DNA from: Shewanella sp. | Lineage (GTDB): Bacteria; Pseudomonadota; Gammaproteobacteria; Enterobacterales; Shewanellaceae | Assembly: GCF_013214165.1 (NCBI RefSeq) | Contig: NZ_JABSSM010000001.1 | Location: 62,001-126,000 of the forward strand | DNA length: 64,000 nt | Direction of reading: 5' to 3' | Translations under genes and position numbers: made by a program | Notes under the pieces: model-generated | What the model was told of the DNA's origin: nothing | Databases searched by the model: none | What the model saw: only the letters and a program-made list of their open reading frames with translations | Part shown: positions 1 to 64,000 of the stretch, piece by piece | Layout: each line of letters opens with the position of its first letter | Position numbering within the stretch: the stretch's first letter is position 1

Positions 1-99
1 AAATATTAAACACTTGTTTAACATTTTAACGCCAAGCCAATGATGACAGCTTGATATTAACTTGTTGGCCGGATTTCACATTGTATATATGGTACGTCA

Positions 100-583
100 G
101 TGCAATCTAAGCAAGGAATAATACTCCAAGGTGTCCCCGATGTGACGACTATCGATACTGTGCCGGCTTATTCAGATGGCGATGAGATAGGCTTAGCATC
201 ATTAAGCGATGAGCAGCTGATGGACACGGCTAAGGGGTATCTGGATGTAAACTGTGCCCATTGTCATCGTCCAGAAGGCAATGCATCCAACACAGGCCTC
301 ACACTGGAATATTGGCGACCCTACGCTGACGGTCACGGCACCTGTAAATCTCCTGTCGCCTATGGCGGTGGAGAGCTCGGTTACGATATCGTGCCAACTG
401 CACCGATTTGAGAGCACAATAACTCAACCACCTCTTCACCATAATGCTGACGGAGATAAGCCAGTAAATTACGTAATTGGTAAGCTGGGTAGGACTGATC
501 TCCCACCATCATGTTCGGCTTATAATTGTGAGCCTGTTTCATCCAGCACCTACTTTCTTATTGTCTTGAGCTATTTTGTATAA
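100..583 (+). pseudogene. Remnant of a haem-motif (CAHCH) protein resembling the HNE_0200-type family, split over two frames
   Basis: ORF 100-411 contains LDVNCAHCHRPEGNASNTGLTLEYWRP, then changes frame; overlapping ORF 254-583 carries no recognisable continuation; no upstream coding domain. Confidence 0.5.
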
Positions 584-736
584 GAATTCACGTCTGTTGA
601 AAAGGTATTTTTGAGGGTTTCACTAAGATAGTAAGATTTAGTTTTACAATATTGTCCCGATTCAATGAACGATAGAGACAGCGAGTCTAACAAAATAGAT
701 ACTCCATTTATGGTATTACATGCTTGAAACACACTC

Positions 737-770
737 ATAAAAAATCCGAGAACTTGGCAGAACTCGGATT
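737..770 (-). terminator. Intrinsic terminator downstream of the TonB-dependent receptor
   Basis: Arms aatccgag/ctcggatt (743-750, 763-770), followed by a T-run on the minus strand. Confidence 0.7.
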
Positions 771-869
771 ATTCACTCATCAATATGATAATCAGATGTT
801 TATTTTCACACTAAGTTAATCAGAGCTAAGGTTTACGTAATTTGTCGCTCTTAATCAAGATATGGAAAA

Positions 870-3740
870 TTAAAATCTAACACTCGCTCTTACAAAGAAG
901 TAACGCCCAAGTACATCATACGTGTATGGATCAGTGTTTGAGTCATTATTACCTGAGTAATATGGAGGCTCTTCATCAAAGATGTTATTGACACCGCCAG
1001 ACAAACGGACTGTATTATTCACATCATAAGTTGCTGATAGGTCGTGATAAAAAATACTGTCTACGCTCGGCGCATAACACTCAGAAGGTGCATCTTTACA
1101 TGCAAATGAATCCATTCCATCGATATAACGAACTTCGTATGTTGCACTCCAGTTATCACCCGCTGCACTTAAGTTGAAGTTAGTCTTCAGCTTAGCGTAT
1201 GCACCTGCGCCACCAGTAATATAGCCACGGTAATCAACAGCTACACCATCTTGGTCAAATTCTTCATACTTATCTAAGATGGATGTATCTAGCCCCGCTT
1301 TCCAGTCTAAACCAAAACCTTCAAACGCATAGGCGACGTTGATGTCGTAACCCGCGGTATTGGTTTGGCCAATGTTTTGTAGACCATTATCAAACGAGAT
1401 ACGTCCAGTACCGTCTATTTCGATATTGGAAGATTGACATAGAGCTGTCTCTGTATTGATCTTAATACCATTTGCATCCAAACACTGGTTAGCAATGTAG
1501 TTTGAATCAACCGCAGTTATCGTATTGCTTATTTGTATATCAAAGTAATCGACAGTGAAAGATAGACCTTCAACAAAGCTTGGCGAATAGACTAAACCAA
1601 GCGTGGTGATATCTGCTTCTTCAGGCGTTAAGTTAGGGTTACCACCCACTGTCACCTGAGCTTGAGTCTGATCCGTCGCCGCATGTTTGATTTGATCAAA
1701 TGACGGTGACTTTCCACCGAATAGCTCGTTTACAGTCGGTGCTCGGAACGCTGTGGACATGCCACTACGAACCATTAGATCATCCGTCATGCGCCAAGTT
1801 AACCCCAGCTTCCAAGTATTATCAGAACCAAATGTACTGTAATCGAAGTAACGAATTGCAGCGCTCAAATCAACTTGCTGTGCAAGTGGTAAGTCGCTCA
1901 GCAATGGGATAGCCAATTCAGCATAGACTTCATTGACGTCAAATGAACCTGATGTCGATTCAACACGAGGGTCATTTGCCAGGCCTTGTGAAGTCAACGA
2001 GTCCGGTGTGTAATGTGCAGATTCTTTACGGTATTCATACCCAGCGGCAAAACCAACGATACCTGCAGGTAGCTCAAATATCTCACCAGAAAGCGTTGCG
2101 GCAGCTATGTCTAACTCACTCCCACCACTGTTAATTTCAGTATAAATATAAGGCGCAATACTCGCACCTTCCCAAGATGACTGTAGGAATGGATCGAAGT
2201 CTTTGGCTAATACGGCATCATCGATTGAGCCAAGGTTATGCAAGTTAGCGAGCGTATCGACAGAATCGTTCTTACCCTTATTGTATGATGCGTCCCATGT
2301 CCAACCATTGTCGAATTCACCTTCAAGGCCAACAACGAGGCGTACAGTGTCCACGACTTGTGCAAAATCACGAGTGCCGGACTCAACCACGCGGCGACCG
2401 TAATCTAATTTTTCACCTTCTTGCACTAGCCCTTTCAGCTCGTCAGTCATCCAAGATGAATCATACGCCCAGGCAGTGCTGTTCCAAATAGGCTGTGGAG
2501 CCATCTGCTGGCTAGACCAACGCTTAGAGTACATTGCTTCAGAGAAGAACATGATTGAATCTGACAGCTCATATGTGCCCGAAAAAGAGAGATTCAAACG
2601 CTCCATTGGTGTAGAAAGATAACTGTCTTTGGAATAGTTGTATTTATCTTCGTTAGTGAAATCATGGTATTCACCACCTCGTCCACTCAGATCTGGAACG
2701 CTTCTTTCACCAAAGGATGAATCAACACCTGAATCAAAATAAACTGAAGCTGTATCAGTGACTGCACTCCAGCTGCGGTAGTAAGCATCGTTACTCTCGC
2801 CTTTGGCATCTAACCACACACTACCATCATCATTTAATCGTTGAACATACTTACCATAATAGCCTGAATCCCCATTAGCAACGATTGAGTTACCATCTGC
2901 ATCGACACCACTTTTTGTCATCAGATGCTGTGAATCCCCCCAGATATGGCCACCTTGAGAATATGAACTACCACCACAATAGATATCACTGCCATCGGAG
3001 GTTTCAGTGATCGGACATTCTGAAAAACTGCGATCAGCCTGGCTGGCTTCTCCGCGCTTAGTATACTGCGCGTTGATAACGATATTGCCTTTATCGAAGG
3101 TATTGCCTATGGTGAAGTCGATACTGGTTTCGTCGGCATCACCTTGACCAGACATACCCGTTTGAACGTTCATTTCGAAGCCGTCGAAATCACGTTTCAG
3201 GATAATGTTTACCACACCGGCAATGGCATCGGTACCGTAAACAGCGGAAGCGCCGTCTTTCAGTACTTCGATCCGCTGGATCATAGACACTGGAATAGTG
3301 TTCAAATCCACCGATGCTGCGGCACCAGTACCAGAGGCTATCATGCGACGGCCGTTAACCAATACTAAGGTACGGTTTGAGCCTAAACCGCGTAAATTGA
3401 CTCGCGAATTACCACCTGAACCGTTGTTTACGGCAGCATTCGTCATAGCACCGCCTGAAGCAGTCATTTTCTGTAGCACACCATCTATTGACGTTGCACC
3501 TGATGCCATGATTGCTGAAGCATCAATAATAGTGACAGGACTAGATGTTTCCATATCTGCACGCTTAATACGCGAGCCAGTAACAGTGATTCGTTCTACT
3601 TTTGCACCATCATTTTGCTCTGCAGCAAACGCTAAACCAGAAAATGCAACACTTGTTGTTGCTGCGGCTAATAAGCCAACGCGGACTGCTTTGGCTGTTA
3701 AGGTCATTGAGTTCATATATTCTCCCTTATCACTAGACAT
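870..3740 (-). CDS. TonB-dependent receptor
   Basis: Signal peptide, plug domain (VERITVTGSRIKRADMETSSPVTII, LRGLGSNRTLVLVNGRR, GASAVYGTDAIAGVVNIIL), C-terminal aromatic ending VRF; actual start probably the internal MNSMTLTAKAV. Confidence 0.93.
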   Translation of the reverse strand: MSSDKGEYMNSMTLTAKAVRVGLLAAATTSVAFSGLAFAAEQNDGAKVERITVTGSRIKRADMETSSPVTIIDASAIMASGATSIDGVLQKMTASGGAMTNAAVNNGSGGNSRVNLRGLGSNRTLVLVNGRRMIASGTGAAASVDLNTIPVSMIQRIEVLKDGASAVYGTDAIAGVVNIILKRDFDGFEMNVQTGMSGQGDADETSIDFTIGNTFDKGNIVINAQYTKRGEASQADRSFSECPITETSDGSDIYCGGSSYSQGGHIWGDSQHLMTKSGVDADGNSIVANGDSGYYGKYVQRLNDDGSVWLDAKGESNDAYYRSWSAVTDTASVYFDSGVDSSFGERSVPDLSGRGGEYHDFTNEDKYNYSKDSYLSTPMERLNLSFSGTYELSDSIMFFSEAMYSKRWSSQQMAPQPIWNSTAWAYDSSWMTDELKGLVQEGEKLDYGRRVVESGTRDFAQVVDTVRLVVGLEGEFDNGWTWDASYNKGKNDSVDTLANLHNLGSIDDAVLAKDFDPFLQSSWEGASIAPYIYTEINSGGSELDIAAATLSGEIFELPAGIVGFAAGYEYRKESAHYTPDSLTSQGLANDPRVESTSGSFDVNEVYAELAIPLLSDLPLAQQVDLSAAIRYFDYSTFGSDNTWKLGLTWRMTDDLMVRSGMSTAFRAPTVNELFGGKSPSFDQIKHAATDQTQAQVTVGGNPNLTPEEADITTLGLVYSPSFVEGLSFTVDYFDIQISNTITAVDSNYIANQCLDANGIKINTETALCQSSNIEIDGTGRISFDNGLQNIGQTNTAGYDINVAYAFEGFGLDWKAGLDTSILDKYEEFDQDGVAVDYRGYITGGAGAYAKLKTNFNLSAAGDNWSATYEVRYIDGMDSFACKDAPSECYAPSVDSIFYHDLSATYDVNNTVRLSGGVNNIFDEEPPYYSGNNDSNTDPYTYDVLGRYFFVRASVRF

Positions 3741-3774
3741 TAATTAATCACTGAACGATTAACACTGCCGGTGT

Positions 3775-3793
3775 GATAATGATTATTGTTTTA
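3775..3793. promoter_or_regulatory. Possible Fur-box-like site upstream of the TonB-dependent receptor
   Basis: gataatgattattgtttta matches 15/19 positions of GATAATGATWATCATTATC by eye. Confidence 0.35.
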
Positions 3794-4507
3794 TTATTTT
3801 ATTGTTTTATTGTTTTGAATATTGCGAGGCTGTAAATAGACAGTTAACCCTACGCGGTGAATATTGTTAAAATACAGCACTTAAGTCAACAGCAGTTACA
3901 GCTAAACAACCTAATTGATAACAATTGATACATTTGCAAGAAGGTAATATATTTAAATAAAGCAGCGAAATAGAAATAAAACGCACAAGAACAAAAAGTT
4001 ATAAACAATAAATAATTACGTAACGATTGAGTAGTCTAGGTTGCAGGTGACAACACCAGCAAGATACAAGTTGAGATAATTGTTAATACCAGTTAGCTAC
4101 AGTTAACGAGTGCGTTTATTTAAAACTAATAAAACATAACAATAAACAAGCGAGGCAAAATTATAAACCGACTAAATATCAAATCTCGAAATATAGCCTC
4201 GACTAATAGCCTATGTTCGAGATAAAAACCCAAAATATCACGCTATGACATACGAACCACAAAATTTACATTTATCAAGCAATCAGGTGCCGAGCGAGTT
4301 AACTTATCAGGCTGATAACGCTAAAAATACAAGATTGGCTTGATTTAAAAATCAAAACATTAACAAGTTGTCAGGGTGTTTAACTCGAAAGAAAAGGAAA
4401 GCGACATACTCATGCTACATTGATCGATATGAGGACGCGCTCGATAAGCAAGGAATTGACCGTTACCGAGACGAGAGACGAGTAAACATTCAAAATACGG
4501 ACAACAA

Positions 4508-4531
4508 AAAAGGAGCCATCAGGCTCCTTTT
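4508..4531 (-). terminator. Intrinsic terminator of ndk
   Basis: AAAAGGAGCC-atca-GGCTCCTTTT just after the ndk stop. Confidence 0.85.
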
Positions 4532-4551
4532 CAACTTTACTTAGCATCAAA

Positions 4552-4983
4552 TTAACGAGTGCGTGGGCAAAGCTCTTCTGTGCTGAAGAAGTAAGCCACT
4601 TCACGCTCGGCAGAAGCAACAGAATCAGAACCGTGAGCCGCGTTCTCATCGATGCTTTCTGCGAAATCGGCACGAATAGTACCAGGGGCTGCGTCAGCTG
4701 GGTTTGTAGCACCTAAGATGTCACGGTGAGCCAGAACTGCATTTTCGCCTTCAAGAGCCTGAACCATGATAGGGCCAGATGTCATGAATGCAACTAGCGC
4801 ACCGAAGAAAGGACGCTCGCTGTGCTCGGCGTAGAAGCCTTCAGCTTGCTCTTTGCTTAGGTGAACCATTTTAGAAGCGATGATTTTCAGGCCAGCAGTT
4901 TCAAAACGGTTGTAGATAGCGCCAATGTTATTTTTTGCAACAGCATCGGGCTTAATGATAGAAAAAGTACGTTCGATAGCCAT
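4552..4983 (-). CDS. ndk: Nucleoside diphosphate kinase
   Basis: [28 protein letters not shown] and NAAHGSDS active-site motif. Confidence 0.97.
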
Positions 4984-5179
4984 GAGAAGCTTCCTTCATA
5001 ATAAACAGGTTTTAATTTTCGCGCGGATTATACGAAATTTGACACCAAAAACCTACCTTTATACCTAGATGAATAGGATATTGGGTTAACTTTGTCTGGC
5101 TTCTGCACGAACCAGAGCTAAACGTCGGCCTAATAAGCCCGAACACACTCTAAGGTTTACGGTAGTAGATTGACTGAGC

Positions 5180-5395
5180 TCACTGCTCGGCTATCCAACA
5201 GGCTTGAACGGCTTCCAATATGCGCTCATTACAGTGTTCAGGATCATCATCGAATGAGTCCAGCGCTAAGATCCATTCACGCAAATCGGTGAATCTGATC
5301 GTTTCAGGATCGGTTTGAGGATACATTTCCAACAGGTCTAAGGCAATATCGAGTGAATCTAGCCACTTTAACGGCATATCTAGCCCCTTGAGCAT
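5180..5395 (-). CDS. iscX: Fe-S assembly protein IscX
   Basis: WLDSLDIALDLLEMYPQTDPETIRFTDLREWILAL; position at the end of the isc cluster. Confidence 0.93.
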   Translation of the reverse strand: MLKGLDMPLKWLDSLDIALDLLEMYPQTDPETIRFTDLREWILALDSFDDDPEHCNERILEAVQACWIAEQ

Positions 5396-5440
5396 ATTTG
5401 TTTATGACTAGAGTATAGCTGGCATCACATCCCATAAAAA

Positions 5441-5463
5441 AAGCCAGTCTGAGAGACTGGCTT
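5441..5463 (-). terminator. Hairpin terminator between fdx and iscX
   Basis: AAGCCAGTCT-gag-AGACTGGCTT followed by a T-run on the minus strand. Confidence 0.75.
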
Positions 5464-5512
5464 AACTATTTTCGACTCACTATCTTCAAATCGACACGAG
5501 TTACGATTAAGA

Positions 5513-5851
5513 CTAGTTAGCCTCGCTCACCATATTAACTGTGTACTTAGGAATATCGACAATGAGATCACAATCAGGCACTTTGGTCTGGCAGGATAAA
5601 CGGCTCTCGGGCTCGAGTCCCCACGCCTTATCTAACATGTCATCTTCGAGCTCATCGCTTTGTGCTAACACATCGAACCCTTCACGAACGATCACATGAC
5701 AGGTTGTGCATGCACACACTTTCTCACAGGCATGTTCGATATTAATGCCATTCTTCAAGGCAACGTTAAGAATGGTTTCACCAACGTTGGCTTCGACGAC
5801 TGCACCATCTGGACACAGCTCTTCATGGGGTAGAAATACAATTTGTGGCAT
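5513..5851 (-). CDS. fdx: 2Fe-2S ferredoxin, ISC type
   Basis: CEKVCACTTCHVIVREG cluster-binding motif, isc gene order. Confidence 0.96.
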   Translation of the reverse strand: MPQIVFLPHEELCPDGAVVEANVGETILNVALKNGINIEHACEKVCACTTCHVIVREGFDVLAQSDELEDDMLDKAWGLEPESRLSCQTKVPDCDLIVDIPKYTVNMVSEAN

Positions 5852-5906
5852 CTTTTTTACCTATTGATTACCAATTAATCTATTGATGATTGTGATTGAT
5901 GATTGA

Positions 5907-7769
5907 TCAAATACTGTCAACCGACTGGCCTGTAAGTGCCAAACGGATAGAGTTATCCATACGCTTAGATGCAAAATTTTGCGTGCAAGCATCTAATGTC
6001 TCGATGGCTTTTTCAATGGCATCGGTATTATCCAGCGCAGCAACCTGAGCGAGCTCAGCCATACTCTTCTCGATAGTGACACGTTCACCTGCAGATAACA
6101 GATCAGCGTCTTTTGTTAACGCGGCTGTCAGGGTCTCTAACACCCGAGCCGCTTCTACTTGCTGCTCTGCCAACATGCGTCTGGTGATATCTTCCTTAGC
6201 ATTGGCCATGGAATCTTTGAGCATGGTACCAATCTCCACATCGGTTAGCCCGAATGAAGGTTTCACCTGAATACTGGATTTGACTCCGGTAGACTTTTCC
6301 ATCGCTGTGACGCTGAGTAAGCCATCGGCATCGACCTGAAACGTGACTCGAATATGAGCGGCACCAGCAGCCATTGGCGGTATGCCTTTCAAGGTGAACC
6401 TTGCTAGAGAGCGGCAGTCACCCACCAGCTCGCGTTCGCCTTGGACCACATGGAACGCCATCGCTGTCTGACCATCTTTAAACGTGGTAAATTCTTGCGC
6501 CTTGGCGACCGGAATGGTGGTGTTACGTGATACCACCTTCTCCACCAGTTCTCCCATGGTCTCAATTCCCAGAGACAGGGGTAACACATCCAACAACAGG
6601 AGATCGGACTCAGGTTTATTACCGACCAATATATCCGCTTGAATAGCAGCGCCTATGGCAACGACTCTGTCAGGGTCTATGGATGTCAGCGGCGCCCGAC
6701 CAAAAAAGTCGGCGACGAGTTCTCTGACCATAGGCACCCGAGTCGAGCCTCCCACCATGGCAATTTCAAGCACTTCATCGGTTTTAATGCCAGCGTCACG
6801 CAAAGAGCGACGACAGCTGCTGATGGTTTTCTTCACCAGTTTACCGATTAATGACTCAAATAAGGCTCTGGTAACCTGGTGCTGTAATTGGCTACCATCC
6901 GCTAACGTCAATGAAGCCATAACCTCAGTATCTTGGGTCAACTGCTCCTTGATGCGTCTGGCCTCGATAAGCAGTTGTCTGCTGATCGTTGCCGAAGGAG
7001 TCACCAGCTGCCATTCATTTAATAAATAGTGATGCAAGAGATGATCGAAGTCATCTCCACCAAGCGCCGAGTCACCTCCGGTGGCCAACACCTCAAACAC
7101 GCCTTTATTGAGGCGTAATATGGAGATGTCAAAGGTACCACCACCCAGATCATAGACGGCAATCACGCCTTCCTGACCCGAATCCAAGCCATAGGCTATC
7201 GCAGCAGCCGTTGGCTCATTCAATAAACGTAAGACCTTGACTCCCAAAAGGGCTGCGGCGTCTTTGGTTCCCTGGCGTTGAGCATCATCGAAATAGGCAG
7301 GTACTGTGATCACTACCCCTTCGAGATCGCCACCTAAGGTCTTCTCTGCCCGCGAAATCAGCGGCTTTAAAATTTCGGCCGAAATTTGCACCGGGTTCAC
7401 CTGACCTTGCTTAGTCACAAACAGAGGAAGGCCATTTTCACTGGCTTCGAATCGATAAGGAAGATCTTGGCTACCTGACTGAATGTCACTGAGGCTGCGA
7501 CCCATAAAACGTTTAACAGAGATGATGGTGTTTTGCGGGTCTTGTGCCGAATATGATTCGGCTTCGGCGCCGACTTGGATGGCATCGTCCGTATAACGTA
7601 CAATCGAAGGCAACGAGTGTCTGGATTGCTCATCGGCCAAGGTGTTAGCAACGCCGCTACGAACCGTAGCCACTAACGAATTTGTAGTACCTAGGTCAAT
7701 GCCAACAGCCAACCTATGTTGATGTGGTGCTGTGCTCTGTCCAGGCTCTGCGATCTGCAAAAGGGCCAT
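5907..7769 (-). CDS. hscA: Fe-S protein assembly chaperone HscA
   Basis: Hsp70 motifs [41 protein letters not shown]; next to hscB. Confidence 0.97.
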
Positions 7770-7833
7770 AAAATTCCAACCTAAATATTAGCCATTGAGA
7801 AAGGATAGCTAATCAAAAAAAGAGTAAAAACGA

Positions 7834-8358
7834 CTAGTCAAACTGTGCATCTTCGATGCGTTCCAGCTCGATTTGTAATTTTGCCATAAATTTCAATTTA
7901 CGGATAAGGTCTGCTGCGGATGCGAGATCCGACTCAGAATGGCTGAGTAACAAGCCAGCTAAGTCCTGACTGATGCAGTTGCTATACTCATTAAAACAAG
8001 CATATAACTCGGCTATCATAGCATCGGGATCTTCACTGTGAGCAATATCTTCTAACGACTCACGCCATTCCATCTGCTGCATCAGAAATTGCGTATCTTT
8101 CACCGTGGTCGACTCATGGCTAAGATCTATGCCTGCAAGCGCCAGGATATGTTCGGCTCTCGACAGGGGATTTTTCAATGTCGAGAAGCCATCATTAACC
8201 TGAGCGGTTCGTTGCACGGCGATACGTTTATCTTGTTCACTGCAATGAGCAAACTTATCGGGATGAACCGCCCGTTGCAGTTCGTGATAACGTTCTGCAA
8301 GTAGGGCGGTGTCAATGTCGTAGGAGGGCGTGAGACTAAACAACTCAAAATAGTTCAT
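7834..8358 (-). CDS. hscB: Co-chaperone HscB
   Basis: J-domain with HPDKF; isc order. Confidence 0.95.
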
Positions 8359-8378
8359 GGTTTAATTCTTTCGGCTAG

Positions 8379-8702
8379 TTAGACTGTGAAGCTTTCGCCA
8401 CAACCACACTCGCCTTTTGCATTAGGGTTATTAAACTGAAAACCTTCATTGAGCCCTTCTTTAACGAAGTCCAGCTCAATGCCCTGAAGATAGATGAAGC
8501 TTTTCGCATCGATAATGATGTTAACATCTGCGACCTCGTAGACTTCATCATCGTCATTCAATGCATCGACAAACTCGATGACATAAACCATGCCTGAACA
8601 TCCGGAGGTCTTAAGCCCCAGACGTAAACCAATCCCCTTACCGCGGTTAGACAGAAAGCTTTTAACGCGATCTGCGGCGGCCGGAGTCATTGAAATAGCC
8701 AT
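8379..8702 (-). CDS. iscA: Iron-sulfur assembly protein IscA
   Basis: [13 protein letters not shown] ... CGCGESF. Confidence 0.97.
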
Positions 8703-8716
8703 CTTAACTCCGGAAA

Positions 8717-9100
8717 TTACTTAGCTTGCTTTGACTTATAATCTTCAATTGCGGCTTTAATGGCATCTTCAGCCAAGATAGAGCAATGAATTTTCACTGG
8801 AGGCAATGCAAGCTCTTCAGCAATATCTGTGTTCTTAATCGCAGCAGCTTCTTCGATAGACTTGCCTTTAACCCACTCGGTGATCAGTGAGCTCGATGCG
8901 ATGGCACTGCCACAACCATAAGTCTTAAACTTGGCATCTTGAATCATGCCCTTGTCATCGATTTTAAGTTGTAACTTCATCACATCACCACAGGCCGGTG
9001 CGCCGACCATGCCGGTCACAACTGAGGGATCGTTTTTATCGAAAGACCCTACATTACGTGGGTTTTCATAATGGTCGATTACTTTTTCACTATAAGCCAT
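8717..9100 (-). CDS. iscU: Fe-S scaffold IscU
   Basis: [52 protein letters not shown]. Confidence 0.98.
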
Positions 9101-9137
9101 GATACTACTCCAAAATATTTATTCGTTAATATGCGAC

Positions 9138-10352
9138 TTAGTGGTGGGCCCACTCAACCGTGCTCAAATCAATACCATCTTTGAACATCTCCCAAAGTGG
9201 AGACATCTCCCTCAAGTCATCGATAGACTTATTAATAGTTTCGATAGCATGATCTATCTCTTCTTCGGTGGTAAAACGACCGATTGAGAAACGGATCGAG
9301 CTATGTGCCATCTCATCATTCAAGCCAAGCGCACGTAAAACATAGCTTGGTTCCAGACTGGCTGAGGTACAGGCTGAACCCGATGATACGGCAAGATCTT
9401 TCAATGCCATCATCAAGGACTCACCCTCAACGAAGTTAAAGCTCACATTGAGGCTACCGCAATAACCTTGTGCTTTATCGCCATTGATGTAGGTCTCTTC
9501 GATATGCTTGACGCCATCCCACAATCTGTCACGTAATGTTCTGATACGGGCATTGTCTGATGCCATATCGGCTTTAGCCACAGCGGCTGCCTCGCCCATA
9601 CCCACTATTTGATGGGTCGCCAATGTACCACTGCGCATTCCACGCTCGTGCCCACCACCGTGCATTGTCGCTTCGAGGCGAATACGCGGCTTACGGCGCA
9701 CATACAAGGCACCGATACCCTTAGGCCCGTACATCTTATGAGCCGAGATTGACATCAAATCAACCTTAGTTTTCTGCATATCTATAGGTAACTTGCCCGC
9801 ACTCTGGGCTGCATCGACATGAAAAACTATCTTCTTGCTACGACAAAGTTCACCTATGGCATCGATATCCTGAATAACACCAATTTCATTGTTAACCTGC
9901 ATGATGCTGACAAGAATGGTATCGTCGCGCATAGCCGCTTCAATTCGATCAAGAGGTAGGAATCCGTTTGACTCAGGCTCAAGATAAGTGACTTCAAAAC
10001 CTTCACGTTCTAACTGACGACAAGTATCCAATACCGCTTTATGCTCTGTCTTACTGGTGATAATGTGCTTACCTTTCTTATGATAGAAATGAGCAACTCC
10101 TTTTATGGCCAGATTGTCTGACTCAGTGGCACCCGAGGTAAATACAATTTCACGCGGATCGGCATTGATCAAATCAGCGACCTGATTTCGAGCGATATCA
10201 ACCGACTCTTCAGCCTGCCAGCCATAGCGATGGGAGCGAGACGCAGGATTACCAAAATTACCGTCCATAGTCAGGCACTGCATCATTTTCTCTGCAACAC
10301 GTGGATCAACCGGCGTTGTCGCAGCATAATCTAGATAAATAGGAAGCTTCAT
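9138..10352 (-). CDS. iscS: Cysteine desulfurase IscS
   Basis: [58 protein letters not shown]; start set to the internal Met rather than the ORF-track start. Confidence 0.97.
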
Positions 10353-10427
10353 CACACACTCCGTACAGCGTAGCCTCAGAGAGGCAAAACAGATGTACAA
10401 AAAATAATATAAAAATACAAAGTTAAC

Positions 10428-10889
10428 TTATAACGTTACTCTTTGTTCCTGTTGCATTGCGTCTTGCTTCACTGAAATAAATTGAACGTCTCGTTTATTC
10501 ATTAAGCCAGCAAGGCTGATCCCATTTAAGAAATCTGAAATTTGTTTGCTCAAGTCACCCCACAGGGAATGCGTGAGGCAACGGGTGCCATTCTGACAAG
10601 CCCCCTGGCCTTTGCACCTGGTTGCATCGACTGACTCGTCGACGGCGCGAACGACCATACCAACTGAGATATCGACAGCATCGGCACCTAAACGGTAGCC
10701 ACCGCCGGGTCCTCTGACACTTGAAACCAGTCCATGTCTTCTGAGTTTTGCGAAAAGTTGTTCGAGGTAAGAAAGAGATATCCCTTGACGCTCAGAAATA
10801 TCGGCTAAAGGTACAGGCCCTGATGTAGAATGCATAGCAACATCTAACATAGCAGTAACTGCATACCTGCCTTTCGAGGTAAGTTTCAT
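10428..10889 (-). CDS. iscR: Fe-S cluster-responsive regulator IscR
   Basis: [20 protein letters not shown], Rrf2 HTH, Cys ligand region [13 protein letters not shown]. Confidence 0.96.
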
Positions 10890-10929
10890 AGCGACAATGG
10901 CTCCCAATAATGCATAAGGGAATTCAAAC

Positions 10930-10954
10930 ATACCCGAGTAATTTAGTCAAGTAT
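10930..10954 (-). promoter_or_regulatory. IscR type 1 binding site (proximal)
   Basis: ATACCCGAGTAATTTAGTCAAGTAT matches ATASYYGACTRWWWYAGTCRRSTAT at 24/25 positions by eye. Confidence 0.8.
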
Positions 10955-10979
10955 TAAACCTAGTAAAACAGTCAAGTAT
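10955..10979 (-). promoter_or_regulatory. Second, weaker IscR type 1-like site in tandem
   Basis: TAAACCTAGTAAAACAGTCAAGTAT; right half matches the consensus, left half is divergent. Confidence 0.55.
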
Positions 10980-11082
10980 TATGAATTTATAGCTCATATA
11001 TAACACCGTCCATTTGACTGGGGTATTTAACCCGTTTGCGTCTCAATATTCAATCAATGATTTGGGTTTCTGTTACTGAGAA

Positions 11083-11904
11083 TCAGATAATGGGATCAAA
11101 CTCATTAATTGCCTTCTCGCGTTGCTTTGCCGCAGCCAACTCAGCATCGCTAAAATCTTCGACGTCAAGTTCTGGTAGTTTATCGGTACAAACACTCCCG
11201 CCCATGGTTTGAATCGCTTGACAGACTTCCTGGACTTTTGAGTCCATCAGATGCATATGGTCTAGCATCTGGCCGATGGCATTAGCGACTGGATCTGGGT
11301 TATCAGGAGACACGGCATAAGCATCGAAGCCATACTTCTTGGCTATCTCGCTGCGTCTTTTATGCTGTGCTTTATGACCAGCATTTGGCGTTGCAACGAT
11401 ACGCCCTGGTATGCCTACGACAGTGGTATCTTTAGGCACATCTTTCACCACCACAGAATTAGACCCCACACGCGCACCATCATTGATGGTGATTGGCCCC
11501 AACACCTGGGCACCGGCACCAATCACCACATTATTGCCCAGCGTAGGATGACGCTTACCCGCTTGCCACGTGGTGCCGCCTAGTGTCACCCCATGATATA
11601 GAGTGCAATCATCACCAATCTCAGCGGTTTCGCCGATCACCACGCCCATGCCGTGATCGATAAAGAATCGATCACCTAGGGTGGCGCCCGGATGTATTTC
11701 CACACCGGTTAACCAGCGGGAAAAAGTAGATAAACAACGTGAGACCAGGCGCCATTTTCGTTGCCAAAGTTTGTGACTTACCCTATGGATCCAAATCGCC
11801 TGCATCCCTGGGTAGTTCAATAATATCTCCAAGGTGCCGTGAGCCGCAGGATCGCGATGATAGATAGCGTTAATATCATCTTTTAATCGAGCAATGACTC
11901 CCAT
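11083..11904 (-). CDS. cysE: Serine O-acetyltransferase
   Basis: Hexapeptide repeats ([38 protein letters not shown]). Confidence 0.95.
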
Positions 11905-11915
11905 GGTTCTATTCC

Positions 11916-12680
11916 TTATGCTTGTTTGTCGTCTTTCGATGGCATCTGCTTATCTATCGAAGTCAGCATGCCGCGTAAGATATTCATCTCTTGTCTTTCA
12001 AGGCGAGCGCGGCTAAACAGACGACGCAGTTTTGTCATCACTTGACCTGGGTGCTGTTTAACGATAAATCCAGTGCCTAATAAGGTTGATTCCAAGTGAT
12101 CAAAGAAGTTTTCACGTTCTTTGGCAAAAGGATACTCGATTTGTTCTTCGACATAACCTACTGGACGGCCTTTTTCAAATTCACGCTTCTCGTGGTCTAA
12201 ATGAGCGACACGGGCTTCGTAACAGATGATCTGCACGGCCTGGGCAAGATTCAATGAGGTGTATTCAGGGTTAGCTGGGATAGCGACATGATAATCACAC
12301 TTCTGCAGCTCTTCATTGCTCAAACCATTATTTTCACGACCAAATACGATCGCAACAGGACCTTCTAGTGCCGATGCGACTAATTTCTCGCCAGCCCCTC
12401 TCGGTTCCAGCATGGGCCAATCTAACGTGCGGCTACGCGCACTAGTCGCGATAACCAGGCTGCAATCGGCAATTGCCTCGGCAACACTGTCCACTATCAC
12501 TGCATGTTTCAAAATATCAGATGCACCGGCTGCCAGGGCTACCGAGTGGCCATCGGGTTGGACCTTAGGTTCGGCTAGATACAGAGTAGAGAGTCCCATG
12601 GTTTTCATTGCACGGGCGGTAGAGCCAATATTGCCAGGGTGGGATGTGCCGACGAGTACTACACGAATGTTGCTAAGCAT
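11916..12680 (-). CDS. trmJ: tRNA (cytidine/uridine-2'-O-)-methyltransferase TrmJ
   Basis: SPOUT family: [40 protein letters not shown]; next to suhB and isc. Confidence 0.93.
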
Positions 12681-12834
12681 GAAACTACTTAATTTTGATG
12701 ATTAAACAATGCATAGATATTAACACAGTGAACTTTGTTTGCTTAATACAAAAATCGGTATTTGATATATTCACTTGTTGGCGTATACTACGTCCCGATT
12801 ATTATATCTGTTCTTTAACATCCAGGGGATTGTA

Positions 12835-13638
12835 ATGCATCCGATGCAGACTATTGCCGTGCGCGCTGCCCGCGCCGCCGGCCAAACGATTATACGTGCT
12901 TTTGCTGAACTCGATAAAGTCGAAGTGACAGCGAAAGGTGTGAATGACTACGTGACGAATGTAGACATAGAAGCTGAAGCCGCCATTACATATCAGATCC
13001 GTAAATCATACCCAGATCACACCATCATTTGTGAAGAAAGTGGTGAGAACAAAGGCGAGAATAAAGATTACATTTGGATCATTGACCCTCTGGATGGCAC
13101 TAACAATTTTGTTAGAGGCATTCCTCATTTCGCAGTATCTATTGCCGTTCAATACAAGGGCAAGACAGAAGTTGCAGTAATTTATGATCCAATCCGTGAT
13201 GAACTGTTTAGCGCAGTACGTGGCAAAGGCGCTAAGTTCAATGATTACCGTATGCGCGTATCTAAGCATAATGATCTTAAAGACACTATTTTAGCGACAG
13301 GCTTCCCGTTCAAAGCCAAGCAACACACAGAAACCTACATGAAAATCTTCGCTTCATTGTTTACCCAATGTGCAGATTTACGCCGTGCAGGCTCTCCCGC
13401 CCTGGATCTTGCTTATGTTGCTGCGGGTCGCGTAGATGGTTTCTTCGAGATTGGTCTCAAGCCTTGGGATATTGCTGCAGGCGATCTTATCGTGCGTGAA
13501 GCTGGCGGCACAGTTACCGACTTTACCGGTAATCACGGCTATATGACGTCAGGCAATATCGTAGCAGGTGCGCCGAAAACGACATCTGCCATAGTGAAAA
13601 CGGCTCGCCCATTACTGAGCGAAGCACTTAAACGTTAA
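12835..13638 (+). CDS. suhB: Inositol-1-monophosphatase SuhB
   Basis: IDPLDGTNNFVRGIPHFAVSIAV, GLKPWDIAAGDLIVREAGG; start moved to MHPMQTIAVRAAR. Confidence 0.95.
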   Translation: MHPMQTIAVRAARAAGQTIIRAFAELDKVEVTAKGVNDYVTNVDIEAEAAITYQIRKSYPDHTIICEESGENKGENKDYIWIIDPLDGTNNFVRGIPHFAVSIAVQYKGKTEVAVIYDPIRDELFSAVRGKGAKFNDYRMRVSKHNDLKDTILATGFPFKAKQHTETYMKIFASLFTQCADLRRAGSPALDLAYVAAGRVDGFFEIGLKPWDIAAGDLIVREAGGTVTDFTGNHGYMTSGNIVAGAPKTTSAIVKTARPLLSEALKR

Positions 13639-13662
13639 TCTTAGCGTTTAAAAGAACAGATT

Positions 13663-13690
13663 AAAAAGCCATCAGTCTGATGGCTTTTTT
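13663..13690 (+). terminator. Intrinsic terminator of suhB
   Basis: AAAAAGCCATCA-gtc-TGATGGCTTTTTT. Confidence 0.85.
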
Positions 13691-13872
13691 GTTTCAACAA
13701 GTGTTAAAATTTTCACCGATTATCATAGTTCATCACTTCCAAGCCAAGCAGCCAACACTCGCTGGTTATCCATTTCTCTACGTATACCCATAATGTGAAT
13801 TCCGTCACATAGATAAATAAGCAGAATCCTCAAATATTGCTACCATAAAATAAACACCTGCAAGAGATCGCT

Positions 13873-14274
13873 ATGGGAAAGCTATACAGTCAATACGGTT
13901 CGAAAAGTCTTAAAGCTGTCGAACATTTCGTGCTCATCATCATTGCCATCGCGACAATTGTCGCCATAGGTCAGGAGATAGTGCATATCGTCGGAAATGC
14001 CAGGGTCGATTTAGCCGATCTATTAATGCTTTTTATCTATTTAGAAGTACTGGCTATGGTGGCTAATTATGCCGAATCTGGGAAGCTACCGATACGCATG
14101 CCCATCTATATCGCGATTGTTGCACTGGCTCGTTACCTGATATTAGACATAAAAGCCATGGATGATTGGCGAATCATGACCATAGCATTATCCACACTAG
14201 TACTCTCAATAACCGTTATTGTTATTCGCTGGGGTCAGCTTAAACTTCCTTACCCACCTAAAGAAGAGCATTAA
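13873..14274 (+). CDS. psiE: PsiE family phosphate-starvation-inducible membrane protein
   Basis: DLLMLFIYLEVLAMVANYAESGKLPIRMPIYIAIVALARYLILD. Confidence 0.85.
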   Translation: MGKLYSQYGSKSLKAVEHFVLIIIAIATIVAIGQEIVHIVGNARVDLADLLMLFIYLEVLAMVANYAESGKLPIRMPIYIAIVALARYLILDIKAMDDWRIMTIALSTLVLSITVIVIRWGQLKLPYPPKEEH

Positions 14275-14488
14275 CCAGCAAGCACTCACTTCCCTCACCA
14301 AGTATCCCTAGCTAATACCAATCGGTAGCAATGCTCGGTGAGTAAATCCCTTCACTCCCTCACTACTATCGCGCTTGTTAAGTTGAATTTATAAACAGGC
14401 TATTTTCTCTCTAACTGAAGCTACAATAGGGAAGTTAGACAGCATAGCGGTTGAGAAAAAATCACTCGCTCACGCCGCATCAGAATTT

Positions 14489-15031
14489 TTATCCGGTTTT
14501 CAGTATTTCTGGGGTAAATCGAACACTGCCCTGCTCACTGGACAACCAAACTTCGCCATCACTGATATTATATTGAAGCTCCATATTACGCGTGACCAGC
14601 TCTCCCATCTGCTTCACCGCCTCTTCAGGGATATTCCACACCTTAAGGTTTTTATAACGATCTAATGCTTTTTCATTTTGCTGCCACCATATAGGAACGG
14701 CTCGTCCACCATAGGTAAATAGCTGTACTTGTTTCGCTCTGCCACTGGCTTTTCTTAACCACTTCTCATCACTCTGGCCAAACTCAATCCAAAGCTCTAT
14801 ATCGCCCACTAGCGACTTCTCCCAAAGCTCAGGTTCATCTTCGACGCAAAGCCCTTTACTGAATGCCAATGACTCACTGGCATTCATTGCAAAAGCCAGC
14901 AGACGGACCATCATGCGGGAGTCTGTTTCTGAAGGATGCTGGGCTAATGTCAGTTGATGATCGTGATAATAGCCACGATCCATATCGGCTATCTGCAGAG
15001 TGACTTTGTACACGGTAGCTTTTGGTGCCAT
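14489..15031 (-). CDS. yaeQ: YaeQ family protein
   Basis: MAPKATVYKVTLQIADMDRGYYHDHQLTLAQHPSETDSRMMVRLLAFAM. Confidence 0.92.
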   Translation of the reverse strand: MAPKATVYKVTLQIADMDRGYYHDHQLTLAQHPSETDSRMMVRLLAFAMNASESLAFSKGLCVEDEPELWEKSLVGDIELWIEFGQSDEKWLRKASGRAKQVQLFTYGGRAVPIWWQQNEKALDRYKNLKVWNIPEEAVKQMGELVTRNMELQYNISDGEVWLSSEQGSVRFTPEILKTG

Positions 15032-15133
15032 AACTTCTAATTCTCTCAATTAATTGGCGCTAGTGTAACTCAATCTCACGCCTAATGAGCGATGTCGCGC
15101 TGAATTCGATGAATAAACTCACTAGCGCTGACA

Positions 15134-16045
15134 TTAGATTTTCCCGGCTCTCAAGTGTTTCGCCACGGGGAAGTGGGCTTTAAATTGGCTAACAGTCTCG
15201 TTATCGGCATACACAAGACAACGTTGACCCGCTTCGTATAGCTTACTCAGCTCGCCCAGAGTGGGTAACGTCCCTCTATGGGCATCGCGTCTGACAAATT
15301 CATTGAGCATAAAAGGCAGCGTTTCAAGACTAAAAATATGATCGAGTTTCTGCATTAATGGCATTGCAGCTATGGGTAACAAGGAGGCTTGAGTCTCATC
15401 ATCGATGAGTAAGATCTCTCCACCTATGGACAAGCCTTGAAAACCATTATGGTAATGAACAGGCGTCTCATCATCAAACTTATCACCATTGGCTCTGAAA
15501 AAATGCTCCCAAAATAGCTTTCTTTGCTTAAATTCAGGCAGTCTTTGCTGCACTTCTTTGCGCTTAGCCGCCACAAAGTCAAACAGAGGCGAGAGAGATG
15601 GAGGTAACCAGGACTCGAGTCGTGCCCTTAGCTCTCGAGCGAAAACAGGCGCTGCGCCGGCCGTGCTTATGGCGATTTGCAGACGGCCTCGATCGACTAT
15701 CGAGGGGGTGATGAACCGACACAATTCGGGGCTATCGACCACATTCACCCAGATCCCACGTTCATCGGCAATACTGGCAAACTTTGCATTAAGCTGGTCG
15801 TCGGCAGTCGCAAGATAAACCAGATCGACCCCTTGGATATCTTCAGGTACCACACCACGCTTAACGAGCGTGATACGGCCTTGCAGGGCACACTTAGACA
15901 CCTCTGCAGAGATATCTGTGGCAATAACCAGAATCTCAGCATGGGTTCTGGCTAACAGGGCTAATTTTCGACTGGCTACATCGCCAGCGCCCACCAACAA
16001 GACTTTCAGCTTGAATGTATCGACAAAGAGGGGAAAGTACCGCAT
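15134..16045 (-). CDS. Siroheme synthase N-terminal-like / precorrin-2 dehydrogenase family protein
   Basis: MRYFPLFVDTFKLKVLLVGAGDVASRKLALL, ISTAGAAPVFARELRARLE; no methyltransferase domain. Confidence 0.88.
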   Translation of the reverse strand: MRYFPLFVDTFKLKVLLVGAGDVASRKLALLARTHAEILVIATDISAEVSKCALQGRITLVKRGVVPEDIQGVDLVYLATADDQLNAKFASIADERGIWVNVVDSPELCRFITPSIVDRGRLQIAISTAGAAPVFARELRARLESWLPPSLSPLFDFVAAKRKEVQQRLPEFKQRKLFWEHFFRANGDKFDDETPVHYHNGFQGLSIGGEILLIDDETQASLLPIAAMPLMQKLDHIFSLETLPFMLNEFVRRDAHRGTLPTLGELSKLYEAGQRCLVYADNETVSQFKAHFPVAKHLRAGKI

Positions 16046-16115
16046 TAATGCTCAATTCCTAAACTTGTATTAATGGCAATCGAATTGGAGCTAAAGGCTC
16101 CAGCGAAACAGAAGA

Positions 16116-16448
16116 CTAGAGTATATGTATTTGATGTGTAACTGCTAGTGACTTATGTATCTCACAACTCTCAGTGCCACATTGCCAACACAAGTCAAAA
16201 CTAGCCTCATTCATTTCTTGGCACTTTACGCAGCGCCACCTAGAACCTTCGGCGTTAAGAGATCCGAGTTGAGCCTTAGCGAGCTCATATCTAGACTCAG
16301 ATACCCAGAGTTCTACATTTTGCAGATCCACTGGCAGCTCGCCTACTCCACCGAGTAAGGCTTCACCACGCAGCTCTACTTCAATTCCACTGGTTTCTAA
16401 CAGACCTTTCCACATGTGAGCTTGTAATAAATTACCGCCCGCAACCAT
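16116..16448 (-). CDS. DUF2007-like protein with C-terminal zinc-ribbon
   Basis: N-term GNLLQAHMWKGLLETSGIEVELRGEALLGGVGELP; C-term WRCVKCQEMNEASFDLCWQCGTE. Confidence 0.75.
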   Translation of the reverse strand: MVAGGNLLQAHMWKGLLETSGIEVELRGEALLGGVGELPVDLQNVELWVSESRYELAKAQLGSLNAEGSRWRCVKCQEMNEASFDLCWQCGTESCEIHKSLAVTHQIHIL

Positions 16449-16634
16449 TCAACGTAGCTCTTCCATGCTATTCCCTACAGCTCTTGCTCCTCTGGCAAAT
16501 TTGAGATTTGATATATGAGTGCAATATCCTACTGCTAAATTAGCGAGTCTGTCGAGGCCAAGTCGGATAACGCACAAGAATTCAGTTATTTTGCTGTGGA
16601 GCACAGTCGATGCTGTGAATATAAAAATGGCAAT

Positions 16635-16660
16635 AAAAAACCACCCTAAGGTGGTTTTTT
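16635..16660 (-). terminator. Intrinsic terminator of secD-secF
   Basis: AAAAAACCACC-ctaa-GGTGGTTTTTT. Confidence 0.85.
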
Positions 16661-16683
16661 ATGCTTTATAAGATTTAAAAAGC

Positions 16684-17637
16684 TTAAGGCATCAATTGAT
16701 CTTGATCTGCGCCCTCTTTTTCTATTTCGACGGGCAGCATGTGCTCACGATTGATCCCTAGCTTAACCGCCAGGAAACTCGCCACGTAGATAGATGAGAA
16801 AGTACCGACGAAGATACCCATCAGCAGCGCCGTTGCAAACCCATGGATCATGGTGCCGCCCTTGAGGAACAAGGCGATGACCACAACCAGAGTCGTCCCC
16901 GTGGTAATGATGGTACGACTCATGGTCTGAGTGATTGAAGTGTTAACAATCTCCTCTGGCGAACCTTTACGCATCTTAAGGAAGTTTTCACGGATACGGT
17001 CGAATACCACGATAGTATCGTTGAGTGAGTAACCGACAACCGTCAAGACACCAGCCAGTACCGTGAGGTCAAAATCCAGCTGCAACACAGAGAACACACC
17101 TAAGGTGATAATCACATCGTGTGCCAGTGCCGCCACTGAGCCGAGCGCTAAGCGCCACTCGAAGCGGAAAGAGACATAAATCAAGATACAGATCAGTGCC
17201 ACTAACACGGCGAGTCCGCCCTGCTCTGCAAGCTCTTTACCAATCTGAGGTCCAACCATCTCCACACGTTTCTGGATCACCTGGGGATCTAATTTAGTCG
17301 CCGCCTCCATCACATGCTGGACTTGGGTTTCACTCTTCACACCTTCTTTAACTGGAAGACGGGTGATCACATCTCGGCTCGAACCAAAATTCTGTACCAC
17401 CACGCCTTCAGTTTCTACGCTAGTAAGTTCGGCGCGCAGTGCCTGCAGGTTTGCAGTCGATGAGAACTCTAGCTCAACAACGGTACCGCCGGTAAAGTCT
17501 AGCCCCCAGTTAATGCCTTTAGTCGCGAGCGACGTCAAAGAACCTATAACTAAAATAAGCGACAGGATACTGATTGGCACCGCATGACGCAGAAAGTTGA
17601 CCGTGCCTTTTATCGATAAAATCTGAAACATAATCAA
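16684..17637 (-). CDS. secF: Protein translocase subunit SecF
   Basis: GINWGLDFTGGTVVELEF; six-TM MMPL/SecF core; next to secD. Confidence 0.97.
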   Translation of the reverse strand: MIMFQILSIKGTVNFLRHAVPISILSLILVIGSLTSLATKGINWGLDFTGGTVVELEFSSTANLQALRAELTSVETEGVVVQNFGSSRDVITRLPVKEGVKSETQVQHVMEAATKLDPQVIQKRVEMVGPQIGKELAEQGGLAVLVALICILIYVSFRFEWRLALGSVAALAHDVIITLGVFSVLQLDFDLTVLAGVLTVVGYSLNDTIVVFDRIRENFLKMRKGSPEEIVNTSITQTMSRTIITTGTTLVVVIALFLKGGTMIHGFATALLMGIFVGTFSSIYVASFLAVKLGINREHMLPVEIEKEGADQDQLMP

Positions 17638-17643
17638 GTTCCC

Positions 17644-19494
17644 TTATATAGACAGTTTCTTAACGCGCTTACCACCCCAAACAGCGTTAACTATTGCGCG
17701 GGTGCCCACGATTGCGGTGAACATAGACGTCGCGATACCTATCATCAGAGTAACGGCGAAACCTTTCACTGCACCCGTTCCGACAGAGAATAAAATAAGT
17801 GCTGTCATAAAAGTGGTGATGTTGGCATCGGCAATGGTAGAGAATGCATTAGCATAACCTTCATGAATGGCCTGCTGCACACTACGACCGTTTCTTAGCT
17901 CTTCACGGATACGCTCATAAATCAGCACGTTGCCATCGACTGCCATGCCTACGGTCAATACCATACCAGCGATACCCGGCAGAGTTAGCACAGCCCCAGG
18001 GATCATCGACATCACACCGACCACCATGACTAAGTTTGCCGTCAGTGCCAGATTGGCAATCAGACCAAAACCACGGTAGTAAACCAGCATAAACAGCAGC
18101 ACAACGGCCAAACCCCAGATCATAGCTTGAACACCATTTTGAATGTTCTCAGCACCTAAGCTTGGGCCAATAGTACGTTCTTCAACGATAACCACAGGCG
18201 CAATCAAGGCGCCGGCACGCAGCAATAAAGCGAGACTTTGTGCTTCGCCATGATCCAGACCTGTGATAACGAAGTTACGTCCCAGACGCGCTTGTATGGT
18301 CGCGACTGAAATAACTTCCTCTATCTTCTCCAGCTTAATGCTGCCATCCGGGTTTTTGGCACCATTATCTTTATACTCGATGAACAAGGTCGCCATTGGT
18401 TTACCAATGTTATCCTTAGTCACATTCGAGAAGATTGACCCCCCCTTGGAATCTAGGTTGATGCTTACCTGAGGACGACTGTATTCGTCGAAACTTGGCT
18501 GTGCACCTTGAATATGGGTACCAGATAGCATGACTTCTTTATAGAGGGCAACTTCTCCACCTCGACGGCGCTCGTAAATCTGAGAATTAGGTGAGACACG
18601 ACCACTGGCTATAGCGGCTGCATCGGCTTTCTCATCAACCATGCGAAATTCGATTGATGCCGTAGCACCCAAAATTTTCTTGGCGCGAGCGGTATCTTGT
18701 ACACCAGGTAGCTGCACGATAATACGCTCTGCACCTTGGCGTTGTACCACAGGCTCAGCAACACCCAGCTCATTGACTCGATTACGGATAGTAGTGATGT
18801 TTTGCTGTAATGCATCCTCTTTGACCTGTTTAAGGTAAGTCTCACTGAGATTGGCAATCAAGAAATAGTTGCCACCCGATGAGGTATCGGTGAACACCAT
18901 GTCATTGCCACTAGACTTGAGGAAACGCTCAGCCTTGGCTAAGCTCTCGGCATCACGGAATTTAATCTCTATGCCTTTAGCACTGTCACGGATACCGGCA
19001 TAACGAATTCTCTCACCACGCAGGTCAGTTCTGAAATCGGCCATCTTAGACTCGGTCATCTTACGGACCGCTTCGCCCATCTTCACTTCCATCAAGAAGT
19101 GAACCCCGCCTCGAAGATCTAAGCCTAGCTTCATTGGGCTGCCGCCCATAGCTTCCAGCCATTCAGGCGTGGCTGGCGCTAAGTTTAAGGCGACGGTGTA
19201 TTTGTCACCCAGTGCAGCGGATATCGCTTCTCTGGCGAGTAACTGTTGATCGCCGTCCATCACACGAACAAGCAGTTGGCCATTTTCAAGCTCTGAACGC
19301 TTCATCACAATATTCTTGCTGGCAAGAATATCCTTGACTGTCGACTGAGTCGCCACAGTCACCTCGGCTCCACGAGTACCAACTACCTGTACCGCGTAGT
19401 CCTCGGGGAAGAGATTCGGAATTGCATAGAAAAAACCGACAAAGATGATGCAAGCCACCATCACGTTTTTCCACATTGGGTATTTATTTAACAC
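17644..19494 (-). CDS. secD: Protein translocase subunit SecD
   Basis: [43 protein letters not shown]. Confidence 0.98.
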
Positions 19495-19511
19495 ACCATC
19501 GCCCTCTTGGC

Positions 19512-19838
19512 TTAAAGTGACTTAATAGAGCCTTTAGGCAATACGGCCGCTATGTAATCCTTTTTAATCGTAATTTCAGATGTTTCATTGATTGTCAGTA
19601 ACACATAATCATTTTCGTCACTGATTTTAGCAATCTTACCTAAAATACCACCACTGGTGAGTACCTCGTCACCCTTGCTCAATGAACCCATTAGGTTCTT
19701 TTGCTCTTTGACGCGCTTAGACTGCGGGCGGAAAATCATGAAATAGAAGATCAGGCCGAATATAACCAGCATGAAAATTAACTCCATGGTGCCACCAGTT
19801 GCTGGAGCATCTGCAGCGTACGCATTTGAAATGAACAT
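19512..19838 (-). CDS. yajC: Preprotein translocase subunit YajC
   Basis: [39 protein letters not shown]. Confidence 0.97.
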
Positions 19839-19870
19839 AGTTCTCTCTTCTTATTTAGCAGTAGTTAAAA

Positions 19871-21025
<1,155 letters not shown>

Positions 21026-21146
21026 TCACAATTGCCCGCACAGGGCTTAAGAAACCTGTACAAGCTAACATTAAGACTAGAGATAAGGGCAAACAACTGA
21101 GTATCAACCCTACATCCTCAAAATATGTACAAAAATAGCAGAAAAA

Positions 21147-21180
21147 AAATACCCACCTCATCTTGTGGGTGGGTATTTTA
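21147..21180 (-). terminator. Intrinsic terminator of queA
   Basis: AAAATACCCACC...GGGTGGGTATTTT with T-run on minus strand. Confidence 0.8.
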
Positions 21181-21195
21181 AAACAATTTTCGAAA

Positions 21196-22233
21196 TTAGT
21201 TCGCTTTTTTAGTCACAAACATGGCGTCACCATAGCTAAAGAAGCGGTATTTTTGCGCGATCGCATGCTGATAGGCGTTTTTTACCTCATCGAAGCCGGC
21301 GAAGGCACTGAGTAACATGATGAGGGTCGACTCGGGCAGATGGAAGTTGGTCACCATGGCATCGACCACCTGAAACTCATATCCGGGATAAATAAAGATG
21401 TCAGTGTCACTGCAAAATGCTTCCAGTTCAGCAATACTGGCCTTGGCCGCACTCTCTAATGAACGCACCGATGTGGTGCCTACGGCAATAACACGTTTTC
21501 CATTCGCTTTAGCTTGTATGACTTTGTCGACAACCTCTTGAGTGACCTCGGCCCACTCAGAATGCATCTTATGCTCGAGGATATTATCCACTTTTACCGG
21601 CTGAAAGGTCCCGGCGCCAACGTGTAAGGTGACAAACGCGGTATCGACACCCTTATCGGCCAACGCCTTTAACATAGCATCGTCAAAATGTAATCCCGCC
21701 GTTGGTGCGGCTACAGCCCCCGGAGCCTCATTGTAGACAGTCTGATAGCGCTCTTTATCTGCGTCTTCATCTGGGCGATCTATATAGGGCGGCAAAGGCA
21801 TATGCCCTACATCTTCGAGCACTTCGAGTATGGTTTTTTCCGACAGCAGTTTAAGCTCAAACAAGGCGTCGTGACGGGCAAGCATGATCATCTCATAGCC
21901 GCCATCTAAACAGATAATCGAATCGACCTTAGGGGATTTTGAACACCTAACATGAGCCAATATGCTTTTATCATCGAGCATACGCTCGACTAAAAGTTCC
22001 AACTTGCCACCGGTCTGCTTCTTGCCAAACAGTCGCGCCGGGATCACCCGAGTGTTGTTGAACACCATAAGATCGCCAGGATTGACCAAATTGAGAATAT
22101 CGGTAAATTGCTTGTCTGTGACCTGACCAGTATTACCATCTAACGAGAGTAGTCTCGACGCGGTACGTTCGGCGGTAGGATATCGAGCAATAAGCTCGTC
22201 AGGAAGTTCGAAAGAAAAATCGGTCACACGCAT
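21196..22233 (-). CDS. queA: S-adenosylmethionine:tRNA ribosyltransferase-isomerase
   Basis: [58 protein letters not shown]. Confidence 0.98.
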
Positions 22234-22297
22234 GGTTAGTCTCTGCTTAACATAAATCCGGCGCTAGTCTATTAACAGAGACAGATAAGATCAAGGA

Positions 22298-22456
22298 TCA
22301 GTTACTGCTTTTACCATCTTCCAGGCTGCTTGACTGCTCACCGATATCGAAATCTTCCTTGCGGTAGCTATGCTGCTCGTAGGGAATATCGATTTGCACA
22401 CGCTTTCGCTGAGATCGCTCTTTCTTGAGAAACACTTTAGATAACCAGTTCCACAT
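22298..22456 (-). CDS. Hypothetical small protein (52 aa), absent from the ORF track
   Basis: Minus-strand frame reads MWNWLSKVFLKKERSQRKRVQIDIPYEQHSYRKEDFDIGEQSSSLEDGKSSN*. Confidence 0.6.
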   Translation of the reverse strand: MWNWLSKVFLKKERSQRKRVQIDIPYEQHSYRKEDFDIGEQSSSLEDGKSSN

Positions 22457-22622
22457 CGTCCTTGACCCTTAAACCGATAATTGATGAGAATACAACCAAA
22501 ACGATGCACATCCTTAAGAAGTCACTCTAAAACCCATTTTAATTGGAGAAAAACTATCTTAGCATCTGAGGCCATGATAACGTGAAACTTGAGTTATAAC
22601 CAAGAAAATTAACAAAAACATC

Positions 22623-23216
22623 ATGAACTTCCTCGCACACCTACATCTTGCCGATAATTGTAAAACCAGTTTAGCGGCTAATCTTGCCGGCGATTTTGCC
22701 AAAGGCAACATAGCCAATTATCCTAAACACTTACAGCAAGGGATCTGGATACACAGACAAATTGACCAACTCACAGACAGCCACGAACTCACCAAAGACC
22801 TAGTCGCCCAGTTTCCCAAGAGTTTAACCAGAGCCGCGCCAATTATTGTCGATCTGGCGTTCGATCATATGTTGGCGAAATATTGGGATGAATATCATCA
22901 TCTTACCCTGCAACAATTTGCCGATAATGCTTACGATGCCATAGATGCTTGTGAACACTTGCCAGAAAAATTGCAGCTACTCGCGCCGAAAATCCGCAGC
23001 GAAAACTGGCTTAGCGCGTATAGAAGCAAGAAAGGTCTCCACCGAACCATCAACTCTGTCGCGCAGCGCCTCTCTAAACCGGAAATTTTCCAAGGTGCAA
23101 CCCAAGCGGTCGACAAGCTGGATATCGAGATAGAGATTGCCTTTAGAACTTTCTATCCACAACTGATGGCCTACAGCCGAATTTGGGCCCGTAAGACACC
23201 GACAGAATATTTATAA
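22623..23216 (+). CDS. acpH: Acyl carrier protein phosphodiesterase family protein
   Basis: MNFLAHLHLADNCKTSLAANLAGDFAKG, DQLTDSH, DLAFDHMLAKYW. Confidence 0.93.
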   Translation: MNFLAHLHLADNCKTSLAANLAGDFAKGNIANYPKHLQQGIWIHRQIDQLTDSHELTKDLVAQFPKSLTRAAPIIVDLAFDHMLAKYWDEYHHLTLQQFADNAYDAIDACEHLPEKLQLLAPKIRSENWLSAYRSKKGLHRTINSVAQRLSKPEIFQGATQAVDKLDIEIEIAFRTFYPQLMAYSRIWARKTPTEYL

Positions 23217-23217
23217 C

Positions 23218-23257
23218 GGGCTTTAGGGCTTTAGGGCTTTAGGGCTTTAGGGCTTTA
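23218..23257 (+). repeat. Five perfect tandem copies of octamer GGGCTTTA
   Basis: Read directly: gggctttagggctttagggctttagggctttagggcttta. Confidence 0.98.
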
Positions 23258-23341
23258 GCAGCATAAAATCCAATAAAATTCAGTCTTAGCAATTCTCAAC
23301 GGGATCTGTTTTTGCTAGAATTCGCCGCTACAGGAGAACTC

Positions 23342-24004
23342 ATGCAGATATTCACTTACGCCCCCCCTTCAGTGCCTTGGTTAGATATACGCTATCGAGA
23401 CCGAGATTTACTCGTTATCAATAAACCTTCGGGTCTACTCTCCAATCCCGGTCGAGCAGAGCATACCTTTGATTGCGCACTCACCCGTTTACTGCAGCGA
23501 TACCCTGAAACCATACTGGTACATCGTCTCGACTGTGCGACTTCTGGCATTATGGTTTTTGCGCTAAATAAGCAGGCAGAGTCTAATATTAAGACTCAAT
23601 TTCAGAATAGAATGAGTAAGAAAACCTACATTGCTGAGGTTCGTGGATTATTGAGCCAAGATCAAGGCGTGATAGAGCTGGCAATGAAAGCCGATAAAAC
23701 CCGGCCTCCGCTGCAAGAGATAGCCGCAGATGGCAAAGCCTCTAAGACCTATTACAAGGTGCTGGAGCGCAGAGAAAGCAGTACCTTGGTAGAGTTAACA
23801 CCTGTGACAGGCAGGACGCATCAACTCAGACTTCATATGCTGGCTATAGGTCATCCAATATTAGGCGATGATTTTTATGGGGATGAAGAGGTAATAGCGG
23901 CTTCAAACAGGCTTAGATTACATGCGATGTCATTGAGCATCGGCCATCCATTTTCGGGGAAAGAGATGACATTTAAGAGCTTTCACCCTTTTCGAAGAAG
24001 CTAA
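23342..24004 (+). CDS. rluA: RluA-family rRNA/tRNA pseudouridine synthase
   Basis: VHRLDCATSGIMVFAL catalytic motif, TGRTHQLRLHMLAIGHPILGD. Confidence 0.9.
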   Translation: MQIFTYAPPSVPWLDIRYRDRDLLVINKPSGLLSNPGRAEHTFDCALTRLLQRYPETILVHRLDCATSGIMVFALNKQAESNIKTQFQNRMSKKTYIAEVRGLLSQDQGVIELAMKADKTRPPLQEIAADGKASKTYYKVLERRESSTLVELTPVTGRTHQLRLHMLAIGHPILGDDFYGDEEVIAASNRLRLHAMSLSIGHPFSGKEMTFKSFHPFRRS

Positions 24005-24113
24005 ATTCGTGAAGAAAGTCTCAAGGAAACACTAGTTTAAGATAGGCATCGGCAAGACTCCTTCACCCTGATGCCTTCTATCCTGCTTGCAAGCTGTGTG
24101 ATTTGCAATCAAA

Positions 24114-24521
24114 CTATGCCGCTTTAGCGGTATAGTAACACTCGCTCGAATTACAAAATTTCAGTGAATTATCATCTGTTAACAAGAAATATTCACCAAA
24201 AATATTGCCACCTTTATCTTCGAGTTTTAAGCCTGCCTCTGTTTGAGTGCACAGCATTACATCTAAGCTATGACAGCCATCGCTTGACCAAATTTCTAAA
24301 TAAATTTTATCGTCCTGCCTATAAAGCGTTAATGTGTTTGAAGTGCTGTCACGCCCATCAATCCATCGACCCATGACTTCACGAGCCTCTAAGTCTTTAT
24401 GCTGCCAACCTAAGCGTTTTCGCTTATCTACTACTGACATTTTAATCACCTTGAGTAATTCTCTGCTTTCTGTAGGGCGATCTGGGTATTGTATGACTTC
24501 AGCCATTGAACTCATTTTCAA
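24114..24521 (-). CDS. Hypothetical protein
   Basis: 135-aa ORF with no overlapping competitor of comparable length. Confidence 0.55.
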   Translation of the reverse strand: MKMSSMAEVIQYPDRPTESRELLKVIKMSVVDKRKRLGWQHKDLEAREVMGRWIDGRDSTSNTLTLYRQDDKIYLEIWSSDGCHSLDVMLCTQTEAGLKLEDKGGNIFGEYFLLTDDNSLKFCNSSECYYTAKAA

Positions 24522-25129
24522 TTAACTCCATTGAAACTAGACGTGTTACCACTTATATGCACTTTAAACTAAACTGACACCGAATAACCGCAAGTTGTTT
24601 ACAACTCAGTTTAGCTCAATATCTGACTAAAAGTGTAACCTATTTCTACCATAAAAATGCGATCCAAGTCACTTTTTATGCACAATATTGGTTAATTTTT
24701 GCCTAGCGAGCAGATTGATTCGATTTTATGTTCAGGGAAGCGAGTTTAGCGCTTCAGGGGCAAGGCAACGAGTATGGAACATAAGGGAGAATAGCCCTAT
24801 GAATTCGCTAACAAGAAGAGTCATCAGCTTATATATCACCTCTCATTACAAGATCTGGAGCCAGTCCTATATTTCTCATCGCTATGCCGACTTCTGTGGC
24901 AATAAAAGGCCTGACATCACATTCTCAGCCACTATCGTTTTCACCAGCTTACTCGGTTTAAGCAATTTCCACCGGTTCGAACAGCACTTCTTGAAACTGA
25001 AAATAAACTTCACTTCAACGAAAAATTCAAACTAACCAGATGGATCAAGCTAGCAGTTTCAGCCTATCAGCCATATTGGCAAGTTCCATGCAGTAACTCA
25101 GTATCCCTGAAGCAAAAAGGATAGCTGGT

Positions 25130-26407
25130 ATGCAAAAGGCAAATAATGCAGCCACTCAGTCGCATAGTCGTATGCAGAATACAAATTCCGATGAATTACA
25201 TGTTCTCTGGATAAATAAACATGCGGATTTTGTCGGTGGAGCGGAGCGCTATATCCACGATACCGTGAAGGCATTAGCTGAAAAAGGCATTAAATCAACC
25301 TTGCTATATCAGTTAGACGGCAAGATCCATCCCAGATTCACTCATGTATTTAATAGTGTCTATCCAATCACAGAGCTTAAAACACAACTCAAAAACCACG
25401 CCGCCACTGTTATTTACCTCCATCAGCTAGACCATGTACAGGATATAGAGACTTGCGTTCACAGTGGTATTGCCAGTATTCGTTTTTATCACGACCATAA
25501 ACTCTTCTGCCTTAGGGAGCACAAATACACCACAATAGGGCTCAACACTTGTCAGCGAAAAACGGGGCCAACCTGCTATGCCTGCTTAGGTTTTATTGGT
25601 CGAAATTCCCAACATAAATTAACCCTGAATCGACTGGGTAATTTACGCGCTCAACAACACAGTAATCAAAAATTAGCCGGGTTTATTGTTGGCTCTCAAT
25701 ATATGTCACAGGTCCTCAAACAACATGAGTTTGACGTGAGTAAAACCCATGTGATCCCGCTATTCACCACCTCCAACAAATCAACCTTCAAGCTGCCACA
25801 GCCTCGATACTCGAACCAGTTGCTCTACGTTGGCAGCCTGATGCGCGGCAAGGGCGTCGACCTGTTATTACATGCGATTGCTAGGCAGAATAAGCAGGCT
25901 AACTTACTGATCTGCGGAGAGGGTCCTCAAAAAGAGGAGTTGCAACAACTCAGCCAAAAACTTGGAATTGATACCAGAGTGGAATTTAAGGGCCAGTGTA
26001 ACCCAGAGACATTGGCCAAATACTACCAACAAGCATCGGCGCTGGTGATCCCATCTCGCACGCCTGAAACTTTTTGTTTGACGGGTATAGAGGCGCTTTC
26101 CTATGCCTGCCCCGTGATCGCAACCCGTGTCGGTGCGATCCCCGAGTGGTTACAAGATGGCGTAAACGGCACTCTAGTAGAGAGCAATAATCTTGTCGCA
26201 CTCAGTGACGCTATTCGGGAGCACCTTCTCCACCCCCAAACGACTCAGAGCCATACTCAGCAAGATATTATGCAGCAATACAATTTAGAGACTCATATTA
26301 ACCAGCTTCTACAGGTTTTTCACCATGTCCAGAGGGAAAATTCAAGCCACACCATCACGGCAACGTCAACGTCAATCACCGAAGGGAGCAGCCATGTTAA
26401 CCATTAA
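25130..26407 (+). CDS. Glycosyltransferase, GT4-like
   Basis: N-term HADFVGGAERYIHDTVKALAEKG; C-term GT-B VPSRTPETFCLTGIEALSYACPVIATRVGAIPEWLQDGVNGTLV. Confidence 0.9.
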   Translation: MQKANNAATQSHSRMQNTNSDELHVLWINKHADFVGGAERYIHDTVKALAEKGIKSTLLYQLDGKIHPRFTHVFNSVYPITELKTQLKNHAATVIYLHQLDHVQDIETCVHSGIASIRFYHDHKLFCLREHKYTTIGLNTCQRKTGPTCYACLGFIGRNSQHKLTLNRLGNLRAQQHSNQKLAGFIVGSQYMSQVLKQHEFDVSKTHVIPLFTTSNKSTFKLPQPRYSNQLLYVGSLMRGKGVDLLLHAIARQNKQANLLICGEGPQKEELQQLSQKLGIDTRVEFKGQCNPETLAKYYQQASALVIPSRTPETFCLTGIEALSYACPVIATRVGAIPEWLQDGVNGTLVESNNLVALSDAIREHLLHPQTTQSHTQQDIMQQYNLETHINQLLQVFHHVQRENSSHTITATSTSITEGSSHVNH

Positions 26408-27590
26408 ACACGTCACTCTGCTACAAGATCCCCAGGCGGAAGATTTTTGCCAAGATGTACTGACACAGGTGTGCGATACCGTCGAGACATACCTGGATAA
26501 AAACCAAGTCTGCGCCTTAGTCTTATTAGGCGGTTATGGCCGCGGTGAAGGAGGATTGATCTGCCACCCTGTGAGTGGCAAGCTCTATCCACACAATAAT
26601 TTCGATCTGCTACTGATCCTTAACCGGCAGATATATGCAGATCCACAGCTAAAAAAGTCCATTAATCAGGCGTTGCAGCCTATTAGCCAGCAAGCGGGAT
26701 TAGGAATTGATATCTCTTTTACCACCCGAGCTAAGATGCGTAGTTCGGCTTGTCGCGTGATCTGGTATGACATGCGACACGGTCACCGAACCTTGCTAGG
26801 GGATGAAGATTTCGTGCCGTCATTAACCCAACATACGCTGCAGAACATCCCGGCTTGGGATGCACGAAACCTCTTGATTAACAGGGGTTCCCTATTGCTT
26901 ATCAATCGATTTTTATTGGCTCAAAACGAACCCGATCGTTATCGAACCACCATCATTAAACATACCATGAAAGCGATCATTGGCTATGGTGATGCGCTCT
27001 TGTTCTCCTTAGGGAAATACCATTGGTCTTATGCAGAAAAACAGCTGCGTATGACCCATGAAACCAGCATAGAACCAGGGTTCAAACAGCTGTATCTAGA
27101 GGCAATGAGTTTTCGCTTTTCCCCCAGCTATACTCGGTTTGAGAATATCGAGCTCAACGACTGGAACGAATCCATCATAACCGCCTTGCAGCCTGTCCAT
27201 CTTCGCTGTGAGCGCCAGCGTCTGCACCAAGCGGATCTCACCTGGACAAGCTACCTTAAATACGCATCCAGTGATGCCTTTTGGCATAACGACAACCAGT
27301 TTAAAAATCTGATGAAGCGCACTCTGGGACGGCTAATGCAGGAGGGAATGATGACGCGAAGGCTTACCATTATCCAAGAGGCTCCTCCCTGGACTTATCT
27401 GGCATTGACTCAAGCGGAAAAACTGCCGCTGTGCTTTCCCTATGTGCTCTATCGTCAAGGGAAACAAGCAGAAGGCGCTGCCGATGTCTTGACTCGGCGC
27501 TACCTTAAAAACTGGCAGAACTTTGTGGATACTAACCTAGCTAATCTACTGGACGGCTTAGGCTTATCCTTGGAGGAGGCTAACTTATGA
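26394..27590 (+). CDS. Nucleotidyltransferase-fold-like protein
   Basis: ALVLLGGYGRGEGGL ... NNFDLLLILNR ... GLGIDISFTTRAK resembles a GG-x-GxGEG / D-x-x NTase pattern; start moved to MLTIKHVTLL with upstream gggagc. Confidence 0.55.
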   Translation: MLTIKHVTLLQDPQAEDFCQDVLTQVCDTVETYLDKNQVCALVLLGGYGRGEGGLICHPVSGKLYPHNNFDLLLILNRQIYADPQLKKSINQALQPISQQAGLGIDISFTTRAKMRSSACRVIWYDMRHGHRTLLGDEDFVPSLTQHTLQNIPAWDARNLLINRGSLLLINRFLLAQNEPDRYRTTIIKHTMKAIIGYGDALLFSLGKYHWSYAEKQLRMTHETSIEPGFKQLYLEAMSFRFSPSYTRFENIELNDWNESIITALQPVHLRCERQRLHQADLTWTSYLKYASSDAFWHNDNQFKNLMKRTLGRLMQEGMMTRRLTIIQEAPPWTYLALTQAEKLPLCFPYVLYRQGKQAEGAADVLTRRYLKNWQNFVDTNLANLLDGLGLSLEEANL

Positions 27591-28435
27591 TTTATCTAAG
27601 TGCAGATATTCATCACGCCAGTTTGCGCACCGGCAATCAAGCCCATTGTGATATCTCAGAGCTAGGCACGGCAAGGTTATTTCTTAAGCGTATCGAACAG
27701 GCGCACGTCAAGTTAACTTGCTTTATTACCGGTCGCTGTTTCGTCGAAGAATGGGCCGATACACGGGTGCTATGCATGAGTGACTGGGTTGAAATTGGTG
27801 GTCACACCTGGAGTGGTTTTACGCCACAGATTTGGCACCGCATCTGTAACAAGCTGTTAGGCAACTATAACGGCCCGCACTGGTATCAATATTTAGATAC
27901 TCTAGGCACCATCAAGATCATCGAACGCAAGACTGGCAAGCGGATAACCTGCTGGCGAAACCACATGTATATGCATGGTCCCAATACCGACAGAGTATTG
28001 AGCCAGCTCGGGATCAAGCTGTGCTCCGATGGAGTAAAACGCAACAATTTTCAGCCCCTCGAATCCAAGCATGGGGTGTATAACTTCCCTATTAACATCA
28101 TTCCTGACCATGAGCACCTCTACCACGCAGAGCGCACCCCTGAATGGGTCGAACACTGGCAAAAACGTTACTCATGGTCCGATGATTTTGGCAGCGAAAG
28201 CTACTATATCCGCGAATGGACAGAGCGGGTGTTAAACCAGCTGAAAAGGTGTGAAGCCAAGGGGCTCGATGCCAACTTATTGATCCACCCCATCACCATG
28301 TACTTATGTGACAAGTTTCAATGCTTCGACCAGATACTCGACTACATAAGTACCCAAGAGACGGCTTGGCTCAGTGACGCAATCCCAGTCCCTCAATCTT
28401 CACCGGACTTCACAGAGGAAACTCGCCATGCCTGA
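27587..28435 (+). CDS. Polysaccharide deacetylase (NodB-fold)-like protein
   Basis: MIYLSADIHHASL, VEIGGHTWSG, ITCWRNHMYMHG, LLIHPITMYL fit NodB motif order; ATGA overlap with upstream gene. Confidence 0.65.
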   Translation: MIYLSADIHHASLRTGNQAHCDISELGTARLFLKRIEQAHVKLTCFITGRCFVEEWADTRVLCMSDWVEIGGHTWSGFTPQIWHRICNKLLGNYNGPHWYQYLDTLGTIKIIERKTGKRITCWRNHMYMHGPNTDRVLSQLGIKLCSDGVKRNNFQPLESKHGVYNFPINIIPDHEHLYHAERTPEWVEHWQKRYSWSDDFGSESYYIREWTERVLNQLKRCEAKGLDANLLIHPITMYLCDKFQCFDQILDYISTQETAWLSDAIPVPQSSPDFTEETRHA

Positions 28436-29384
28436 ATCAGCCTCACAAGAGCATAAGAAAGCTACAATCGCCGCGCCCCTTAATTTGAGCAGCCACAGAT
28501 TAGCCATCATCATGCGCTCAAAGAACTCAGCTTGGGTCATCGCCAACACACTTGCGGCGCTACATTCACAAGACTTCCAAGATTATGATTTGATTCTGGT
28601 GGATTCAGGTTCGACAGATACAACTCTAGACATCGCCCGCTTCTATGATTGCCAACTCATCCATATAGAGCCAGGCGATTACTACCCGGGTAAGGTGCTC
28701 AATCAGGCCATTGAGCAATGTCAGGCCGATATCCTGGTTTTTCTAAACTCAGACGCCGTATTACTGAGGGACGACTCCCTCTCTCATTTACTCGATGCGT
28801 TTAATGCTCCCGACACTGTCGCAGCATTTGGCCGTCAGATCCCCCGCCCCGAAGCCCATCAATGGGTAAAGCGCGATTATGCCACCAGCTTTCCTGCAAC
28901 AGGCACTCCCCCAAGCTGGATAACCTTGTCATTACCCTTCGCCGCCATGCGCCGACAATATTGGCTACAACATCCTTTCTATGAGGATGCCTGGGGATCT
29001 GAAGATACTGAATGGGGACATTGGGCGCAAACTTGCGGATACAAAATAGCCTATGTTCCCCAGGCACTTCTTATGCATTCTCATAATTACACCTTGAAAC
29101 AATTGTACGGTCGACGGTTTGTGGAGGGAGAAGCGGATGCGTTTATCTATCATAAAAAGCATAAGCTTATCTCAGCCTTTACTCGTTTTTGCAAAGGATT
29201 TATCCGCGGCTGTTATCACCACATCATCACAGCTGACTTAGCAGGGCTGCTCGCCACTCCGGGTCGAGTGTGTGTCTACCACTGGGCATATTATTCCGGC
29301 TTACGCTGGGGTAACACCCGGATTAGCTTGCAGTTAAAAAACGACTCGACTGGTCAACAAGCCGTGTTATCCCGCTACCAGTGA
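28428..29384 (+). CDS. Glycosyltransferase family 2
   Basis: AIIMRSKNSAWVIANTLAALHSQDFQDYDLILVDSGSTDTTLDIA, ILVFLNSDAVLL, DAWGSEDTEWGHWAQ. Confidence 0.92.
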   Translation: MPESASQEHKKATIAAPLNLSSHRLAIIMRSKNSAWVIANTLAALHSQDFQDYDLILVDSGSTDTTLDIARFYDCQLIHIEPGDYYPGKVLNQAIEQCQADILVFLNSDAVLLRDDSLSHLLDAFNAPDTVAAFGRQIPRPEAHQWVKRDYATSFPATGTPPSWITLSLPFAAMRRQYWLQHPFYEDAWGSEDTEWGHWAQTCGYKIAYVPQALLMHSHNYTLKQLYGRRFVEGEADAFIYHKKHKLISAFTRFCKGFIRGCYHHIITADLAGLLATPGRVCVYHWAYYSGLRWGNTRISLQLKNDSTGQQAVLSRYQ

Positions 29385-29455
29385 TCTCAACCCTTGAATA
29401 CGTTCAGTAACTCAGAGATATGCCTATATGGCTCAAGTTATATCAGGGACCTAAT

Positions 29456-30718
29456 ATGAAAAATCGCGACAAATACCCTATCGCTCAAGTCATGCGTAGA
29501 TTCCATATAAAGGAATGGGGGGGCATGGAAGGTGTCGTTTGGAATACCAGCTTGGGCTTAAAACAACAACATCACATCGATAGTCATATTTTGTGTACAC
29601 AAGCACTCAATAGCGTTTCATCGGAGGTGATAGATAACATCCCTATCGAACGCTTTCGCTACCATTACCCTTATATAGGGTTAACCAAAGAAAAGAGGCT
29701 CAATCTGGATAAAAAAGGCGGAAATCCCTACTCCTTCTCCCTTAGCCAGAGACTATTGAGAGGTGAATTTCGTTTATATCATTGCCACACCATGCAGCGT
29801 ATGGCTGCTATGGTGCGATATGCAGCCATGCGGCGTGGACTGCCCTATGTCATCTCCTTACACGGCGGTCAATTTACGGTTCCAAAGACCGAAATAGACA
29901 GCCTGAGCAAACCTTTGCAAAACACCCTCAATGCCGGTAAGGCTATCGATCTGCTTATGCAACCGCACAAAGTATTGACCGATGCCAGTGGCATCATCTG
30001 TATTGGCTACAATGAGTACCTTAAAGCCCAAGTATGTTTCCCTGATAAACCAGTAATTTATTTGCCAAACGGAGTGGATTCCAGCCGTTTTTCAACACCC
30101 GTGAGCCTGAATGTACACCAACATCTGCACATACCCAAGGGCCGAAAATTACTGCTATCGGTCGGGCGCATCGACAGTCAGAAAAACCAACTGATGCTTA
30201 TCGAATTACTCAGCCGATTACATGCGAGGGGACATACTCAGTATCAATTGATTTTGGCAGGCCCGGTGATCCAGTCAAGTTACTTGAGTCAATTACTCAG
30301 AAGCATAGAGCGCACTAAACTGCAGGCCCATGTCACTATTATTCCAGGCATTGAGCCCGATGATGAATTGCTGCCAGCTCTGTATCAACAATCGTCCTGC
30401 TTCTTACTCGCTTCCACTCATGAACCCTTTGGCATTGTGGTATTGGAAGCATGGAGCGCCGGATTACCTGTGGTTGCCAGTCGTGTCGGCAGCCTGGTTC
30501 ACCTGATCAGGCACAATCAAGATGGCTTGCTTTTTAATCCAGACAACCTGGACTCACTGCAGGCGAATGTCTGCAAGGTATTAAGCTCACCATCCTTCGC
30601 GAAACGTCTTATTGAACATGGGCTTGCTCGAGTTAAAAGCGAATACAGCTGGCCTCGACTGGTCTCCCATTTAGAGGCATTTTATCGAACCGTAGAGAAC
30701 TGGCATTACAGTAAGTAG
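29456..30718 (+). CDS. Glycosyltransferase, GT4-like, EWGG-type N-terminus
   Basis: RRFHIKEWGGMEGVVW, PYVISLHGGQFTVPK, CFLLASTHEPFGIVVLEAWSAGLPVVASRVG. Confidence 0.92.
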   Translation: MKNRDKYPIAQVMRRFHIKEWGGMEGVVWNTSLGLKQQHHIDSHILCTQALNSVSSEVIDNIPIERFRYHYPYIGLTKEKRLNLDKKGGNPYSFSLSQRLLRGEFRLYHCHTMQRMAAMVRYAAMRRGLPYVISLHGGQFTVPKTEIDSLSKPLQNTLNAGKAIDLLMQPHKVLTDASGIICIGYNEYLKAQVCFPDKPVIYLPNGVDSSRFSTPVSLNVHQHLHIPKGRKLLLSVGRIDSQKNQLMLIELLSRLHARGHTQYQLILAGPVIQSSYLSQLLRSIERTKLQAHVTIIPGIEPDDELLPALYQQSSCFLLASTHEPFGIVVLEAWSAGLPVVASRVGSLVHLIRHNQDGLLFNPDNLDSLQANVCKVLSSPSFAKRLIEHGLARVKSEYSWPRLVSHLEAFYRTVENWHYSK

Positions 30719-30779
30719 CGAATGAACGGGTCACAGGACTTAGTATCTCATGGATAAGATATTAACAAGAGGGAAAAAT

Positions 30780-31946
30780 ATGCGCCTTATATTTAGTGCT
30801 TGCGGCTTCGATTGCGGCAAATCAGGCATTTCTCAATATATGCAAAATGTGGTGACTGAATTACTCAAATCACATCATGTTACTGTGTTAATCAATAACA
30901 GGGATCAAAAGTTCTGGCCCATCGAACACCCAAGACAAACACTGCTGGTACTGCCCTGGTATTTAAACCACCCCATTGCCAATATGGTTTACCACACCTG
31001 GGTACTGCCTTACAGACTCAAGCAACGACTCAAGACTAGCCATTATGATGCGCTTATTTTACCGGCTGCCAATCGCCGAGTATTGAGTCATTATCCCTTG
31101 CCTACGGTTGCCACGTTTCACGATTTGTCCCAATGCCATATCGCCAATAAATACGATATGCTTCGTATGCACTACATTCGTCATCTTATTCCCAAATGTC
31201 TACAACCCAGAACCAGTCCCTACCGCCCTCATCTCATTGCCGTGAGTGACAATACCCGTAAGGATATGGAAACGTTTCTGCACATTCCGGCTCATCATAT
31301 CAGTGTGCTACACAATGGATACGACAAGAGTCTGTTCAATGAGCAACAACCCACTGATCACGCCAAACGCTTGCAGCGCCTGCAGCTTAAACCGGATTAC
31401 CTGTTATATGTCTCGCGCATAGAACATCCGGGGAAAAATCATATCGGCCTGATCCAAGCGTATGAAAAACTGCCCGAGACCATACGTAACAAGCACCCCT
31501 TGGTGTTTGTCGGTAGTGCCTGGTCAGGGGCCCAAGTGGTATTTAAGCGAATTGCCGACTCACCTGCAGCAAACTCCATTAGGGTGCTTGGTTTTGTTGA
31601 TAGCAGCGATCTGCCTAGCCTGTATCACGGCGCAGCAGCGTCTGTGATGCCCTCGCTTTATGAAGGCTTCGGACTCCCTCTTGTGGAAGCAATGGCATGC
31701 GCAACACCTGTGGCTTGCTCTAATCGGGGGGCGATGCCGGAAGTTGTGGGAGAGGCAGCCCTTTGTTTCGACCCAGAAAGTTCAACAAGTATGGCCCAAT
31801 GCCTAGGAAAAATACTCACACAGCCGTCTTGTCAGCAAGAATTGATCCGGCGGGGACTCGAACGGGTAACGGCGTTCGACTGGGGAGTACATACCAGAAT
31901 GTTACTCAATACGTTAAGCAACCAGCAGGAAAAAATGAACACTTGA
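30780..31946 (+). CDS. Glycosyltransferase, GT4-like
   Basis: GKSGISQYMQNV, FHDLSQ, SLYEGFGLPLVEAMACATPVACSNRGAMPEVVGEAALCFDPE. Confidence 0.92.
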   Translation: MRLIFSACGFDCGKSGISQYMQNVVTELLKSHHVTVLINNRDQKFWPIEHPRQTLLVLPWYLNHPIANMVYHTWVLPYRLKQRLKTSHYDALILPAANRRVLSHYPLPTVATFHDLSQCHIANKYDMLRMHYIRHLIPKCLQPRTSPYRPHLIAVSDNTRKDMETFLHIPAHHISVLHNGYDKSLFNEQQPTDHAKRLQRLQLKPDYLLYVSRIEHPGKNHIGLIQAYEKLPETIRNKHPLVFVGSAWSGAQVVFKRIADSPAANSIRVLGFVDSSDLPSLYHGAAASVMPSLYEGFGLPLVEAMACATPVACSNRGAMPEVVGEAALCFDPESSTSMAQCLGKILTQPSCQQELIRRGLERVTAFDWGVHTRMLLNTLSNQQEKMNT

Positions 31947-31990
31947 TCACTTAACAAGATCTCAAAAACAATCGAGACAAGGAGAACATA

Positions 31991-33238
31991 ATGAAGGTAC
32001 TTTTTGTAACACCTTATATCCCCTATCCCCTTAACAGTGGAACCAACCAACGCGTGTTTAACCTGCTTAAGGCCGTATGTGATGAGCATGAGGTGATTTT
32101 TTTTAGCCTGACCCATAACGATGCCGAGCTATCACGAGCCGAAGAATTACAGTCACTATTGCCATTTAGCCAGTTCCACACTGAGCCCATAAAATTAAAA
32201 GCCTGGCGCAGTCTGTCAAAACGCATATTGGATCCTATTCCCGATACCTTACACCACTGGTTTGATATTGAGATCTGTCATGCACTCAGGCAGTTGGTGC
32301 AATCTAATTCATTTGACCTAGTGCATTGTAGTGATATATGTATGACTCAGTATTTTCAGGACATAGATTGTCGATGCCCGCTAATTAACGACCATAGCAG
32401 GATAGATAGCGAATACCAATTAGAGCAACTGCCCTATTTACGGGGCTGGAAACGCCGTCTGTCAGCCAGAGAGAACATGTTTAAAACGCGCCGTTTCGAG
32501 AAGCGATTAAGCACACGATTCCCCCTGCATGTGGTGTGCTCAAGAGAAGACAAAGATTACCTAATGCACCACCAGCAACTCGACACGCCTCCATTGGTAT
32601 TAGAAAATGGCTTCGACAGTGACTATTTTTACCCACAAGAAAAACCCATTAATAATAATCCAACCTTAGTCTTTACTGGCACCATGGACTACGAGCCTAA
32701 CCTAGACGGCATGCGCTGGTTTATACAAGATATCTGGCCCAAGGTACTAGAAAAACTTCCTGATGCTCGCTTAATTATCGTTGGAACTAAGCCTACGGAA
32801 GAAGTTTACTCTTGGCAAAATGGTGAACAAGTTGTCGTTACAGGTGAAGTCGCCGATATACGTCCCTATTACGCCATGGCTGATGTCTATATTTGCCCCC
32901 TTCGCATCGGCGGTGGCACCCGACTAAAACTCGTAGAAGCCTTAGCAATGGAGCGGCCTGTGGTTAGCACCCGGGTCGGTGCACAAGGCTTGGCATTATG
33001 CGACCAGCAACATATTTACTACGCCGACAATGCATCCCAATTTGCGAATAACATTTTAAAGACCCTATCAGACCTAGCATTCGCCCTTAAAATATCAAAG
33101 CAAGGCGCTGATCTTGTGAGGGAAAAGTATAGCTGGAAAGATTTGGCACGACGATTGATTGACTATTATCAGGAGCATACAAAAAACAACTGGAGCAAGG
33201 CCCATGACAAAGAAACTGACTCTTTTTACATTTATTGA
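31991..33238 (+). CDS. Glycosyltransferase resembling the EpsH1/PEP-CTERM-associated sugar transferase type
   Basis: PYIPYPLNSGTNQRVFNLLKAV, TGTMDYEPNLDGMRWFIQDIWPKV, ICPLRIGGGTRLKLVEALAMERPVVSTRVGAQGL. Confidence 0.85.
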   Translation: MKVLFVTPYIPYPLNSGTNQRVFNLLKAVCDEHEVIFFSLTHNDAELSRAEELQSLLPFSQFHTEPIKLKAWRSLSKRILDPIPDTLHHWFDIEICHALRQLVQSNSFDLVHCSDICMTQYFQDIDCRCPLINDHSRIDSEYQLEQLPYLRGWKRRLSARENMFKTRRFEKRLSTRFPLHVVCSREDKDYLMHHQQLDTPPLVLENGFDSDYFYPQEKPINNNPTLVFTGTMDYEPNLDGMRWFIQDIWPKVLEKLPDARLIIVGTKPTEEVYSWQNGEQVVVTGEVADIRPYYAMADVYICPLRIGGGTRLKLVEALAMERPVVSTRVGAQGLALCDQQHIYYADNASQFANNILKTLSDLAFALKISKQGADLVREKYSWKDLARRLIDYYQEHTKNNWSKAHDKETDSFYIY

Positions 33239-34346
33239 TGCATTTGGTTGGGAGATCTACCAGAGATACGGCTTTCTTGAAGGGATCATTGAAGATGCCC
33301 ATCCGCTGCAAACCACCTTCGGTTTTTCCTCCGGAGCCGACCCCTCTATACTCACGGGTCGCTTTCCGGACGAACATACCCATTGGTCTTGCTTTAATTA
33401 CAACCCAGAAAAATCTCCGTTCAAAGCCTTTAAATACCTAGCACATCTTCCCAGTGCCATTTTCGATCGTGGCCGTGTACGCCATTGGCTGAGCAAGGTC
33501 ATGGCCAAGGTATACGGATATACAGGTTATTTCGAAATGTATTCGGTGCCCTTCGCTCATCTGCCCTATTTTGATTATCTGGAGAAGCGTGACTACTTCG
33601 TCCCCGGTGGAATAATGGCTACGGACACCATATTTGACTGGTGTGTCAACCAAGATATTCCCTATTACTGTTCGAACTGGCGTCATAGTGAACCAGAGAT
33701 TTTGGCCAGTAACCGCGCCGAAATAGAGAAGGGTGAGACCCGATTTAACTATGTTTATCTGCCAAGGCTCGATGGCATCATGCATCAATATGGCACCAAT
33801 CACCCGGCCGTTGAAAAACAGATAAATTGGCTCGACCAACAAATTCGTTCCTTATATGAACTGGCGTTGAGCCAATATGATGAAGTGGCGCTCTACATCA
33901 TTTCCGACCACGGCATGAAGGATGTCACTGGGGATATCGATCTCATTCCAGATATTCAGGCGACCGGGCTGGAATACGGTAAAGATTATGTTGCCATGTA
34001 CGATTCCACCATGGCGCGCTTTTGGTTTATGCAGCCAGATGCAGAGGCCATCATTCGCGGGGTACTCGAAGGCCAAACCCACGGCGCGATCGTCGAAGAC
34101 GATGAACTGAAGAAGATGCATGTGTATTTTGATGACCATAGATTTGGTGAGCTGTTCTTCTTGATGGAGCCAGGTATGCTCATCACGCCCTGTTACATGG
34201 GGCTTAAATCCATTCCTGGAATGCATGGCTATCACCCTGAAGACAAAGACTCTTACGCCATGATCGCTGCCAACAAACCCATCACGGCAAACGTGAAAAG
34301 TATCACTGATATCCGCGGGATCATCGAGCATGAACTCAGTACCTGA
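33204..34346 (+). CDS. Alkaline phosphatase superfamily / type I phosphodiesterase-nucleotide pyrophosphatase-like protein
   Basis: FTFIDAFGWEIYQ, GFSSGADPSILTGRFPDEH, YIISDHGMKD, PGMHGYHPEDKDSYAMIAANKP; start moved to MTKKLTLF with ggagcaagg upstream. Confidence 0.8.
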   Translation: MTKKLTLFTFIDAFGWEIYQRYGFLEGIIEDAHPLQTTFGFSSGADPSILTGRFPDEHTHWSCFNYNPEKSPFKAFKYLAHLPSAIFDRGRVRHWLSKVMAKVYGYTGYFEMYSVPFAHLPYFDYLEKRDYFVPGGIMATDTIFDWCVNQDIPYYCSNWRHSEPEILASNRAEIEKGETRFNYVYLPRLDGIMHQYGTNHPAVEKQINWLDQQIRSLYELALSQYDEVALYIISDHGMKDVTGDIDLIPDIQATGLEYGKDYVAMYDSTMARFWFMQPDAEAIIRGVLEGQTHGAIVEDDELKKMHVYFDDHRFGELFFLMEPGMLITPCYMGLKSIPGMHGYHPEDKDSYAMIAANKPITANVKSITDIRGIIEHELST

Positions 34347-36327
34347 GTTTTCTTCCGCCGAGGGGCCTCAAACTGAAACCAGTGGTCTTAAGATCGATCT
34401 GGAGCTGCTTTGGTCCCAATTAAAAGGCAAAATATGGTTACCATTTCTGGTGGCCATATTGTGCGGCGCCACGACTCTACTGTTAACTAAATATTTTATA
34501 AAAGATAGCTGGAAAGCCAACACCATCATCATCCGCCATCAGAAGAATATGTCCTCACAAGCTGACATCCCCTACCTGTATCTGCAAATTGACTTCAACA
34601 CCATAATGCAAACGATATTGGTTCGGGATCATCTGCTTAGGGTTATCGAGCGCTTGGAGCTCTCCCTCACACCCGAGGACTTGTACAACAGCATCAATAT
34701 CAGCCGGGGCAATCGCTCAGATATTATCAATATCGCCGCTGTCTGGCACCAGCCAGAAATGGCAGTCAAGATGTCGGACACTGTCAGTGCGGTCTTTCTT
34801 GAATCCTATTCCAGCGTACAAAACTCTGCCGCACAAAAGGTGAATACCTACTTCCTCAATGAGCTTTCAGCAAGCCGCCAAGCACTCATAGCGGCACAGC
34901 AAGCAGAGTCCGACTTCAGGCAGCAACACCAGTTGTTGTCATTTGACGAACAGATGGCATCGAACTACCAGAAAATACAGACGTTAGAAATTAAATACAT
35001 CGAAAGCCAGGTAGCCACTGACGAAAAAAGAGCCAAGTTAAAAGCGACAATCTCAAAGCTCACCACCATTCCAAAGGAGATCCCACTGGAAACCATGGTT
35101 GCCGGTACCGCGGTAAGCCGTATCAATGGACTACGTGAGAATCTACAACTGCTCAAACTGAAATACACCTCACAAAACCCTAAAGTCATGGCAATGGAAC
35201 AAAAAATTTCCACCCTGCAGAGTAATTCCGACAACACGTCTGTTACCGGCCAGGCCAGCACAAAAATCTATGGTCAAAACCCCCTTTATCTGGAGCTAGA
35301 GTTGGAGAAGATCCATTATGAGTTTGACCTTTATGTCTCTGATCAGTCACTAGCCGGTTATCGCCTTGGCATTAATAATACCAAGGCCAGTCTGCAGCGA
35401 CTCAGTGCCCTAAGACAAGACCATCAGCGTCATCAGGACCAAATAAATGAATATCGTCATCTGGTCAGCACATTGGAAGGCAGGGTCACCGATTCTAAGC
35501 TCGCGTTAGAGTCGAATATCAGTGACTTTGAAATCATCGAAAACGCGCTGCCGCCAAAATATCCTGAGCGCTCGTATCGTAAACTCATTGCCGTCGCGGC
35601 AGGCATATTTGGCTTTACCATTAGCGCACTGGTACTGATCGCTAGAGTCATTTTCGATCCAAGAGTGAAAACCCGCGATGACCTAGACGGCAAACGTTTA
35701 ATCGGTGTCCTTCCCGATAAAGACACAGTCGAAGAATGCCACTATTACAGCGCATTTCAGGGCCTATTTAGCAACCTTGAACAACTTCGAAGTGAGAGTG
35801 GCAATCAAAGTAAACTCATCACCTTAAGTAGCACTCACCAGCATGAAGGTAAATCCACCATCGCCAATGCCCTCACAGATATTTACCTGCGTCAGGGCAA
35901 GCGCGTTCTGTATATTGAGTCAGTTGAAGAAGGCGACAACGTCGATGAGGCCGTACTCAATCCCTTCATCTACGGAAAAGAGTCCCAATGGCAGCCACTC
36001 AATATTGCCGATAATATCGATCATGCTTACTTCGTTTACGATCAAGACATATATTTAAATTATCTGGATAAAGCCAGTTTCGACGTGACTATCAAGGCGA
36101 TATCTCAGGACTATGATGTCGTTATCTGGGAGCTTTTTCCTGCCCAGCGCCATTTGCAACTCTACAGCGTGATCAATAACTCCCCTGCCGCGATTCTGTT
36201 AATAGCAAAAAGCCTATTTACGCGAAAAGACAAGCTTAATAGAGTGAGCAACTACTTGAGCGAAAAGAATATTAAGCCCATAGGGATCATACTCACCCAA
36301 GTACCTAAGGACATCTACCATGCCTAA
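34330..36327 (+). CDS. Wzz-domain chain-length/BY-kinase-like polysaccharide protein with degenerate ATPase motifs
   Basis: N-terminal TM and Wzz region, coiled coil, second TM, then LITLSSTHQHEGKSTIANALTDIYLRQGKRVLYIESVEEGDN ... YDVVIWELFP. Confidence 0.85.
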   Translation: MNSVPEFSSAEGPQTETSGLKIDLELLWSQLKGKIWLPFLVAILCGATTLLLTKYFIKDSWKANTIIIRHQKNMSSQADIPYLYLQIDFNTIMQTILVRDHLLRVIERLELSLTPEDLYNSINISRGNRSDIINIAAVWHQPEMAVKMSDTVSAVFLESYSSVQNSAAQKVNTYFLNELSASRQALIAAQQAESDFRQQHQLLSFDEQMASNYQKIQTLEIKYIESQVATDEKRAKLKATISKLTTIPKEIPLETMVAGTAVSRINGLRENLQLLKLKYTSQNPKVMAMEQKISTLQSNSDNTSVTGQASTKIYGQNPLYLELELEKIHYEFDLYVSDQSLAGYRLGINNTKASLQRLSALRQDHQRHQDQINEYRHLVSTLEGRVTDSKLALESNISDFEIIENALPPKYPERSYRKLIAVAAGIFGFTISALVLIARVIFDPRVKTRDDLDGKRLIGVLPDKDTVEECHYYSAFQGLFSNLEQLRSESGNQSKLITLSSTHQHEGKSTIANALTDIYLRQGKRVLYIESVEEGDNVDEAVLNPFIYGKESQWQPLNIADNIDHAYFVYDQDIYLNYLDKASFDVTIKAISQDYDVVIWELFPAQRHLQLYSVINNSPAAILLIAKSLFTRKDKLNRVSNYLSEKNIKPIGIILTQVPKDIYHA

Positions 36328-37393
36328 TTTTATCCTGTTCACTAGATTACTTGCACTGACGCTTCTGTTATCGAGCTGCGCCAGCCGAGACCCCACTAGT
36401 AACCCGCCCCTTGAATTACCCTTAGTACTGCAAAAAATAGCTGATGTAGAGACCTTAGACGAACCAGCACATATTTCCCTGCAACGCCGAGAGCAAGAAT
36501 TAACCGAGTTACACCAGGTGAAACCCGGTACTTATGAAATTTCAGCCGGGGATAAATTTAATGTCTTTGTTTATGGCGAGCCTGATTTAGACAGTAAACA
36601 GGCGATAGTAAAACTCGATGGTAGCCTGACTTTTAAACTCATTGGTGATGTACAAATTGCGGGGAAAACCGTGCCACAGGCCACAGCCCTAATTGAGAAA
36701 GAATTACAGCGTTATATTCACTTTCCTAAGGTGACCCTGATGCCATACGACATGCGTAGTGCATCCATCACCATCATAGGTAAAGTCATTCACCCCGGCG
36801 TATATTACTTCGATGGTTCACTGAGAGCCGCCGAAGCCATTGGCCTAGCAGGCGGGTTCTCCACGGGTGTCTTTGATGACAATACCATCGAATTAGCGGA
36901 TCTAGAACACTCCTATATCCAGCGAGGGGAATACTTATTACCCGTTGATTTAACTAAGCTTATACGTAAAGGAAACATGCATCACAATGTCCCCTTAGTG
37001 GACGGGGATTACGTTTATATTGCCTCCTCCATGAGTCAGGAAGTTTTTATCACAGGTGAAGTGAATAAGCCTAGCTATTATGGCTACAGTGAACGCATGA
37101 CCCTAGCGCGCCTGGTATCGAGAGCGGAAGGCCTATTACTTACCGCCAATAGCCATGTGCTGGTGATCCGCGGCAACATCAAACACCCCCTGGTCTATAA
37201 GGTCAACATAGACAAGATCCTCAACGGAGAAACCCGCGACTTTTTAATTCAACCCAACGATTTGGTTTATGTGCCCAAGAGTATGATCGGCTCGTGGAAT
37301 GCATTACTCAGTCAGTTAATGCCAACGCTGGAAACCATGCTGACAGGCTTATTACTCGAACACAGAGTAAGCGACTTACAAAGTCGTAATTAA
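36320..37393 (+). CDS. Polysaccharide export outer-membrane lipoprotein, Wza-like
   Basis: LALTLLLSSCAS lipobox; YEISAGDKFNVFVYGEPDLDSKQAIVKLDGSLTFKLIGDVQIAGKTVPQA; SLBB-like VFITGEVNKPSYYGYSERMTLARLVSRAEGL. Confidence 0.92.
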   Translation: MPNFILFTRLLALTLLLSSCASRDPTSNPPLELPLVLQKIADVETLDEPAHISLQRREQELTELHQVKPGTYEISAGDKFNVFVYGEPDLDSKQAIVKLDGSLTFKLIGDVQIAGKTVPQATALIEKELQRYIHFPKVTLMPYDMRSASITIIGKVIHPGVYYFDGSLRAAEAIGLAGGFSTGVFDDNTIELADLEHSYIQRGEYLLPVDLTKLIRKGNMHHNVPLVDGDYVYIASSMSQEVFITGEVNKPSYYGYSERMTLARLVSRAEGLLLTANSHVLVIRGNIKHPLVYKVNIDKILNGETRDFLIQPNDLVYVPKSMIGSWNALLSQLMPTLETMLTGLLLEHRVSDLQSRN

Positions 37394-37404
37394 GGACAGC
37401 AGAC

Positions 37405-38760
37405 ATGACTGAGTTTAAGTACCTCATCTTCTTCATGACCTTAATAATAGGTGTACCTCTAGGTTACCTCTGCTGCCTGCATTCTAAAAATTGCGAGAAA
37501 TTAGTGTTCTTTCTGGTGATATTCTTTACCTGCGACATGGTCGATATCAACTTTGTCTCCATGGAGACCTATCGTGGCACGACTAGAGGATTTGAATTCG
37601 GCATGGTGGATATTTCACTGTATATTTTGCTGAGTTTAGTGCTTAATCGCAGGCATCAATTGCCCATCGACTGGTTTCCAATGGGCTCAAGTCTGTACCT
37701 GTTATATTTTCTATTTAGCCTGGCATCGATCATCAATGCCGATGTTGGGATCTATTCCGCCTTCGAAATTCTCAAGATGTGCCGTATGTATGTCTACTTC
37801 TGGACCATAGCAAATTACCTGAGAAATGAGCGGCAATTGCAGTGGCTGATGACCACCATCGGCGCCATTATCATCTACATCTTTCTCTCTGTCATGAAAC
37901 AAAAATATCTACTCGGCATGTTTCAATGTAAAGGCCCCTTTCCCCATCAAAACTCATTGGTGATGTATGTTTCAATCTTTGGCGCCATGGCCCATGCCTA
38001 TCTGCTCAATGTTGCCAGCAGCCGAAGTTGGTTTTGGTTCACCATCTTTGGTATGGCCTCTATCTGCATACTCGCCACACTCTCTCGCGCAGGCCTTGCC
38101 CTGTTTATTCTCAATAGTTTAATGGTGTTTTTCATCTCAGTCGTCAGTAAACAAAGCAATGCCAAGGTCAGAAAGCGTCACCTGATCTTACTGATCATCC
38201 TACCACTGGCGGGAACCCTAGTATTAATCAAGGCCTCAGACACCATTCTTGAACGATTCTTATCCGCTCCGGAAGAGTCAAAGATGGTGAGAATTCGACT
38301 CGCCAAAGCAGCGCTCTATATGGCCAATGACAAGGTGCTTGGTGTGGGCTTGAATAACTTCGCGCATAAGATCAATCCTCCCTATTCATACTCATCACAT
38401 ATCCCCATGGTCGACGAAAATGATCCCGATGAAAAACATGGTTTGGTGGAAACCGTTTACTTAATGATTGCAGCCGAAACAGGCTGGTTAAACCTGATTA
38501 TTTTTATCAGCTTGCTACTCTTTTTCTATACCAAAAACATCAACAATTATTTCCGATTGAAAGGCTCGCAGAGTCGCTATATCTGCATTGCCTTGATTGC
38601 TTCACTGACCTGTATCTATCTGCAGTCCACCTTAGAGTGGGTGCTGAAACAGACCAATAATTTTTATCAATTGATGTTGGTATTTGCACTTATTGCCACC
38701 ATGGACCGAATGATCCAAACAGGAGAGCTCAATGGCCAAGCCAAACGAAAGAGATGCTAA
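37405..38760 (+). CDS. O-antigen ligase/Wzy-like polytopic membrane protein
   Basis: Many TM stretches; CILATLSRAGLALFILN; large periplasmic-loop-like region before LVETVYLMIAAETGWL. Confidence 0.8.
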   Translation: MTEFKYLIFFMTLIIGVPLGYLCCLHSKNCEKLVFFLVIFFTCDMVDINFVSMETYRGTTRGFEFGMVDISLYILLSLVLNRRHQLPIDWFPMGSSLYLLYFLFSLASIINADVGIYSAFEILKMCRMYVYFWTIANYLRNERQLQWLMTTIGAIIIYIFLSVMKQKYLLGMFQCKGPFPHQNSLVMYVSIFGAMAHAYLLNVASSRSWFWFTIFGMASICILATLSRAGLALFILNSLMVFFISVVSKQSNAKVRKRHLILLIILPLAGTLVLIKASDTILERFLSAPEESKMVRIRLAKAALYMANDKVLGVGLNNFAHKINPPYSYSSHIPMVDENDPDEKHGLVETVYLMIAAETGWLNLIIFISLLLFFYTKNINNYFRLKGSQSRYICIALIASLTCIYLQSTLEWVLKQTNNFYQLMLVFALIATMDRMIQTGELNGQAKRKRC

Positions 38761-39139
38761 TTATTTTTATCAGCAGCTTTCTGCCGGTGTCAAAGCCGAC
38801 TTATCTCGCCAGCAAGGTGAGGAATTTCTGCGAGTATTAAACCGGGCAGTGTCCGTACCCAGTCAAAAACTACTCTCACTCCAGCTCAGCTTCTGGTGCT
38901 TCCGGCATTTCTATCTGGTGCTGTACTGGGGACTCGACTCTCGCGCCAGAGAACGCACCAGCGCCGTCCCTATCGTCAGCGGTTTACTCGCCAATGGCAC
39001 CCTTATTCTTTCCAAAGGAATATGTTTTATTCTGGCCAGTTTAATCATCTTCTGGGTGGCATACGAAATCAAATCCCTCCTCGGAGTCGACCTGTTTAAG
39101 AATTTTCACCTTGTCGATTTAATTAGGTCATTACTATGA
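38732..39139 (+). CDS. Small membrane protein of unknown function within the polysaccharide operon
   Basis: Overlaps upstream gene by 29 nt and next gene by ATGA; central and C-terminal TM segments. Confidence 0.7.
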   Translation: MAKPNERDANYFYQQLSAGVKADLSRQQGEEFLRVLNRAVSVPSQKLLSLQLSFWCFRHFYLVLYWGLDSRARERTSAVPIVSGLLANGTLILSKGICFILASLIIFWVAYEIKSLLGVDLFKNFHLVDLIRSLL

Positions 39140-40329
39140 AAAAACTCAATATCTTGATCATCAGTAACTACTACCCACCCTTTCACATTGGCGGTTATGA
39201 ACTCGCCTGTAGAGATACGGTGGAATTCTTAACTAAGAAAGGGCATAGGGTAACGGTACTGACTGGGAATAAAGGTCAGGGTACTCAATCAAGCATTCAG
39301 CAAATGGCAGCTGTCCATCGGGAGCTCTCTTATATTGATTATGATAACCCCAGCTATCGCCAACGAGCCGAGGTTGAAACGGCTAACTACCAAATCTGCC
39401 AAGAATATATTGAACAGGTATTACCCGACCTTATCTATCTGTGGAATCAGCAATACCTTTCTTTAGCACCATCACTTGCCAGCCAAAATAGTGGTATTGC
39501 TAAACTCTATGAAATTGGTGACTTTTGGCCCGCCGCTTATATTCGTCCAGGCTTTATTAATGCCCTAAAACGTAAGGTAAAACCTTGGCTACCGGGTCTG
39601 ATTGGCGGAAAGTTCGATTTTGGCCCCTGCATCGCTTGCTCTCACTGGTTGGGCAAAGCCATTAAAGAGCAGCTCAACGCCCGAAATGTAGCCGTCATAC
39701 ACAATGGTACTCAATTGGGCGCTGAGCCTCAAAGCAAGCGTCAGCAGCCTACTTCATTCCTGTTTTGTGGACGACTATGTCAAATCAAAGGAATAGAGCA
39801 AAGCCTACAGGCATTTAAATTATTGCTCGATAAATGCCCTAAAAAACCGCTGAGCCTAACCTGTATAGGCCCGATAGAGCCCAGTTACCAGCAGGTTATC
39901 GAACAGATGATCCACACCTTGCACCTAGGAGAGCATGTACAGATTTTACCTCCTACCGATGACATGAAGCAGGTCTATCAAGCACACCATGTGTTACTGA
40001 TGCCAACCTTGATGCCTGAGCCTTTTGGTCTGGTCATCATCGAAGCCATGGCCAATGGCTTGGCAGTCATCGCCAGTGACCGTTTCGGGCCGGCCGAGAT
40101 AATTAATCAGCATAAGCTGGGCATTTTGATCGACCCAGAGGACCCTATCGCCATAGCCGATGCCATGGCACAGCTTATCGACGACCCTGCCCGTTATAAT
40201 GACATGACTAAAGCCGGCTATCAGCATGTCGACGCTCACTTTCGACTGGAGAGCGTCAAGGCGAAAGTGGAACAAGTTCTGCTCCAAACGGTGGAGGATC
40301 ATGCATTATGCCTCGCACTAAACAATTAA
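39136..40329 (+). CDS. Glycosyltransferase, GT4-like
   Basis: ISNYYPPFHIGGYELACRDTVEFLTKKGHRVTVLTG; LMPTLMPEPFGLVIIEAMANGLAVIASDRFGPAEII. Confidence 0.92.
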   Translation: MKKLNILIISNYYPPFHIGGYELACRDTVEFLTKKGHRVTVLTGNKGQGTQSSIQQMAAVHRELSYIDYDNPSYRQRAEVETANYQICQEYIEQVLPDLIYLWNQQYLSLAPSLASQNSGIAKLYEIGDFWPAAYIRPGFINALKRKVKPWLPGLIGGKFDFGPCIACSHWLGKAIKEQLNARNVAVIHNGTQLGAEPQSKRQQPTSFLFCGRLCQIKGIEQSLQAFKLLLDKCPKKPLSLTCIGPIEPSYQQVIEQMIHTLHLGEHVQILPPTDDMKQVYQAHHVLLMPTLMPEPFGLVIIEAMANGLAVIASDRFGPAEIINQHKLGILIDPEDPIAIADAMAQLIDDPARYNDMTKAGYQHVDAHFRLESVKAKVEQVLLQTVEDHALCLALNN

Positions 40330-41843
40330 TTAAATTAACCGCGTCAAACTATTTGGCCACCATCATCAAGTTTGTGGTGATGGTGTACTTGACCCGGGAG
40401 ATGTTCCTCCTGTTACCCAAGGAGTCCTATGGTTTTTGGGCCTTGCTTTGGTCCATATTTGGCTACTCGGTGTTACTGGATCTGGGTTTTGGCATCGCCT
40501 TACAGAAAAAAACCAGTGAAGTATTGGTGCATCAAGATTGGAAAAGCTATAACCGCACGGCATCGACATTATTCGGCACTTATTTCTTATTAGGCTTTGT
40601 CATCGTGTTACTCACCTGCCTCAGTGCCCCATTTTTACATGTCATCTTTGTCTTTGAGCCGGGACAAGGGCTCATATACACCCAATGTTTTCTGCTGTTC
40701 GGTATCGGTACCGGCTTGCTTTTCCCCTTCGGCATATTTATGGAGGTGTTGCGCGGCGCTCTGTGCATCCAGATCCGCAATCGTATCGAGGTACTCAGAG
40801 ATATAGCCAACTGTATTGCCCTGGTGATAGCCCTCAGAATGCATGCCGACATACGTGTACTCGCCGTTATCGCAGTCACCAGTCAATGCTTAGCGAATAT
40901 TGCCATGTATATCGCCACCAAGCGTGCCTTGCCTCGCTTACGGCTCTCATGGCGTTTATACAGCCCAACAAAAATGGTCGAACTGATGAGCTTCTCACTC
41001 TGCGCCTATGTGATCACCATCAGTAACTTGATTGTTTTCAGAACCGACCAGATAGTCATCTCAGCCCTGGCTGGTGTAGGCCTAGTGGCCTACTACCACG
41101 TAACGACTCGTGTGGCCGAGATTTTCCGCTTGCTCTGCTCGCAAATACATGACCTGTTAGCCCCTATGTCTTCAAGCTTTAACGCCCAACAAGATCAACA
41201 GGCGTTACGCCAACTCTTACTCCGTAGCCAACGCTTTGTCTGTCTTATCGTGGTCTTACTCATTGTGCCTTCATGGTTTTTTATCGAAGATCTGCTGCGG
41301 ATCTGGCTCGAGATTGATAATCAACAAACCTTTTGGTGTGCACGGATTTTATTACTCAATATCGCCATTCTGGTTATTTATCGCAATACCACCAATCAAA
41401 TCTTACTCATGTGTGGTTACCAAAAACCCTTGATGTGGATAGGAATAACCGAATGCATCGCCAACCTGATACTAAGCTGTTTGCTGATACACCCCCTTGG
41501 CATCCTAGGTGTGGCTTTGGGCACACTCATTCCCAATATCCTATTGGCCATCTTCGTCAACATTCCCATGACAAGAAAATTCACTAACACATCACATTGG
41601 CAGTCCTACAAGCCACTGATTATCGTCGGCTTGACCGTTGGCCTGCCGTACGCCGCTGGGCTAGTCTTATTTGAGCAAGTGACAGCAAGTTATAACTCTC
41701 TGCTGCATATCATTGCGGTCAGCGTGATCTGCGCGATCCCGGCACTCTTTTCAGCCTACAAGTGTTGTCTGTCTGCCGGTGAGCGCCATCAATTGAAACG
41801 CATCATCAGTTCTATGCTGCCTAGCTGGCAGTTGAAATTGTAA
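40308..41843 (+). CDS. Wzx-like polysaccharide flippase (MATE/MVF-type)
   Basis: About 12-14 TM segments; LLDLGFGIALQKKTSEVL, FRTDQIVISALAGVGLVAYYHVTTRVAEI. Confidence 0.85.
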   Translation: MPRTKQLIKLTASNYLATIIKFVVMVYLTREMFLLLPKESYGFWALLWSIFGYSVLLDLGFGIALQKKTSEVLVHQDWKSYNRTASTLFGTYFLLGFVIVLLTCLSAPFLHVIFVFEPGQGLIYTQCFLLFGIGTGLLFPFGIFMEVLRGALCIQIRNRIEVLRDIANCIALVIALRMHADIRVLAVIAVTSQCLANIAMYIATKRALPRLRLSWRLYSPTKMVELMSFSLCAYVITISNLIVFRTDQIVISALAGVGLVAYYHVTTRVAEIFRLLCSQIHDLLAPMSSSFNAQQDQQALRQLLLRSQRFVCLIVVLLIVPSWFFIEDLLRIWLEIDNQQTFWCARILLLNIAILVIYRNTTNQILLMCGYQKPLMWIGITECIANLILSCLLIHPLGILGVALGTLIPNILLAIFVNIPMTRKFTNTSHWQSYKPLIIVGLTVGLPYAAGLVLFEQVTASYNSLLHIIAVSVICAIPALFSAYKCCLSAGERHQLKRIISSMLPSWQLKL

Positions 41844-41918
41844 ATCGAGCCAATACATGACTAGTATTTATCATAATTAGGTGAGTGAATTTTCAACATC
41901 TACTTTTGGAGCAAGAAT

Positions 41919-43151
41919 ATGACCAAAGGAACCATTATCAATATTCCCCGCAGATTCGTAAAAGATGAATGGGGCGGCACCGAAACCGTGATAACTGAAA
42001 CTGCACATCAGCTTAAATCTATCGGATACCAGCTTGAGAGCGTGACGACACTGGCCTTATCCAACAATAAGCATGAGTGTATTTTCGGCATTCCAGTTAA
42101 ACGTTTTGACTATAGTTATACTCGTCTAGGTCTATCGAAGAAGCATAGACTCCTGCTCGATAAACGCGGCGGGAATATGTTCTCACTGCCTCTGTTTTTT
42201 TATCTTATCTTCAGTAAAAATATCCGTGTTATCCACCTGCATACCATGGGCAGATTGGGGGCATTGGCCCGCATCGCCGCTCGACTGAAAGGTATCCCCT
42301 ATGTCGTCAGTATTCATGGCGGCTATTTGGGTCTGCCCAAAGAGCAACTAGACGATATGATGCTCCCCCTGAAAGGTAGCTTTAACTGGGGCAAACCCTT
42401 CGATCTCCTGATACGAAGCGCGAAGGTGATAGAAGGTGCAGACGCCGTTATATGCGTAGGGGAAAACGAGCGGGAGAAGATAGCGGCAAAATATCCCCAA
42501 CAAAAAGTGATCTATTTACCCAATGGCGTTGACCAGCAAAGATTTGCCTCGGGTGATGCATGCGCATTTATTAACCAGTACCATTTCACCGAATCCGACA
42601 AGATAATCTTGTGCGTCAGTAGTTTTACCCCGCAAAAAAACCAAGCAAGCTTACTCAGGGCTTTTGCCAAAGCACACCAGCACTCCCCTGAGTTAAAACT
42701 GGTGTTAATTGGCGTTATTTATGATCAGGACTATTTTGACCTTTTACAGAGCCTACGGACTGAGTTCAAACTGCAGCAAGATGTTCGCTTTATCATCAAC
42801 CTGAAATTCGATGACCCTAGCTTAGCCAATGCCTATGCCGCCGCAGAACTGTTTGTATTGCCTAGCCTCTATGAACCCTTCGGCATTGTCGTGCTTGAAG
42901 CCTGGGCATCTGGCACTCCAGTCCTTTGTGGTAATGTCGGAGGATTACCTTCTTTTGTAACAAACGGCGAAAATGGCTTGTTCTTTGACGTTGAGTCTGT
43001 GGACTGCCTCTGCCTAGAAATGACCAAGATCTTACGCGATAAGGTGCTCTATAAGTACATTCAAGCTCATGCCCTCAAAGCCGTCGAAACCTACTCATGG
43101 CAAGCCATATCCAAACGTCTGGCGAACCTGTATGAAGAAATTTCATCATGA
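41919..43151 (+). CDS. Glycosyltransferase, GT4-like, EWGG-type N-terminus
   Basis: RRFVKDEWGGTETVITETAHQL, PYVVSIHGGYLGLPKEQ, LPSLYEPFGIVVLEAWASGTPVLCGNVGGLPSFV. Confidence 0.93.
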   Translation: MTKGTIINIPRRFVKDEWGGTETVITETAHQLKSIGYQLESVTTLALSNNKHECIFGIPVKRFDYSYTRLGLSKKHRLLLDKRGGNMFSLPLFFYLIFSKNIRVIHLHTMGRLGALARIAARLKGIPYVVSIHGGYLGLPKEQLDDMMLPLKGSFNWGKPFDLLIRSAKVIEGADAVICVGENEREKIAAKYPQQKVIYLPNGVDQQRFASGDACAFINQYHFTESDKIILCVSSFTPQKNQASLLRAFAKAHQHSPELKLVLIGVIYDQDYFDLLQSLRTEFKLQQDVRFIINLKFDDPSLANAYAAAELFVLPSLYEPFGIVVLEAWASGTPVLCGNVGGLPSFVTNGENGLFFDVESVDCLCLEMTKILRDKVLYKYIQAHALKAVETYSWQAISKRLANLYEEISS

Positions 43152-43921
43152 AATATCTGTTGATGCTTATGTTCATGTTAATTGCAGCCTGTGCCCAGCT
43201 TAGTTCCAAAGATGTGCCCCAAGGCAGTGAAAGCAAGCTATTAACCATAGAGACCAAGCCAACCGAGGCTGCCATTTATAAAGATGGTCAATATATTGGT
43301 CATTCACCGCTGCAAACCTGGCTATGGCACGGGGCCCCAAGAATTAATCAGATTATCGCTGTGCCCCTGTACGAACATCAGTTCATCCAGATCCAGAGCC
43401 TGCGCATACCGACCATCCCAACGCTACTGACTTTTTATATGACTGAGCCTAGTCCCCATGAATATGATTTTTCAGAGAATCCGAGCCAGAGCACACTAGA
43501 ACAGCAGCCCAGTCCCTACTTTAAACGTCTACAGCTGTTTTTTGACTTCGATCAAGACCAGCTTAATATCAGTGAAATACAGCGGCTTACTCTTTGGATA
43601 AACCAGTTTGACGCAGACCCCGACAGGATAGAGGTGCACGCTTATGCCGATGAAACAGGCTCACAGCAGTACAATACAGCCTTGAGCCATCGCCGGTCAC
43701 TCGCCATTACCCTATGTTTACAGCGCTTAGCTATCAAGCCTAAAGAATTACTGGTTATTCATCACGGCGAGCGTGTATCTGTTACCCAGACACAGCAGCT
43801 AGCCAAACAAATCGATCGCCTAGTTGAGGTACTGGTTTTCTATCAGGCTCATGATACAGGGGATAGCACAGGCAATAAAAAAACTCCCGGGTTGCAGAAC
43901 CCGGGAGCTTTCAATAACTAA
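43148..43921 (+). CDS. PEGA-domain plus OmpA-like C-terminal domain lipoprotein
   Basis: MLIAACAQ lipobox; TIETKPTEAAIYKDGQYIGHSPLQTWLW; FDFDQDQLNISEIQRLTLWINQ...VHAYADETGSQQYNTALSHRRSLAI. Confidence 0.82.
   Translation: MKYLLMLMFMLIAACAQLSSKDVPQGSESKLLTIETKPTEAAIYKDGQYIGHSPLQTWLWHGAPRINQIIAVPLYEHQFIQIQSLRIPTIPTLLTFYMTEPSPHEYDFSENPSQSTLEQQPSPYFKRLQLFFDFDQDQLNISEIQRLTLWINQFDADPDRIEVHAYADETGSQQYNTALSHRRSLAITLCLQRLAIKPKELLVIHHGERVSVTQTQQLAKQIDRLVEVLVFYQAHDTGDSTGNKKTPGLQNPGAFNN
43878..43907 (-). terminator. sstT terminator lying inside the 3' coding end of the PEGA-OmpA gene
   Basis: CTCCCGGGTT-gcag-AACCCGGGAG preceded by a7 on plus, i.e. a T-run on the minus strand. Confidence 0.75.
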
Positions 43922-43946
43922 ACTTATATCTGTTTTAACGGATCAG

Positions 43947-45191
43947 TTAGCTGGTTTTATTCTGTTTCATTTCGGCCGCTTCACACGCTGCAGCGGTGAA
44001 TATCACATCGGTAGAACTGTTCAAGCCCGTCTCCGCCGAATCCTGAATAACACCTATGATGAAGCCCACCGCAACTACCTGCATGGCCACATCATTTGAA
44101 ATACCAAATAGGCTACACGCGAGTGGAATAAGCAGTAAAGAGCCGCCAGCCACACCGGATGCCCCGCAGGCCGAAACTGCAGCGACCACACTCAAGAGAA
44201 TGGCTGTCAGCATATCAACCTGAATACCCATGGTGTGAACTGCAGCTAAGGTTAATACCGTGATAGTAATAGCTGCGCCGCCCATGTTGATGGTTGCCCC
44301 TAAGGGGATCGATACTGAATAGGTATCTTCATGGAGCTTCAACTTCTCACACAGAGCCATGTTAACCGGAATATTTGCCGCACTGGAGCGGGTGAAGAAG
44401 GCTGTGACGCCACTCTCTCGCAGGCAGGTAAATACTAGCGGATAGGGATTACGACGGATCTTGATGAACACTATGATGGGGTTAACCACCAGTGCGATGA
44501 TCGCCATCGACCCCAGTAATACCGCTAACAGCTGGGCATAGCCTGCGATAGCGGAGAAGCCAGTTTCAGCAAATGTCGCCGCTACCAGTCCGAAAATACC
44601 GATAGGGGCCAAACGTATGATGAATCGCACCATCTCAGAGACACCATGGCTGACATCGGCAAATACTTGCTTAGTCGATTCACTGGCACGATGCAGGGCT
44701 AAGCCTAAACCGACGCCCCAGGCCAAGATGCCAATATAGTTGCCTGTTATCAAGGCATTGACGGGATTGTCTACCACCTTAAACAGCAGAGTATGGATAA
44801 CCTCACCGATCCCTTCGGGTGGAGTCGCACCTTCAATACCCGTCGCCAATATCAGAGTCGTTGGGAATGCGAAGCTCATCAACACTGCCGTAAGTGCCGC
44901 AGCGAAAGTACCGAACAGATACAAGACCACAATGGGTTTCATATTTGTTTTAGCATTTTTCTTCTGGTTGGCAATAGAGGCCGCCACTAAAATAAAGACT
45001 AAAATAGGGGCGATGGCTTTTAAAGCGCCGACGAAGAGACCGCCTAAAAAGGCAACACTCTGGGCTGCACTTTCTGAGAACGTCGCCACTAAGATACCGG
45101 CTATGATGCCAAATAATATTTGCAGCACTAAGCTGCCGTTAACAATTTTTGCTAACAGAGTTCGATTTTCTTTCATTGATAGACCTGTCAT
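43947..45191 (-). CDS. sstT: Na+/serine-threonine symporter SstT
   Basis: Dicarboxylate/amino acid:cation symporter family; [24 protein letters not shown]. Confidence 0.93.
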
Positions 45192-45360
45192 TATTATGTT
45201 TTATTTTTAATCAGGCTACATAGGTTTTTACAAAACCTATGCCTCACCTGAATCTTCTTCCTTCACTGGGAACTTGTATCTAAACGGCCTACTAATGTCT
45301 AGTAATACAGTATAAAACGCTGACTATATTACCCTGTGGCAGCAAAGTGGTAACACAAGA

Positions 45361-46257
45361 CTACACATTAGCATTGTGTTGTTCTACCCCTCTGAGCATG
45401 GCGCTTATCAACTCATTGGCATCAAACTTGGTTAAGGCTTCGTTGGCGCCGACCTGATGAGCTTGGCTCACGCTAATTTCACTGGACAAAGAGGTGTGCA
45501 AGATGATGTAAGCCTGAGCTAAAGCCGGTGTATTCTTGACTTCGAACGCCAGCTCATAGCCATCTAAACCCGGCATCTCTATGTCACTCACCAGCAGCTG
45601 TATTGGCATACCATCATTCGCCGCCTGCTCCATGATGGCTAATGCTTCTCGCCCATCTGCTGTGACTTGATAGGGGATATTGATACTGTCGAGTGCATCG
45701 GATAACTGTTTACGCGCGACTTTGGAGTCATCAACCAACAAAATACTCAGGGGCTTAAGCTTCTCACGTTGGACATCGGTCAAGATGGCTCGCGTTGTTT
45801 CAGGGCTAGGTGGAAACACCTTGGAGAGCAGTAGCTCGACATCCAGCAGCTGAACCAGCTTATCATCGAACTTGGTTACCCCGGTTAAATACGCATTTTT
45901 ACCTAAATTATTTGGCGGAGACTCGATATCTCGCCAATTACATTCAATGATCTTATCTATGGCGCGAACCAGGAAACCTATGACCATACGTTGGCAGTCG
46001 GTGATAATAATATAGCTTTTCGATAACTCCTCTCGAGTGATGGGGGTATAGCCAACAGCAGATGCCATATCAATTATGGGTATGGTTTTTCCTCTGATGG
46101 TAGCGGCGCCCATGATAGTGGGATGCGAATGTGGAATAGCGCTGAGAGGCGTGTAGGGAACGAGTTCACGGATTTTAAGTGTACCCAGCGCAAAAAGTTG
46201 TGTCTGTGACAGACGAAAAAGCAATAAGCCTTGTGATTGACTTGCCTTACTCTTCAT
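45361..46257 (-). CDS. cheV: Chemotaxis protein CheV
   Basis: CheW-like N-term then REC domain (LLVDDSKVARKQL, LLVSDIEMPGLDGYEL). Confidence 0.93.
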   Translation of the reverse strand: MKSKASQSQGLLLFRLSQTQLFALGTLKIRELVPYTPLSAIPHSHPTIMGAATIRGKTIPIIDMASAVGYTPITREELSKSYIIITDCQRMVIGFLVRAIDKIIECNWRDIESPPNNLGKNAYLTGVTKFDDKLVQLLDVELLLSKVFPPSPETTRAILTDVQREKLKPLSILLVDDSKVARKQLSDALDSINIPYQVTADGREALAIMEQAANDGMPIQLLVSDIEMPGLDGYELAFEVKNTPALAQAYIILHTSLSSEISVSQAHQVGANEALTKFDANELISAMLRGVEQHNANV

Positions 46258-46349
46258 TAGCGTACCGAATTGAGAATTAAATAATGGAATAAGTCTAATC
46301 TATCATAGTGTAAAAGAGATGACATCAATCAAAATAACCGTGATAAATT

Positions 46350-47876
46350 CTATAGTTGGGACTCAAAAGGAAACAGGGCGAGAAAATTTGCCATAAACTT
46401 GCGCCAAAAGCCCGATCCGGGTTCGGCGTAGACAGTCAGCCCCTCGGCTTCATCTAACCAGACCAGCTCACCCTCTTCCACGGCGAGCGTGTAAGCCGCC
46501 TCGGATAAGCCATTTTCGATTCCAGTCACTATCGCATCGGCAAATATGGCATTGTGGAACATGATCCCCATCTCGGTGTTAATCATTGCCGATCTGGGGT
46601 CGAAGTTAAAAGAACCGACAAAGATTGACTCTCTATCTAAGATGAACGTTTTCGCATGCAGACTGGAGCGAGAGCTCCCAGACCAGGATGAAGGCTTCTT
46701 AAGCGGAGATGCCTTCACTTCATATATCTTTATGCCAGCTTCTAATAAAGGCAATCGATAGCCCTGATAACCGGCATGCACCGCCAGTACATCGGTGGCA
46801 GCCAGACTATTAGTGATGATCTTAATATCTAACCCGGATTTAGCCGCGGCGACCAAGATGTTAGTTCCCTCTTTGGTCGGCACAAAATAGGGCGACACGA
46901 TAAGTACCTCACGGGTCGCAGCGGATAAAAATCGAGATAAGTCTGATAACAGCCAGCTGTCTGCTGATTTCCTTTGGGCTTTTTCCGGTGGATCATAAAC
47001 CACCTCAGCCTCTCCCCAGTACCACACAAGCCCATTGTCTTGGATCTGTTTCAGTAACAGGCTTGACTGTAAACGTCCGACATACTGGCTCGACTCAGAT
47101 GCCTCACGCTCAAATCCAATTGATTCAGTGGCTTGAGAGATATCTTCTGCAACAATGACATGAGTTGACAGCGCCTCTATCGGTAAGCTGACATCCGCAT
47201 TCCAGTATCGATCGAACTGTATAGAAACGTCATCGACAGAATCACCAATAAACATCAAATCGAAGTCGCCAAAGTTAACATCATCGATATTGTTGGAGAA
47301 ATACTCGTTACCGATATTCCGGCCGCCAACAATCGAGGCTGAATTATCTACGGTCAATGATTTATTGTGCATGCGGCGATTCATTCTCGAAAAACCGGTA
47401 ATGAACTCCAGTCCTCTCAGGGTCCGAGAATAGGAAGGATTAAACAGGCGCACATCAATATTAGGATGACTGGCCAGCATCATCAAGCCCTTGTCTAACG
47501 CTTTGGTGGTGAGATCATCGAGTAGTATTCTGACTCTTACGCCACGTTTGGCAGCATCGATAATATGCCAGATAAGTAGCCTGCCCGTATCATCGTTACG
47601 GTAGATATAATATTGAAGATCGATACTCGTATTCGCAGACTCAATTAATGCCAGCCTGGCAACATAGGCATCCAGTCCATTGATTAGCGGGATCACCCCT
47701 GTTTGCTGAGGATGTTTTTCTATGAGTGGTGCAACGTATGTGGCCAGAGGGGAATCGTCTGCGGGGATAAGACGATAGCTTGCTTTTTTATCTACAGACT
47801 CGGGGACGCTACTACAAGCAGACAAGAGAAAAAATAAAACTGACACTAGCGTCAAATACCGTTTATCTCTCGCCAC
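46350..47876 (-). CDS. Phospholipase D-family / cardiolipin synthase-like lipoprotein
   Basis: Two HKD motifs: RMHNKSLTVDNSASIVGGRN and LHAKTFILDRESIFVGSFN. Confidence 0.9.
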   Translation of the reverse strand: MARDKRYLTLVSVLFFLLSACSSVPESVDKKASYRLIPADDSPLATYVAPLIEKHPQQTGVIPLINGLDAYVARLALIESANTSIDLQYYIYRNDDTGRLLIWHIIDAAKRGVRVRILLDDLTTKALDKGLMMLASHPNIDVRLFNPSYSRTLRGLEFITGFSRMNRRMHNKSLTVDNSASIVGGRNIGNEYFSNNIDDVNFGDFDLMFIGDSVDDVSIQFDRYWNADVSLPIEALSTHVIVAEDISQATESIGFEREASESSQYVGRLQSSLLLKQIQDNGLVWYWGEAEVVYDPPEKAQRKSADSWLLSDLSRFLSAATREVLIVSPYFVPTKEGTNILVAAAKSGLDIKIITNSLAATDVLAVHAGYQGYRLPLLEAGIKIYEVKASPLKKPSSWSGSSRSSLHAKTFILDRESIFVGSFNFDPRSAMINTEMGIMFHNAIFADAIVTGIENGLSEAAYTLAVEEGELVWLDEAEGLTVYAEPGSGFWRKFMANFLALFPFESQL

Positions 47877-47918
47877 CTTAGCTCCTGTTGCCCTACTCGC
47901 TTGTTGATTATTTATGCG

Positions 47919-48401
47919 TTAATCTTGTAATGCATAGAGCACATCGAAGGCAAATTGATCCCAGCCTTCTGCGCTGAAAGCGATATCCCTGACGGCACGA
48001 ACCTGACTGACGGCATGTAACGGCGCTGCGCCATTTTCCATCAAGTAATAAGCCATGATTAACGCCGTTCTGTCTTTTCCAGAACGGCAATGGATCAATA
48101 CCGGCATATTGTTTGCCTCGCATTGACGAATGAAGGCTAGTGCCTTAGGTAGTTGCTCCACACACAGAGCTAAATCTTCTTCTTTTGGAGGTATGTTACT
48201 TGAAAATGGAATACAGGCATAAGATAAGTCAGCATCGATAAACGCCTGGGGTTCGCATGCTTCACCACCATTGACCGACAGCACAGCGCCGATACCCGCA
48301 CGCTTTATGTCCTTTAAATCCCACGCTTCCTTGTTTGGCCCACTACGTCCAGCAATTTTGTCTTCAACTAACCAAAAAAGATGCTGCATACCTTTTACCA
48401 C
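47919..48401 (-). CDS. Dual-specificity/tyrosine phosphatase-like protein
   Basis: CX5R signature HCRSGKDRTALI. Confidence 0.88.
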   Translation of the reverse strand: MVKGMQHLFWLVEDKIAGRSGPNKEAWDLKDIKRAGIGAVLSVNGGEACEPQAFIDADLSYACIPFSSNIPPKEEDLALCVEQLPKALAFIRQCEANNMPVLIHCRSGKDRTALIMAYYLMENGAAPLHAVSQVRAVRDIAFSAEGWDQFAFDVLYALQD

Positions 48402-48491
48402 TCTTAATTACATTGAAATACAAGGGCACTTAATACTGATAGTTCATCACAGTAACCAGCCCCGTCAAACATAAAACTTATTAACCAGCCA

Positions 48492-49796
48492 TTAACTCGG
48501 CGAGTTTTTCGTCCAGAATTCAGTATTCGCTTTAGGCAATTTTTTACGTTTTTTCTTACCCATTCCCTCTGGGGCTGCCATAGATTTAATCTCTCTTGAG
48601 GGACAATCCAAGGGCGCCTCATCATCGGCTTCGAAACCTTCAACTTGTTCACGCTCTAAGCTGATTTTATTTTTCTTCTCTATGAGCTTAAAATGCTGAT
48701 ATTCATCGTGAGAGATGAGTGATAGCGCCAGTCCAGCTTCACCTGCACGACCGCTGCGGCCAATACGGTGCATATAGTCGACTGGGCTTCTTGGCAGCTC
48801 ATAGTTAATCACCACAGGTAACTTTTCTATATCGATACCACGGGCCGCGATATCGGTCGCGATTAACACATGGATCTCACCATTTTTAAACGCCTCGAGT
48901 ACCTTAGTTCTCGCACCTTGTGATTTATCACTGTGAAATATTTGCGCCGCAATCCCAGCCTTAGCCAACTTCTGCTCGAGTCGATTACAGGTATTTTTCG
49001 CACTGGCAAACACTAACACCTGACGCCAGTCATTCTCTTTAATCAGGTGTGCCAGCAGGGCTGTCTTACGATTACGGTTAACCGTATAGACCTGTTGTTT
49101 AAGTGTAGTTTTCTCTTCGCTCTGAAGTTGAATTTCGACTGGAGTCGATAATAAACGGTCGGTAAGAGTCTTGACTTCTTCTGGGAATGTGGCTGAAAAA
49201 AGCAAGGTCTGCTTGTGTTTAGGCAACAAGGACAGAACTTGATTTAACTCTTCGGTGAATCCGAGACTCAACATGCGATCCGCTTCATCAAGCACTAATG
49301 TTTTCACATCATCAAGCTTAATGGCGTTACTCGAAATAAGATCGAGTAATCGTCCAGGAGTCGCCACGAGAACATCGGCGCCCCCTCTCATGGCTAACAT
49401 TTGGGTATTAGCCGACACACCACCAAATACTGCCTCGATTTTCAATCTAGGCTTAATCAATTGTCCGTAGCTCTTAAAGCTCTCAGCCACCTGTTGAGCA
49501 AGTTCTCGGGTCGGGACTAAAACTAGTCCACTGACCTGATTTCCTTTAGAAACCTTAGCGCTACTCTTGGCTAGTTTCTGCAGCATAGGTAAAGCAAAAG
49601 CTGCTGTTTTACCTGAGCCTGTAATAGCCCCTGCCAATAGATCTCTACCCGATAAAACGGCCGGAATCGTTTTCCCTTGGACTAAGGTGGGATTAAGATA
49701 CTCGAGTAAGGTTAAACGTTTTAGCAGTTCAGGGATTAACCCAAGTTGTTCGAATGTCGTGTCAGATATTGCTTGTGAAGAGTCTACTTGGGTCAT
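48492..49796 (-). CDS. DEAD-box RNA helicase
   Basis: AITGSGKTAAFALPML, VLDEADRMLSLGF, SATFP, HRIGRSGRAG. Confidence 0.96.
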   Translation of the reverse strand: MTQVDSSQAISDTTFEQLGLIPELLKRLTLLEYLNPTLVQGKTIPAVLSGRDLLAGAITGSGKTAAFALPMLQKLAKSSAKVSKGNQVSGLVLVPTRELAQQVAESFKSYGQLIKPRLKIEAVFGGVSANTQMLAMRGGADVLVATPGRLLDLISSNAIKLDDVKTLVLDEADRMLSLGFTEELNQVLSLLPKHKQTLLFSATFPEEVKTLTDRLLSTPVEIQLQSEEKTTLKQQVYTVNRNRKTALLAHLIKENDWRQVLVFASAKNTCNRLEQKLAKAGIAAQIFHSDKSQGARTKVLEAFKNGEIHVLIATDIAARGIDIEKLPVVINYELPRSPVDYMHRIGRSGRAGEAGLALSLISHDEYQHFKLIEKKNKISLEREQVEGFEADDEAPLDCPSREIKSMAAPEGMGKKKRKKLPKANTEFWTKNSPS

Positions 49797-49968
49797 AACG
49801 TTGGAAAGATCCGTTAGAAATAATTCTAGTATTAAATATGGCCCATATTCTACGCTAGATCAGCAGGGAAAGCTTTTATTTTGATTTTACCATTGGGGCC
49901 CTTTGCCTCAAAACCCTATGAGACCATCCTGTGCAGCAGAGATCTCAACACGTTAATCATTCAATGAG

Positions 49969-50517
49969 CTAAAAGCCGCTACAGTTTTCCAATTTGAGCA
50001 GAGATTTTTTCATCTCGAGACCATAAGCATAACCGGTTAAACTGCCATTTTTGCCTATCACTCTATGGCATGGAATGATGATGGCAATGGCGTTAGCGCC
50101 ATTCGCCGCCCCCACGGCTCTCACGGCCTTAGGTCTGTTTATCTTGTTGGCAATATCGGCATAACAAGAGGTCGTGCCGTATTCCAGCGCTAACAAGGCT
50201 TGCCACACGGCAGTTTGAAACTCGGTTCCCTTTGGCGCTAAAGGAACCGAAAAGTGTTGTCGCTGACCGGCGAAGTATTCTTCTAACTCCTTTTCAGTCT
50301 GCATTAAATAGCTAAACGCTTGTTGGTTTAGCGCTGTCTGCTCACTCATCTCCTGTTTAGCATCAGCTAAGCTCAGATGTGATAAACCAAATTGATTGGC
50401 CTTAATGTAGATCTCGCCCACCTGGGTCGTCACGGTTTTAGCCATGCAGGTATCTGGGGGAGTTGGCGAGTCTTTATCGATAGAGACAAATTCGGGGCTG
50501 ATTGTTGATTGCTTCAT
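49969..50517 (-). CDS. ogt: Methylated-DNA-protein cysteine methyltransferase
   Basis: IIPCHRVIGKNGSLTGYAYGLEMKKSLL; ATGA overlap with upstream alkA. Confidence 0.94.
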   Translation of the reverse strand: MKQSTISPEFVSIDKDSPTPPDTCMAKTVTTQVGEIYIKANQFGLSHLSLADAKQEMSEQTALNQQAFSYLMQTEKELEEYFAGQRQHFSVPLAPKGTEFQTAVWQALLALEYGTTSCYADIANKINRPKAVRAVGAANGANAIAIIIPCHRVIGKNGSLTGYAYGLEMKKSLLKLENCSGF

Positions 50518-52043
50518 GCTAAATTCCATAATTGAAACGTTAAGTAGCTGCCCCAAGGCGAGGCTTGCTCGGTGAGCCTGCTGGTTAGCTCACGGTAATC
50601 GACCTGGGATAAGGTCTTGGTTGGCTTATCGTGGGCGACAGGCTCTACGCCTTGTTGATACAGAGCCAATACTTTTTTCTTAACCACCAGATCTGAGCAC
50701 AATAATATATCAGGCTCACTTAGGCCACGCATCTTGGCATATGCAAGCGTCCAGGGGCCGATACCTTTGATAGATAACCAGGAGTCGACAGAGCCGTTGG
50801 GATGCTCACTGACAAATAAACCCAGCGCTTTTAGGGCCGCTTTCCTCGCTGCCGGCATTTTAAGCTCATCGAGAGACGCTGCAGCAATGGCTTCAGGCGT
50901 AGGAAAAAGTACCACTTGCTTGCCAGAAATCGTGACATTCTCGCCATAGGCTTTGACCAGGGTATTTAACAGTGCAGTCGCTTGAATGATGCTCACCTGC
51001 TGACCCAGTACAGCACGGCAACCCGCTTCAAAAACGGACCAGGTACCCGGTAACCTTAGCCCTTGGATCATATCTTGGGTCATGATGCCTGTCGACGCTA
51101 AAACGGTTTCAATCTTTTCCATGTCTGCATCCAAGTCTAGCAACCTACGGATCTGCATGGTGATATCTTTTAAACTGGCAAGATGGTCACTCGAAGTCAG
51201 ATAGATATTTACTTTAAATCTATTTTTTTCTGCTTGATGACTTGCCTCGAAATATCCTCTCGCTTCACCAAACTGAAAACATCTTCCATAACCTTCTCCA
51301 TCGAGTTCCCACTCCATTTTGTCAACCATACGCAGCCGATAAAATGCCATCTGACGAGTCCAATTCAATGGCGGCCTATAAGCGAAAAACAGAGATAGCA
51401 TCACACCATCAGTTATCGGATCCATTTTATCGGTCCCCTTGCCACTTTTAGCGCTTTTCGGCGTCGTTTTTCTAAGAGCAGTAGGCGTGAGCTTTAACGT
51501 CTGTTTAAATGATTCATTGAATCGCCTGACACTATTAAATCCTGCTGCAAACGCAATTTGAGTGACGGTTAAATTTGTCTGATGTAGAAGCTGTTTGGCG
51601 AACATTAAATCACGAAATTGGGCGTACTTTTTAGGCGACGTACCGAAGTTGTCGCTAAAAAGCTGCCTGAGATAACGGCTAGAAATACCCAACCTATCCG
51701 AAAGAGCCTCAATGTCTATGCCATCGCTTCCTGAAAGCACGCCCCCCTCTATCAAGGTCAATGCCCGCTCTAATGTCGTTCGAGTCCCTTTCCAGGCACT
51801 GGAATTAGGGGCGCTGTCGGGCCGACAACGAAGACACGGTCTTAGCCCGGCACTGGACGCACTCACCGCTGAATCAAAATAACGAACGTTCTCCTCCTTC
51901 GGAGCGACTGCTGGACAGATTGGCCGACAAAAAATACCGGTTGTGAGTACCCCGATAAAAAATTTGCCATCGAAACGTGGATCACGGGATAACCTGGCTT
52001 TTCTACAAGACTCGTTGGATAACTTAGGCAAAACGTTCGACAT
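50514..52043 (-). CDS. Ada-type N-domain + AraC HTH + AlkA DNA-3-methyladenine glycosylase fusion
   Basis: DPRFDGKFFIGVLTTGIFCRPICPA; AraC HTH; HhH-GPD SWLSIKGIGPWTLAYAKMRGL. Confidence 0.92.
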   Translation of the reverse strand: MSNVLPKLSNESCRKARLSRDPRFDGKFFIGVLTTGIFCRPICPAVAPKEENVRYFDSAVSASSAGLRPCLRCRPDSAPNSSAWKGTRTTLERALTLIEGGVLSGSDGIDIEALSDRLGISSRYLRQLFSDNFGTSPKKYAQFRDLMFAKQLLHQTNLTVTQIAFAAGFNSVRRFNESFKQTLKLTPTALRKTTPKSAKSGKGTDKMDPITDGVMLSLFFAYRPPLNWTRQMAFYRLRMVDKMEWELDGEGYGRCFQFGEARGYFEASHQAEKNRFKVNIYLTSSDHLASLKDITMQIRRLLDLDADMEKIETVLASTGIMTQDMIQGLRLPGTWSVFEAGCRAVLGQQVSIIQATALLNTLVKAYGENVTISGKQVVLFPTPEAIAAASLDELKMPAARKAALKALGLFVSEHPNGSVDSWLSIKGIGPWTLAYAKMRGLSEPDILLCSDLVVKKKVLALYQQGVEPVAHDKPTKTLSQVDYRELTSRLTEQASPWGSYLTFQLWNLA

Positions 52044-52206
52044 ATTGGTGCTAACTATAAGAGAAAATCCTAAAGGCACTTTACTGAATAAACGCACTAC
52101 GAACTAGCGGAAAACGGAACTGAATACAAAAAAGGCAAAGTTAAGTCAAGGTGACCGATTTACGATATGCTAGCGGCAGAGATAATTCATTATGATTGAG
52201 TAACCA

Positions 52207-54036
52207 ATGTTTAAACGATTCGAGTCATGGGTTGACCCCCTCCCCGCAGCGGAGCCAGAACAACCTCCTCAGGGGATATATGCTTTTTGCCGTCATTACA
52301 CTAAGGGATTCGAACGCCCGCTAATATTAATGTCCATCCTTACCGCCATACTCGCCATATTAGAAGTTTCATTATTCGGCTTCATGGGTCAGCTTGTGGA
52401 CTTATTGATAGCCAATGACCCTGATACCCTGTTTGAGAAGGAAGGCCTCAAGCTGATCGGGATGACAGTATTAGTCTTGGTGGTGATCCCCTCGTTAGTC
52501 TTGTTACATGCACTGATAGTGTATCAAGGACTCCTTGGTAACTACCCCATGTCCATTCGGTGGTTAGCCCACCGATATTTACTGAAACAGAGTGTGTCTT
52601 TTTATCAAAATGATTTTGCGGGCCGTATCGCCACCAAGGTGATGCAAACGTCGTTAGCCGTCAGAGAGACCGTCACTAAACTATTGGATGTTCTGGTGTA
52701 CATCTTAGTTTATTTCACCTCTATGTTGGTTATGATAGCCAATGCAGATCTACGCTTGATGCTGCCTATGTTGATCTGGTTAGGCCTGTATATCGGCCTA
52801 CAGTTGCGGTTTTTACCTAGATTGAAGCAAGTATCAACCGAGCAGGCCGATGCGCGTTCAAATATGACAGGCCGCATCGTCGACAGCTATACCAATATCA
52901 CCACAGTGAAGCTGTTTTCCCACACCCAGAAAGAAGCCGAATACGCCAAAGGCAGCATGCAGACGTTTCTCAATACCGTGTATCGACAGATGCGACTCGT
53001 CACAGGTATCAATGTCAGTGTGCAGATCATCAACTACCTACTCGCATTTGCCATCGCAGCCGTGTCAATCTGGTTATGGACGACGAGTGCCATCACAGTC
53101 GGCGCCATTGCCATCGCCATCAGTCTGGCCTTAAGGTTGAATGGCATGTCACAATGGATCATGTGGGAAATAAGTTCCTTGTTCGAAAATATAGGCACTG
53201 TCGCCGACGGTATGAATACCTTGTCTAAGCCGACTGAGATTCAAGATATAAAGGACGCACCAAAGATCACGGTCGAAAAAGGCGCCATCGACTTCACCCA
53301 AGTCAGCTTTCATTATGGTGAGAATAGCGGTGTGATCGAAAAACTGAACCTCAAGATAAAAGCGGGTGAGAAAGTGGGTCTAGTCGGTCGCTCTGGCGCT
53401 GGAAAATCGACATTAGTCAACCTGCTAATGCGCTTCTACGATGTAGAAAAAGGCACTATCGAAATCGACAAACAGAACATCAAACATGTTCAACAAGACT
53501 CTCTACGAGCCAACATAGGCATGGTGACGCAAGATACGTCATTGCTACACAGATCGATTCGCGAAAATATTCTCTATGGCAAGCCCGAAGCCAGCGAAGA
53601 GGAGCTAATGAGTGCAATTAAGAGTGCACAAGCCTATGACTTCATCCAAACCTTGACGGACGCCGAAGGGAATCGAGGCCTAGATGCTCAAGTGGGTGAA
53701 CGAGGTGTCAAACTCTCTGGCGGTCAGAGACAACGTATCGCCATTGCACGAGTGCTTCTCAAAAATGCCCCTATCTTGCTACTGGATGAGGCGACATCGG
53801 CACTGGACTCGGAAGTAGAAGCCGCGATACAAGAAAGCTTATACCAGCTAATGCAAGGCAAGACAGTAATAGCGATTGCTCACAGACTCTCCACCATAGC
53901 GGCCATGGATAGATTAATAGTCTTAGATGAAGGCAAGGTTGTTGAAGAAGGTACCCATCAGGAATTGATAAACGATGGCGGTATATATGCTCAACTATGG
54001 GCACACCAGACTGGAGGCTTCCTAGGGATAGATTAA
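52207..54036 (+). CDS. ABC transporter, fused permease/ATP-binding protein
   Basis: VGLVGRSGAGKSTLVNLLMRFYD, VKLSGGQRQRIAIARVLLKNAPILLLDEATSALD. Confidence 0.96.
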   Translation: MFKRFESWVDPLPAAEPEQPPQGIYAFCRHYTKGFERPLILMSILTAILAILEVSLFGFMGQLVDLLIANDPDTLFEKEGLKLIGMTVLVLVVIPSLVLLHALIVYQGLLGNYPMSIRWLAHRYLLKQSVSFYQNDFAGRIATKVMQTSLAVRETVTKLLDVLVYILVYFTSMLVMIANADLRLMLPMLIWLGLYIGLQLRFLPRLKQVSTEQADARSNMTGRIVDSYTNITTVKLFSHTQKEAEYAKGSMQTFLNTVYRQMRLVTGINVSVQIINYLLAFAIAAVSIWLWTTSAITVGAIAIAISLALRLNGMSQWIMWEISSLFENIGTVADGMNTLSKPTEIQDIKDAPKITVEKGAIDFTQVSFHYGENSGVIEKLNLKIKAGEKVGLVGRSGAGKSTLVNLLMRFYDVEKGTIEIDKQNIKHVQQDSLRANIGMVTQDTSLLHRSIRENILYGKPEASEEELMSAIKSAQAYDFIQTLTDAEGNRGLDAQVGERGVKLSGGQRQRIAIARVLLKNAPILLLDEATSALDSEVEAAIQESLYQLMQGKTVIAIAHRLSTIAAMDRLIVLDEGKVVEEGTHQELINDGGIYAQLWAHQTGGFLGID

Positions 54037-54083
54037 TCGGTATCGCCTAGGTCTAGATTAATCGGTATCGATAGTAACAAGAT

Positions 54084-54110
54084 GAAGCCATCATTCAGAT
54101 GGCTTTTTTT
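54084..54110 (+). terminator. Intrinsic terminator after ABC transporter
   Basis: GAAGCCATC-attca-GATGGCTTTTTTT. Confidence 0.8.
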
Positions 54111-54324
54111 ATGCTTTGGATTCGGGAATAACCATTTCCTCATCAATGCGCCTTGAATTGAAAAAACTGAGAGTCTCTGAACTGACCAGATACTGATATG
54201 GAATGATATTATACCGATTGGTATAAAAGAAATTCGCGCCTGTGATGTACAGATATCGAGTTAGTGGGAAATTGCAATGCATGGGAAGATAATGGGTGCG
54301 GATAAAGCCACGAAGATCAGATAC

Positions 54325-54348
54325 AAAAAAACCACCTTTCGGTGGTTT
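54325..54348 (-). terminator. Terminator of the minus-strand tRNA operon
   Basis: AAACCACC-tttc-GGTGGTTT with T7 on the minus strand. Confidence 0.8.
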
Positions 54349-54390
54349 AGGTGTCTACTCTATCCTATTCAGATAGGAGTAAGTTAGATA

Positions 54391-54466
54391 TGGTGGAGCC
54401 TAGCGGGATCGAACCGCTGACCTCAACACTGCCAGTGTTGCGCTCTCCCAGCTGAGCTAAGGCCCC
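54391..54466 (-). tRNA. tRNA-Ala(GGC)
   Basis: GGGGCCTTAGCTCAGCTGGGAGAGCGCAACACTGGCAGTGTTGAGGTCAGCGGTTCGATCCCGCTAGGCTCCACCA. Confidence 0.97.
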
Positions 54467-54505
54467 ATTTCATGCACTGGAAATAAGCATGAAACTGGTA
54501 AATAG

Positions 54506-54581
54506 TGGTATCCCCTAGGGGATTCGAACCCCTGTTACCGCCGTGAAAGGGCGGTGTCCTAGGCCTCTAGACGAAGGGGAC
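54506..54581 (-). tRNA. tRNA-Glu(TTC), variant A
   Basis: GTCCCCTTCGTCTAGAGGCCTAGGACACCGCCCTTTCACGGCGGTAACAGGGGTTCGAATCCCCTAGGGGATACCA. Confidence 0.97.
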
Positions 54582-54717
54582 CCGGACTTACTTATTTAGA
54601 CTCTAGTAAAAAAGAGCTTATAGGCTAGTACTCAAAGGCGTGAGTAAAAGCGGTACATTGCGACTCAAACTGAGTCTTTCACATTCAACCGAAGTAATTA
54701 TCAGTTAAATAAGAATT

Positions 54718-54793
54718 TGGTATCCCCAAGGGGATTCGAACCCCTGTTATCGCCGTGAAAGGGCGATGTCCTAGGCCTCTAGACGATGGGGAC
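54718..54793 (-). tRNA. tRNA-Glu(TTC), variant B
   Basis: GTCCCCATCGTC...ATCGCCCTTTCACGGCGAT...TTGGGGATACCA; 76 nt. Confidence 0.97.
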
Positions 54794-54852
54794 CCGGACA
54801 TTCATTCTTTAAACTCTACAAATAAAGAGTTGTCTATTAGCTCAAATCCGAA

Positions 54853-54965
54853 GGCTATGGATTCGAACCCCACTCTCAATTAAGAGAGGCGCCGTGCTCT
54901 TTATCTCATATAAAAAGAGGTAAGAGCGCGGTGTCCTAGTCTTGTTCCCTCTAGACGAAGGGGAC
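54853..54965 (-). pseudogene. Degenerate tRNA-Glu-like element, copy 1 (113 nt)
   Basis: 5' half GTCCCCTTCGTCTAGAGG-GAACAAG-ACTAGGACACCG, then hairpin insertions, then GGTTCGAATCC with broken T stem and no 3' acceptor strand. Confidence 0.75.
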
Positions 54966-55115
54966 CCTGGACTTACTTGTTTAGACTCGAGTAAAAAAGA
55001 GCTTATAGGCCAGTACTCAAAGGCGTGAGTAAAAGCGGTACATTGCGATTCACTTGCTCGTTAGAGTGTGAATCTTTCACATCTAACCGAAATATTTATC
55101 AGTTAGAAATAAATT

Positions 55116-55191
55116 TGGTATCCCCAAGGGGATTCGAACCCCTGTTATCGCCGTGAAAGGGCGATGTCCTAGGCCTCTAGACGATGGGGAC
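55116..55191 (-). tRNA. tRNA-Glu(TTC), variant B
   Basis: Same 76-nt sequence type as 54718-54793. Confidence 0.97.
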
Positions 55192-55251
55192 CCTGGACAT
55201 TCATTGTTTAAACTCTACAAATAAAGAGTTGTCTATAAGCTCAATTCCGAA

Positions 55252-55364
55252 GGCTATGGATTCGAACCTCACTCTCATTTAAGAGAGTACCGTGCTTTTC
55301 GTCTCATTATAAAAAGAGCTAAGCGCGCGGTGTCCTAGTCTTGTTCCCTCTAGACGAAGGGGAC
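55252..55364 (-). pseudogene. Degenerate tRNA-Glu-like element, copy 2 (113 nt)
   Basis: Same architecture as 54853-54965 with scattered substitutions. Confidence 0.75.
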
Positions 55365-55501
55365 CCTGGACTTACTTGTTTAGACTCTAGTAAAAAGAGC
55401 TTATAGGCCAGCACTCAAAGGCGTGAGTAAAAGCGGTACATTGCGACTCAAACTGAGTCTTTCACATTCAACCGAAGTAATTATCAGTTAAATAAGAATA
55501 T

Positions 55502-55577
55502 TGGTATCCCCAAGGGGATTCGAACCCCTGTTATCGCCGTGAAAGGGCGATGTCCTAGGCCTCTAGACGATGGGGAC
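55502..55577 (-). tRNA. tRNA-Glu(TTC), variant B
   Basis: 76-nt copy, CCA encoded. Confidence 0.97.
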
Positions 55578-55731
55578 CCTGGACATTTATTGTTTAGACT
55601 CTATAAAATTAAAGAGCTTATAGGCCAGTACTCAAAGGCGTGAGTAAAAGCGGAACATTGCGATTCACTTTCTCGTTAGAGAGTGAGTCTTTTCACATCT
55701 AACCGACTTTACATCAGTTAAAAATAAAATT

Positions 55732-55807
55732 TGGTATCCCCAAGGGGATTCGAACCCCTGTTATCGCCGTGAAAGGGCGATGTCCTAGGCCTCTAGACGA
55801 TGGGGAC
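55732..55807 (-). tRNA. tRNA-Glu(TTC), variant B
   Basis: 76-nt copy, CCA encoded. Confidence 0.97.
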
Positions 55808-55957
55808 CCGGACATTCATTGTTTAAACTCTACAAATAAAGAGTTGTCTATAAGCTCAAATCCGAAGGATAAGGATTCAAACTTGACCTACTCACTCCCA
55901 CAAGACGCTAGGGTAGGTTCTTATTGTTTAGACTCTATTAAGAAGAGTGATGTTAGA

Positions 55958-56033
55958 TGGTGGAGCCTAGCGGGATCGAACCGCTGACCTCAACACTGCC
56001 AGTGTTGCGCTCTCCCAGCTGAGCTAAGGCCCC
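55958..56033 (-). tRNA. tRNA-Ala(GGC)
   Basis: Same 76-nt sequence as 54391-54466. Confidence 0.97.
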
Positions 56034-56106
56034 TCACTAACAATAAAACTACACTTCTGAGCACGCTACTAAGCTTTTGCTTCGTTGTGTCTCAAGTGCG
56101 TGGCGC

Positions 56107-56135
56107 ATTCTATGCAGCACACCCAAAAGTGTCAA
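56107..56135 (-). promoter_or_regulatory. Sigma70 promoter of the tRNA-Ala/Glu operon
   Basis: Minus strand TTGACA-N17-TAGAAT followed by GC-rich GCGCC. Confidence 0.75.
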
Positions 56136-56143
56136 CTCGTTTT

Positions 56144-57562
56144 TTAGGAATTTATTCTATTTGCTACAAATTCAATCGCTTTGGAGATTCTTTGCTCGCA
56201 ACGAGCCTTTCCAACCAAGAATAAGGTCAAATCCACGGCAGGAGACATCCCAGCTCCAGTAACTGCGACACGTAAAGGCATACCGACTTTGCCCATTCCT
56301 ACTTCTAATTCAGTAGCAGTATCTTCAATTGCTTGATGGATCTCTTCTAAGGTCCACTCATTTAGCTCAGCCAATTTCTTCTGAACGAGTTGCAGCGGCT
56401 CCATAGCAACCCCTCTAAGGTGCTTTTTAGCCGCAGTCGCATCAAACTCGGCAAAATCTTCAAAGAAGTAACGACTCGATGCTGCCATCTCCTTCAATGT
56501 TTTTGCACGTTCTGCCAAAGCAGTGACCACATCTGATAACACTGGACCATTACTGATATCGATACTTTGATCTGTCATGTGCCACTCTAGTTGCTTGGCA
56601 ACATAAACTGGATCGAGTTCTTTTATGTAGTGTTGATTCAACCAAATCAACTTATCGGTATTAAATGCCGAAGCGGCCTTATTGATATTTTCTAGTTTAA
56701 AGAGTTGCTTCATCTCATCGATAGAGAATATCTCTTGATCGCCATGTGACCAACCTAAACGCACTAGATAGTTAAGTAGTGCTTCGGGCAAGAAGCCATC
56801 ATCACGGTATTGCATGACACCAACTGCACCATGGCGCTTAGAAAGCTTGGTACCATCATCACCTAAAATCATAGCAACGTGAGCATATTCAGGAATTGGG
56901 GCACCTAATGCTTTTAAAATGTTGATTTGACGCGGGGTGTTATTGATATGGTCTTCACCTCGAACAACACAAGTGATCCCCATATCCCAATCATCAACAA
57001 CAACACAGAAGTTATAAGTAGGCGTTCCTTCGGTACGCGCGATAATAAGATCATCGAGCTCAGCGTTAGCAATTTCGATTCGACCACGAACATGATCGTC
57101 AAATACTACACTGCCCTCTTGCGGGTTTTTAAATCGGATAACAAAAGGCTCATCCGTGTTTCGGGGAGCCAGATCGCGACAGCGGCCATCATACTTTTGA
57201 CTCTCGCCTTTCTCAGCCTGCTCTTCACGCATCTTCTCGATGCGTTCACGTGAACAGTAGCACTTATAAGCACTGCCCTTATCTAACATCTGAGCAATGA
57301 TCTCATTGTAACGATCGAAACGTTTCGTCTGGTAATAAGGCCCATGTTCCCAATTAAGCCCTAACCACTCCATCCCATCAAGAATTGCCTGGCATGCTTC
57401 AGGTGTCGAACGTTCAATGTCGGTATCTTCAATGCGAAGAACGAACTCACCACTGTTGGCACGAGCATATAGCCATGAATAAAGAGCAGTACGAGCACCA
57501 CCGACATGTAAAAAACCGGTAGGACTTGGAGCAAAACGCGTCTTAGTTGTCATAATGGACAC
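56144..57562 (-). CDS. gltX: Glutamyl-tRNA synthetase
   Basis: [41 protein letters not shown]. Confidence 0.98.
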
Positions 57563-58035
57563 TAACCTATATAGAAAAGCCTAAATTCTAGACTGTACCA
57601 ATGAATGTGGCGCATATTCTAACAGCCAAACAGCCTCAGGGACATTACCAAGTGCTAAGAAGCGTATTCATCAACTTGATTATGTCGTCTTTATCTCGCT
57701 TTTGGCTTTAATTTAGACCTAATTCTTTATATACGCAGGATAAATGCAAACTGAGGCAATTGGAGTTGATATTCACCTTATATAAATGTGAGAGCATTCG
57801 ATTCACTCAAAATTCAACTCATCGCTATCAAGATGAGTATCAATATTCATTGTTCTTCTAAGCATCACGCGGCTTGGAGCCATTATGTGTAAGCACTCAG
57901 TGCGTCGTTTAAAAATAACAAGCAGCTAACGGCTAATGATTTTAATGATTTATCCCTACCAGAAGCTCGCCTTGGGTAACAATGCACCAGTCAGTGTAAA
58001 ATAACACCGGACACGCTTTTTTATCTAAAAAACCG

Positions 58036-58063
58036 TTGACACTAAATCGTTCCCCCCTATAAT
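58036..58063 (+). promoter_or_regulatory. Strong sigma70 promoter for the tRNA-Val array
   Basis: TTGACA-N16-TATAAT ahead of the first tRNA-Val. Confidence 0.8.
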
Positions 58064-58079
58064 ACGGCCCACACAGCGA

Positions 58080-58155
58080 GGTCGATTAGCTCAGCTGGGA
58101 GAGCACCTCCCTTACAAGGAGGGGGTCACTGGTTCGAGCCCAGTATCGACCACCA
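58080..58155 (+). tRNA. tRNA-Val(TAC)
   Basis: GGTCGATTAGCTCAGCTGGGAGAGCACCTCCCTTACAAGGAGGGGGTCACTGGTTCGAGCCCAGTATCGACCACCA. Confidence 0.98.
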
Positions 58156-58201
58156 TGTTTCTGTTTAATATGAAATAAATTGTGTGATATAGAGAGTCCC
58201 A

Positions 58202-58277
58202 GGTCGATTAGCTCAGCTGGGAGAGCACCTCCCTTACAAGGAGGGGGTCACTGGTTCGAGCCCAGTATCGACCACCA
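58202..58277 (+). tRNA. tRNA-Val(TAC)
   Basis: Identical copy. Confidence 0.98.
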
Positions 58278-58338
58278 TTTTCTTACGGCTTATGCGAATA
58301 AGTGACTAAGAAAATACCCAGTAAAAACGAAAGTCCCA

Positions 58339-58414
58339 GGTCGATTAGCTCAGCTGGGAGAGCACCTCCCTTACAAGGAGGGGGTCACTGGTTCGAGCCC
58401 AGTATCGACCACCA
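58339..58414 (+). tRNA. tRNA-Val(TAC)
   Basis: Identical copy. Confidence 0.98.
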
Positions 58415-58621
58415 TTTTCTGCCTGCGTAAATAGTAAATCCCTCAACATTAATCCCGTTAAAATTAATATAAAAACCAATTTATACCGCTAATTTCGAGA
58501 CCTTTGTTTATCGAATAACACAGCTAGTCGCTATAATATTTCCCGATATGAAAGCCATTACAGCCCCATTCTAGCTAAGTTCAACTATTCTTCAGATATA
58601 ACATTAATTGAGATCTATCCT

Positions 58622-58849
58622 ATGGCAGATGTCAGTCAATCCGCCTCCCTGAGCAGCATAGCAGCTTACCTTAAGCTAACTCATAACTGCGATGAAGCCT
58701 CTGCGTTAGTTGAAGCGAAAGAAGTCATGCACAATCTTGTCAGTATGAGACAGAAAGGGTTTATCACCGGCTGGTATTTCGACGAACTGGGCCACTTAGA
58801 ATTACTCCCCAGCGACGCTATCTCGAAACGAATCAACCCAGAAAAATAA
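58622..58849 (+). CDS. Hypothetical protein (75 aa)
   Basis: Plausible ORF with no overlapping competitor; MADVSQSASLSSIAAYLKLTHNCDEASALVEAKEVMHNL. Confidence 0.6.
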   Translation: MADVSQSASLSSIAAYLKLTHNCDEASALVEAKEVMHNLVSMRQKGFITGWYFDELGHLELLPSDAISKRINPEK

Positions 58850-58947
58850 CTAATCGGACTCCCCCTCCAGATTAAGTAAAGCTTATGCTTTACTTAATTA
58901 GTTTTTGATGTAATAGTAAAATGACTTTCAGCTAATAAATTATCTAT

Positions 58948-60228
58948 ATGAGTCCATTTCAGCACAGCCAGCCACACTTAAAAGCGATAAATTCGGACTC
59001 TAACAACGAGAAACGCAGCAGCAATAATATTCTCTATATTACCCTACTGGTTACCTTGATCAGCGTTGCCGGCATCGCCCTACCCTATCCGATATTGGCA
59101 CCACTGTTTGCTGAAGGGACATCACCACTGACTCAATTCTTAGATCTCCCTTCTGAGATACTGTTAGGCATAGTATTAGGAATTTATCCGCTAGGAATTA
59201 TCATAGGCAGTAGCGTTATTGGCGCAATATCAGATAATTACGGCCGTAAAAAATTATTAACTCTAACGTTATTGGGCAGCGCCCTAGGCTATAGTTTAAC
59301 CGCTATTGCCGCCGTTTCTGAGCACTTTCTCCTCTTCTGTATCTCGCGTTTACTCACAGGATTATGTGAAGGCAATATTGCTATCGCACGTGCAATTGCA
59401 GCCGATCTCCACCCCATTATAGACAAGACGCGCAGCTTTTCTCTGATAAGCTCTATGGGATATGGCGGTTACTTACTCGGTCCCTTGGCTGGGGGATACC
59501 TGATTATGGCAGGCATAGATATGGTGTTCTGGGTAGCGGCACTCGCCTGCCTGATCTGCGCCCTGATCAGTCATCTTTTACTGCCCAAGAGCTTAGATAA
59601 ACCCGATACAAATGCCGAGACAGGATCAAGCCTGTCTCTGCTATCGCAACCGGATCTGAGGCGTTTCTTTGTGCTTTATCTCTTCTTGACTATGGGGGTC
59701 AATCTTTATTATGAGTATTATCCCCTGTACTTGGTAAGAGAGTTTGGCTATCTTGCTGTCGATATCAGCTGGGCCACTGTATTTCTTACTACATGCATGA
59801 TTCTAACCAGTATTTTTATCAACCCCATCATACAAAGAAAGCTAGATCACCCTTATGCGGGTCTATTGGGAATATTCCTTTTCGGCTCAGCTCTGGCTGC
59901 ATTACCCTTTTTTATCGGTCAAGCTTACCTGATCACATTTGCCTTAATGGGCGCCGGCATCGCCATTTACAACGGTTTCCTTCCTGCTTACCTTTCTCAT
60001 TCCTATGAAAACCGGGCACAAGGCAAGCTAATGGGCATGCTAGTGACCATTTTCTGTCTGGGTAATTTACTCGCGGCCTTAGTGGGCGGTGTGGTTTCTA
60101 TGTTTGATGTGAAGTGGGCACTGCTATTGGGCTCATCGATTACCTTCACAGCAGGCATCATCTTCTACCATGGACACTTTAAGGCAAAAATTTGGCCTTT
60201 TCAGAAAAACAAGTGCAGTGAGTCATAA
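58948..60228 (+). CDS. MFS transporter
   Basis: About 12 TM; GAISDNYGRKKLLTLTLLGSALGY. Confidence 0.92.
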   Translation: MSPFQHSQPHLKAINSDSNNEKRSSNNILYITLLVTLISVAGIALPYPILAPLFAEGTSPLTQFLDLPSEILLGIVLGIYPLGIIIGSSVIGAISDNYGRKKLLTLTLLGSALGYSLTAIAAVSEHFLLFCISRLLTGLCEGNIAIARAIAADLHPIIDKTRSFSLISSMGYGGYLLGPLAGGYLIMAGIDMVFWVAALACLICALISHLLLPKSLDKPDTNAETGSSLSLLSQPDLRRFFVLYLFLTMGVNLYYEYYPLYLVREFGYLAVDISWATVFLTTCMILTSIFINPIIQRKLDHPYAGLLGIFLFGSALAALPFFIGQAYLITFALMGAGIAIYNGFLPAYLSHSYENRAQGKLMGMLVTIFCLGNLLAALVGGVVSMFDVKWALLLGSSITFTAGIIFYHGHFKAKIWPFQKNKCSES

Positions 60229-60241
60229 CTCACAAGCATAG

Positions 60242-61513
60242 TTAGCTATGACTTGCATGGACTGACAATATCATCGACTCATCCTTAGTCAATCTCAGTA
60301 AAACCAGGCTCAAGAGCAGCATAACCATACTTGAGCCAAGCACCACGCCTTCCCAGCCCCAATGATGCCAAAATGGCATCAATAAGGGTCCACCCAAGGC
60401 GGCTCCCAGATAATAACTACACAGATAAAGAGACGTCGCCTTGGCTCGGTGACGCTTTACCCTGTGGGTGACCCAGGCATTACAACCACTGTGGATAAAG
60501 AAAAAACCGAATGCTGTCATCAGGAATCCCAGACAGATGAATACGCCGGTATCGACTAGCGTCATCAAGGAGCCTAAAAACATCAGCAACAGAGATAATC
60601 GAAACAGAGTCCGCCGCCCGAAGCGCGTAATCCAACGACCGGAATGATAAGACGCCCAGGTACCGCTCAGATAACAGAGGAAAATAAGGGTCACCTCGAA
60701 GCGGCCCCAGCTAAACGGCGCCGACATCAGGTGGAGCTGAATGAAACTGAATTGATTCACCATGACCAGAAAAGCCAGGCCGCCAACTAGGTAAATTTGT
60801 CTGAGCTTGGCATCACGCAGATGCACCACAAAGCCATTAAGATCTTCAGCCCTGAACATGCTGCCCCTCGCTTTGGGCTCTTCTTGGCTCTTTAACTTAG
60901 TGGTATTGGGCAGCAAATAATGTACTAAGAGCACACCTGCAATCGAGATAGCTAAAATAACCAAGATCACTTGCTGCCAATGTAAGTGTAATGACAGGGC
61001 GCCGCCGATCAAACGACCTAAGATCCCGCCGATGCTATTCGCTGCAATATAGACTCCCCCCGCCTTTAGCATGGATGCTTGGCTCAGCTCGTCCTTAAAA
61101 TAAGCCATGGCAATGGCAGGAACGGCCGCGAGCAAGACTCCCTGCAACAATCGTAAGAGTACGAGAGATGGAAAATCTGCCACAAAGATCATCAGGACAT
61201 CGGTCAACAATAGTAGGTATAAGCTGATCATCAAGGGCGTCTTACGTCCGATCCTGTCGGATAGCAAGGCATAAAACAACAGTGAAAACGCCATGGCAAA
61301 GCTAGTGACCGAGAGTAACAAGGTCGAGTGACTGATATCGACATCGAAGGTCTCGGCAATCAAAGGCAAGATGCCTTGCACTAAGTAGAGGTTGATATAG
61401 ATGACCACAGAGGCGATAGACAAGCCCCAAATAAGCCTTAGCTCTTTATTTTTAATGTTTGTGTTATCAGTTAAAGACATAGGCCCAAGTCGATGGTCGA
61501 ACTCCATAGACAT
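60242..61513 (-). CDS. MFS transporter
   Basis: About 12 TM; LLSDRIGRKTPLMISLYLLLL; divergent from a LysR gene. Confidence 0.92.
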   Translation of the reverse strand: MSMEFDHRLGPMSLTDNTNIKNKELRLIWGLSIASVVIYINLYLVQGILPLIAETFDVDISHSTLLLSVTSFAMAFSLLFYALLSDRIGRKTPLMISLYLLLLTDVLMIFVADFPSLVLLRLLQGVLLAAVPAIAMAYFKDELSQASMLKAGGVYIAANSIGGILGRLIGGALSLHLHWQQVILVILAISIAGVLLVHYLLPNTTKLKSQEEPKARGSMFRAEDLNGFVVHLRDAKLRQIYLVGGLAFLVMVNQFSFIQLHLMSAPFSWGRFEVTLIFLCYLSGTWASYHSGRWITRFGRRTLFRLSLLLMFLGSLMTLVDTGVFICLGFLMTAFGFFFIHSGCNAWVTHRVKRHRAKATSLYLCSYYLGAALGGPLLMPFWHHWGWEGVVLGSSMVMLLLSLVLLRLTKDESMILSVHASHS

Positions 61514-61577
61514 AGGTTAGCACCGAGGTTAACATAACAATAATAGATTATATCAATCAAAGTCATTGATTATTGTT

Positions 61578-62456
61578 ATGGATATACGACAACTTAAGCA
61601 TCTCGATGCCCTGGTAAAAACAGCCAGCTTCACTAAGGCGGCCCAGAGCCTGAATATGGCCCAGCCGGCTTTAAGCCAGAGTATCAAACGCCTCGAGAGC
61701 TCCTTAGGCGTCACTCTGGTGAACAGGGCTAGCCCAGGCAACAAACAGCTTAGTCTCACCGCAGAAGGTAAGGTGCTGCATCAGCATGCCCTGTTGATCA
61801 TCAAGCAAATGAAGCAGGCCGAGACCCACATCAAGTCAATGGCAAACTTGACTAAGGGAGAGGTCAGGATCGGCGTGCCTGGCATGCTTGGCTCCTTCTA
61901 CCTGCCCTCACGCCTGATGGCATTTCGTCATCAATACCCAGATCTTAAACTGTGCCTGTTCGAAGGGGGAACCCGGGACTCGCTCAAGATGCTTGCCCGT
62001 GAAGAGGTGGATATCGCCATCATCACCGCCCAAGATCTTAGCCCTGAGTTTGACAGCCACCTGTTGCTAAGGGAACAGATGGTGGTCGCCATGGGACCTG
62101 AACACCCCCTGGCAGCACAGCCGAGCATCAGTTTAGAAGCCTTCTTCGAACATGAGCTGGTGATGTTCAAACCCGGCTACTTTCATCGGGAATGGATGTT
62201 AACCCAAGCTAAATCCTTGGGGCTCAGAGCCAATATTGCCTTCGAAACCAACCTTATCAACCTTATCAAGCAAGTAGTATCACAAGGTTTTGCCATCACC
62301 AGCGTGCTGGAGATGGTGATCGGCGATAAGGACGATATTTTGGCTAAACCCTTTCAGCCTCAAGTGTTTCTCGATCTGCATATCGCCTGGAAAAAACAGC
62401 GCCCCATCAGCCAGGCTGACCGGGCCTTCGTTGATTTCTTGATGAAAAACAGGTGA
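61578..62456 (+). CDS. LysR-family transcriptional regulator
   Basis: MDIRQLKHLDALVKTASFTKAAQSLNMAQPALSQSIKRLESSLGVTLVNR. Confidence 0.95.
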   Translation: MDIRQLKHLDALVKTASFTKAAQSLNMAQPALSQSIKRLESSLGVTLVNRASPGNKQLSLTAEGKVLHQHALLIIKQMKQAETHIKSMANLTKGEVRIGVPGMLGSFYLPSRLMAFRHQYPDLKLCLFEGGTRDSLKMLAREEVDIAIITAQDLSPEFDSHLLLREQMVVAMGPEHPLAAQPSISLEAFFEHELVMFKPGYFHREWMLTQAKSLGLRANIAFETNLINLIKQVVSQGFAITSVLEMVIGDKDDILAKPFQPQVFLDLHIAWKKQRPISQADRAFVDFLMKNR

Positions 62457-62542
62457 TGCTTAGTTTATAGCCGTGATAAAATCATCGCCACATAGCCAGA
62501 ATAAAAGCATTTATACCGATTGGTATTAACTGAGACAAACAG

Positions 62543-62884
62543 ATGAATAGTGAATTACACGTAACAGACATAAAGATTGGCGACGGCAAAGAATTAGTCA
62601 AAGGCGCCTTGATCACCACCCAATATGAAGGTTTTTTGCAAGATGGAAGTAAATTTGATTCTTCCTACGACAAGGGCAAGGCATTTCAATGTGTCATAGG
62701 CACGGGCCGAGTGATCAAGGGCTGGGATATCGGCTTAATGGGGATGAAGGTCGGCGGTAAGCGTAAGCTCGAGGTCCCGGCTCATCTCGCCTATGGAGAG
62801 CGTCAAATAGGGTCTATGATCCCAGCTAATTCTGATCTATTTTTCGAGATTGAGCTATTAGAAGTGCTCACAAGAGATGACTAA
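62543..62884 (+). CDS. FKBP-type peptidyl-prolyl isomerase
   Basis: GALITTQYEGFLQDGSKFDSSYDKGKAFQCVIGTGRVIKGWDIGLMGMKVGGKRKLEVPAHLAYG. Confidence 0.95.
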   Translation: MNSELHVTDIKIGDGKELVKGALITTQYEGFLQDGSKFDSSYDKGKAFQCVIGTGRVIKGWDIGLMGMKVGGKRKLEVPAHLAYGERQIGSMIPANSDLFFEIELLEVLTRDD

Positions 62885-62977
62885 CCTGCATTGAGTTTAA
62901 TCATATAGAGCCAGTTCAACCTGACCCTATGTGGCAACGAGTCTATTAGAGAATACCCTCCAACAGACTAGCATCCG

Positions 62978-63637
62978 CTAGACGGCATCAAACTGATTCT
63001 CTGGCATAGCCTGGATAAATGCATCTAATTGATTACAATTTTCGGTGACACGTACAATATTAGGATAGCGGGTCAAATCCACCTTGAAGCGGTGGGCGTT
63101 GTATACCTGTGGAACTAAACACAGATCCACTAAGGTCACGCTGTCACCGAAGCAGAAACGTCCGCCATGCTGCTCGAGTTGTTGTTCCAATGCACCGAAT
63201 CCTTCATTTATCCAGTGATGATACCAGGCAGATTTAGCCTCATCGGCTATGCCAATCTCGCCGGCCAAGTACTGCAGCACCTTAAGATTGTTGAGCGGAT
63301 GAATTTCACAGGCTATAGACAATGCGAGGGCGCGCACTAGTGCCTTAGATTTGGCTTCGGTAGGAAGCAGAGCACCCTGTGGATAGCAGTCTTCCAGATA
63401 CTCGAGAATAGCCATAGATTGCGACAACACGAACTCATTACCACAGTCATCGATATCGACTAAGGTCGGTACCAACTCCTGGGGATTTAGCTTGGCATAA
63501 TCGGCCTTATGCTGCTCACCGCCATCTTTCACCAAGTGCACTGATAACAAGTCGGCATCGAGTCCCTTAAGGTTCAAGGCAATTCGGACTCTATATGCGG
63601 CGCTCGAACGCCAGTATCCGTATAATTTCAACATCAT
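62978..63637 (-). CDS. maiA: Maleylacetoacetate isomerase (zeta-class GST)
   Basis: LYGYWRSSAAYRVRIALNLKGL, NPQELVPTLVD, LSQSMAILEYLED; next to FAH gene. Confidence 0.93.
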   Translation of the reverse strand: MMLKLYGYWRSSAAYRVRIALNLKGLDADLLSVHLVKDGGEQHKADYAKLNPQELVPTLVDIDDCGNEFVLSQSMAILEYLEDCYPQGALLPTEAKSKALVRALALSIACEIHPLNNLKVLQYLAGEIGIADEAKSAWYHHWINEGFGALEQQLEQHGGRFCFGDSVTLVDLCLVPQVYNAHRFKVDLTRYPNIVRVTENCNQLDAFIQAMPENQFDAV

Positions 63638-63642
63638 ACATC

Positions 63643-63698
63643 CTTAAAAATTTGGGCTTAAAAATTTGGACTTAAAAATTTGGACTTAAAAGTCTGGG
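63643..63698 (-). repeat. Four tandem copies of a 14-mer CTTAAAAATTTGGR (last copy diverged)
   Basis: Read directly immediately upstream of maiA. Confidence 0.95.
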
Positions 63699-63705
63699 CT
63701 TACAA

Positions 63706-63737
63706 AAACGGGGCTAATCCGATTGAATTAGCCCCGT
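63706..63737 (-). terminator. Hairpin terminator downstream of the fumarylacetoacetase gene
   Basis: AACGGGGCTAAT/ATTAGCCCCGTT, T-run on minus. Confidence 0.75.
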
Positions 63738-63758
63738 TCTTATCACATATTGTAAAAG

Positions 63759-63995
63759 TTAACCTTTATATTCGACGATTTGCTGATCGATTGAACCGAA
63801 AATAGTCTGCTCATTATCATCGAGCATCTCGATACGGACCCGATCGCCAAATTTCATAAATGAGGTCGATGGTTTACCATCGGCAATCGTTTCTAGCATG
63901 CGCGTCTCGGCCAAACAGCTGGACCCCGCCGAACGATCATAGTTTGAGATGGTACCCGAACCTATGATGGCACCAGCGCCTAAGGGTCTGGTCAT
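63759..63995 (-). CDS. Fumarylacetoacetate hydrolase family protein, partial (runs off the window)
   Basis: RPLGAGAIIGSGTISNYDR... FMKFGDRVRIEMLDDNEQTIFGSIDQQIVEYKG. Confidence 0.9.
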   Translation of the reverse strand: MTRPLGAGAIIGSGTISNYDRSAGSSCLAETRMLETIADGKPSTSFMKFGDRVRIEMLDDNEQTIFGSIDQQIVEYKG

Positions 63996-64000
63996 GGCAA

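Follow-up and report, generated by a model that had tools for sequence, protein, structure and literature searches.

The DNA analysed here, a 64,000-nucleotide stretch of a Shewanella sp. genome (the window), carries a run of same-strand polysaccharide genes that a sequence-only reading had taken for an undescribed exopolysaccharide (EPS) assembly system. The question raised by this locus is whether the run is complete in itself. The run is an exopolysaccharide or capsule operon of the Wzx/Wzy type, carried by some deep-sea-type Shewanella, and searches of the open-access literature found no description of its gene set. The self-contained nature of the proposed system was not borne out, because an initiating sugar-phosphate transferase, nucleotide-sugar genes and a regulator are all absent from the 16 genes. 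The operon and a second locus on the same contig (locus B, 45 kb downstream) are probably the two halves of a single Wzx/Wzy-dependent EPS or capsule pathway. Within this well-known mechanism class, only the set of genes and their division between two loci look new; the interest lies in the two-locus arrangement and a conserved gene cassette, not in the gene list.

Organization of the operon

The operon consists of 16 genes on the + strand at positions 25130-43921 (ORF coordinates in the window), and the spacing between neighbours ranges from -35 to +75 bp (Table 1). The earlier count of fifteen or so genes was close, each gene lies where it had been placed, and all nine reported overlaps are exact (27587/27590, 28428/28435, 33204/33238, 34330/34346, 36320/36327, 38732/38760, 39136/39139, 40308/40329 and 43148/43151). 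The first eight products are, in order, GT4, NTase-like (no family), NodB-like, GT2, three GT4 proteins and a phosphodiesterase, followed by Wzz, Wza, Wzy, a small membrane protein, GT4, a Wzx-like protein, GT4 and a PEGA-OmpA lipoprotein. A family search resolves the "at least seven" glycosyltransferases into seven, six GT4 and one GT2, and the five unusual additions (NTase, NodB-like, phosphodiesterase, small membrane and PEGA-OmpA proteins) are all encoded in the operon. Housekeeping genes flank the operon: upstream lie queA, a pseudouridine synthase gene and genes for an acyl-carrier-protein phosphodiesterase and a conserved protein of small size, and downstream, on the opposite strand, a dicarboxylate symporter gene. 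An Rfam search of the 20-48 kb region of the window returned no RNA families.

Table 1. Features of the operon region, with coordinates in the window
Feature	Coordinates	Strand	Evidence and remarks
Acyltransferase-3 gene, decayed remnant	24812..25014	+	tblastn fragments in different frames, 53% and 71% identical
Candidate sigma-54-type promoter TTGGCAAGTTCCATGCAGTA	25076..25095	+	~35-54 bp before GT4a start
GT4a glycosyltransferase	25130..26407	+	PF00534; 41% identical to G508 homologue, same gene order
NTase-fold protein, N-x-D replacing D-x-D	26394..27590	+	Alignment; structure model; ATG 26394 picked from alignment
NodB-like (polysaccharide deacetylase fold) protein	27587..28435	+	PF01522 22.5 bits, cut-off 23.1; 60% identical in G508
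GT2 glycosyltransferase	28428..29384	+	PF00535; 57% in G508
GT4b glycosyltransferase	29420..30718	+	PF00534
GT4c glycosyltransferase	30750..31946	+	PF00534; 38% in G508
GT4d glycosyltransferase	31991..33238	+	PF13692
NPP/AlkP-type phosphodiesterase, no evident signal peptide	33204..34346	+	PF01663; metal-ligand positions conserved; PDB NPP relatives
Wzz co-polymerase, degenerate kinase-like tail	34330..36327	+	PF02706
Wza outer-membrane polysaccharide exporter	36320..37393	+	PF02563, PF22461
Wzy polymerase	37405..38760	+	PF04932
Small membrane protein, no known family	38732..39139	+	No family match; 85-87% conserved in G003 and G010
GT4e glycosyltransferase	39136..40329	+	PF00534
Wzx-like flippase	40308..41843	+	NF041503 weak; 27% identical to clear G508 flippase
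GT4f glycosyltransferase, GT4b paralogue	41919..43151	+	PF00534; 36% to GT4b
PEGA-OmpA lipoprotein	43148..43921	+	PF00691; PEGA

Assembly and export proteins

The assembly proteins had been read as Wzz/kinase-like, Wza, Wzy-like and Wzx. Family assignment upholds the Wzz, Wza and Wzy_C families: Wza contains Poly_export (PF02563) and SLBB (PF22461) domains, and Wzz and Wzy match PF02706 and PF04932 (Wzy_C, a family that also holds O-antigen ligases), all above the cut-offs. Wzx is the weakest assignment. The Wzx-like protein has no Pfam match, scores 36.9 bits with NF041503 against a cut-off of 300 and shares 27% identity with an unambiguous flippase (PF13440) of G508, a genome from another class of Pseudomonadota. 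The PEGA domain of the PEGA-OmpA protein scores 17.8 bits against a cut-off of 20.8, and that of a homologue with the same architecture scores 26.6.

The kinase part of the reading is probably incorrect. On inspection by eye, the kinase-like tail of Wzz retains GKST, the acidic residues of the Walker A' (VLYIES) and Walker B (VVIWELF) segments are missing, and there is no tyrosine cluster. These absences do not fit a BY-kinase of the group 1 capsule type (Wzc), and the protein is, as judged from its sequence, probably not a tyrosine kinase. The operon resembles the Escherichia coli group 1 capsule system (Wza-Wzb-Wzc) in its Wzx-like, Wzy, Wzz/Wzc-like and Wza proteins and in a Wzi family protein encoded nearby, but it lacks the Wzb phosphatase as well as the kinase residues and tyrosines of the Wzc-like tail, and its initiator and regulators lie elsewhere. 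An XrtA/PEP-CTERM EPS locus was also rejected, with scores of 97.8 versus 278.85 bits and 114.9 versus 180 bits for the XrtA-type chain-length and export models; family searches detected no exosortase within the operon cluster.

NTase, NodB-like protein and phosphodiesterase

The NTase has no significant Pfam match. Its structure model has low confidence (mean pLDDT 54.4) and serves as a fold hint only; it matches kanamycin and neomycin nucleotidyltransferases with a Foldseek probability of 1.00 and E values of at least 1.7e-3. The GGYGRGEGG motif is kept, and the first Asp of the D-x-D motif is Asn in the Shewanella and G508 proteins and Asp in the more distant homologues L023 and L025. The NodB-like protein scores 22.5 bits with PF01522, just under the Pfam cut-off of 23.1. 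It keeps GHTW, and by eye the position of the second His of motif 2 is occupied by Phe in both homologues. Each of the two proteins thus appears to lack one textbook catalytic residue. Both matter because both are conserved, and their chemistry may differ from what the family names imply. A PDB sequence search yielded no convincing relatives of either protein, and the plasmid collection contained no relatives of them.

The phosphodiesterase matches PF01663 above the cut-off. Six residues invariant in the alignment (D12, D190, H194, D235, H236 and H341) correspond to the metal ligands of NPP enzymes, an assignment made by eye, and the nucleophile position is Ser in Shewanella and G508. The enzyme is probably active, to judge from these positions; its structure model (pLDDT 48.6) was too weak to use.

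Distribution in Shewanella and insertion site

The full operon is found at the same site in two other Shewanella genomes (G003 and G010), with the 16-gene order kept and protein identities of ~70-97%. Close NTase copies are present in Shewanella benthica DSM 8812 and KT99, and both genomes show the same gene order over the 21 kb compared, from GT4a to the start of Wzy. The gene order is therefore not due to chance, since it is kept in G003, G010 and, as far as compared, the two S. benthica genomes. The phosphodiesterase occurs in only 4/60 Shewanella genomes of an even sample that includes the source genome.

The site is empty in five relatives, in which the flanking genes lie together (540 bp apart in L123, for example), and the operon is therefore an insertion at a conserved site. 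Its G+C content is like that of the surroundings, from which we infer that it probably did not arrive very recently. In G003 and G010 the operon region begins with an intact acyltransferase-3 gene (PF01757), which is decayed in the window.

Profile searches covered 399 Pseudomonadota genomes for NTase and, for NodB, 369 Gammaproteobacteria together with 78 genomes from the class of G508. Outside Shewanella they gave strong matches only in G508; the close NTase/NodB subfamily is therefore rare in these samples.

Related clusters in distant bacteria

In G508, homologues of GT4a, NTase, NodB and GT2 occur in the window order on contig C24, where core genes flank them; the identities are 41, 41, 60 and 57%, respectively. 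Contig C20 of the same genome encodes HATPase, NTP-transferase, phosphodiesterase, Wzx, hexapeptide acetyltransferase and GT4c proteins, followed by PEGA-OmpA, AAA ATPase, Wzz, Wza (the only one in G508), PHPT (62% identical to that of locus B), NTP-hexapeptide and STAS proteins. Most genes of the two Shewanella loci are therefore joined there in one cluster. G508 shares with the operon the four-gene order and homologues of the phosphodiesterase, Wzx, GT4c, PEGA-OmpA, Wzz and Wza. It differs in that the cassette lies on a different contig from the other genes, the initiator and STAS genes lie inside the cluster, and an AAA ATPase and a hexapeptide acetyltransferase are added.

In a Thiohalocapsa metagenome-assembled genome (MAG; L024), the WecG, PHPT, NTP-hexapeptide, GT2 and NTase genes are contiguous, as assigned by sequence, and a Sumerlaeota MAG contig carries phosphodiesterase, GT2 and NTase genes in a row. 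Such contigs bear some risk of misassembly, which is lowered by the agreement of three independent ones.

Locus B and its loss of wza-wzz-wzy

A PF02397 search found only one initiating transferase gene of this family in the whole genome. It lies 45 kb beyond the last gene of the operon (C1:151097-153214) and encodes a WecG-PHPT fusion. The regulators of locus B are a hybrid histidine kinase with Hpt, a sigma-54 response regulator (PF00158 and PF00072), a receiver-PP2C phosphatase (PF07228 and PF00072), a HATPase and a STAS protein (PF01740). The locus also encodes a phosphonate-binding-type periplasmic protein, a second flippase (wzx), an NTP-transferase/hexapeptide protein, a CDP-glycerol-type glycerophosphotransferase and a glucose-1-phosphate thymidylyltransferase-like protein, and a Wzi family gene is nearby. 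Its GT2 gene is deleted in the source genome, which keeps the wzx and glycerophosphotransferase genes, and locus B may be decaying there. The whole genome contains only two Poly_export genes, the wza of the operon and one on contig C139, which carries a separate polysaccharide locus.

Locus B was compared in 31 Shewanella genomes, 27 without the operon and four with it (G000, G447, G003 and G010). The wza-wzz-wzy genes lie between the STAS gene and wzx in 27/27 operon-less genomes, and no trace of them was detected at locus B at E <= 1e-6 in 4/4 operon-bearing genomes (Fisher p 3e-5 if the genomes are taken as independent, which overstates their independence). The four genomes with the operon may belong to a single clade, in which case the swap would be one event. 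The STAS, receiver-PP2C, wzx, PHPT and glycerophosphotransferase genes persist at their locus B, the regulators being 88-96% conserved, and tagD is missing from the locus in all four. The functions missing from locus B are exactly those carried by the operon. The co-occurrence of the two loci is one-sided, because locus B is common in Shewanella without the operon.

Proposed split pathway and alternative explanations

The conclusion that the two loci form one pathway is based on the sole PF02397 gene in locus B, the wza-wzz-wzy swap and the joint gene sets of G508. The presence of only two Poly_export genes in the genome, the empty site in five relatives, the contiguous genes of the Thiohalocapsa MAG and the sigma-54-like sites described below also speak for it. 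We infer the biochemical steps, the shared control of the loci and the polymer itself as follows. The WecG-PHPT fusion of locus B would place the first sugar-phosphate onto undecaprenyl phosphate, and the six GT4 and one GT2 enzymes of the operon would extend the repeat unit. The NTase, NodB-like and phosphodiesterase proteins would make or modify a substituent. Wzx would flip the unit, the Wzy of the operon would polymerize it under Wzz, and the Wza of the operon would export the chain, with the PEGA-OmpA lipoprotein anchoring the machine to peptidoglycan. Expression and activity would be controlled by the sigma-54 response regulator and the PP2C/HATPase/STAS switch of locus B.

Alternatively, the operon would be an independent Wzx/Wzy EPS system started by WecA (undecaprenyl-phosphate GlcNAc-1-phosphate transferase) of the core genome, and an unrelated locus B would have lost wza-wzz-wzy by chance decay. 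WecA is common in Gammaproteobacteria, and an initiator of this type (PF00953), which the PF02397 count does not cover, could start the chain; the operon itself supplies Wzx, Wzy, Wzz and Wza, and the GT2 deletion is a sign of decay at locus B in the source genome. This explanation is nevertheless unlikely, given that the lost and gained functions are exactly complementary in 4/4 genomes, that both gene sets occur together in G508 and that the regulators of locus B, unlike those of a dying locus, are highly conserved. It is very improbable that the operon took over polymerization and export from locus B and that two polymers now pass through one shared exporter, a glycerol-phosphate polymer from the Wzx and glycerophosphotransferase of locus B and another from the glycosyltransferases of the operon. 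Two flippases are kept, the glycerophosphotransferase persists and the genome has only one other Wza, but tagD, which would serve CDP-glycerol synthesis, is gone from locus B in 4/4 operon-bearing genomes, and a given Wzy or Wzx usually accepts a single kind of repeat unit. A non-EPS glycoconjugate, such as an O-antigen-like or protein-linked glycan, is barely plausible as the product: it would accord with the O-antigen ligases in the Wzy_C family, whereas Wza and PEGA-OmpA in the operon and the Wzi family gene near locus B suggest surface export, and the C139 polysaccharide locus is separate.

If the two-locus pathway is correct, it represents a natural case of a polysaccharide locus that lost its polymerase and exporter, retained its initiator and regulatory switch and now depends on an operon transplanted to another part of the chromosome. 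Wzx/Wzy modularity would then be directly testable in non-pathogenic Shewanella with few deletions. For annotation, the case warns that the missing initiator of an EPS operon may lie in a distant locus of which the operon is one half.

The case also draws attention to the conserved four-gene cassette and the phosphodiesterase. A more specific proposal, which we consider decidedly unlikely, is that GT4a, NTase, NodB-like protein, GT2 and the phosphodiesterase constitute an undescribed cassette building a non-standard polymer substituent; for example, the NTase would put a nucleotide on a sugar hydroxyl and the phosphodiesterase would trim it to a phosphate. The cassette would have moved between distant classes and been grafted onto a partner-switch-controlled capsule locus, replacing its polymerase and exporter.

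Candidate sigma-54 sites and comparison with known loci

In five Shewanella genomes a sigma-54-like site lies at one and the same position before GT4a, with 19-20/22 matches to the pattern; 9/500 random 300-base windows reach 20. At locus B, sites of this kind are located before the receiver-PP2C gene and before the STAS gene. Because the whole-window count of sigma-54 matches is at chance level (39 versus 36.3 expected) and the GT4a site is conserved in position, only the latter was kept as a candidate. The GT4a match is modest and lies within generally conserved DNA. The sites would allow common control of the operon and locus B, at which they faintly hint.

Locus B resembles the syp, rbd and scv loci, known from Vibrionaceae and from further aquatic bacteria, in the STAS, receiver-PP2C, sigma-54 regulator and hybrid kinase genes beside polysaccharide genes (PMC4517449, PMC3610818, PMC8941931). 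SypE and SypA of Vibrio fischeri form a kinase/phosphatase/STAS switch and SypG is a sigma-54 activator (PMC4517449, PMC3610818, PMC8941931). SypE fuses kinase and phosphatase (PMC3610818), whereas the receiver-PP2C and HATPase of locus B are separate genes with no fusion of this type; V. parahaemolyticus and V. vulnificus also lack sypE (PMC4517449). The Shewanella system further differs from syp and scv in that its structural genes are split over two loci, and the syp and scv passages compared make no mention of the NTase, NodB, phosphodiesterase, WecG-PHPT fusion or glycerophosphotransferase. The only scv-positive Shewanella named are S. corallii and Shewanella sp. SNU WT4 (PMC8941931). Another locus for polysaccharide export, the zetaproteobacterial sfz stalk cluster, was rejected as a counterpart because it has no shared gene set; sfz1-6 are BcsB-like, EpsE-GT2, GH10 and SH3-CotH type genes (PMC8250860).

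Sequence features of the exopolysaccharide operon

The NTase-fold protein of the operon carries an N-x-D motif in place of D-x-D. The same substitution is common to the Shewanella proteins and to a distant homologue from another Pseudomonadota class (G508), and thus looks like a fixed trait of the subfamily rather than a sign of decay. The glycosyltransferases GT4b and GT4f are paralogues that share 36% identity over 412 residues, which points to an old duplication within the operon.

Directly upstream of the operon, a small open frame contains the remnant of an acyltransferase-3 gene, which is decayed and internally deleted. The gene is intact in two other operon-bearing Shewanella genomes (G003 and G010), and none was detected in the S. 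benthica loci.

Coordinates of the features (C1, contig NZ_JABSSM010000001.1; C139, another contig of this genome, G000; L018, L019 and L056, stretches of these contigs)
Feature	Location	Remark
Small open frame with acyltransferase-3 remnant	window 24688-25035	
NTase-fold protein	window 26394-27590	
GT4b	window 29420-30718	
GT4f	window 41919-43151	
Run of ~100 N	C1, about 147018 (L056)	masked or unresolved
Locus B GT2 remnant	C1:150579-150694 (L018:4579-4694)	beyond the window
Additional polysaccharide locus	C139:14001-26249 (L019)	genes called by sequence

Polysaccharide loci outside the operon

Locus B, a second polysaccharide locus, is widespread in Shewanella (for example, L066 and L067). 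It generally combines a syp-like switch, a WecG-PHPT fusion, a TagD-like gene and a glycerophosphotransferase gene, a content suggesting that its polymer bears glycerol-phosphate. In this genome, the GT2 gene of locus B has been lost through an internal deletion, with just the first 21 and last 13 residues detected, and the N run lies between the HATPase and STAS genes. The additional locus on C139 encodes a 919-residue multi-SLBB Wza, a Wzz and a flippase. It also encodes a probable polymerase, a GT2 and a protein resembling pyruvyltransferases.
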